Virus record (IMG/VR): IMGVR_UViG_3300034061_003372
Coordinates: 1 to 31,651 of that record
Source of the DNA: a virus
Reading direction: 5' to 3' (one strand)
Length of the DNA stretch: 31,651 bases
Shown in pieces: positions 1 through 31,651 of this stretch. A program made the position numbers and the translations under genes. The notes under the pieces are model-generated. The model was not told the DNA's origin and ran no database searches. It worked only from the letters and a program-made list of their open reading frames with translations. How positions within the stretch are numbered: position 1 is the stretch's first letter; every line of letters starts with the position of its first letter.

Positions 1-27
1 GACAAAATCTTGGAACTTGGACATTCT

Positions 28-255
28 TTACTCTTCTTCATCCTGTTGCTTCGGGGCGGGCGGTGGCGGTTCAGAGTTCGTATTTGCACCCCGAACCAGA
101 CCACCGATTACTCCCAAGATGAATGTCAACGCTTCCCACGCTTTCGGATTGTTTTGAATCAGGAATGGGGTCAGAAAAAGGACCAGAACCAGACAGGCAA
201 CCAAATTGCCCGCTGGAGTGTTGAATCCATGTACAAAATCAATCCACCATTTCAT
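28..255 (-). CDS. small two-helix membrane protein
   Basis: Protein of 75 aa, not recognised as a named family. It has two hydrophobic stretches (about residues 16-34 and 42-56, the second Gly-rich) and a Pro-rich, acidic tail ending QQDEEE, so it probably sits in the cytoplasmic membrane with a soluble C-terminus. The ATG is preceded by GGTGAAGAG at good spacing. It is the last visible gene of the leftward baseplate operon, 6 nt after the gene upstream of it. Small size, two membrane segments and a charged tail also fit a holin, but no endolysin is visible nearby, so lysis function is only a possibility. Confidence 0.7.
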   Translation of the reverse strand: MKWWIDFVHGFNTPAGNLVACLVLVLFLTPFLIQNNPKAWEALTFILGVIGGLVRGANTNSEPPPPAPKQQDEEE

Positions 256-261
256 AGCTCT

Positions 262-453
262 TCACCTACCCGTTTTTTGGCGTGCCTGTTCGGAACGCAT
301 CCTTTCTTGCTCTTCCTTGACCCAATTGTTCAGCATGGTCACGTATATGTCCCGCTCCCACGGCATCAAGGATTCGATTTCCGTAATCGAGTATTTATGG
401 TGTTGAGCCAAGGCGAACTGTACTTCGTAGTAGTTCGCTAGGGAATTGTGCAA
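262..453 (-). CDS. small baseplate-operon protein (unknown)
   Basis: Protein of 63 aa starting at TTG; no in-frame ATG fits upstream, and GGATAG lies just before the TTG. The core reads SLMPWERDIYVTML followed by a charged helix (WVKEEQERMRSEQARQK). Small proteins with an MPWER-like motif and a charged helix often follow tail or baseplate assembly genes in T4-like phages, and this one directly follows the gp26-like gene with a 5-nt gap. A role as an assembly chaperone or baseplate accessory protein is inferred from position only. Confidence 0.65.
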   Translation of the reverse strand: MHNSLANYYEVQFALAQHHKYSITEIESLMPWERDIYVTMLNNWVKEEQERMRSEQARQKTGR

Positions 454-458
454 CAGGA

Positions 459-1229
459 CTATCCGAAAAAATTTTGAATGCCTTCGATCACGATGTCTTG
501 CTCATGTCCACATGCCGGGCACTGGAAGTGGACCGTGTGGCGAAGGCGCGGGATCGTGTCGAAGAACTTCTGAATTTCGGCAAACTGTTGCTGCGTCAGA
601 GTTTCCAACCATTTGACCATTTCAGCTTGGTTGAACTCCGTGATGACCTGATCGGCGTCGAAGACCGATTCGATACAGGCCGCGATCAAATCGAGTGCCT
701 GACCAACATCTTCTGTATTCCGGCCTTCGGTTTGCAATTTGCGGGCCAACGAAAGGTTGGGATATCGCATAGTCAACCCGACTTCATCAGTCAATTTGAT
801 TTGAGTGGTATGGTTCGGGTCCTTGTCCACTTTCACTTCATCCAGATGGATTTTGATCGGCACATTCGTACCACACGGGCGGTTGACCACCTGTGTTTCG
901 CCGGTGTGTTCGTCGCGCACGGTCTTCGGGATTTCCCGCTGGCACTGATACCGCATTTCGACGATTTCGCCGATGGACTTGGAGCGGATCTTCAGGAAGA
1001 TGTATTCGATGTCGAACATCGACAACTTGCTGAGATCAATGGTTCCGATCAGACACGACTTGATGATGTCTTCAACAGCGCGGATGACTTGTTTCTCATC
1101 TTCGCTCTGCATAGCCATCAAGAGGATCTTTTCTTCCCGGACTAGAAATGGACGGAACGCCGCCCGCTGGCCGGAAGAAGGAATAGTCAATTCATATTCC
1201 GGCGTTTTGAGTAATGGAAGGTTGCTCAT
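459..1229 (-). CDS. T4 gp26-like baseplate protein (T4_baseplate family)
   Basis: Protein of 256 aa from the ATG at 1229; a TTG at 1235 is in frame but lies 1 nt from the promoter-like hexamer. The N-terminal signature FRPFLVREEKILLMAMQSED (about residues 26-45) is the hallmark of the T4_baseplate family (T4 gp26-type hub assembly protein) widespread in T4-like myoviruses. Two cysteine pairs (YQC...RPC mid-protein and CPACGHEQD near the C-terminus) could bind zinc. It should act in assembly of the central baseplate hub. It sits in the same leftward operon as the tail-tube-like and head-completion genes. A TAAGTA hexamer 7 nt before the ATG, with no Shine-Dalgarno, suggests its own promoter. 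Confidence 0.88.
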   Translation of the reverse strand: MSNLPLLKTPEYELTIPSSGQRAAFRPFLVREEKILLMAMQSEDEKQVIRAVEDIIKSCLIGTIDLSKLSMFDIEYIFLKIRSKSIGEIVEMRYQCQREIPKTVRDEHTGETQVVNRPCGTNVPIKIHLDEVKVDKDPNHTTQIKLTDEVGLTMRYPNLSLARKLQTEGRNTEDVGQALDLIAACIESVFDADQVITEFNQAEMVKWLETLTQQQFAEIQKFFDTIPRLRHTVHFQCPACGHEQDIVIEGIQNFFG

Positions 1230-1236
1230 CAGCAAT

Positions 1237-1242
1237 TACTTA
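1237..1242 (-). promoter_or_regulatory. TAAGTA late-type -10 element
   Basis: CTAAGTA lies 7 nt upstream of the ATG of the gp26-like gene in a 56-nt intergenic gap that has no purine-rich ribosome-binding site. It is one of a recurrent TAAATA/TAAGTA set placed 5-9 nt before start codons. It resembles the T4 late promoter TATAAATA. Confidence 0.5.
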
Positions 1243-1285
1243 GTAGGCAAATCGCGCGCCCACCCGGAGATGTGCGCGCGAAAGA

Positions 1286-2155
1286 TTAGGACCGGGGTTG
1301 GTTTTGTTGTGCCTGACGCTGAGCCGGTGTAATCACTGTTTCACGGAAACGTTCGCGGTTGCCGCGACCAGCATCATTGTTGACACTGAGAGTGCGTTCG
1401 TCCAGATCCACGGTCAATACCCGCTTGTAGGTGAATGTCACCGACACCCGATGGATTTCATTTTGGGTGTCCCAATTCAGATCCATCTGATTGATTGCAA
1501 TGGGGAACGCTTCGAGTAGCGTACAAGTGTACACGTCTTGATCGTTCAGATCCATTTGAGTGATCGTGATGCCGGTTGAAAATTCGCCGATGTAGTTGAA
1601 GTCTTGCGTCTGTGGGTCCATGATGGAATGCATCCATCCCTCGAAGAACCACCGCTCGAACATGTCGTCCCCGACATAGAATTCAAGATCGATGTCGTTG
1701 TATTGCGGCATGTATGGAACCTTGAACTGTGCGCCATAGATGCGGTTGTCGTCGGTCTGATAAGACACGCCGGGGATTTCGGCATTGAAACAATAGAACA
1801 TCAGCCGGTTGCCGGTTTCGATAGCGTCTTTGGCACCGAACCACTGTGCCCAATTCTGGTCGTATCCGGGCGGGCCGATAGTGCGGTCCAAATTTTGAAA
1901 TAGATTGAGTGTCGCTACTTCTACCCGAAACCGATTGGGCCGGGCAAACACGTTGCTGGCAAACATCGTTGCGGTGAAATTGGTGATGTTTGCGTAGTTT
2001 GGATGATCCAACACCAGACGCGGAGAGTTGTTAACGAACGCTTCGAAGTTTGTCAGGCGCGGCGGAATCGAACTGATCGCAATCGGCTGAAATGGCGGCA
2101 AGGGCGGTAACCCAAGACGCGGAATATCTCCGACACGCGGTAGGGTGAATGACAT
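1286..2155 (-). CDS. tail-tube-fold protein, possible baseplate tube initiator (gp54/gp19-like)
   Basis: Protein of 289 aa. Residues about 70-265 look like the T4 gp19 tail-tube fold: NRFRVEV, CFNAEIPGVSY, DIDLEFYVGDD, WFFEGWMHSIMDP, TLLEAFPIAINQMDLNWD and VSVTFTYKRVL are in the expected order. It is longer than a typical major tube protein, with a Pro-rich N-terminus (PRLGLPPLPPFQP) and a Gln/Arg-rich tail. With gp26-, gp4- and gp53-like genes around it, a baseplate tube-initiator role (T4 gp54 type) is more likely than the major tube, but this is inference. AAGAGGAAATAG precedes the ATG. It follows the upstream gene by 3 nt and is probably co-translated. Confidence 0.75.
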   Translation of the reverse strand: MSFTLPRVGDIPRLGLPPLPPFQPIAISSIPPRLTNFEAFVNNSPRLVLDHPNYANITNFTATMFASNVFARPNRFRVEVATLNLFQNLDRTIGPPGYDQNWAQWFGAKDAIETGNRLMFYCFNAEIPGVSYQTDDNRIYGAQFKVPYMPQYNDIDLEFYVGDDMFERWFFEGWMHSIMDPQTQDFNYIGEFSTGITITQMDLNDQDVYTCTLLEAFPIAINQMDLNWDTQNEIHRVSVTFTYKRVLTVDLDERTLSVNNDAGRGNRERFRETVITPAQRQAQQNQPRS

Positions 2156-2158
2156 AAT

Positions 2159-3325
2159 CTATTTCCTCTTCTTCTTGGTGAATGAGCGGATCTTGCGACG
2201 TGAATCTGACCACACATAATCCGCACTCTGTTTCTGGAACATTTCCACGGGTAAGAACAGAGCGATTTCCCACTCTGATGGATGAACACGCAAGAACTGC
2301 GAACGCACGTGGCTGGACAAATACCGCTTCACGCACGGTCGCACTTCGGGGAACTTGGCGACGGAAGACAACAAAGCATAGCTCAACTTCAACTTCGTGG
2401 AGTCATCGTACCGGTCGTTGTTCTTGAATTGCATCAACTTGTCGAACAGCCTCAAACGAAGTGTCCGATCCAAGTAGTGTAGGTTGATCCCAAGGAAACC
2501 ATCGTCGTACAGTTCCAAAGGAAAGATCATCGGAAAACGGTCCCAATACGGAAGCGTCTTCTTGTGCTTGGCGTCGTAGAAGAAGAAGAACATGTTGCCG
2601 ATCAAAACATCGGCTAGTGTTTCTCCGTTGTTCACCAACCCTTTGCGGCTTGGTGTCCGCATATTGGTCAATGTTTGTTTCATCCAAGCGCGGGCCTTCT
2701 TCGTCAGCAACGGAATTCCTTCCCGGCGCATGCGATTCTTCACCTTGTCGAAGAACGTCAGCGGACGATCATCGGTTGGATAGATGCGCGGGTGAAGATC
2801 CGGTACGCTGGTCTTCTTGGTCTTGGCCTTCGCGATATCCGCCGCCGGGCTTGGCTTCGCCGGGGATGGCGGAACGGGCTTGGCTTTTGGTTTCGTCTTC
2901 GGCGGTGCGACATGCATGGTCGCGGCTTTCTTCGCCTTGGACTTGACGATAGCTCGAACGTCGTCTTTCGGAGACGGTGGGGTCGGTTTGGGCGGTTCCG
3001 GTGCGGGTGGTGGCGGCGGGGTTGCCTTGGGTCGCGTCGTTGCTTTCGGTGCCGGTGGAACCTTCGCCTTCTCTTGGCCGGGAGTCTTTTTGGCAAACGA
3101 CTTGACGATCTTCTGAATGTCCTTCAGAACATCCGCGCGCGAAACTTTCTTCGGGGACGGTTCAAGATACTTCTTGACAATTGCCCGAACATCATCCGGC
3201 GTCCCCTTCGGAAGACGGATCTTCGGCGCGGGTTCCGGTTTCACAGACACGTTGGCCTTCGGCGTAGATTTCTTCGCCTTGTCCTTGACAATCTGTGTGA
3301 TGTCGCTACTCGGTTTACGCGGCAT
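2159..3325 (-). CDS. phage structural protein with repeated Lys/Pro linker; possible gp2 (DNA end protector)-like
   Basis: Protein of 388 aa in two parts. Residues 1-190 are low complexity, Lys/Pro/Ala-rich, with about four copies of a short helix motif (DITQIVK, DDVRAIVK, DIQKIVK, DDVRAIVK) separated by proline linkers. Residues about 195-388 form a globular domain with MFFFFYDAKHKKTLPYWD, FPLELYDDGFLGINLHYLD and a basic C-terminus. I recall similar FYDPK..LPYYD..P..G.NLHYL domains from T4-like phages. The place next to gp4 and gp53 matches T4 gene 2 (DNA end protector), so a gp2-like role is possible but not shown by sequence. The ATG is weakly preceded by GAGATACTAGG. Confidence 0.7.
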   Translation of the reverse strand: MPRKPSSDITQIVKDKAKKSTPKANVSVKPEPAPKIRLPKGTPDDVRAIVKKYLEPSPKKVSRADVLKDIQKIVKSFAKKTPGQEKAKVPPAPKATTRPKATPPPPPAPEPPKPTPPSPKDDVRAIVKSKAKKAATMHVAPPKTKPKAKPVPPSPAKPSPAADIAKAKTKKTSVPDLHPRIYPTDDRPLTFFDKVKNRMRREGIPLLTKKARAWMKQTLTNMRTPSRKGLVNNGETLADVLIGNMFFFFYDAKHKKTLPYWDRFPMIFPLELYDDGFLGINLHYLDRTLRLRLFDKLMQFKNNDRYDDSTKLKLSYALLSSVAKFPEVRPCVKRYLSSHVRSQFLRVHPSEWEIALFLPVEMFQKQSADYVWSDSRRKIRSFTKKKRK

Positions 3326-3326
3326 C

Positions 3327-3767
3327 CTAGTATCTCAACTCCCGGTCGGTCATCACAGTGAATTCCCAACCCTGTTTCTTGCAAAATTCTTTGGCGGCGT
3401 TCCACTTCGCCTGATTGACAGCATAGGTAGCCATTTCGCCTAAGTACCGGGCGCTCTGTTTGCGCGTCTTCGGTTGCTTGGGCGGGAAACACTGGTCGTA
3501 GGGTTTGACTTCGATCAAGTAGGTTTTGATCTGACCGTCTTGCCTTTTGACCTGTGCCACCATGTCCACGAAATATCGGTGGATGCGATTATCGGTCGGC
3601 TTTACATACGGGACGACCACTTCTTCCGAATTCCAATGCAGGACATCCGGGTGAGCGTCAAGATGCTTCATCAGCCGGTATTCCAGCGATGAGCGGTAGT
3701 AGATGGCGTTTACGTCGCCAACGTATTTGCCCGGATTCTTGGGTCGAAACTGTCCTTGCCACGGCAC
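3327..3767 (-). CDS. head completion nuclease, T4 gp4-like
   Basis: Protein of 146 aa from a GTG start. The sequence FRPKNPGKYVGD, YRSSLEYR, HPDVLHWNSEE, HRYFVDMV and YLIEVKP is the full signature of the T4 gp4 head-completion family. This is a TnsA/restriction-endonuclease-like fold with probable catalytic residues Glu29, Asp68, Glu86 and Lys88. In T4 the protein finishes the packaged head before tail joining. It opens the leftward baseplate operon, 1 nt upstream of the possible gp2-like gene. No Shine-Dalgarno is visible; CATAAATA lies 6 nt before the GTG, so the mRNA may be leaderless. Confidence 0.92.
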   Translation of the reverse strand: MPWQGQFRPKNPGKYVGDVNAIYYRSSLEYRLMKHLDAHPDVLHWNSEEVVVPYVKPTDNRIHRYFVDMVAQVKRQDGQIKTYLIEVKPYDQCFPPKQPKTRKQSARYLGEMATYAVNQAKWNAAKEFCKKQGWEFTVMTDRELRY

Positions 3768-3773
3768 ATAGGT

Positions 3774-3779
3774 TATTTA
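3774..3779 (-). promoter_or_regulatory. TAAATA late-type -10 for gp4 operon
   Basis: On the minus strand CATAAATA (7 of 8 matches to T4 late TATAAATA) ends 6 nt before the GTG of the gp4-like gene. It faces away from a second TAAATA at 3802 that serves the gp53 side. Confidence 0.6.
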
Positions 3780-3801
3780 TGGGCGGTTCCGGGGTCGTAG
3801 G

Positions 3802-3807
3802 TAAATA
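3802..3807 (+). promoter_or_regulatory. TAAATA late-type -10 for gp53 operon
   Basis: GGTAAATACC ends 9 nt before the ATG of the gp53-like gene. With the minus-strand copy at 3774-3779 it forms a compact divergent late-promoter pair driving the two structural operons. Confidence 0.55.
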
Positions 3808-3816
3808 CCAGAAGCG

Positions 3817-4371
3817 ATGCCGACTCCTTTCTTTTCAACGATTCCGTTTGTCCAATACGACATGTTGGACGACAACAACCTTCGGGCGACGGTGAACATC
3901 CTTCAGCGGGTGAAGATCCGCGATGTCATCAAGACGGAAATGCTCGAAATGTATGAGTACTCCGTCAAGGATGGCGAACGGATCGAAGACATAGCCCATC
4001 GCTATTACGGCTGGACCGGGTATCACTGGATCGTTCTTCTGGCGAATGACATCATCAACCCGTACACCGACTGGCCGCTGTCCTATGAAGATTTCATCGC
4101 ATACATTCGGGCGCAATACACCACGCCACAGCAAGACGGTCTGATTTATACCTATCAGACCCTTCATCACTACGAAGACATCCACGGCGTCCAGATCGAC
4201 TACGACACGTTTGTCCGTACCCCGGTGAACGAACGCAAGCGGGTGACACTATATGATTTCTTGGTGGCAGAGAACGACGCGAAGCGGAACATTCGATTGA
4301 TCGACAAGAAACATACGCCGATGCTGGAAGACCAGTTGATCCGGCTCATGAAGGAAAACAAGTTGGTGTAA
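3817..4371 (+). CDS. baseplate wedge protein, T4 gp53-like
   Basis: Protein of 184 aa. The N-terminus FFSTIPFVQYD is typical of gp53 family members. Residues about 45-95 (SVKDGERIEDIAHRYYGWTG, YHWIVLLANDIINPYTDWPL) form the LysM-like region of gp53. T4 gp53 joins neighbouring wedges to the hub to close the baseplate. The length is close to T4 gp53. It is the first gene of the rightward structural operon and is followed after 1 nt by the hub gene. It lacks a clear Shine-Dalgarno and has TAAATA 9 nt upstream. Confidence 0.92.
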   Translation: MPTPFFSTIPFVQYDMLDDNNLRATVNILQRVKIRDVIKTEMLEMYEYSVKDGERIEDIAHRYYGWTGYHWIVLLANDIINPYTDWPLSYEDFIAYIRAQYTTPQQDGLIYTYQTLHHYEDIHGVQIDYDTFVRTPVNERKRVTLYDFLVAENDAKRNIRLIDKKHTPMLEDQLIRLMKENKLV

Positions 4372-4372
4372 A

Positions 4373-5605
4373 ATGGCCGATTTCCCGAAGGATTATAACC
4401 TCAAAGAACTGACCCTGACGCTTTGCACGGGTGAGATTTGGGATATTCGCTACATCTACCACGAACTCAATATCTTCGAAGACATCTGGTCCCCGACGAT
4501 GAGCGGTACCGTGCTCATTTCCGACACACAGAACCGGCTGGCGAACTTTCCGATCTTCGGATTTGAAACCCTGACCATCGGACTTGAAACGCCCGGCAAA
4601 GGACTATTGACGAAACAATTTCGTGTCTACAGCGCGACCGACCGGCACCTTGGCAAAGATCGAAACTTGGCATACATCCTCAATTTCTGTGCGGATGAGG
4701 CATGGAAGAACTACAAGGTCCGTGTCAGCAAATCATACAAGAGCAAGCAAATCCATGAGATCGTAGCCGACTTACACAACACATGGCTTGGCGGCGGCGC
4801 TATCGAGATTGAACCATCGAAGTACATCCATCACATCATAATCCCGAATCTCCACCCGATCCAAGGGATTCAGTGGTTGTCTACGCGCGCCAATCCTTCG
4901 AGCTACAACGGCGCGAACTATCTCTACTATCAGACCTTCGACAAGTTCTATTGGATTCCCATTGAAAAGTGTCTGGAGAAGGGACCGGTACAAGACATCA
5001 TCTATCAACCGGCCAACGTCAGGGAATCGGGGACGCATCACGCCCGGACGATCAATCAAGACATGGAAGCCATCCAAGCCTACACGGTCGATTTCTACAG
5101 CGACGTTCGAGAGAATCAAGAGCAAGGCATGTATGCTTCCGAACTCATCACACACAGCCATGTGCGGAAGAAGTGGGAACGCTTCACATGGGACTACACG
5201 GCGAATTTCGACAAGCACAAACACCTGTATCCCGGCAACAAACTGTACTCGAACTCCCGGTCAGACTTGCACAACAAAGCGAACAAGTTCAAGATGTACA
5301 GCACCGGCGTCGCTCCCTTCGTGAACCAAGTGGACCGTTGGCTGTTGGATCGTGTGTCACAATTACAACAGCTACAGAACATCAAGTTGAGCGTGAGCGT
5401 GCCCGGCAACAGCAATCTGAAAGTAGGCGATGTTGTGAAATTTGAGATGCCGTCGCCAGAGCCACCGCAAAACAATCAACAGATGGTCGATAAACACTAC
5501 AGAGGGAAGTTTTTGATTTCCGGCATTCGACACAAGGTAGACCAAAAGCAATATGTGACGGTGCTCGAACTGGTCAAGGACTCCGTATTTGAGGCGTACC
5601 CGTAA
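4373..5605 (+). CDS. baseplate hub protein, T4 gp27-like
   Basis: Protein of 410 aa. The N-terminal part (EIWDIRYIYHELNIFEDIWS, SGTVLISDTQNRLANFPIFG, FETLTIGLETPG, FRVYSATDRH) and the end (LKVGDVVKFEMPSPEP, YRGKFLISGIRHKV, YVTVLELVKDS) match the gp27/gpD-type hub proteins of contractile tails. These form the ring that links the tail tube to the spike. No lysozyme domain is present, so the spike (gp5) must be elsewhere. The gene lies 1 nt after gp53 and its stop codon overlaps the start of the phosphatase gene (TAATG), indicating translational coupling. Confidence 0.87.
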   Translation: MADFPKDYNLKELTLTLCTGEIWDIRYIYHELNIFEDIWSPTMSGTVLISDTQNRLANFPIFGFETLTIGLETPGKGLLTKQFRVYSATDRHLGKDRNLAYILNFCADEAWKNYKVRVSKSYKSKQIHEIVADLHNTWLGGGAIEIEPSKYIHHIIIPNLHPIQGIQWLSTRANPSSYNGANYLYYQTFDKFYWIPIEKCLEKGPVQDIIYQPANVRESGTHHARTINQDMEAIQAYTVDFYSDVRENQEQGMYASELITHSHVRKKWERFTWDYTANFDKHKHLYPGNKLYSNSRSDLHNKANKFKMYSTGVAPFVNQVDRWLLDRVSQLQQLQNIKLSVSVPGNSNLKVGDVVKFEMPSPEPPQNNQQMVDKHYRGKFLISGIRHKVDQKQYVTVLELVKDSVFEAYP

Positions 5606-6060
5606 TGGATTCTATCATTTTCGATAAGTTGTTTTTGGGCGATCTTGCTGATGCCACCGACCCACAGTTGGGAGAACGCATCGACCGCGCGATTGCCGTA
5701 TGCAACGAATACGAACTGAAGCACAAATGTGCAGATAGTTGGCAAGTCGGTTTCCACGATGGTTTGGCCGTTGACAACAAAATCATCCACCGGGCCGTGT
5801 CCTTGATCCATGACGGAATCCGTGCGGGACAGCGCGTGTTGATCCACTGTGCCGCCGGGATCAGCCGGTCGCCGATGATTACAGCATGCTATCTGGTGAA
5901 GGCCGGGCATTTTCAGAACTTCGATGCCGCGCTGAACTACATTGCAACCCGGCGTTCGAAAATCAGTCCGGCGGGAGCGATCTATCGTTCCGGCAAATCG
6001 TATTGTGCGACCGGGTTGCGCCTCTCAGAAACGCCAGAACCACTCATCGTGATACCATAA
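5605..6060 (+). CDS. dual-specificity protein phosphatase
   Basis: Protein of 151 aa with the cysteine-phosphatase loop HCAAGISRSP (Cys82 nucleophile, Arg88 phosphate binding), the usual LIHDGIRAGQRVLIHC lead-in and an upstream FHDG (Asp52) that could be the general acid. The N-terminus IIFDKLFLGDLADAT matches the start of the dual-specificity (VH1-like) fold. It should remove phosphate from Ser/Thr/Tyr residues or another phospho-substrate. It overlaps the stop of the hub gene (TAATG), so it would be made together with late structural proteins. That fits packaging in the virion or late action on host phosphorylation, but the target is unknown. Confidence 0.9.
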   Translation: MDSIIFDKLFLGDLADATDPQLGERIDRAIAVCNEYELKHKCADSWQVGFHDGLAVDNKIIHRAVSLIHDGIRAGQRVLIHCAAGISRSPMITACYLVKAGHFQNFDAALNYIATRRSKISPAGAIYRSGKSYCATGLRLSETPEPLIVIP

Positions 6061-6064
6061 CTCC

Positions 6065-6343
6065 ATGTGCCAAGCGTATGCCGCTGAAGCCGCTTACATT
6101 CGAAGCGGGGAAAATTGGGCCACCAAAAAAGGATTCGCCGCCCATCGCGATAATCAACCCATCACTGACAATCCGCATCGGGATGGGTACTACAAAGAGG
6201 CGTGGGATCACGGATGGAATTGCCGGAAAGAAGGAATCGTTCCGTGGGCCATCGTTTCGATCTTCCGTGAGCAACAGGAAGCGGCCACCGGCCAATCCTG
6301 CTACATCAACCCTACGATGGAACAAGCTGACGCACTGGTCTAG
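6065..6343 (+). CDS. small protein of unknown function
   Basis: Protein of 92 aa, not recognised. Composition is mixed, with several aromatics; the central stretch NPHRDGYYKEAWDHGWNCRK resembles the short A-x3-G-[WY] helices of small phage and stress proteins, but no family can be named. The ATG lies 4 nt after the phosphatase stop. There is no clear Shine-Dalgarno; TGATACCAT ends 6 nt before the ATG and could be an extended -10, though it has no recognisable -35. Confidence 0.6.
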   Translation: MCQAYAAEAAYIRSGENWATKKGFAAHRDNQPITDNPHRDGYYKEAWDHGWNCRKEGIVPWAIVSIFREQQEAATGQSCYINPTMEQADALV

Positions 6344-6346
6344 CCC

Positions 6347-6352
6347 TAAATA
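6347..6352 (+). promoter_or_regulatory. TAAATA late-type -10 element
   Basis: CCCTAAATAGG lies immediately after the stop codon of the upstream gene and ends 5 nt before the GTG start at 6358. No ribosome-binding site fits in this gap. Confidence 0.55.
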
Positions 6353-6357
6353 GGTGT

Positions 6358-6645
6358 GTGACCACCGTTGACGCCAACACCATTGATGCCGCTATCAAAG
6401 CATCGAAACTCCCCATTCTCCTTGTATTTGTGATGCCCGGCAGTGTGCTAAGCGCACGCATGGTGAAACGAGTAGGTGGATTAGACCCGACCAAAATCAC
6501 AGCGCTATTTGTGGATGTCAACTCTTCTTCGGATTTGGTCCGCCGGTTTTCGATCCGCAAAGTTCCGCATCTGATGAAGATCGATGCGACTGGAAACTTG
6601 ATCGCCACCGGGGATATTTTGAGTGAAGTCGTCGCCGCAGAATAG
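6358..6645 (+). CDS. thioredoxin-fold protein lacking the CxxC
   Basis: Protein of 95 aa from GTG. It follows the thioredoxin pattern: an N-terminal helix, strand LPILLVFVMPGS, helix ARMVKRVGG, strand ITALFVDVNSSS, then FSIRKVPHLMKIDATGNLI, where VP is the expected cis-proline position. The redox CxxC position is replaced by PGSVLS, so it cannot act as a dithiol reductase. Such degenerate thioredoxin folds usually serve as binding or structural modules. It lies between the phosphatase pair and the membrane coiled-coil gene. No Shine-Dalgarno; TAAATA lies 5 nt upstream. Confidence 0.72.
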   Translation: MTTVDANTIDAAIKASKLPILLVFVMPGSVLSARMVKRVGGLDPTKITALFVDVNSSSDLVRRFSIRKVPHLMKIDATGNLIATGDILSEVVAAE

Positions 6646-6670
6646 CCAATTAGTTATCCAGTAAGGCCGC

Positions 6671-6676
6671 TAAGTA
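6671..6676 (+). promoter_or_regulatory. TAAGTA late-type -10 element
   Basis: CGCTAAGTAGC ends 6 nt before the ATG of the membrane coiled-coil gene (spacer GCTTTT). No Shine-Dalgarno is present in the gap of 37 nt. Confidence 0.5.
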
Positions 6677-6682
6677 GCTTTT

Positions 6683-7441
6683 ATGGATAAGATTTTAGCC
6701 GTTGCGAAAGCGTCCTTCTACTTCGCTTCTGTTCTCTGTTTGCTCTTTGTTGCCCGCCTTCTGTGGATTGTTCCCGACATCATCAAAACAGAAATGACCG
6801 CAACCCGTGCGCTAATTGACACGCGGGTGTCTTCCTTAGAAACAACCGCGAATCGCCAGTTGACCGATTGGAGAGCGACCACGGAGCAACAGTTAACAGA
6901 GATCCGAACCACCACGGATCGTCGCATCAGCAGTCTGGAAAAGACCACGGATCGTCATCTAGTCGCACTGGAAGGGGAAACCTTGAAGCGGGTCGATCAG
7001 TTGGTGGCATCCGCTGACCGAAACCTGACCAACGTAGCGGGCGGGGTGAATGATCTGACGAAGACCTATGCGGCGATACCGGATCGTCTGGACACTTCAC
7101 TGAAGCCATTCACGAACTGTGCGGAGAATGATTTCTGTTGGCAGAACCTTGTGACCGATTCAATGGTTTCCTTCCGTGCCGCCAGCCGGGATACATCGGC
7201 CACCATGCAAGGGATTTCGACGACCATTCCTTTGGTTGCTTCCGATGTCAGGAAGAGCACGGACGCCTTCGCTACACAGTTCCCCATCATTGTCCAGAAC
7301 ACCAGCAACATAACATCCAACATCGACAGGCTCACGAAGCCGAAGTGGTACGACCGGGTGATCGGCTATGCCGCGAACGGCACTTTGATTTGGTTCAATA
7401 TCAACCGGGCGGCGACGCCTTCCGTCACGGTGACCAAATAA
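6683..7441 (+). CDS. membrane-anchored coiled-coil protein
   Basis: Protein of 252 aa, family not recognised. One N-terminal membrane segment (about residues 11-32, SFYFASVLCLLFVARLLWIV) is followed by a long Thr/Arg/Leu heptad region (residues about 35-115) with near-repeats such as TTDRRISSLEKTTDRHL. A second part (about 125-252) contains two cysteines in CAENDFC. It is probably anchored in the cytoplasmic membrane with an extended rod. Possible roles are envelope interaction, superinfection exclusion or lysis control; nothing in the sequence decides. It is the last gene of the rightward structural run and is followed by a hairpin. Confidence 0.75.
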   Translation: MDKILAVAKASFYFASVLCLLFVARLLWIVPDIIKTEMTATRALIDTRVSSLETTANRQLTDWRATTEQQLTEIRTTTDRRISSLEKTTDRHLVALEGETLKRVDQLVASADRNLTNVAGGVNDLTKTYAAIPDRLDTSLKPFTNCAENDFCWQNLVTDSMVSFRAASRDTSATMQGISTTIPLVASDVRKSTDAFATQFPIIVQNTSNITSNIDRLTKPKWYDRVIGYAANGTLIWFNINRAATPSVTVTK

Positions 7442-7445
7442 AAAT

Positions 7446-7469
7446 GGCGGGCCGATACACTGGCCCGCC
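7446..7469 (-). terminator. intrinsic terminator (mainly leftward, possibly bidirectional)
   Basis: Perfect 8-bp GC stem (GGCGGGCC / GGCCCGCC) with an 8-nt loop. On the minus strand it is followed by ATTTTTATT, a good U-tract, so it should end transcription of the leftward DUF4262-like gene. It lies between two convergent genes, so it may also slow rightward transcription, although no T-run follows on the plus strand. Confidence 0.75.
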
Positions 7470-7525
7470 GTCAAGCAAGAGAAAGCGCGAACCTCTCACA
7501 GCACACGCTCACCCATCATTATACA

Positions 7526-8044
7526 TCAGTGGACCGGATTGTTTTTCGAATTGCACGCACAATTTGCGTCACAACAGCTATCGCCGGATTCGGGGTATGG
7601 CACCGGGACATTGAGGACATGTTGTTTGTCGCGGAACCGCTCTTCGAAGTCGGGTTCCCACGGAAACTTTCCTTTCGTGTCCGTCCAGATCATCTGAAGT
7701 GCGTTGAACATCGGGCCGTTGTAGTTGTAGACCATACCGACCCACGACGCATTCTCCCGGTCCACAACGACGAACTGTGTGGGGAAGTTGGCCGCGATTT
7801 CATCGTAGTTCTGGCCGGGTTCGAACCGTTTGCCGTCACGGATCATCTTCACAATCGATTGGAGGAAGCCGTAAGATGTTTGAACCGGAAGTCCGTGGAT
7901 GGCGATTTCAGGATGGTTGAACTTCTCCATCAGACCGACCGTGTAGGCAATTCCGATGGATGGCACGCCTGTGACGATCCACCCATATTCAAGCATCTTT
8001 GTCGCCAGCGGGACGGGAAGCCTGAGAAGTTTTTCTTCGTTCAT
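7526..8044 (-). CDS. DUF4262-like protein
   Basis: Protein of 172 aa from the ATG at 8044. The pattern YGWIVTGVP...GIAYTVGLMEKFNHPEIAIHGLP near the N-terminus is characteristic of DUF4262 proteins, whose function is unknown; the end has a Cys-rich tail (SCCDANCACNS). Longer in-frame starts at 8071 and 8101 exist, but the 8044 start sits 6 nt after a TATACT with TTGACT 18 nt further upstream. That implies a leaderless mRNA beginning at or next to this ATG. The gene is monocistronic and ends before a good terminator. Confidence 0.82.
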   Translation of the reverse strand: MNEEKLLRLPVPLATKMLEYGWIVTGVPSIGIAYTVGLMEKFNHPEIAIHGLPVQTSYGFLQSIVKMIRDGKRFEPGQNYDEIAANFPTQFVVVDRENASWVGMVYNYNGPMFNALQMIWTDTKGKFPWEPDFEERFRDKQHVLNVPVPYPESGDSCCDANCACNSKNNPVH

Positions 8045-8050
8045 GAGAAG

Positions 8051-8080
8051 AGTATACCACACATTTGACATACAAGTCAA
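8051..8080 (-). promoter_or_regulatory. sigma70-type promoter for DUF4262 gene
   Basis: On the minus strand TTGACT (8080-8075), an 18-nt spacer and TATACT (8056-8051) end 6 nt before the ATG at 8044. It overlaps the oppositely oriented promoter at 8065-8091 within a partly palindromic block. Confidence 0.72.
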
Positions 8081-8091
8081 TATGTGATACT
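8065..8091 (+). promoter_or_regulatory. sigma70-type promoter, divergent partner
   Basis: TTGACA at 8065-8070 and an extended -10 TGTGATACT (hexamer 8086-8091, short 15-nt spacer) end 8 nt before the ATG at 8100. Together with the leftward promoter it makes an imperfect inverted repeat running from AGTATA (8051) to ATACT (8091). Confidence 0.55.
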
Positions 8092-8099
8092 CTTTTTTC

Positions 8100-8438
8100 A
8101 TGGCAAAAGCCGCAACGAAGAAAGCCGCGCCGCCGGTCTACACCAACGTTCGGGAAACGATGCAACGTCATTTTGGCATCATTCTCACCAACGAACAGAT
8201 CAAGCTGTACTCCGACCGGCATCCGGTCACCAAGCGGGATTCGCCGGATGATGTGTGCGATACCATCGACCGGGACATCTTGATCGACAGCATCGTCGAA
8301 GACTTGTTAGGAGCGCCGTGGCACTGGCCGATCAACATGGACAGCCAAACCTATGCGCAAGAGTTCTATCAGAAGTTTCATGACGCCTGTCTGTCAAAGG
8401 GAATCAAGCTAGACGAACAGAAGTGGTATAAAAAGTAG
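8100..8438 (+). CDS. small basic-tailed protein, unknown function
   Basis: Protein of 112 aa. The first ~13 residues are Lys/Ala-rich (MAKAATKKAAPPV). The rest is an acidic, helical domain (DDVCDTIDRDILIDSIVEDL, WHWPINMDSQTYAQEFYQKF). I do not recognise the family. The start is 8 nt after an extended -10, with no ribosome-binding site, so it is probably leaderless. The next gene begins 1 nt after its stop codon. Confidence 0.68.
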   Translation: MAKAATKKAAPPVYTNVRETMQRHFGIILTNEQIKLYSDRHPVTKRDSPDDVCDTIDRDILIDSIVEDLLGAPWHWPINMDSQTYAQEFYQKFHDACLSKGIKLDEQKWYKK

Positions 8439-8439
8439 T

Positions 8440-8622
8440 ATGCTTCTTGACCTTCTGAAATTCGCTACCAGTGGTTTTTGGGTGTTCATCGGATGCTTCA
8501 TCCTCTTGGGAATGCTGGTGAACGGTATCGTGAATCTTGTGGCGCGATTGCGCGGTATTCCCGCTTATCCATCCAAGTGCCCGCGCTGTGGATATAACCA
8601 CGAAAACACAGAAGACGACTAG
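8440..8622 (+). CDS. small membrane protein with C-terminal zinc motif
   Basis: Protein of 60 aa: one strong membrane segment (about residues 13-35, FWVFIGCFILLGMLVNGIVNLV) followed by a short basic linker and CPRCGYNHE, a half zinc-ribbon that could dimerise or bind metal. Function unknown. It starts 1 nt after the upstream gene; TGGTATAAA ends 7 nt before the ATG. Its TAG stop shares the palindrome CTAG with the stop of the convergent gene. Confidence 0.65.
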   Translation: MLLDLLKFATSGFWVFIGCFILLGMLVNGIVNLVARLRGIPAYPSKCPRCGYNHENTEDD

Positions 8623-9089
8623 GCTTTTTTCTTCGGACTTTTCTTGGCCGCTTTCTTAGTGGCTTTTTTCGCCGGGGCTTTTTTAGCTGGCGCGGGTTCC
8701 TTTGCTTTCTTGGTCACCTTGGGCGGCTCCGGTATAGATTCCTGTACGGGAAGAACCGCTGTGGACTTCGGTTTCTTTTTCTTGTCGCCCGCCGGATTCT
8801 CATAGGCGCGCCGTTCGGCCTCTGTTAGCCGGGCAAGTACAGTATCCCGGAATCTGGCGATGGTCACTTTCTCTTTGACGTTCGGATCTTTGAGTTCCAT
8901 GTACGTGTCGCGTGGACCGATCAAAAATTTTCCTTCCATCGTCGCGTTGATGATACGGAAGTCTTCGCCGGGATGAAACACAGCGACCTTCACGTCTTTC
9001 TCTTCTATGTGAATGATTTCACATGCGAAAGCCCGTGAAGGTCCCTTAGACTCTTTGTAGAGCAGAACGAATTGCTGTCCTAGTTGCAC
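8619..9089 (-). CDS. protein with histone H1-like Lys/Ala/Pro tail
   Basis: Protein of 156 aa from GTG. Residues 1-95 form a compact domain (beta-rich start GQQFVLLYKE, later a helical TIARFRDTVLARLTEAERRAYE). Residues about 100-156 are a Lys/Ala/Pro tail with repeated AKKA and KKA units resembling histone H1 or bacterial Hc1 tails. The tail should bind DNA or RNA electrostatically. It lies at the downstream end of the fibre cluster and may have its own promoter: CTAAATG ends 5 nt before the GTG. Its stop is interlocked with the convergent gene through CTAG. Confidence 0.72.
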   Translation of the reverse strand: MQLGQQFVLLYKESKGPSRAFACEIIHIEEKDVKVAVFHPGEDFRIINATMEGKFLIGPRDTYMELKDPNVKEKVTIARFRDTVLARLTEAERRAYENPAGDKKKKPKSTAVLPVQESIPEPPKVTKKAKEPAPAKKAPAKKATKKAAKKSPKKKA

Positions 9090-9094
9090 AAAGA

Positions 9095-9100
9095 CATTTA
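9095..9100 (-). promoter_or_regulatory. TAAATG late-type -10 element
   Basis: CCTAAATG on the minus strand ends 5 nt before the GTG start at 9089 (spacer TCTTT). It is a one-base variant of the TAAATA elements found before other unit-leading genes. Confidence 0.45.
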
Positions 9101-9113
9101 GGACGTGTGCGGT

Positions 9114-10760
9114 TTATGGCACCGCGCCAAGGTCTTGAACAATTGCGACCGTCACGTTATTGCCCGCACCGCCATCGGTGATGTTGATGCCGGTGCCAGC
9201 GGTCAAGACACGCTCATTGGAAAGGGTTCCGTCGTTTGCCAGACAGACGAACTGTGCGCTCGAAGAGACGCCGCCTGTCTGATTGATCGTCACGTTGGTC
9301 CGGTTCGTTGGAGTGTCATCCACCACATCAATACTGATACCAGATCCGTCGATGAAGTTGAGTTCCCGCCGGGTTCCGACCAGTGTGCCGCCTTTCGATA
9401 GACGCAAGCGCTGAACGACTGTATCCGCCGCCTGTGCAATGGTAGGATCGCCACTGACGCCATCGCCGTTGGTGATGCTGATACCGGTACCAGCGGTCAA
9501 GGTGCGCGTCGCCACCGTGCTGGTAGCAGTTTTCGCCACAATGCCGATAGAAGATCCCAAACCAACCAAATTGGTCAGTAGAGTGTTCTGTGCTTGGAAG
9601 GCCGTGTTTGTCGCGGCGGTGATTCGCCCGTAGACATCAACTGTCAGCGTGTTGTATGTGCCCGCCCCGACACCCGTGGTCGCCAAATCCACACCCGTTC
9701 CACCCACAACGATACGGCTTGCGTTCGATGTGCGCACGCTCAAAGTATTGCCGACTTTGGATAGACCATCGCCCGCCGCCACGTTGTTCGCCCCGGAGAA
9801 CTGTACCCAATCCAATCCGGTAGTGTTCAAAGTGATCGGAGCATCCGTAGCAAGAACCCATGCCGTGTCGCCGTTGGTAGAGCCTTCAGTGACCAACACG
9901 AATGTGCCCGGCAACATTTCATCGTTTGTATTCGAGTCCGCCGCCCGGCTGAGGGGTGTTGACGGTCCCGCAAACACATAGATGCCATTTTGTGATGTCG
10001 TGGTCTGATCCTTGAGCAAGACCCGATCCCCGTTGACCAGCGTTACACCGTCGATAGTGGTGCCCGGCAAAGTCAAGTTGATGTTCGCCGTCGTCGCTGC
10101 CCGGACAGACTCTTTGAACTCCAAACCGACGCGCGCGGAATCGACATATGCTTTTGTCGCCGCGTCCTGTGGATTTGTCGGGTCCAACAGGTTGATGATC
10201 TTCTGTGAGTTGAGATTGACCGAACCAGTAGGACCGGTCAGTTGGTCTAACCGGTTGGTCTGGACTGTCGCATTGAAATCGGTGATCTTGGCCGATGTCA
10301 AACTTGGAATGTCCGCCGCTGAAAGAACAGTTGCAGCGGTCACCCGGCCTTGCGCACTCACCGTGACCTTCGTATACTGTGCCGGGACAATGCCAAGATC
10401 GCTCAGATCGATGGTGGTTTTGTTTCCGGCGTTGTCATCGGTTACTGCGAAAGACGCCGTGAAGTTGAGTGCCGACCGCGTTGGCCCCGGTGTGTTGTTG
10501 GTTTGGACTTGCTGATAGACGACAGAGCTTGGAAGGTTGTCTAGTTTTGTTTTGTCCGTCGCTGACATGAATCCAGCCACACTGGTCGTTGCATTTCCGT
10601 GGACGTGGATTTCCTTTGCTAACGGATAACCGCCAAGCGTGGACCCGTCATGTACGACTACAGTCCATTTGGTCGTGTCGATGGTCACTTCACGCGGTTT
10701 GCCGGTGAAGCTCGAATGTTGGGACGTAGTGCCGCCCCGCCGTTGAATAGGTACGCCCAT
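9114..10760 (-). CDS. tail fibre protein with Mtd-like N-terminus
   Basis: Protein of 548 aa. The N-terminal ~50 residues (RRGGTTSQHSSFTG, EVTIDTTKWTVVVHDGST, GGYPLA) match the N-terminal domain of the Bordetella phage major tropism determinant and related phage fibres. The middle contains the common tail-fibre element QKIINLLDPTNPQDAATKAY and a VTLVNGDRVLLKDQTTTSQN segment. The rest is repetitive beta-structure with recurring LTAGTGI[SN]IT units (about residues 425 and 523). It should be a trimeric fibre in the virion. No variable-repeat or reverse transcriptase is seen in the window. Its ATG overlaps the stop of the upstream gene (TAATG). Confidence 0.87.
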   Translation of the reverse strand: MGVPIQRRGGTTSQHSSFTGKPREVTIDTTKWTVVVHDGSTLGGYPLAKEIHVHGNATTSVAGFMSATDKTKLDNLPSSVVYQQVQTNNTPGPTRSALNFTASFAVTDDNAGNKTTIDLSDLGIVPAQYTKVTVSAQGRVTAATVLSAADIPSLTSAKITDFNATVQTNRLDQLTGPTGSVNLNSQKIINLLDPTNPQDAATKAYVDSARVGLEFKESVRAATTANINLTLPGTTIDGVTLVNGDRVLLKDQTTTSQNGIYVFAGPSTPLSRAADSNTNDEMLPGTFVLVTEGSTNGDTAWVLATDAPITLNTTGLDWVQFSGANNVAAGDGLSKVGNTLSVRTSNASRIVVGGTGVDLATTGVGAGTYNTLTVDVYGRITAATNTAFQAQNTLLTNLVGLGSSIGIVAKTATSTVATRTLTAGTGISITNGDGVSGDPTIAQAADTVVQRLRLSKGGTLVGTRRELNFIDGSGISIDVVDDTPTNRTNVTINQTGGVSSSAQFVCLANDGTLSNERVLTAGTGINITDGGAGNNVTVAIVQDLGAVP

Positions 10761-11737
10761 TAGCTCAAATCCCCTTCATCTAGGACGATGCCGCCCTGTT
10801 GTACGGAAACCGTGGTTCCGGTGGTGACAACGTACTGCTGTTTTTCGTTCATGGTTCCTTGCCGAACTTGTGCTCCCCAAAAGTAGGTGGCATTTGTGGA
10901 AGTCCCGTTATACGTCACCGTGCTATCGCCCGTTGTCATGACGATATCGAATGTTTTGGTGACGTTCGTAGTTTGGGTTGTTTCGACCAAACAGCGGTAC
11001 CATCCGTTGCCAACATCGACGATGGTGGCCTTAGCGCTGGCTCCTACGGTGCCAATCGTTCCGGTGTTGATGTTGAACCATGCCCGGCGACCGGTTTCTC
11101 CGTTGATGTTTTGGCCGATACAAATCCAATCCAAAGATTGTTTCTTGGCATAGACGCTGATGACGATAGCCGTGCCATCGGTCAGAGTACTATAGCTGGC
11201 TCCCACACCATGACGACCCGAACCACTTCCTTCCAAGAGCCGCCGCCCGGTATTGGTCCCGTTCGGTGCCGCGATATTTGTGGCCGGTACCGTAGTCCCG
11301 GTGTATTTGTTCCACGCCACATTTTCTAATTCTTCGCTGTAGGAGAGAAGGTTTTCCAGCCGATCCAACCCGCGCATGGCGTTCTGAAAAGTGAATCCGC
11401 TCAACGATTGAATTTCCGCCGCGACTTGGTTGTGGTGGTATGCAAAGACATAACCCAATACCGGGGTATTGTCGGTGTGGGCTACCGCCGTGGTGCCGCT
11501 AACACCGCGAATGCATGGAGTGAGATTGTTCCCGCTCCGACCGGCTACGGAAATGATTTCGTCGTCGATGCCAATGAGACACGGCGTTTCAAACACCGAA
11601 CCGTCGCTGACAGGGATCGAAGTTTGGGTGTCGTCGATATCCGCCGTGAGTGGGGATTGCGCATTGTCCGATGCGACCATGAGGATAGAATCCGTGGGGA
11701 TCGCATACGGGAATGTTGAAGTATTTGGGTTCGCCAT
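10760..11737 (-). CDS. fibre/adhesin with shared N-terminal module and carbohydrate-binding-like domain
   Basis: Protein of 325 aa. Residues 1-125 (MANPNTSTFPYAIPTDSILMVAS, PCLIGIDDEI, RGVSGTTAVAHTDNT, YHHNQVAAEIQ) align with the N-terminus of the protein at 21422-22489, indicating a shared virion-attachment module. Residues about 130-300 begin NLLSYSEELENVAWNK and contain DVGNGWYRCLVE, the pattern of carbohydrate-binding jelly-roll domains found in many phage fibres. It probably contacts host surface glycans. TAAATA lies 9 nt before the ATG and no Shine-Dalgarno is present. Confidence 0.82.
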   Translation of the reverse strand: MANPNTSTFPYAIPTDSILMVASDNAQSPLTADIDDTQTSIPVSDGSVFETPCLIGIDDEIISVAGRSGNNLTPCIRGVSGTTAVAHTDNTPVLGYVFAYHHNQVAAEIQSLSGFTFQNAMRGLDRLENLLSYSEELENVAWNKYTGTTVPATNIAAPNGTNTGRRLLEGSGSGRHGVGASYSTLTDGTAIVISVYAKKQSLDWICIGQNINGETGRRAWFNINTGTIGTVGASAKATIVDVGNGWYRCLVETTQTTNVTKTFDIVMTTGDSTVTYNGTSTNATYFWGAQVRQGTMNEKQQYVVTTGTTVSVQQGGIVLDEGDLS

Positions 11738-11746
11738 GCTGACTGG

Positions 11747-11752
11747 TATTTA
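11747..11752 (-). promoter_or_regulatory. TAAATA late-type -10 element
   Basis: TTCTAAATACC on the minus strand ends 9 nt before the ATG at 11737, overlapping the C-terminal codons of the upstream repeat protein. It would let the last fibre genes be expressed separately from the long upstream operon. Confidence 0.55.
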
Positions 11753-13567
11753 GAAGTAAAACTTCGGGTTGTTGATAAGGCTCGACACCGTTGGGTCGAA
11801 TTCTGGCCGGACCAGTATTTCGACGGCGATGTGATGAACCAATGCCGGTGTAATATCCGCCGTTCGGCTCTTTTCGAGCGCCACGTGATTGATGACCGCC
11901 GGGATGCTTGTTGCGTTACGGAACCATTCCAGCGCCACATGATTGATAACGGCGGGCGGGTACGGCTGAACGACATATTCCAGCGCCATGTGGTTGATAA
12001 CGGCGGGCGGGTTCGGAGCGTTCCGCAAAGATTCAAGAGCCACCTGTTGCACGAAAGACGGGGTTGTGTCGATTTCTGTTCTTTGACGAAGTACTTCCGT
12101 CGCCACCGAAGTGACGTTCACAGGCGGATTCGGATTTGCTCCCTTCAGAAGTTCGGTTGCGACTTGGGTCAGATTGACTTTGGCCTTGATGGAGTACATG
12201 ACTTCCACGGCGCATTGTTGGATTAACGCATACCGCAATGCGCTGATCTGATTGCCAATGGCCTCAACCGCTTCTTGCTGAATCCATCCAACGTTAATTT
12301 GACGGAGAACTTCAACCGCCGTTTGAGTGTGGCGCGCCCGGCTCCCCGGTGACACCAAAACTTCATGTGCGACCTGTGATAACCGAGCATTAGAACTGAC
12401 TTGCGCCAGCACTTCGCTAACGACTTGTGTAGCTCTTGCATAAGTCAGGGTGTCTAACGTACCGACTTGATTTGCGGTGTATCCCGAATAGAAATCTGAT
12501 GTCCATGATGTGACGCCGCCCAACGTACTGGACGTTGGGGTAACATCTTCTTCCATGACACTGTAGACGTTCAGATTGACTGAACTCCAATCATACCCGG
12601 TCATCAAGACAGAACGGGGCTGTCTAAAGTTGGCGGCGGGGTAGTTCGTATACCCCCACACCAAGCGACGGTCGTAGTAACCGGAGTATAGATCGCTGAA
12701 ACGCGCCGTGACTCCGCTGAGCACCATCGATCCGGCAATGGTTTCTTGTGGTTCTACAAACCGGTTGTTGGTCACGATGCCGCCATACATTCCCGTTTCA
12801 ATCGTCACGGAAGCATTCGCGTTACAGGTGAGAGTTCCCGCTACCGCGACGGAAGATGGTACGCCGGTTTCTTCTTTGGTCAGGATTGCGGTAAGATTTC
12901 CAGTGGCAGAAAAAGATGCCGCCCCGTTGATGAGAACACCCGCCCCGACTTGCAACGAAACGGTGATCGCAGCGGTGCCATTGATAACGTCACCGCCGCC
13001 CGATGCCTGTAGTGTGCCGGTTTCAAAGAAATAGTTTCCGAAAACGTTTCCTTCGTTAGTAACGCTGTTACGACTATTGAGAATACTAATGACGCCGCCA
13101 CCGCCCCGTGACAGCTTACTGGTCGCTGTGAAAGAAAGAGACGACGGAATTGCACTCCACCCTGCCGTCCAGACACTATCACCATCGTTCCATGTGAAAA
13201 TACTGTCATCCCACGAACCGTACACAACAAATATGAATTCGGTGTCAGTAAAAATCGGTGCTGTGGTGAACAAATTGACAGTTGTGGGTATAACTGTAAG
13301 GAATTGTGGAACGTCCGTGTCATCGGTACCCGTCCAGAGTTTGTAGGTACCAATTGCATTTGCATCAGGACGCAATCCATTACTAGACACAAAGTCAAAA
13401 ACACCACCGCCGCCCCGCGATAGCTTGCTAGCCGATGTGAAGGAAAGGGAAGACGGAATAGCAACAAAGCCACCGCGCATGTCTGTGCTGATGGCTTGAA
13501 TTGCTGTCGTATTCGCTGTCCAGCTATTCGAAATTAGCTGAAGCGTGAATGTCTGTCTTCCCGGCAC
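11750..13567 (-). CDS. large repeat-containing fibre-cluster protein
   Basis: Protein of 605 aa from GTG, with AAGGAAA upstream. The N-terminal part holds a duplicated unit (about residues 32-63 and 137-168; both contain AIPSSLSFT..SKLSRGGGGV) related to phage surface/capsid decoration segments. Residues about 190-370 are beta-rich (TLGGVTSWTSDFYSGYTANQ). Residues about 375-590 contain about twelve short repeats of the form xxQVAxEVL or VINHVALE, spaced 16-20 residues apart. I have seen QVAVEVL-type repeats in phage structural proteins, but their role is not known. Position in the fibre cluster suggests a virion protein; function is unassigned. Confidence 0.78.
   Translation of the reverse strand: MPGRQTFTLQLISNSWTANTTAIQAISTDMRGGFVAIPSSLSFTSASKLSRGGGGVFDFVSSNGLRPDANAIGTYKLWTGTDDTDVPQFLTVIPTTVNLFTTAPIFTDTEFIFVVYGSWDDSIFTWNDGDSVWTAGWSAIPSSLSFTATSKLSRGGGGVISILNSRNSVTNEGNVFGNYFFETGTLQASGGGDVINGTAAITVSLQVGAGVLINGAASFSATGNLTAILTKEETGVPSSVAVAGTLTCNANASVTIETGMYGGIVTNNRFVEPQETIAGSMVLSGVTARFSDLYSGYYDRRLVWGYTNYPAANFRQPRSVLMTGYDWSSVNLNVYSVMEEDVTPTSSTLGGVTSWTSDFYSGYTANQVGTLDTLTYARATQVVSEVLAQVSSNARLSQVAHEVLVSPGSRARHTQTAVEVLRQINVGWIQQEAVEAIGNQISALRYALIQQCAVEVMYSIKAKVNLTQVATELLKGANPNPPVNVTSVATEVLRQRTEIDTTPSFVQQVALESLRNAPNPPAVINHMALEYVVQPYPPAVINHVALEWFRNATSIPAVINHVALEKSRTADITPALVHHIAVEILVRPEFDPTVSSLINNPKFYF
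11800..12460 (-). repeat. tandem coding repeats (about 12 units, 48-60 bp)
   Basis: Encodes the QVAxEVL/VINHVALE units at the C-terminal end of the 605-aa protein. The youngest units are nearly identical at DNA level: 11926-11964 and 11977-12015 match almost base for base with a 51-bp period, and a weaker copy begins near 11878. Older units (12020-12460) have diverged. This indicates recent expansion or contraction by slippage or recombination. Confidence 0.75.
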
Positions 13568-13582
13568 TCCGATGTTTCCTTC

Positions 13583-14812
13583 TTATGGGACCGCAACTAC
13601 TAGAGATCCACGAATAGGATTGGCAATACCAACGTTACTGTGGGTGATAACTTGCCAGTTGCGCGAATCGATGTTGGACAATATCGTGTCCATGACATAG
13701 GTGTCGGATGACACAAAAGCATCCCAAAGCTGTCCTTTGATAGTTCCTTCCGTGGTGTTAGTTGTTCCCCATATAATCAGGGGATCGGATAGAATCGCAC
13801 TACCGTCATGCCAGTAACGGTGTGCGCTAGGCACCGTTCCGTTGTAAGAAGAAAACATCGACATTAGTTGTTGATTGGCCGAAGAAGATGCTACCTGATT
13901 TTCCCACAGATATCCATTACAAAGATTCTGTGTTTGGACAGCACCATTGAATGTGTAGTTGTAGTCGGTACCAAGAATGACACGGAAGCAAAGACGACAT
14001 CCATAAAATCCGGCACTTGACGTATCGGTATCAGAGTTTGCGTTGGCCTGAAGCCATGCCGCCTCCCAAATTTTCCCACACAGGAACGAAGGAAGATATG
14101 GCACACCAAAAGCACCGAATGTTCGATTTTCGAGTGTTCCCGGCGATAAGACAAACACTTGATATTTGTTGGCGATCACCCGCCAGCCGCGTGCTGTTAA
14201 CGGCAACAACTGAATTCCGTTGCCGGTTCCGTTTGCTCCAACTTTGCTGCCCGGAACATTTTCGATAGAGATAACAACACAGTTGTTTCCGTTGTCGCGA
14301 ATACGCGCCCGGATGCGAAGATTCTGTGGATCGGGCGAAAGGGAAGATTGCATCAACAAGTTCGTCGTGTTCGAACCTGAAATCGTGATCCATCCAGCCG
14401 CCAGCATCGCTGTTTCAATTCCGTTGATGATCTGTTGCTTGGTTGATCCGACAAAGTTGCTGGCGACATTTGAACCACCGTGGTAAGTCGTTGCGATCAA
14501 CCCAAGCAAAGCGTTGCAGTTGTTGGTCGGGGCGTTGACTACAATCGTTGAGCTAAGTCCCGTTGCACTAGTCGTGCGGATGCGCACATAGGTTGCAGTG
14601 TTCACTGTGATGACACTAGCCGTCGCTCCGGTCAGACCGCTCAAATCAGCAACAATATCCGCCGCCGTTCGCGTCCCTGTGGTCAGGGAGAAAACCTGAT
14701 TGCCGGTTCCGTTGACATTGATCGATAGCTGATTGTTAGATCCAGTGACGACATACGGCCCCGCAACATTGCAGCAAAGATCCGCGTTTCTATCGACGTA
14801 TTGAATTGCCAT
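13583..14812 (-). CDS. large adhesin family, copy 1
   Basis: Protein of 409 aa. It aligns along its full length with the proteins at 14833-16068 and 16075-17292, and over its last ~290 residues with 18112-18996. The N-terminal ~115 residues (MAIQYVDRN, TGTRTAADIVADLSGLTGAT, YVRIRTTSA) form an Ig-like or hook-like beta module. The main domain has WITISGSNTTNLLMQSS, RIRARIRDNGNNCVVISIEN, RYWHDGSAILSDPLIIWG and the end RNWQVITHSNVGIANPIRGS. This is the most divergent copy in its middle third, with Cys-rich insertions (GCRLCFR). Probable receptor-binding or decoration protein. GAGAGGAAAAAGAG precedes the ATG. Confidence 0.78.
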   Translation of the reverse strand: MAIQYVDRNADLCCNVAGPYVVTGSNNQLSINVNGTGNQVFSLTTGTRTAADIVADLSGLTGATASVITVNTATYVRIRTTSATGLSSTIVVNAPTNNCNALLGLIATTYHGGSNVASNFVGSTKQQIINGIETAMLAAGWITISGSNTTNLLMQSSLSPDPQNLRIRARIRDNGNNCVVISIENVPGSKVGANGTGNGIQLLPLTARGWRVIANKYQVFVLSPGTLENRTFGAFGVPYLPSFLCGKIWEAAWLQANANSDTDTSSAGFYGCRLCFRVILGTDYNYTFNGAVQTQNLCNGYLWENQVASSSANQQLMSMFSSYNGTVPSAHRYWHDGSAILSDPLIIWGTTNTTEGTIKGQLWDAFVSSDTYVMDTILSNIDSRNWQVITHSNVGIANPIRGSLVVAVP

Positions 14813-14832
14813 GTGTTTCTCTTTTTCCTCTC

Positions 14833-16068
14833 TTAGCTGATGGCTGTAAACAGCGCACCGCGCGCATTTTCGTTAGACCCGTAATTGTTGATGGTGATTG
14901 GCATGAATGTTCTTCCTCCCATCGAAACTGATAACCCCGGTTCATATGGACCGCCCACCTGAATGAAAGAATCCCACAACATCCCACGAATTTTAGCTTC
15001 GTCATTCTGTGAAGTAAGACCCCATGCGATTAGCGGATCAACCATAAACTCACTATCGTCGTGCCACCGAAACCATGAATAGGCTTGTCTTTGAATACGA
15101 CATCCCTGCCATATCGTAATCAGACAAGGCATGCCAATGCCATTCATATTGGAGTTGACAAAACTTTCCCAAATGTTGTTGTTGCAAATAACAGTGAGAT
15201 TGCCGTTGCCGCCTACGTTGCTATTTCGAGAACCTAGAACTTCTCGAAGACTTCCGCGCGTAGAGTTATCTCCGTCAGATGAAGCATTAGCAATTAACCA
15301 GATGGATTCGTAGAGCGTTCCCGTTAGATTGGATGGAATCCAAGGAACACCACAAAATACATTGCTTCGAAAAGGAGCGGAAGTGGCGTTTACCTGTCCT
15401 GAATTTTCTTCGTATATGAAGAATTGATACTTGTTGGCAATGATCCGGTATGTGCGACTGGCCGGAAAAATCAGACCAATTCCGTTTATATTGCTGGTTC
15501 CGACTCTTGTTCCGGCTACATTTTCGATACCAAAACAAGCGTTGTTCCCACCGTTATCTCTAACCCGAAGGCGGAATCGAAGTCCTTGTGGTGTCATCGA
15601 AGATTGCATTAGAAGATTGGTGCTACCCGATCCGCTGATCGTAGACCATCCTACCCGAAGCAATGCCGCTTCGGTCGCATCGATGATTTGTTGTTTGGTC
15701 GTTACTGGTCCAATGATTGTTGAATATCTTGGTGTCCCGTCAACCGTGGCGATACCAAATGTTGCATTCACATTGTTGACTGGACTGAGAACTTCAATGG
15801 ATGATGTGCTTCCGTTGCTAGTTGTCGTTGTGAAAGACACAAAATCCTGTCCGTTAACGGTGACGACCGCCGGGGTTACACCCGTCAAGACACCACAATC
15901 TGAAACGATGTTGGCCGCTGTGCGCGATCCGCCGGTTGTGAGCGTAACTGTCTGTGTAGATCCTCCGTCTACTTTGATCTGAAGAATGTTGTTTGATCCT
16001 GTCAGATTGTATGGGGCGGGATTGGTCGTCACAATGCGGGCGTATTCTGGAACGTATTGAATGGACAT
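14833..16068 (-). CDS. large adhesin family, copy 2
   Basis: Protein of 411 aa of the same family: N-terminal module (MSIQYVPEYARIV, TTGGSRTAANIVSDCGVLTG), then WSTISGSGSTNLLMQSSMTP, RFRLRVRDNGGNNACFGIEN, a WHDDSEFMVDPLIAWGL block and the conserved end RTFMPITINNYGSNENARGA. The N-terminal module is more diverged than in copies 1 and 3, while the central NLLMQSSMTPQGLR block is nearly shared with copy 3. It lies between copies 1 and 3 in a head-to-tail array, as expected for gene duplication. The start lies 6 nt after copy 3 and has no clear Shine-Dalgarno. Confidence 0.78.
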   Translation of the reverse strand: MSIQYVPEYARIVTTNPAPYNLTGSNNILQIKVDGGSTQTVTLTTGGSRTAANIVSDCGVLTGVTPAVVTVNGQDFVSFTTTTSNGSTSSIEVLSPVNNVNATFGIATVDGTPRYSTIIGPVTTKQQIIDATEAALLRVGWSTISGSGSTNLLMQSSMTPQGLRFRLRVRDNGGNNACFGIENVAGTRVGTSNINGIGLIFPASRTYRIIANKYQFFIYEENSGQVNATSAPFRSNVFCGVPWIPSNLTGTLYESIWLIANASSDGDNSTRGSLREVLGSRNSNVGGNGNLTVICNNNIWESFVNSNMNGIGMPCLITIWQGCRIQRQAYSWFRWHDDSEFMVDPLIAWGLTSQNDEAKIRGMLWDSFIQVGGPYEPGLSVSMGGRTFMPITINNYGSNENARGALFTAIS

Positions 16069-16074
16069 AGTAGT

Positions 16075-17292
16075 TTACGATGTTGCGATGAAAAGAGATC
16101 CGTGAGCGGTATCTGTGCCGCCAGCATTGTTATTCGTGATGTTCCACCAGTTCCGTCCATCCATTGTCGTGGTTGTATCGATGGCGTATTGCTCCATCGA
16201 AATGAAAGCGTCCCAAAGAGTTCCTCTTACTTTGGCTTCTTCAGCAATGTTAGCCACCATTGTGAATGCCATGAAGGGTTCGAGTATCAAAGCGGCATCG
16301 TCGTGCCACCGGTACCACGACAGCGCATTGCGGGCCATGTTACATCCTTGCCACAAAACAAGCAAGTTGATTAAGGTTATATTGTCGTTTCCGGTGTTGT
16401 TGGCATTCTCCCACATGTTCCCATTGCCAATGATCTGTTGGTTGCCTGTTTGATTCGTCGCCCCGCGCGTCCCGAATTCTCCCCGGAAACTTCCGCGAAC
16501 GGTTGTATCGGAATCGCTCGAAGCATTGCTACTCAACCAAATACATTCCCAAATTTGGCCTTCCAACCACGGTGGAATCCACAACACACCCCATCCAGCA
16601 TAACCACGTGCCACATTCCCGCCCGGTTCGAACAAAAAGGCTTGATACTTGTTAGCGATGATTCGCCAGTTCCGGCTTGATCCCGGATTCAATTGTGCTC
16701 CGCTGTTCGTGTTGCTTGCGTGCGCGCGCGAACCTTGTGCGTTTTCGATAGACAGAACCAAACATGTGTTGCCGTTGTCACGGATACGAAGCCGCATGCG
16801 AAGACCTTGCGGAGTCATCGCAGATTGCATTAGAAGGTTCGTCGTACCCGACCCGGAAATTGTGAGCCACCCGGCGGCAAGTAATTGAGTTTCAAGGTTG
16901 TCTCGAATGTTGGCTTTTGTGCTAGTCACGAATGAAGCGCTAACGTTTGCTCCACCGTTGTAGGTTGTTGCCAAAAAACCAAGCGTCGCATTGGCATTAT
17001 TGGCCGGTGCTCCAACAAGAATTGTGGAACCGGTTCCAAGAGCGCTGGTCGTTCGAATTCGAACATATTCAGCGCCGCCCGGAATTGAAACTACACTAGC
17101 AGTCGCCCCGGTCAATCCCGCCAAGTCCGCAACGATTTGAGCGGCTGTTCTGGTTCCACTTGTCAAAGTGAAGTTCTGTGCAGCGCCACCATCGATGGTG
17201 AATGTCAGCTTATCATTGGACGCACTGATCGTGTAAGGCCCGGAAACCGTTCCTACCGCGTCACCATTTCTGTCAACGTACTGAATTGCCAT
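16075..17292 (-). CDS. large adhesin family, copy 3
   Basis: Protein of 405 aa, full-length paralogue of copies 1 and 2. Its N-terminal module is very close to copy 1 (MAIQYVDRNGDAVGTVSGPY, LTSGTRTAAQIVADLAGLTG, YVRIRTTSALG). The main domain contains NLLMQSAMTPQGLRMRLRIR, SYRW-like SWYRWHDDAALILEPFMAF and RNWWNITNNNAGGTDTAHGS. Its ATG overlaps the stop codon of the upstream small fibre gene (TAATG). The Asn/Trp-rich loops are what one would expect of a surface-binding domain, but no ligand can be inferred. Confidence 0.78.
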   Translation of the reverse strand: MAIQYVDRNGDAVGTVSGPYTISASNDKLTFTIDGGAAQNFTLTSGTRTAAQIVADLAGLTGATASVVSIPGGAEYVRIRTTSALGTGSTILVGAPANNANATLGFLATTYNGGANVSASFVTSTKANIRDNLETQLLAAGWLTISGSGTTNLLMQSAMTPQGLRMRLRIRDNGNTCLVLSIENAQGSRAHASNTNSGAQLNPGSSRNWRIIANKYQAFLFEPGGNVARGYAGWGVLWIPPWLEGQIWECIWLSSNASSDSDTTVRGSFRGEFGTRGATNQTGNQQIIGNGNMWENANNTGNDNITLINLLVLWQGCNMARNALSWYRWHDDAALILEPFMAFTMVANIAEEAKVRGTLWDAFISMEQYAIDTTTTMDGRNWWNITNNNAGGTDTAHGSLFIATS

Positions 17293-17693
17293 TAGATTGT
17301 GAACTGTATACTCAACCCGCCACTTGCCAACAAAAATGAATCAAGAGCATTGATCGTGACGGTTGAACTCAGTGCTCCGTAGTACAAAAGATTTCCGCTT
17401 GATGCCGCGTCCCAAATACTTATGAACGTAATCGCTCCCCATGCATTTGGATTCGCCGGGCCGAACGTGATATCCGCCGTGTTGAACGTCAAATAGCTTC
17501 CGTCAGGCTCCGTGAACGTCGCCGCTTGGCGAAGGTATCCATTACCCGTGACTTCCGTGGTCAATGCTGTCGCCGTTGATGCTGTTGGATCGGCGGTGTG
17601 GAGTCCGACAAACATAGCTGTGGGCCAAGTGAAAACATCCCCTTGGAGCGTAGCTTGCAGGACCCGATTCTGAAGGTAGAAACTCATTGGCAT
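17292..17693 (-). CDS. small phage tail fibre protein, copy 1
   Basis: Protein of 133 aa in the small tail-fibre family with the pattern N-x-[VIL]LxAxLxG..F..P, [AV]LHTADPTA, GNGYLRQ, W-G-AITFISIWDAASSGNLLYYGAL, and a final sheet. The 128-aa protein at 17706-18092 is its paralogue. Such proteins occur in many myoviruses and siphoviruses as fibre or baseplate tip components. AAGAGGTAG precedes the ATG. It is 12 nt downstream of its paralogue. Confidence 0.8.
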   Translation of the reverse strand: MPMSFYLQNRVLQATLQGDVFTWPTAMFVGLHTADPTASTATALTTEVTGNGYLRQAATFTEPDGSYLTFNTADITFGPANPNAWGAITFISIWDAASSGNLLYYGALSSTVTINALDSFLLASGGLSIQFTI

Positions 17694-17705
17694 AGTAGCT
17701 ACCTC

Positions 17706-18092
17706 TTAAGCAAACGTTGCGACCAGTGATCCAATCGAGATACGGAAAATGTCTCCCGCGCCAATGACTTTCGATGCCGCTAACGCCGCATGCATCAGCA
17801 GATTGCCACTGGTCGCCGCGTCGTATAGACCGACGTGCGTGATCGTTCCAAATGCAACCGAAGCCGGGTCCCATGTGACTTGTCCACTGTTTGAACCCAC
17901 GCCGTTCGACGGTGCCCCGAAGGTCACAGGCTGGCGGACGTAGTTACCAACCGAAACTTCTGTGCCACTCCCGGCATCGGTCGGGTTGGTTGTGAAAAGT
18001 GCGACATACACTGTCGTAGGCGACGTAAAAGCTACGTTGCGCAAGAGAGCATTGAATAGGGCGTTTTCCGCGTAGTCTGATAGTTGGGACAT
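17706..18092 (-). CDS. small phage tail fibre protein, copy 2
   Basis: Protein of 128 aa; NALFNALLRNVAFTSPTTVY, ALFTTNPTDAGSGTEVS, GNYVRQPVTF, HVGLYDAATSGNLLMHAAL define the same family as the 133-aa neighbour. The [IV]xxWDAAxSGNLL / LYDAATSGNLL block is the most conserved part. GGGAGAGAC is a good ribosome-binding site. The tandem arrangement with the adhesin paralogues suggests the two protein types assemble together. Confidence 0.82.
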   Translation of the reverse strand: MSQLSDYAENALFNALLRNVAFTSPTTVYVALFTTNPTDAGSGTEVSVGNYVRQPVTFGAPSNGVGSNSGQVTWDPASVAFGTITHVGLYDAATSGNLLMHAALAASKVIGAGDIFRISIGSLVATFA

Positions 18093-18111
18093 TCAGTTGT
18101 GTCTCTCCCGA

Positions 18112-18996
18112 TTACGGTGTGGTCAAGAACAGGCTTCCACGGGCCGAATAGTTGTTGCCGGTGTTGTTGCTGGTCAGGTTGATCCAGTTCTTCCCGTTGA
18201 ATGCGGTCGGCACCTGATCCATCGTGAACGCTTCGGTGTTGATCGCCGCATTCCAGATTTGGCCGTAGATCCGCCACGGATCATTGATGTCCGAAAGACC
18301 CCATCCCATCAGCGGCTCCAAGATGAACGACGAAGAGTCGTGCCACATCGCTTGCTGTGGCGTCGTTGTGTTATCCGCCGGGCGGGGTAAGAGAAGCCCC
18401 GGCACGCCCTGTCTTGCGGTCGTAGTGCCATCACCGACATGTTCCATAACCGTGCTGTTGACCAAGCCGAAGAAATTTCCATTGAATCCGTTCGACGGGT
18501 GACGCAAGGAAGTGCTGACCCGGAAACTGCCACGGTCGGTCGTGTCGGTATCGTTGACCGATTGACTCATCAGAAAGGCTAGTGTGGTGATACCGGTCAG
18601 ATGCGTCGGAATGTACATTGCTGACACCATCACAAAATCGCGCGTGCTGTCTGATCCGCCGCACCAAATCGCAAACTGATGACGGGTAGCGTTGATGATG
18701 AAGGTTTTGCTGGTCGCCGGAAGAAGGTATCCGCTGTCGGTCATGACAATGGTTTCCGCGACATTCATGACCCGGATGCGAACACAGTTGCCGCCGCCGT
18801 CGAAGATCCGAACGCGGATTTGATTTCCTTGGGGAGTCGCCGCGCATGCCATTCTTACGTCAGTTGTGCCGCCGCCGGAAACCACGGTCCATCCGGCGGT
18901 TGTGAGTTGCGTTTGGATGTTTCCGATCAGTGTGGTCTTGTTGTCCGCCGCGACCGTAGCATGGACGTTCGTTCCAGTTGCGTATTGAAGGCTCAT
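18112..18996 (-). CDS. large adhesin family, short copy 4 lacking N-terminal module
   Basis: Protein of 294 aa. It corresponds to residues ~115-410 of the copies at 13583-17292: WTVVSGGGTTDVRMACAATP, QIRVRIFDGGGNCVRIRVMN, MWHDSSSFILEPLMGWGL, KNWINLTSNNTGNNYSARGS. The N-terminal Ig/hook-like module is absent and replaced by a few residues (MSLQYATGTNVHATVAADN). It is the first gene after the terminator at 19223-19257. TAAATA lies 9 nt before the ATG with no Shine-Dalgarno. The missing module suggests a different attachment partner or use as a sequence donor for the longer copies. Confidence 0.78.
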   Translation of the reverse strand: MSLQYATGTNVHATVAADNKTTLIGNIQTQLTTAGWTVVSGGGTTDVRMACAATPQGNQIRVRIFDGGGNCVRIRVMNVAETIVMTDSGYLLPATSKTFIINATRHQFAIWCGGSDSTRDFVMVSAMYIPTHLTGITTLAFLMSQSVNDTDTTDRGSFRVSTSLRHPSNGFNGNFFGLVNSTVMEHVGDGTTTARQGVPGLLLPRPADNTTTPQQAMWHDSSSFILEPLMGWGLSDINDPWRIYGQIWNAAINTEAFTMDQVPTAFNGKNWINLTSNNTGNNYSARGSLFLTTP

Positions 18997-19005
18997 TTCG
19001 AAAAC

Positions 19006-19011
19006 TATTTA
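19006..19011 (-). promoter_or_regulatory. TAAATA late-type -10 element
   Basis: TTCTAAATAG on the minus strand ends 9 nt before the ATG at 18996. It is the only promoter candidate seen for the genes reading left from 18996, since a terminator separates them from the upstream operon. Confidence 0.58.
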
Positions 19012-19018
19012 GAAGGGA

Positions 19019-19047
19019 TTGACATAGGGGTAGGTGTCGGATACAAT
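19019..19047 (+). promoter_or_regulatory. sigma70-type promoter inside the minus-strand fibre cluster
   Basis: TTGACA (19019-19024), a 17-nt spacer and TACAAT (19042-19047), pointing rightward against all neighbouring genes. Predicted start of transcription is near 19054. Confidence 0.68.
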
Positions 19048-19057
19048 CAAAATGTGA

Positions 19058-19246
19058 ATGGTTGAAGACGATTCCGGGTCGCGATCTTCCGTTCAAACTG
19101 AACCGGCCAGAGTAGGGCCACAAGCTCAAAAGTCTATTGGGATAGAAAAAGATTCGGGATACAACGAACAGCGTTTTGACGAAAGGATGAATGCTCCAAG
19201 ACTTCGGTTCGGGCACAAAAAGGCGGCTCACCACCAAACCGGTTGA
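19058..19246 (+). CDS. possible leaderless small protein or regulatory RNA
   Basis: A 62-codon ORF (start MVEDDSGSRSSV, end KKAAHHQTG) beginning 10 nt after a consensus TACAAT and ending inside the loop of a terminator hairpin. Composition is hydrophilic and basic, with no domain recognised. There is no ribosome-binding site. The promoter and terminator bracket a transcript of about 215 nt, so the unit may equally be a small RNA with an incidental ORF. It is read against the surrounding fibre genes but does not overlap their coding sequences. Confidence 0.38.
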   Translation: MVEDDSGSRSSVQTEPARVGPQAQKSIGIEKDSGYNEQRFDERMNAPRLRFGHKKAAHHQTG

Positions 19247-19257
19247 TGGTGAGCCGC
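19223..19257. terminator. bidirectional intrinsic terminator
   Basis: Perfect 11-bp stem (GCGGCTCACCA / TGGTGAGCCGC) with a 13-nt loop. It is followed on the plus strand by TGTGTTTTTA and on the minus strand by CCTTTTTGTG. It should end both the leftward transcript of the 19277-20395 gene and the rightward transcript from the promoter at 19019. Confidence 0.85.
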
Positions 19258-19276
19258 TGTGTTTTTATGGTCTGTC

Positions 19277-20395
19277 TTAGCTGACGATCTTGATACCGAA
19301 TTCGGCCTGATTCAGTTCGGTCAAAGTCCACGGCAAGGCTAGTGCCGGATTCTCTTCCCAAATGTGCCCGGCCCACGTATAGTCGGAGTATTGCGGCACA
19401 TCATCCCCGACGTAGATGTTTCCACCCGTTCGAAGAATAGGTGCGACACGTCGCGCGCCTACGTCATCTTTACGATGAGACAAATTCGCTTGGACGCCAA
19501 AGATGGTTCCGGCGATGGTGTAGTTGCCGATGCTGTACAGGTCGATGGCGTTGATCGTGCCTGAGAAGTTATACTTCGCGGTCGGAGTCGTTTCCGTCCA
19601 GTTTGTCCGGGCCAAGTTGACGTTGGTAGCATTGTTGGTGCCGGTTGAAGGAAAGAAATCGTTCTGGAACCCTTCCGCATCGGGATACATGGTCTGTACC
19701 CGTACTTCACCCACGAAATCCGTTATGTTGCCCGGAAGATTGTCCGCGATATAAAGATCGTCGATGGTGAAGCCGGAACTGAACTGTTCTAGTCCCGTGA
19801 TCCGCCATCCCTTGAAATAGCTGGTCCCGGTGTTGGATGTTTTGATGTTGGTGATACTCACAAAGGGAGTAGAGTCCAACTGAATGTCAATTCGCCCCGT
19901 TGATCCTGTGCTGAAAAGAATCTTCGTTTCGAAGTAGAACCACAAACCAATCGGCGGAACAAACCCGGTGTTCGCAATGAGCGTGCCGGTCGGAAAAGGA
20001 GTATCACTCACCGGAACGGCAAGCGCCGCTGGATCAGCCAGAACCAGTTTGATATCGCCGCCAATCGCGTCTAACCAAAACTGAACTTGCGGTCTGCCGT
20101 TGTCGCCAAGGATCTGAAGAAAAGGATGAACCTCTGAAGTGAAATCAAACTTCGCTGCAAATCCAATGATGAGTTCCGATGGGGGAGTGGGAGTCCAAAC
20201 GAATGTCTTGTTCATCCCGGCCCACTGATGACAGAAGAGGTTTCCCGATCCATTCGGGCTGACTCCACCAGTACTGAATCGACCCGATGAAGCGCCACTG
20301 GTATACCCGCTGAAGGCAATTGGATTGTCCCATTTCTTCTGTGCGGTCCCGTTGTAGTTGTAATGGTCGAAACCATCCATGAAGAGCAGAGCCAT
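19277..20395 (-). CDS. GFDHY-family adhesin, copy A
   Basis: Protein of 372 aa. It starts MALLFMDGFDHYN and has a beta-sandwich (LamG/concanavalin-like) layout: ELIIGFAAKFDF, FLQILGDNGRPQVQFWLDA, FVPPIGLWFYFETKILF, STPFVSITNI, SGFTIDDLYIAD, then a C-terminal repeat of the type VQANLSHRKDDVGARRVAPI and YSDYTWAGHIWEENP. Paralogues are at 20399-21412 and 29194-30309. Such phage proteins are likely virion-surface, sugar- or protein-binding. AAGGGATAAAA precedes the ATG; the gene ends before a strong terminator. Confidence 0.8.
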   Translation of the reverse strand: MALLFMDGFDHYNYNGTAQKKWDNPIAFSGYTSGASSGRFSTGGVSPNGSGNLFCHQWAGMNKTFVWTPTPPSELIIGFAAKFDFTSEVHPFLQILGDNGRPQVQFWLDAIGGDIKLVLADPAALAVPVSDTPFPTGTLIANTGFVPPIGLWFYFETKILFSTGSTGRIDIQLDSTPFVSITNIKTSNTGTSYFKGWRITGLEQFSSGFTIDDLYIADNLPGNITDFVGEVRVQTMYPDAEGFQNDFFPSTGTNNATNVNLARTNWTETTPTAKYNFSGTINAIDLYSIGNYTIAGTIFGVQANLSHRKDDVGARRVAPILRTGGNIYVGDDVPQYSDYTWAGHIWEENPALALPWTLTELNQAEFGIKIVS

Positions 20396-20398
20396 TTT

Positions 20399-21412
20399 TT
20401 ATCCCTTGACGATAATTCCGTACTGTCCCGCATTCACGTCAGCTACGGTCCATTGTGCGTTTGTGTTCGGGTTTCTCTCCCAAATCTTCTTTGCCATTTT
20501 GTATTGGCTCAAACACGTATCCTGTGATCCTTCGTATAGCGTGCTATTGACCCGCGCCAGCGGTGCCACAATACGGTTACCTACGTCGTCTTTCCGATGG
20601 GTCACACTGACCTGAACACCATACACCTGACCCACAAAGCTGTAGGTTGAAACAGTGAACAAATCGCGGTTGCCGACGATGTTTCCTTGCGTGTAGTCGG
20701 TATCTTCGTTACTGGTCGTCTCATCGACACATTGAAAATTCGATCCCGCGCCAACCGGTGTGAATTCTACAAATGCACCATTGGCGGACGGAAACCGAGT
20801 CTCAACCCGGCATTCACCAAGAAAGGCATTGTCGAATGTTCCCGTATCGTCCAAGATGTAGATGTCATCCAACCGCATATCATACGAACCGCTGTTTGAG
20901 AAAGGCTGGAATCGAATCTTGTTGATCCGGGAGTTTGAAGTTGCTTGTGTATCCAGCGCCGGAACGTTCAGTACTTCCGCGCCGTTAATACGCAACTGAA
21001 CGTATCCAACCGTGTTATCAACCAATACCTTGGCTTCGATGTAGTTGAAGTAACCGAACGCGATCACGTTGTCCGCCGTGGTCCCTAATGGAACACCGGC
21101 GCGCGTGAATTGAAACCCGGCGGTTGATGTGACACGGATGTCTACTTGGTCGTTGTTGTCATCCATGAACCGAATGATCGGCGTGGTCGCATCACCGTAG
21201 CCGATCTGAAGCGCCACACCAAGGATGAAGGTATCCCGTGCGGTGAGGTTCTGTTCCAAATAGCTGGTGGTGCCGACATTGTTGAACTGCCACGCCTGAC
21301 CACCAAAGCGGCCCGGCGCGACGATTGCCCCGTTTCCGACGACAGAAGTCCACTTGCGACCGGCTTGGCCTGTCGTGTAGTGGTCAAATCCTTCCATGAA
21401 CTGTAGTGCCAT
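20399..21412 (-). CDS. GFDHY-family adhesin, copy B
   Basis: Protein of 337 aa, MALQFMEGFDHYTTGQAGRK at the start, FILGVALQIGYGDATTPIIR and FNYIEAKVLVDNTVGYVQLR in the sandwich, YDMRLDDIYILDDTG, and the conserved C-terminal VQVSVTHRKDDVGNRIVAPL plus YKMAKKIWERNPNTNAQWTV. It is shorter than copies A and C in the middle. It lies 3 nt upstream of copy A in the same operon; AAGAGGTACTG precedes the ATG. Confidence 0.8.
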   Translation of the reverse strand: MALQFMEGFDHYTTGQAGRKWTSVVGNGAIVAPGRFGGQAWQFNNVGTTSYLEQNLTARDTFILGVALQIGYGDATTPIIRFMDDNNDQVDIRVTSTAGFQFTRAGVPLGTTADNVIAFGYFNYIEAKVLVDNTVGYVQLRINGAEVLNVPALDTQATSNSRINKIRFQPFSNSGSYDMRLDDIYILDDTGTFDNAFLGECRVETRFPSANGAFVEFTPVGAGSNFQCVDETTSNEDTDYTQGNIVGNRDLFTVSTYSFVGQVYGVQVSVTHRKDDVGNRIVAPLARVNSTLYEGSQDTCLSQYKMAKKIWERNPNTNAQWTVADVNAGQYGIIVKG

Positions 21413-21421
21413 CAGTACCTC

Positions 21422-22489
21422 TTAGAACAAAGTGAACTTACGTGCGATGTTGAACCGCAGAGCAATCAATTCCGCCGCCGCCGCCGCTGTGTCGTCATCA
21501 GCACGGGCGAACTTGAAAAAGACTTCATCCCCGGCTTGGAATCCATTCACATGCATCGCCGGAATGATCGACCGCACAACCGTATAGGCCGGGGTCGGTA
21601 CGGTAGTCGTTACACTGTCCGGCGTTAACTGGAAAGCCGGATCGGAATCCGATCCGTTGCGCATCGAAGTCGTCCACAGCTTCCACTTCACATTGCCAGA
21701 CGTTGCGTTGATGCGCCAGATGATATCCACGGTCACCGGCTCTTCGTCATCCCAATCTTCAGGGAGCGTGAAATGGTCCTGTACCCAATACTCATTCGTC
21801 TGTGTGAATGATGCCACCGCGAAGAGACTTCCGTTTGTTCCCGTCACCGGAACCGCGTTCGGCGCATCCACGTTAGCAAATGAAAAACCAAGGACCGCAT
21901 TTGTTCCTTGAACGATTGCCGCCTTGTAGAAGATCGGGAAGTATCGGTATCCGTCTTGATTCGTCGCTAAGACCACCCGACCTTTCGAGTCGGTTGTGAT
22001 CTGTAGCCACTTGCCCGCGCCGCCATATGTGCCCGCTGTGCCAACCGGCTTCAGCACAAGGTTGTTGAACACACCTGTGATGTCTCCGTTGGACGTGACA
22101 TCGACGTGTCGCACCACATTCGCCAAGTTGATACCAAGCGCCTGAGCGATGGCTTTGATTTCCGCCGCCATCTGATTGTGGTGCCAGTCCAGAATGTAGC
22201 CACGGATTTCGGTGTTGTTGGAGTGCGGTGTCGCATTCGATCCCGCGAATCCACGGTCGATCTGTTGGAGAATGTCGCCGGTCTTGGCTTTGACCCGCAT
22301 GATTTCCTGATCGACTTGAATCAGACAGGGTACCTGAAAGCGCAAGCCTTGCCCAACCTTGATACGAAACGTGGTGCTATTGGTTGTGATGTCTTCGTCA
22401 AGATTACCGATTGCGCGCCGTGAGGCGACTTGCAGATCGTTATCGGTCGGCAACTCCGATGGGAATTTGGCTGTGTTGGGATTAGGCAC
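21422..22489 (-). CDS. fibre-cluster protein with shared N-terminal module
   Basis: Protein of 355 aa. Residues 1-125 (MPNPNTAKFPSELPTDNDLQ, QVPCLIQVDQEIMRVKAKTG, NNTEIRGYILDWHHNQMAAE) are homologous to the N-terminus of the 325-aa adhesin at 10760-11737. The C-terminal half differs: a predicted beta-domain with EPVTVDIIWRINATSGNVKW and DEVFFKFARADDDTAAAAAE, like phage proteins that cap a fibre set. The shared module probably docks both proteins to the same virion site. GGAGATATAG precedes the ATG; it starts 3 nt after the terminase stop. Confidence 0.78.
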   Translation of the reverse strand: MPNPNTAKFPSELPTDNDLQVASRRAIGNLDEDITTNSTTFRIKVGQGLRFQVPCLIQVDQEIMRVKAKTGDILQQIDRGFAGSNATPHSNNTEIRGYILDWHHNQMAAEIKAIAQALGINLANVVRHVDVTSNGDITGVFNNLVLKPVGTAGTYGGAGKWLQITTDSKGRVVLATNQDGYRYFPIFYKAAIVQGTNAVLGFSFANVDAPNAVPVTGTNGSLFAVASFTQTNEYWVQDHFTLPEDWDDEEPVTVDIIWRINATSGNVKWKLWTTSMRNGSDSDPAFQLTPDSVTTTVPTPAYTVVRSIIPAMHVNGFQAGDEVFFKFARADDDTAAAAAELIALRFNIARKFTLF

Positions 22490-22492
22490 TTT

Positions 22493-22975
22493 CTATATCT
22501 CCGCGTCAATAACTTCGTTGGATTCCCGGACCATTTTCAAAAGATCCGTAGTCGTAATCACGACGGCTGTATTATTTACGTTCGGAGCGACAGAACCATC
22601 CTTGCCGCTTTTCAGTCGAATGTCGGTGCGGGTCTTGTTGACTCCCATCAGAGCCGTGGATGCTGTAATGCCCGCCTGTAGGATTTGTGCCAGTGCTTCA
22701 TAGGCTTTCGGGTTGTCCGATTGCCGGGCGAAGTCCATACAAGCGTCCACAGCTTCTTGCGCCTTCTCTTGCATCACCCGAAGATTTTGCCGCGCATACT
22801 GGAGATCGGCGTCCGCATCCCGCTCCGGGTCACCCGTAGCGACACACACCGGGGCTATCTCATCTGTCGGCACCGGTGCAACAACATCCACTGTTGGCGA
22901 CATCGCTTCGACGGATTCTTCAAACGACGATAACCCTAATGCGTCGTTGATCCGGTCGGAAATAGGTGGCTTCAT
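22493..22975 (-). CDS. small terminase subunit, T4 gp16-like
   Basis: Protein of 160 aa from the ATG at 22975. The core DADLQYARQNLRVMQEKAQE...CMDFARQSDNPKAYEALAQILQAGI...LMGVNKTRTDI follows the central coiled-coil of T4 gp16, which assembles into a ring that recognises viral DNA and stimulates the gp17 motor. The length matches T4 gp16 (164 aa). The large subunit is not in the window. Its ATG overlaps the stop of the upstream gene (ATGA), and a TAAATA lies 7 nt before it within that gene, so both coupling and a private late promoter are possible. Confidence 0.85.
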   Translation of the reverse strand: MKPPISDRINDALGLSSFEESVEAMSPTVDVVAPVPTDEIAPVCVATGDPERDADADLQYARQNLRVMQEKAQEAVDACMDFARQSDNPKAYEALAQILQAGITASTALMGVNKTRTDIRLKSGKDGSVAPNVNNTAVVITTTDLLKMVRESNEVIDAEI

Positions 22976-23550
22976 GCACCAGTATTTAGGGGCGTTGTCG
23001 AAGGCAATGCCCGCCCATTCATATTCACCCACTCTCGAAGGTCTTCATAGGTCACTCCAAGATGAATCACGTCGAAAATGTTGTTCATCCACACTTCGAA
23101 CTGTCCGATGATCGGGTCCGGGTTGCGAACGACTTCAAATTCAACATCACCCCACGGTCGATCAAAGATACGGAGTTCAAGTTTTGGTGTCCGTCCCTCG
23201 ATACGATATGCATAGATCGTCCCTTCCTTGGCGTCATACGTCCGCCGGAAACGGGTCCACCCATTCGCTTCCGCAAACTTACACCACCGGGCGACCTGTA
23301 CGAATTCCGGCGCGACATATTCAGTCGTCTCTGAACTGGATGCAGTGCCGCCCCGGAACCATGTTTTCGTGTTGGAAAACTCGTTTCTCTTATCATTCAA
23401 CGACGACAGCTTGATGCCGTGCTTTGCCGCCAACCGGATCGCCGTTTCGAGCGCCAGCGCCGCTTCGTGCTCCGTGCCTTCCGTTTTGGATTCGGATAGA
23501 CGCAAGAGGCCGATTAGCTTTGTTTCGATGTCAAAAGTCCTTTCGCTCAC
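22972..23550 (-). CDS. DUF2786-like protein
   Basis: Protein of 192 aa from a GTG at 23550. The N-terminal segment ETKLIGLLRLSESKTEGTEH followed by EAALALETAIRLAAKHGIKL is the DUF2786 helical pair seen in many phage and plasmid proteins of unknown function. The rest is a mixed domain (WCKFAEANGWTRFRRTYDAK, KLELRIFDRPWGDVEFEVVR, FDVIHLGVTYEDLREWV). No Shine-Dalgarno is visible; TACATA ends 6 nt before the GTG. Longer starts upstream would overlap the divergent promoter and are less likely. Confidence 0.75.
   Translation of the reverse strand: MSERTFDIETKLIGLLRLSESKTEGTEHEAALALETAIRLAAKHGIKLSSLNDKRNEFSNTKTWFRGGTASSSETTEYVAPEFVQVARWCKFAEANGWTRFRRTYDAKEGTIYAYRIEGRTPKLELRIFDRPWGDVEFEVVRNPDPIIGQFEVWMNNIFDVIHLGVTYEDLREWVNMNGRALPSTTPLNTGA
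22983..22988 (-). promoter_or_regulatory. TAAATA late-type -10 for small terminase
   Basis: CCCTAAATACT on the minus strand ends 7 nt before the ATG of the gp16-like gene and lies in the last codons of the upstream gene. Confidence 0.55.
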
Positions 23551-23587
23551 ACAAGTTATGTAGGATCGTGCCCGGAGAGAAAAAGGC

Positions 23588-23616
23588 TTGACATATGCGT
23601 CAGAATAGGTGATAAT
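23588..23616 (+). promoter_or_regulatory. consensus sigma70-type promoter
   Basis: TTGACA (23588-23593), 17-nt spacer, GATAAT (23611-23616). The GTG at 23623 lies 6 nt after the -10, at the expected transcription start. The -35 is part of TGACATATGCGTCA, shared in form with promoters at 8065 and 29165. Confidence 0.8.
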
Positions 23617-23622
23617 GGAATC

Positions 23623-23916
23623 GTGAAGGATAAGGCCAACCAAATCTTGTGCGAACGCCGGGCGGACGGCATTTCTTTTCAGTCACTTAGCACTGAAGTC
23701 CGACTGGTAGTGATTCCCGGTGACGGGGCGGCTAACATCTTGAAAACACTACGGGAAAGGTTCACAAAGAAAGACGGCTGGAAGCATATGCGGAATGCCG
23801 TCGTGCGACGGAAGCGGAGTGGAGACGCGGCCCGGCGGATGTGGGTTGACCTTGCCCCGGACTACGCTATCACCCCAAGGAAAGAGGAACGCGGCATCTA
23901 TTTGCCGCACGCATAA
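23623..23916 (+). CDS. small basic protein, probably leaderless
   Basis: Protein of 97 aa from GTG. Rich in Arg/Lys (RERFTKKDGWKHMRNAVVRR, ARRMWVDLAPDYAI), so nucleic-acid binding is likely, but no family is recognised. The GTG coincides with the predicted first transcribed base of a near-consensus promoter, so the mRNA has no leader. First gene of the rightward accessory operon running to 25301. Confidence 0.68.
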   Translation: MKDKANQILCERRADGISFQSLSTEVRLVVIPGDGAANILKTLRERFTKKDGWKHMRNAVVRRKRSGDAARRMWVDLAPDYAITPRKEERGIYLPHA

Positions 23917-23940
23917 CAAATGTCTGTTACCCTAGAGATT

Positions 23941-24159
23941 ATGAGTCGTAAAGCCAATACGGTTGAAATCGACCCGGACCAGTTCCGGGCAGACTACCGG
24001 GTGCTGTCTCAAAACGATCTGATGCGCAAGTACGGTATCACTTCGACGACCCTGATGAAATTGATCCGTCAAATGGTACCACCGCAAGAACGGTACTCCG
24101 TCCGTATGCGTAATGGTCTGACAGCGGTCGGCGTGAGCACCGCCAATGCCGCGAACTAG
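23941..24159 (+). CDS. small helix-turn-helix protein
   Basis: Protein of 72 aa from the ATG at 23941 (MSRKANTVEIDPDQF), or 79 aa from the ATG at 23920; AGAG lies just upstream of the 23941 start. Residues about 20-50 (VLSQNDLMRKYGITSTTLMK) form a homeodomain-like helix-turn-helix of the kind found in resolvases and phage regulators. Likely a sequence-specific DNA-binding regulator. Its end overlaps the start of the next gene by 14 nt. Confidence 0.68.
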   Translation: MSRKANTVEIDPDQFRADYRVLSQNDLMRKYGITSTTLMKLIRQMVPPQERYSVRMRNGLTAVGVSTANAAN

Positions 24160-24796
24160 CACCCGCACATTCACTCCCGATATCGACATCATCGTCATGG
24201 ATGTCTACCATCGGGACAAAGGTAACAATTGCGCGCTCATTGCCATCGATGAGATTCGCTCGAAGACTAAAAAGGTCTACAGTGAAAACGATGTCAACCG
24301 GCGCGCGATTGAACTTGGCCTGACCAAACCGCGCAAGTCGGCTTTTTTCTGGTCGCCGGAAGAAGACGACTTCCTGTGGAAAAACATCGCCACGGCACCT
24401 GTTCAACTTCATCAGCTATTCAATAAGGCGTTCCCTGACACTCCGCGCACCCTTTCGGCTATCGTGGCCCGGATTGGACGTATCGGCGGCGTCCGTGAGC
24501 TTCTATACGCCAATGGCTACAATGCCACGGAACTTTCGAAGCATCTACATATCGGCAAGCCCTCTATTGAAAAGATGACCCAAACCGGGATCATCCACGG
24601 AACGAAACCGAACGGGCGCGACTGGCACTACACCAAGGAAGAGATCAGACGATTCATCGCCAAACACCCGGAACAAATCGATATCACCAAGGTCGATAAG
24701 TACTGGCTGATTGGCATTCTAACGTTTGATCTAAAGGAAGATGACCATGAAAAATCTGGTCGAACAAGCGCGGCTGTTCGCGGCGCAAGCGCATAA
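24146..24796 (+). CDS. DNA-binding protein with SANT/Myb-like and HTH regions
   Basis: Protein of 216 aa. Residues about 65-110 (FFWSPEEDDFLWKNIATAPV, then LHQLFNKAFPDTPRTLSAIV) read as a Myb/SANT-type tri-helix. Residues about 120-170 (YNATELSKHLHIGKPSIEKM, HYTKEEIRRFI) read as a MerR-like winged helix. The gene starts inside the end of the upstream HTH gene and overlaps the hydrolase gene by 50 nt, so the three are co-translated. A regulator role is inferred from the folds; the target is unknown. Confidence 0.7.
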   Translation: MPRTSTRTFTPDIDIIVMDVYHRDKGNNCALIAIDEIRSKTKKVYSENDVNRRAIELGLTKPRKSAFFWSPEEDDFLWKNIATAPVQLHQLFNKAFPDTPRTLSAIVARIGRIGGVRELLYANGYNATELSKHLHIGKPSIEKMTQTGIIHGTKPNGRDWHYTKEEIRRFIAKHPEQIDITKVDKYWLIGILTFDLKEDDHEKSGRTSAAVRGASA

Positions 24797-25301
24797 AGGC
24801 CAAACCTACGGCCACCAACCATACACCACCCACACCGATGCTGTCGTTGATGTCCTGATCGAATACAACTTCGATGACGATCCAGAACTACTGGCGTCTG
24901 GTCATCTACACGATGTCGTCGAAGATTGCGGCGTCGCCATCCAAGAGATCCAAGCCCGGTTCGGTGTCGATGTCGCCGGGCTGGTAGAAGGCGTCACCAA
25001 TGAGCCGGGAAACAACCGGAAAGAGAAAGCCATCCGCACGTATCCCAAAATCCGGGAAGACGAACGACGGGTCGCTTTGAAACTTGCCGACCGGCTGGCG
25101 AACTCCCGCAACGCCAAGGACAACAACCCCGGCATGTTCGCCATGTACCGGAAAGAATACCCCGGCTTCCGCGCCGCCCTTCGCCGGGAAGATGAGTTCG
25201 CCGGTATGTGGGGAGAACTGGACAGCTTGTTCAGCTATCAGTCCCAATCCCCAATGAACGCATCCTCAAGCGCCGCGATGCCTTCCGTCAGCGTTTCATA
25301 G
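24747..25301 (+). CDS. RelA/SpoT-like HD hydrolase (MESH1-type, putative ppGpp hydrolase)
   Basis: Protein of 184 aa from the ATG at 24747, which has AAGGAAG at good spacing; an ATG 6 nt earlier is also in frame. HKGQTYGHQPYTTHTDAVVD, ASGHLHDVVEDCGVAIQEIQ, FGVDVAGLVEGVTNEPG and LKLADRLANSRN follow the HD hydrolase domain of SpoT and MESH1, with metal ligands His29, His55-Asp56 and Asp115 and the Glu59-Asp60 pair all present. No synthetase, TGS or ACT domain is attached. It should hydrolyse (p)ppGpp or a related 3'-phosphorylated nucleotide. The last ~20 residues (SSSAAMPSVSVS) overlap the convergent gene antisense and are low complexity. Confidence 0.87.
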   Translation: MKNLVEQARLFAAQAHKGQTYGHQPYTTHTDAVVDVLIEYNFDDDPELLASGHLHDVVEDCGVAIQEIQARFGVDVAGLVEGVTNEPGNNRKEKAIRTYPKIREDERRVALKLADRLANSRNAKDNNPGMFAMYRKEYPGFRAALRREDEFAGMWGELDSLFSYQSQSPMNASSSAAMPSVSVS

Positions 25302-25735
25302 ACCGTCACCCCACGCCGGTGGCAAGCGATGTCTACATTGCCCTTCCGCCAGTATCCTTCCGGGCAGACGACAATACAACGCTTGCCGCTGGCTAACGCT
25401 TCTCCCAACTCAAGCATCGTCACCGGTGCTAGTGTGTCCGGCTGGAAATAGAAGAAGACGATATCGGCCATTTCGATACCATCCATTTCCCAATTCACCT
25501 GATAGTTGAAGTCGGGATTGTTGATCGATTGCACCCACGTCGGGTCCCATTCGTCCCGGCGCGGATTCAGATACAGCACTTCCGTGTTCTCCGGTGTCGA
25601 TTCGCCCGCCGCCAGAATCACATCATCCTGCCATAGCGCCGCCTTCCCTTGCTCAATGCTCCCCGCCAGAAACACGATAGGTGAATATCGGCGTCGGGAT
25701 AAATGCTCTGTAGGAACGGGCGGTTTTATGACCAT
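25238..25735 (-). CDS. nucleoside 2-deoxyribosyltransferase-like protein
   Basis: Protein of 165 aa. VFLAGSIEQGKAALWQDDVI, LYLNPRRDEWDPTW, FNYQVNWEMDGIEMADIVFF, TMLELGEALASGKRCIVVCP and YWRKGNVDIACHRRGV match the Nuc_deoxyrib_tr2 family, with Glu109 the expected nucleophile and the GS and ELG motifs at the nucleotide site. True activity (base exchange, N-glycoside hydrolysis or sensing) cannot be told from sequence. AGGA precedes the ATG. The first 8 nt overlap the start region of the divergent small gene, and the 3' end overlaps the hydrolase gene by 64 nt. Confidence 0.85.
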   Translation of the reverse strand: MVIKPPVPTEHLSRRRYSPIVFLAGSIEQGKAALWQDDVILAAGESTPENTEVLYLNPRRDEWDPTWVQSINNPDFNYQVNWEMDGIEMADIVFFYFQPDTLAPVTMLELGEALASGKRCIVVCPEGYWRKGNVDIACHRRGVTVYETLTEGIAALEDAFIGDWD

Positions 25736-25916
25736 GATTGATCCTGTAACAATGACTGAATTGGTTCGCGCCTTACAAGCGCTTTCGATGAGCGACGTTG
25801 AACACCATGATGCTCAACGCCGGTTCGATCAGATACTCGAAGAATACCACGTGACGAAAGAGCAATTCCGGGCATCCATTGCGAAGACATCGTGCGCCGA
25901 TCTGGTCAGAGAGTAA
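25734..25916 (+). CDS. small helical protein, unknown
   Basis: Protein of 60 aa (66 bp upstream contain no better start; an ATG at 25728 would add MT). Entirely helical and charged (MTELVRALQALSMSDVEHHD, FDQILEEYHVTKEQFRASIA). It fills the gap between two minus-strand genes. Its start region overlaps the start codon of the divergent deoxyribosyltransferase gene, and its end overlaps the ligase gene by 11 nt. No family recognised. Confidence 0.5.
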   Translation: MIDPVTMTELVRALQALSMSDVEHHDAQRRFDQILEEYHVTKEQFRASIAKTSCADLVRE

Positions 25917-26940
25917 CTGACCGCTTCATCGCATTCGGAACCACGGCTTGCATCATCCAGTTGTGTGCGGTGCCGACGTGTGCCCGGCGCACAAACTTCC
26001 CCACGGATTGCCGGAAGGCCCGATAGGGAAACTCATCAGCCACCCGCATCACATACCCTTCCTGTCGCTTCAAATCGAGTCGTGTGTGAATCTCCCGCAC
26101 CAGCTTGCCATCATACGGCCCACGGTACATCACCGGGACCATGTGAAGGTCTAAGATTGATGCATACTCGACTGTGGCGTCCCAAGAGAGACAAACATTT
26201 CGATCATCCCAAATCGAAAATGCCAGAAAGAAACTTGGGAGATCATCATACGGCAAGGTGTGCCGGGCATACAGATTCTCTCCACAAATCCGCCATCCGG
26301 TCGGGATATGATGAGCAATTTGCGCGTGGAGATTCTTGACCCAACCCCGCGACGGATGCGAACCGCTATCGATACTTCGTGCGTGAAGATAGTCGCTGTA
26401 CAGCGTCGTGTTCTCTCCGTCCATCTTCTCCGTGATGACGATTTCTTTCCCACAGAAGAGCCGGTCGGGATCGTCAAAGGCGCGTTCATCATCAGTGATC
26501 CCTTCACTCCACGGCACATGATATGTCCGTGGGTACTTGACATATTTGACGAATATGCCCGCCGCGATCAAAGGCATCATCACCTTCCGCACAGATTCGT
26601 CTTCCATCAGTTCGCCCGGAATTCGTGTTCCGTTGGGCTGGACGATGTTTCCCCATTTGTCATAGATCGCGTCACGGTACATGTGCTCCGGTAGCACCAC
26701 CCGCGTGATACCAGCGGCCCGCCGAATGTCATCACACGACAGAACAGTCTGTTCCGCTTTCATGTGACAATCACCACACAATGACGCACCGTTATCCATG
26801 TAGTAGCCGCCGTCGTGGAACAATCGTCGTTCAAGGATGTGATGGGCGTCTTGTGCCGCCGCCTGACAGATCACACACTTATGACCGTCCCGGCGGAATA
26901 CGCCTTCTCGAAATTCATCACGACTGAGCAGATCAGACAT
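25906..26940 (-). CDS. HNH nuclease - RNA ligase fusion
   Basis: Protein of 344 aa from the ATG at 26940. Residues 15-70 form an HNH nuclease: CVIC (22, 25), DAHHI (33-34), CGDCH (55, 58, 59). Residues about 165-320 form an RNA-ligase-type nucleotidyltransferase: motif I EKMDGENTT with Lys172, HARSIDSGSHPSRGW, motif III-like ICGENLYARH, motif IV EGYVMR (294-299) and motif V GKFVRR with Lys315. The ligase part matches bacterial and phage RNA ligases with KMDGEN signatures. The fusion joins cutting and sealing in one chain. TGATACAAT, an extended -10, ends 7 nt before the ATG and no Shine-Dalgarno is present. Confidence 0.85.
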   Translation of the reverse strand: MSDLLSRDEFREGVFRRDGHKCVICQAAAQDAHHILERRLFHDGGYYMDNGASLCGDCHMKAEQTVLSCDDIRRAAGITRVVLPEHMYRDAIYDKWGNIVQPNGTRIPGELMEDESVRKVMMPLIAAGIFVKYVKYPRTYHVPWSEGITDDERAFDDPDRLFCGKEIVITEKMDGENTTLYSDYLHARSIDSGSHPSRGWVKNLHAQIAHHIPTGWRICGENLYARHTLPYDDLPSFFLAFSIWDDRNVCLSWDATVEYASILDLHMVPVMYRGPYDGKLVREIHTRLDLKRQEGYVMRVADEFPYRAFRQSVGKFVRRAHVGTAHNWMMQAVVPNAMKRSVTL

Positions 26941-26947
26941 ACAAGTC

Positions 26948-26953
26948 ATTGTA
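26948..26953 (-). promoter_or_regulatory. extended -10 for HNH-ligase gene
   Basis: TGATACAAT on the minus strand with hexamer TACAAT ends 7 nt before the ATG at 26940. The -35 region is weak. The block also holds GACATACAAGTCA, found exactly once more in the window, in the divergent promoter at 8067. Confidence 0.55.
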
Positions 26954-26979
26954 TCACATTGAGAAACGAGTCGTTGTGG

Positions 26980-26985
26980 TAGAAT
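26980..26985 (+). promoter_or_regulatory. extended -10 for the multi-HTH gene
   Basis: TGGTAGAAT, with hexamer TAGAAT, ends 9 nt before the ATG at 26995; AAGGA in the spacer is too close to act as a Shine-Dalgarno. It is divergent from the ligase promoter. Confidence 0.42.
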
Positions 26986-26994
26986 GTTCAAGGA

Positions 26995-28290
26995 ATGTGG
27001 AACAAACGACTCGAACGGCACGCCGCTTCCATGCGGCGGCGTTTCGCCAGAGAAGCGGAGAAAGAAGCCGCCCGGCTGTTAAAGCAACAGAAGAAGGAAG
27101 AAAAGGCCAATCGTCGTCTTGCCCTCGAAATAGAAAGAACGAAAAATAGCCGCACTGCCTTTTTATTCGCCACATTTTGTGCCAGCCGCAAACTGTTTTT
27201 GTCGTGGATGGAATTTTTCGTTCGATGTCCTTGGTTGGTCCCGGTACTGTTGACGTTCCGGCCAGAATCAACCAAGACAGAACCACCCAAGTATGACCGG
27301 TTCCGCCGCCCGGAAAAGTTGAAATGCACCGAAGAGGAAATTGCCATCCTACACAAGCACGGATTGCATACGTCCCGCGCCGCCAAGGAACTGGACTGGT
27401 CCGCCGAACGGGTCATGCGATACGGGTTGAGCTTGGGCGTCTTCACTGAAGAGGATCTGATCGCCCGCATAGGCCGGAAAGGTCGTCCGAAGAATCCACC
27501 CAAACCGCCCCAAGCAAAACAGGAACGTCAGAGAAAATACGTGTCAACACCTGAAATCGATGCCCTCATCATTTCTGAGACTCCGACCAAAGACATCGCC
27601 CAACAGATCGGATGGCCCCGGCAAGCCATCTGGAAACGACGGAAAGAAATCGGGCACGGTCGTCCGGTCGGCTCTCCCAAGTATCACGCCACCCCGGAAA
27701 TCGATAAGGTCATGCGCACCTATCCCGGAGAATTCACCAAGGTCGGTAGCATCATCGACTGGCCGGTGTGGGCCGTCGAACGGCGCATGAAGGAACTCAA
27801 CGTCGGCAACGGAACCAATTATCGGTTCCGCGACGATGAAGCCGAAATCGTTCAACTCCTGAAAGACAATCAAGGATGCATCGCTGATGTCCGGCGCATT
27901 CTCAAAGCCAAAGGCCAATCCCGCACAGAGAAATTCGTCAAGACCATCCGCGACAAACATGGCATCGTCTTCACCAAGAAGATCGTCATCCCAAGCACCA
28001 AAGGCCAAACCAAAGCACTGGACGGTTTCGTTCAAAGCCTGTTAGAATTGAGCACCCGGAAACGGAAGGAATACTTCCAGACGATGCACCGGGCGCTTCC
28101 TGAAGTACTCTCCCGAAGCGTGATTTCGAACCTCATTCATGTGAGTCGGAAAACGATTGACTCTTATGTGAAGCAAGGATGGCTACCCATTGAAAAAAAC
28201 GAATTCGTCCAGTTCCTCATCGACCAGTGTGATTACATGTCCGCGATGCAAGGGAACGAACACCAAGAAACAGCCACAGCAAACGGGTAA
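26995..28290 (+). CDS. multi-HTH DNA-binding protein
   Basis: Protein of 431 aa, family not recognised. Residues 1-50 are a basic coiled coil (RFAREAEKEAARLLKQQKKE). Several HTH-like segments follow: TSRAAKELDWSAERVMRYGL, TKDIAQQIGWPRQAIWKRRK, FTKVGSIIDWPVWAVERRMK and, near the end, VLSRSVISNLIHVSRKTIDSYVK. Each resembles a homeodomain-like helix pair, separated by 45-70 residues, as in repeat-type DNA-binding proteins. It is probably a regulator or DNA organiser. The last 62 nt overlap the zinc-ribbon gene. Confidence 0.72.
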   Translation: MWNKRLERHAASMRRRFAREAEKEAARLLKQQKKEEKANRRLALEIERTKNSRTAFLFATFCASRKLFLSWMEFFVRCPWLVPVLLTFRPESTKTEPPKYDRFRRPEKLKCTEEEIAILHKHGLHTSRAAKELDWSAERVMRYGLSLGVFTEEDLIARIGRKGRPKNPPKPPQAKQERQRKYVSTPEIDALIISETPTKDIAQQIGWPRQAIWKRRKEIGHGRPVGSPKYHATPEIDKVMRTYPGEFTKVGSIIDWPVWAVERRMKELNVGNGTNYRFRDDEAEIVQLLKDNQGCIADVRRILKAKGQSRTEKFVKTIRDKHGIVFTKKIVIPSTKGQTKALDGFVQSLLELSTRKRKEYFQTMHRALPEVLSRSVISNLIHVSRKTIDSYVKQGWLPIEKNEFVQFLIDQCDYMSAMQGNEHQETATANG

Positions 28291-28591
28291 CGGCATTCAT
28301 GCCTACTGTCATCCATGCCGCCGGGCTTTCGTCCAAGGCGGCACAGTAGACATTGACCTGAACCTTCCCGTTCTTCAAGAACGCATCGACCGGACCACCA
28401 TCGACGTGGAATTGCGTCAGGAACTTCTACACGACGCCGTAGAACGCATTCTGAAAGGCGAAGGGTCGTGTGCCACTATCGACTTGCGGAAACAGTCCAA
28501 CCGCAAAATGCTCTATGGGCGATGGGGACAACAAGGCAGCGATAGCAATGCCATGCGCGCCCTGAATGGACAGAAGCTAGAGTACTCCTAG
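28229..28591 (+). CDS. zinc-ribbon protein
   Basis: Protein of 120 aa from a GTG at 28229, giving the clean start MITCPRCKGTNT; a TTG at 28190 would add a Ser-rich tag that looks like upstream coding sequence in another frame. CPRCKGTN...GIHAYCHPCRRAF is a zinc ribbon of the type found in transposase and primase accessory proteins. The remainder is helical, with a basic C-terminus (RKQSNRKMLYGRWGQQGS). Probably DNA- or RNA-binding. Its TAG shares CTAG with the convergent CoaD stop. Confidence 0.65.
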   Translation: MITCPRCKGTNTKKQPQQTGNGIHAYCHPCRRAFVQGGTVDIDLNLPVLQERIDRTTIDVELRQELLHDAVERILKGEGSCATIDLRKQSNRKMLYGRWGQQGSDSNAMRALNGQKLEYS

Positions 28592-29133
28592 CCTTGCGGT
28601 TGCAACAACCGTTGTGTCGCCCGCTCCACGAATTTCGCGTGGATCTTCGGCGTCAGGAACGGCTTCGTCACTTCTTCCCACCCGTCCGGCCCCACATACG
28701 ACTTCACCATGCTCGAAGAGATCAAGTCCATGTCGTTGGTCGGGAATGTCGGAATGTACACCGGCTGAAGGCGCGGATTCATCCGCTGATACAGACGCAT
28801 CAACCGCGTCTCATAATCGAAGTCCATCGACGTGCGCAACCCACGAATCACGAAGGACGACATCTTCGCTTCCGCCATCATCGGCACGTAGACTTTCTCC
28901 GTGCTGGTTACCTTCACCCCTTCCGGGTATTGTCCCTCATCGGTCTTCAGAAGATCCCAAAACATCTGGACCCGTTCCGCCGCCGTAAACCACGGCTTCT
29001 TCTCCGCGTTCGCCGCCACGATCACCGTGACGTGTGGAAACATCCGCATACCAGTGAACAGCAAATCGATGTGCGCCTTCGTCGGTGGATCAAAAGACCC
29101 CGGATAGATGGCCGATGGATGATCGTATCGCAT
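28588..29133 (-). CDS. coaD: phosphopantetheine adenylyltransferase (CoaD-like)
   Basis: Protein of 181 aa close to bacterial CoaD, which makes dephospho-CoA from 4'-phosphopantetheine and ATP. AIYPGSFDPPTKAHIDLL (Thr18 and His21 of the T/HxGH nucleotidyltransferase motif, with Ala for the usual Gly), KKPWFTAAERV, FVIRGLRTSMDFDYE (RGLR 97-100) and LISSSMVKS (138-146) are all in order. E. coli CoaD is 159 aa; the extra length is spread through the middle. TTGACA-18 nt-TACAAT ends 7 nt before the ATG, so the mRNA is probably leaderless. It is the only metabolic cofactor gene in the window. Confidence 0.9.
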   Translation of the reverse strand: MRYDHPSAIYPGSFDPPTKAHIDLLFTGMRMFPHVTVIVAANAEKKPWFTAAERVQMFWDLLKTDEGQYPEGVKVTSTEKVYVPMMAEAKMSSFVIRGLRTSMDFDYETRLMRLYQRMNPRLQPVYIPTFPTNDMDLISSSMVKSYVGPDGWEEVTKPFLTPKIHAKFVERATQRLLQPQG

Positions 29134-29140
29134 GCCCGAA

Positions 29141-29170
29141 ATTGTAGCACCCCATCGACGTATATGTCAA
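29141..29170 (-). promoter_or_regulatory. consensus sigma70-type promoter for coaD
   Basis: On the minus strand TTGACA (29170-29165), 18-nt spacer, TACAAT (29146-29141), then 7 nt to the ATG at 29133. The -35 lies in TGACATATACGTC, of the same form as at 8065 and 23588. Confidence 0.8.
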
Positions 29171-29182
29171 TCGGTCAGAACA

Positions 29183-29188
29183 TAAGTA
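29183..29188 (+). promoter_or_regulatory. TAAGTA late-type -10 element
   Basis: ACATAAGTA ends 5 nt before the ATG at 29194; AAGGG overlaps the gap and could act as a ribosome-binding site for a start at 29200 if the transcript began earlier. Confidence 0.48.
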
Positions 29189-29193
29189 AGGGT

Positions 29194-30309
29194 ATGGCAA
29201 TGAAGTTCATCGACGGTTTCGACCACTATTTCTTCTCTCCCACTGCCAAGAAGAAATGGGATGACCAAAGCGGTATGGTAATTTCCGCACCGGGTCGATT
29301 TGGATATGGAAACAAAATGCGCCCCGCTGGTTCCGGTAGCCTCTTCCAACTATTTTGGACTGGTGCCTCAAAAACTACCCACCCCGGCGGTACAAGCAAA
29401 ATCATCACCGGTGCGGCTCTTCGATTCGATGCTGGCGTTTCCACCAGTGTGGCGTTCCATCCTTTCCTTGCCATTCGCGGTGACAACCTTCGACATCAAG
29501 TCCAGTTCTTCATGGAAGCCAACACCGGACGAATTCGATGCGGTTTGGCTGATCCCACATGGCCGATAACAGTATCCGGGATCGATCCAACAACTATTCC
29601 ACCAACGTGGTACCCCGATACGGATTTCGTTCCGCCGTTCGGCCTGTGGTTCTTTTTTGAAGTCGCTGTCTCCACGACCGGCACCGTGGACATCTATGTG
29701 GATAGTGAATTGTTGACTTCTATGACCGGCCTGACAACCCTTAGTGGCGGCGCGTCCAGCTACATCGGCGTTCGGTGGATGGGTGTGTCTCAATTCAATT
29801 CCGGGTATGATATGGATGATCTGTACATCGCCGATGGTACTGGTTCCCACGTGAACGATCCGATTGGCGAATCCCGCATTGAATACGTCACCGCAACCGC
29901 CGAAGGCGATGTCAACGACTGGCTTCCATCGGTCGGAACCAACAACGCCGCCAATGTAGACGGCACCACACAGTTTGGTGAAAATGGAACTCAAAACGGA
30001 AACCCCGCACAGTACAATATCTCTGATGTGCTCAACGCCGTCGATCTGTACCAACATGCCGACTTTACCCGCGACGGGACCATCTATGCCGTTCAAGTCA
30101 ACACCGCCGTCCGTAAAGACGACGTGGGCAACCGCAAAGTCAAGCCCTTGCTGAAGACCGGCGGCACCACCTACGAAGGACCGGAATCCAAGCTGTACTC
30201 AGACTACATCTACGTCGGTGAAATCTGGCCGCAAAATCCAAACACGTCAGCCGACTGGACCCTCTCTCAAGTCAATGCCGTCCAGACCGGCATAAAAATT
30301 AGCACCTAA
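29194..30309 (+). CDS. GFDHY-family adhesin, copy C (solitary, plus strand)
   Basis: Protein of 371 aa, MAMKFIDGFDHYFFSPTAKK at the start. It follows copy A over its whole length: FHPFLAIRGDNLRHQVQFFM, DFVPPFGLWFFFEVAVSTTG, SGYDMDDLYIADGTG, NNAANVDG, VQVNTAVRKDDVGNRKVKPL, YSDYIYVGEIWPQNPNTSAD. The reading frame stays open upstream, antisense to coaD, but homology with the MALxFMDGFDHY starts fixes the N-terminus here. It stands alone on the opposite strand, about 9 kb from copies A and B, with its own promoter element. Confidence 0.82.
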   Translation: MAMKFIDGFDHYFFSPTAKKKWDDQSGMVISAPGRFGYGNKMRPAGSGSLFQLFWTGASKTTHPGGTSKIITGAALRFDAGVSTSVAFHPFLAIRGDNLRHQVQFFMEANTGRIRCGLADPTWPITVSGIDPTTIPPTWYPDTDFVPPFGLWFFFEVAVSTTGTVDIYVDSELLTSMTGLTTLSGGASSYIGVRWMGVSQFNSGYDMDDLYIADGTGSHVNDPIGESRIEYVTATAEGDVNDWLPSVGTNNAANVDGTTQFGENGTQNGNPAQYNISDVLNAVDLYQHADFTRDGTIYAVQVNTAVRKDDVGNRKVKPLLKTGGTTYEGPESKLYSDYIYVGEIWPQNPNTSADWTLSQVNAVQTGIKIST

Positions 30310-30331
30310 CGCAAAAAATCTTTCGCAAACC

Positions 30332-30360
30332 TTGACATCACGCCAAGGACGCGGTATAAA
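30332..30360 (+). promoter_or_regulatory. consensus promoter (sigma70 / late hybrid)
   Basis: TTGACA (30332-30337), 17-nt spacer, TATAAATA starting at 30355. The -10 is at once a good sigma70 hexamer and an exact T4 late box. Unlike most other promoters here it is followed by a leader with a Shine-Dalgarno. Confidence 0.82.
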
Positions 30361-30379
30361 TAGAATCAGGAAACGCGAC

Positions 30380-30424
30380 ATGATCCGCTCCATGTATCAG
30401 TATCGCCAAGAACATATCGGCTAG
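30380..30424 (+). CDS. 14-aa leader peptide
   Basis: ORF of 14 codons (MIRSMYQYRQEHIG) with AGGAAA at good spacing, starting about 13 nt after the predicted transcription start. Its stop codon overlaps the first strand of a hairpin series (30424-30476). It is too short to be a functional domain; it resembles leader peptides whose translation controls downstream RNA folding. It contains two Tyr and three Arg codons. Confidence 0.45.
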   Translation: MIRSMYQYRQEHIG

Positions 30425-30476
30425 CGCCGATGCCCAACAAGCATCTGGCGCTGAACCGAACGGCGGATGCTTGGGC
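30424..30476 (+). promoter_or_regulatory. mutually exclusive hairpins in a leader
   Basis: Hairpin 1: AGCGCC and ATGC (30423-30433 region) pair with GCAT and GGCGCT (30441-30452). Hairpin 2: GCCCA plus AGCATC (30432-30445, 3-nt bulge) pair with GATGCTTGGGC (30466-30476). They share the GCATC segment, so only one can form. Directly after a short translated ORF this resembles an attenuation or ribosome-controlled switch. There is no clear T-run after hairpin 2. Confidence 0.4.
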
Positions 30477-30548
30477 GTAGCGGAAAACACACCTATCACG
30501 GTTCCCTCCCCTCTCTAAAATCCCCTAACAGTTCAGTTGCTAGAACGC

Positions 30549-30578
30549 TTGCACAGGTATCGCACGCAAAGCTAAATG
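30549..30578 (+). promoter_or_regulatory. promoter with TAAATG -10
   Basis: TTGCAC (30549-30554), 18-nt spacer, TAAATG (30573-30578), then 6 nt to the ATG at 30585. No Shine-Dalgarno. Confidence 0.45.
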
Positions 30579-30584
30579 CTTGGC

Positions 30585-30818
30585 ATGCAACGTACTGAAG
30601 CGCATGTGTTGTATGACCGCTCGAAGTCTGAGCTTGAAAAACTGAAGTTGGGTCACCCGTTTGTTGAAAAAGTAGTGCGTGTCGTCGTTGAGACGGAAGC
30701 GCATCGACTTGGTATCAAAACGCTTGATCCAGTGAACGTCGTCCTCATGGACCTAATGCCGTGGGCGATGGAAAAGGCTGAACGCGACCGGGCAAAACCA
30801 AAGCCCGGTGGTGGTTGA
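30585..30818 (+). CDS. small helical protein, unknown
   Basis: Protein of 77 aa from the ATG at 30585; a start at 30576 would lie inside the -10 element. Helical and charged (RTEAHVLYDRSKSELEKLKL, KVVRVVVETEAHRLGI), ending in a basic KPKPGGG tail. No family recognised. The stretch from the leader ORF (30424) to here otherwise holds only the hairpins and a pyrimidine-rich segment. Confidence 0.6.
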   Translation: MQRTEAHVLYDRSKSELEKLKLGHPFVEKVVRVVVETEAHRLGIKTLDPVNVVLMDLMPWAMEKAERDRAKPKPGGG

Positions 30819-30819
30819 C

Positions 30820-30848
30820 AGTAGCCTAGCTGTCCGGTGGACAGTGAA
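30820..30848 (+). promoter_or_regulatory. overlapping GACAG/CTGTCC inverted repeats
   Basis: GACAG, then CTGTCC, then GGACAG within 30 nt directly after the stop codon; the central CTGTC can pair with either flank. This could be an operator or an alternating RNA hairpin. No good -10 follows the TTGACA contained in it. Confidence 0.35.
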
Positions 30849-30897
30849 GCACCGATATTTGACAACTGAAGAGGAAGATGCCAAAGGTAATATGAAA

Positions 30898-30923
30898 TGG
30901 CGGGCGTGATCGTGCGCCCGCCA
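30898..30923 (+). terminator. strong hairpin just upstream of a ribosome-binding site
   Basis: Perfect 9-bp stem TGGCGGGCG / CGCCCGCCA with an 8-nt loop. No T-run follows on the plus strand; AAAAGGAAAAACC follows, which is the ribosome-binding site of the next gene. It may terminate part of the transcription, protect the mRNA 5' side, or regulate translation. Confidence 0.45.
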
Positions 30924-30935
30924 AAAGGAAAAACC

Positions 30936-31193
30936 ATGAAGATCAAGGGAGATGCGCGCATCGACCGGGAGCGTGGATGCGGAGATAAGACCCGCTACCA
31001 AACCCCGGTAAAGGCAACAGCCGCCGCGTACAACCTTGAGCAGATCCGGCAAGGCCGTCCGTATGAGGTCTATCGATGCCGGTACTGCCATGCGTATCAC
31101 ATTGGCCGGGAAAAGGATCGTAGTATGTTCGACTACTCTTATGAAGGTGCGACGATCCATAAGCACCCGGCGGATGTGTGGCGCGGTCGGTGA
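30936..31193 (+). CDS. small zinc-finger phage protein
   Basis: Protein of 85 aa from the ATG at 30936, with AAAAGGA at good spacing. CGDKTRY...AAAYNLEQIR...YEVYRCRYCHAYHIGR is the layout of small phage zinc-ribbon proteins (upstream Cys, helix, then CxxC-x-x-H). Function unknown; nucleic-acid binding is likely. It is followed after 13 nt by a tRNA gene. Confidence 0.72.
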   Translation: MKIKGDARIDRERGCGDKTRYQTPVKATAAAYNLEQIRQGRPYEVYRCRYCHAYHIGREKDRSMFDYSYEGATIHKHPADVWRGR

Positions 31194-31206
31194 AACGAGT
31201 TTTCAT

Positions 31207-31296
31207 GGGCGTGATATCGGAACTGGTCCCGGTGCCGGGCTGTAACCCCGGTGCTCCTTCGGAGCCTTGCTGGTTCGAATCCAGCCACGCCCACCA
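31207..31296 (+). tRNA. tRNA-Tyr(GUA) #1
   Basis: Acceptor GGGCGTG / CACGCCC with encoded ACCA; 4-bp D-stem including a T-G wobble; anticodon stem CCGGG / CCCGG with loop CTGTAAC, anticodon GTA at 31242-31244; long variable arm GCTCC-TTC-GGAGC; T-arm GCTGG-TTCGAAT-CCAGC. The long variable arm fits bacterial tRNA-Tyr. It decodes UAC and UAU. Confidence 0.9.
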
Positions 31297-31317
31297 AACT
31301 CATCGACTAACCAACAT

Positions 31318-31409
31318 GGATGGGTGCGCCGAATGGTGAAGGCAGCGGTCTGTAAAACCGCCACCCCTTGCGGGAAACACTGTAGGTTCAAATCCTACCC
31401 CATCCACCA
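31318..31409 (+). tRNA. tRNA-Tyr(GUA) #2
   Basis: Acceptor GGATGGG / CCCATCC with encoded ACCA; 3-bp D-stem GCC/GGC; anticodon stem GCGGT / ACCGC with loop CTGTAAA, anticodon GTA at 31352-31354; variable arm CCC..GGG; T-arm GTAGG-TTCAAAT-CCTAC. Its overall pattern resembles E. coli tRNA-Tyr. It lies 21 nt after tRNA #1 but is not a recent duplicate. Confidence 0.92.
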
Positions 31410-31428
31410 AACATGATAGGCTCTTGAT

Positions 31429-31651
31429 ATGCGATCATCGCGGCATCACATGTACATTCTCATAGGACAGACACCCGTCCCGGTGGAAAGCCCTTTGGAA
31501 TTGGCAATGATGTTTGAAGATGATTCGTCCCGCCGGGTAGCTCTCACAAAAGTTGGCCCGGTAACAATCTCAACGGTTTTCCTTGGTATCAATCACCAGT
31601 TCGGTGATGGTCCGCCCATCCTGTTCGAAACGATGGCGTGGATCGACATGG
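31429..31651 (+). CDS. phage protein of unknown function (cut by window end)
   Basis: At least 74 codons open to the window edge: MRSSRHHMYILIGQTPVPVE, then SPLELAMMFEDDSSRRVALT, VGPVTISTVFLGINHQFGDG, PPILFETMAWIDM. I recall this YILIGQTPVPV / STVFLGINHQFGDGPPILFE pattern as a common small conserved protein in phages infecting diverse bacteria, of unknown function. A second in-frame ATG at 31450 (MYILIGQ) may be the real start. ATAGG lies upstream of the first ATG. Confidence 0.78.
   Translation, partial: MRSSRHHMYILIGQTPVPVESPLELAMMFEDDSSRRVALTKVGPVTISTVFLGINHQFGDGPPILFETMAWIDM

Follow-up and report, generated by a model that had tools for sequence, protein, structure and literature searches.

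The window, which is the whole 31,651-nt stretch of IMG/VR record IMGVR_UViG_3300034061_003372 analysed here, belongs to a T4-like myovirus known only from metagenomes; feature positions are numbered on this window. A 224-kb contig (G001) represents the same virus, with window positions 1-24997 corresponding to G001 24997-1 at 100% identity over 25 kb, and the genome-wide test was carried out on that contig in place of the window alone. Ten of the window proteins have no match in Pfam. A host search of genome contigs by means of the large terminase yielded a single MAG contig, from Thermoleophilia, at 48% identity, which is too distant for a host to be named from it. Eleven genes of the window are closely preceded by a TAAATA-like motif, taken from its sequence to be a late promoter (gaps are counted from the end of the motif to the start codon):

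1237..1243, minus strand: late promoter CTAAGTA, 7 nt before the ATG at 1229 of the baseplate hub gene (459-1229)
3774..3780, minus strand: late promoter ATAAATA, 6 nt before the GTG at 3767 of the gp4 head closure gene (3327-3767)
3801..3807, plus strand: late promoter GTAAATA, 9 nt before the ATG at 3817 of the gp53 baseplate wedge gene (3817-4371)
6346..6352, plus strand: late promoter CTAAATA, 5 nt before the GTG at 6358 (95 aa)
6670..6676, plus strand: late promoter CTAAGTA, 6 nt before the ATG at 6683 (252 aa)
9095..9101, minus strand: late promoter variant CTAAATG, 5 nt before the GTG at 9089 (156 aa, lysine-rich)
11747..11753, minus strand: late promoter CTAAATA, 9 nt before the ATG at 11737 of a tail protein gene (10760-11737)
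19006..19012, minus strand: late promoter CTAAATA, 9 nt before the ATG at 18996 (294 aa)
22983..22989, minus strand: late promoter CTAAATA, 7 nt before the ATG at 22975 of the small terminase gene (22493-22975)
29182..29188, plus strand: late promoter variant ATAAGTA, 5 nt before the ATG at 29194 of a gene for a phrog_2448 protein; outside G001
30572..30578, plus strand: possible late promoter variant CTAAATG, 6 nt before the ATG at 30585 (77 aa); outside G001

All eleven sites had been listed in an earlier note on this DNA, and all eleven exist. The gp53 promoter is the divergent partner of the gp4 promoter, whose gap is identical in L002-L005. The sites at 29194 and 30585, which lie beyond G001 and have variant motifs, are the least secure of the eleven; the latter is the weakest, with a short ORF and an alternative start 9 nt upstream. 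The earlier note held that most of these starts lack a Shine-Dalgarno sequence while certain operon-internal genes possess one: none of the eleven has one, and the operon-internal genes it cited mostly do. Its estimate that seven of about ten TAAATA hexamers in the window are so positioned was right as to the excess and wrong as to the count, since there are nine, of which six lie 5-9 nt ahead of an ORF that is 60 aa or longer (3 of 52 for other permutations of the same letters).

The genome-wide scan proposed in that note, run on G001, placed 31 of 55 TAAATA hexamers at 5-9 nt, compared with a base rate of 4.6%, and none of the 4096 hexamers is more strongly enriched at this distance before starts (log10 P -26.5). 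The 14 other permutations of its letters are so placed in 33 of 320 cases, 14 of those 33 being ATAAAT, which is the motif itself read in a shifted register. Against a shuffled background, the other check suggested there, the upstream regions of called genes hold 22 TAAATA at 5-9 nt versus a mean of 0.53 and a maximum of 4 in the shuffles. Variants are also found at gaps of 4-10 nt in G001 (CTAAGTA 5 of 8, CTAAATG 6 of 11, CTAAACA 8 of 18), and for ten of the 55 TAAATA no ORF begins within 45 nt. Gene starts were taken from a simple gene caller, so that a few of the short ORFs may be spurious. Chance arising from AT-richness is ruled out as the cause by the permutation, all-hexamer, shuffle and reversed-pattern controls.

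G001 encodes all three of the defining proteins of T4 late transcription. The late sigma factor gp55 lies at G001 82673-83209 (phrog_234, E 2.4e-55; PDB gp55, 7d7c, E 1e-20), and the co-activator gp33 at 32658-32843 (phrog_254, E 4.7e-13, a match made at a relaxed cut-off at which 4 control genomes gave weak matches). A gp45-type clamp, missed by the Pfam DNA_PPF model alone, was detected at 91265-91990 by a search of solved structures (T4 gp45, E 7e-11; RB69 gp45, E 3e-11). The T4 late element TATAAATA spans -13 to -6, and that of Aeromonas phage Aeh1 is CTAAATA (PMC1524935); judged by its letters, the motif described here is the known gp55-class late promoter element. Elements of the TATAAATA/CTAAATA type were found upstream of late structural genes, and the genes that follow the motif include those for small and large terminase, portal, gp4, gp53, hub, gp48 and a UvsW-like helicase. 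As in T4, a short -10-like element stands before the late genes with no recognised -35, and the host RNA polymerase, together with gp55, gp33 and the gp45 clamp, would read it as a late promoter.

What sets this virus apart is the distance. At 47 sites in G001 the spacing would leave no more than about 5 nt between +1 and the start codon, with gaps of 5-11 nt (14 sites at 5 nt, 17 at 6, 5 at 7, 3 at 8, 6 at 9, and one each at 10 and 11). The shortest gap is 5 nt and the peak is at 5-6, with 31 of the 47 at one or other of these values, and the lower edge falls where the start codon would precede +1. The T4 element stops at -6 (PMC1524935). With that end point the start codon coincides with +1 when the gap is 5 nt, and the distribution predicts a leader between 0 and about 4 nt long at nearly all sites. 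Of the 37 called genes that have the motif 4-10 nt ahead of the start, 34 lack a Shine-Dalgarno sequence. We thus consider it very probable, from the arrangement of the sequence, that the late promoters directly abut the coding sequence, so that most motif-bearing late messages would start at or near the start codon. With the promoter set against the coding sequence in this clade, transcription would begin at the start codon or 1-4 nt before it, and ribosomes must then initiate on leaderless mRNA. The proposal in the earlier note of a T4-like late regulon whose genes have leaderless starts is in this respect supported by the three regulators, the motif, the late genes behind it and the spacing.

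Ordinary leaders would result if the promoters were real and the true start codons lay further downstream. The gene caller did pick a downstream start for a few genes, such as the small terminase, and the starts of genes without homologues are predicted ones. However, alignments with homologues of the terminase, portal and gp4 begin at residues 1-5 of the N-termini proposed here, and the gap is kept across species despite change in the spacer: among species at 94-96% and 81% identity, substitutions affect 8 of 266 motif positions, 50 of 235 in the spacer and 186 of 1520 upstream, and the terminase keeps its gap of 5 and its GTG although the spacer is altered. Downstream starts, which would also leave the sharp peak at 5-6 nt unexplained, appear extremely improbable. 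It is likewise very unlikely that leaderless late messages are minor and that most protein is made from longer transcripts of upstream promoters. Some motifs share bases with the stop codon of a preceding same-strand gene, so that read-through transcripts could exist; but the upstream neighbour is on the other strand in 15 of the 37 cases, in 6 more a same-strand neighbour is over 100 nt away, and the 34 genes without a Shine-Dalgarno sequence have nothing to serve such transcripts.

Abutting promoters are not universal among the late genes. The terminase, portal and baseplate genes have the leaderless layout, whereas those for gp23, gp22, gp18 and gp19 (major capsid, scaffold, sheath and tube) have the same motif followed by a 26-39-nt leader with AGGAG; their promoters stand 31-44 nt upstream in G001, a layout conserved in related contigs. 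A leader is thus kept for the four most abundant structural proteins, and the rest of the motif-bearing late genes are mostly without one. These four genes very probably retain the ancestral layout of distant promoter and AGGAG Shine-Dalgarno leader. They also bear on the suggestion that TAAATA is an A/T-rich translation-initiation motif replacing the Shine-Dalgarno sequence on mRNAs that start further upstream. The tight spacing to the start codon would suit such a role, and non-Shine-Dalgarno initiation motifs occur in some bacteria, such as the Bacteroidetes (PMC6847099). Yet the same genome has the motif 31-44 nt upstream of AGGAG genes and relatives carry it mainly at longer distance; it equals the T4/Aeh1 late promoter in a genome encoding gp55, gp33 and gp45, it is confined to a subset of genes rich in operon heads and late functions, and many other viral genes use ordinary Shine-Dalgarno sequences. 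A translational role in place of a late promoter is accordingly held to be highly improbable.

Leaderless starts are not restricted to late genes, which amends the reading in the earlier note; the putative sigma70-type early promoters include a leaderless class, with a gap mode of 6-7 in G001. Sigma70-type promoters in the window are:

23588..23616, plus strand: TTGACA-N17-GATAAT, ending 6 nt before the GTG at 23623; leaderless early-type gene
8065..8093, plus strand: TTGACA-N17-TACTCT, ending 6 nt before the ATG at 8100; leaderless, with the -35 inside the palindrome TTGACATACAAGTCAA
8051..8080, minus strand: TTGACT-N18-TATACT, ending 6 nt before the ATG at 8044; divergent, leaderless (G001 16918-16954)
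29141..29170, minus strand: TTGACA-N18-TACAAT, ending 7 nt before the ATG at 29133; leaderless
30332..30360, plus strand: TTGACA-N17-TATAAA (TATAAATAGAATC), upstream of a tRNA-Tyr pair, with counterparts in G001

The palindrome TTGACATACAAGTCAA is common to the divergent pair. The TATAAATAGAATC subclass of TAAATA was rejected as a late promoter, as it fits a sigma70-type TTGACA-N16/17-TATAAA upstream of tRNA arrays. With many early sigma70-type promoters leaderless too, the host is probably good at leaderless translation. It would also have to accept leaderless GUG, since GTG is the start codon at 11 of the 47 short-gap sites and leaderless GUG initiates poorly in E. coli (PMC9031893). That this clade collapsed most late and many early genes to leaderless mRNAs for such a tolerant host, keeping leaders where the highest output is needed, seems to us slightly the better bet.

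The same motif is present in T4, in Sinorhizobium phage phiM12 and in about 190 metagenomic relatives, mostly 25-35 nt upstream with a leader between (42 short sites versus 501 long among relatives that have the motif). T4 octamers stand about 13-32 nt before starts with a peak at 26-28 and none at 5-9, and a Shine-Dalgarno sequence often lies between promoter and start, unlike in this virus, where most are at 5-9 nt and lack one. Aeh1 shares the identical heptamer CTAAATA, with C at -12 (PMC1524935), but shows no short-gap excess (10 matches versus 18 in the reversed control). The G003 group and phiM12 have related late genes and the same motif, and G003 also encodes gp55 and gp33 and has the gp4 promoter facing gp53; however, in G003 the motif stands mainly 24-32 nt ahead of the start, and in phiM12 the distance is about 30-45 nt. 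A general T4-like trait is rejected, as T4, phiM12, Cr30, Aeh1 and most others have no short-gap excess over the reversed control; the excess is weak or strand-biased in X1 (7 versus 2), Mendera (5 versus 1) and Syn9 (28 versus 18, mostly on the plus strand). Short spacing is limited to a single clade, which has 53% GC and comprises at least three species, and the arrangement is not seen in T4 or the other relatives examined. No leaderless late transcripts in T4-like phages were found in the literature searched, an absence that is itself weak evidence. The closest parallels are the leaderless mRNAs of Deinococcus, mycobacteria and lambda cI, with a -10 directly before the start and a 5' end that falls on or close to the AUG or GUG (PMC9031893 and general knowledge); those depend on host sigma factors, for single genes or host-wide, whereas here the regulon is that of a phage-encoded sigma factor.

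The late transcription of T4 is a textbook system, and its messages have leaders that contain the ribosome-binding site. The same late sigma factor and promoter used without leaders would amount to a natural experiment on translation initiation across a whole regulon, and would tie phage promoter architecture in this clade to the translation style of the host. The division of one late regulon into genes with and without leaders makes leaderless versus Shine-Dalgarno output directly testable; if the reading is right, protein stoichiometry would be set by whether or not a leader follows the uniform promoter. Short -10-to-start spacing in phage contigs may also help to predict hosts tolerant of leaderless messages.

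Using PHROG profiles, T4-type late genes have been identified in the window, a virus fragment of 31.6 kb from IMG/VR, for the gp2 DNA end protector, gp4 head closure protein, tail tube, baseplate hub, gp53 wedge and small terminase. The opposite strand of the 224-kb contig IMGVR_UViG_3300044641_007115 (G001) carries bases 1-24997 of the window at 100% identity, so that genome-wide tests could be carried out. All eleven sites at which the earlier note had placed a TAAATA-type hexamer 5-9 nt before a start codon were recovered, none (0/11) with a Shine-Dalgarno sequence; those at 29194 and 30585 lie beyond G001 and have their support from the window alone. Its estimate that seven of about ten TAAATA hexamers in the window are so placed is corrected to 6 of 9. 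The genome-wide scan it proposed, run on G001, bore out the placement: 31 of 55 TAAATA end 5-9 nt before an ATG or GTG ORF, against 4.6% of all sites, and TAAATA is the most strongly enriched of the 4096 hexamers at that spacing (log10 P -26.5; ORFs of at least 60 aa with ATG/GTG starts). The other 14 permutations of its letters give 33 of 320, including 14 matches to ATAAAT, an overlapping read of the same motif. Among the 299 genes of our own G001 gene calls, 22 upstream regions carry TAAATA at this distance (shuffled mean 0.53, maximum 4), and the variants CTAAGTA, CTAAATG and CTAAACA are similarly placed before starts in G001.

The T4 late promoter is TATAAATA at -13 to -6, and the late element of phage Aeh1 is CTAAATA from -12 (PMC1524935); late promoters are without a conserved -35 element, the box lying about one helical turn before the transcription start (PMC2988020). 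G001 encodes the late-transcription proteins gp55, gp33 and a gp45-type clamp, and the motif stands before genes of the late class: both terminase subunits, portal, gp4, gp53, hub, gp48 and a UvsW-like helicase. Since an element ending at -6 leaves five bases before +1, the gaps between motif and start codon -- 5 nt (14 sites), 6 (17), 7 (5), 8 (3), 9 (6), 10 (1) and 11 (1) -- predict leaders of 0 to about 4 nt. The lower edge of this range is the point where the start codon would precede +1, and only two matches fall below it, both with a gap of 3. The sequence suggests that these late genes would undergo leaderless translation.

In whole-genome counts of the short-gap pattern on both strands, with the reversed pattern as control, an excess was seen in G001 (37 vs 5) and the contigs G002 (30 vs 3) and G011 (6 vs 0), none in T4 (34 vs 51), phiM12 (7 vs 11), Cr30 (3 vs 17) or Aeh1 (10 vs 18), and a weak or strand-biased one in X1, Mendera and Syn9. 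Unlike in G001, the T4 octamer (60-120 kb examined) stands 13-32 nt upstream, mostly 26-28, with 0 at 5-9, and the phiM12 motif about 30-45 nt upstream. In G003, a relative with gp55, gp33 and a 54% identical gp4, the motif lies chiefly 24-32 nt ahead of the starts, which have AGGA-type Shine-Dalgarno sequences close by. With the 14 top-ranking loci for short gaps left out, 42 short vs 501 long sites were counted in about 190 IMG/VR loci that encode a relative of gp4, gp55, terminase or portal, and no motif was found 4-10 nt before the terminase, portal or gp4 start in 71, 75 and 31 outgroup loci, respectively. The supported short-gap loci belong to a 53%-GC clade in which terminase identity (100%, 96%, 81%) separates at least three species. 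Across its aligned sites, 8 of 266 motif positions have changed, as have 50 of 235 in the spacer and 186 of 1520 in the upstream 40 nt; the terminase of the 81% relative keeps the 5-nt gap and GTG start with a changed spacer. For terminase, portal and gp4, alignments to homologues begin at residues 1-5, which makes it very probable that the proposed start codons are correct.

Two classes of putative sigma70-type promoter (TTGACA-N17-TANNNT) can be told apart. In the first, predicted to be leaderless, the -10 ends 6-7 nt upstream of the start; the second has a 17-nt gap holding a conserved ATGGAGAGACGAC with a GGAG core. This early mini-leader directly precedes the ATG, after a -10 of TATTCT/TACTCT type (in G001, for example, 201259(-), 203288(-), 188200(+)). 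Given the first class, leaderless initiation would not be peculiar to gp55 transcription; most simply, the host would translate leaderless mRNA well. Two divergent promoters, both predicted to be leaderless, have overlapping -35 boxes that are spanned by a palindrome, TTGACATACAAGTCAA (window 8065-8080), and similar TTGACATATAAGTC copies occur at many G001 early promoters; the element could be an operator. Further sigma70-type promoters, which have the form TTGACA-N16/17-TATAAATAGA in common, lie upstream of tRNA genes or arrays:

Window 30332-30360, tRNA-linked promoter
G001 129485, tRNA-linked promoter
G001 208794, tRNA-linked promoter
G001 39411(-), tRNA-linked promoter

TATAAATAGAATC (window 30355; G001 129509, 208819) and the similar TATAAATAGAGATG (G001 39387(-)) overlap the -10 of these TTGACA promoters ahead of tRNA genes, and so are not late promoters. 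The roughly 40 G001 tRNA genes lie in three arrays (34839-39190, 129865-138437, 209061-212239) covering most amino acids, several anticodons in two copies; a tandem tRNA-Tyr pair occupies window 31207-31409. A phage-encoded permuted tmRNA (Rfam RF04321, 98 bits) lies at G001 ~44855-45219(-), or 4855-5219 of locus L041, its tag being ANSNVLAMAA by ARAGORN.

Other features of the window include a gp2 (2159-3325(-)) extended at its N-terminus by about 190 residues, basic and repetitive by look, only its C-terminal half matching other gp2 proteins; an RNA ligase (phrog_24030, 25906-27021(-)) with additional matches to HNH endonuclease families in its N-terminal part, possibly an HNH-RNA ligase fusion; three paralogues of phrog_2448, of unknown function (19277-20395, 20399-21412, 29194-30309); and an adjacent pair of phrog_240 head proteins (17292-17693, 17706-18092).

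Four late genes would have leaders, with the motif 31 nt upstream of the major capsid gene, 34 of scaffold, 44 of sheath and 39 of tail tube, AGGAG before each, and computed leaders of 26-39 nt (motif distance minus five). This layout is ancestral, and is kept in related contigs, for the sheath down to 83% identity. In T4, these four are the products of highest copy number. The genes for portal, terminase, head closure and baseplate are predicted to lack leaders, and GTG starts are commoner among predicted leaderless genes (8/37 vs 22/262, P 0.02). The two tiers, with and without leader, may set protein stoichiometry.
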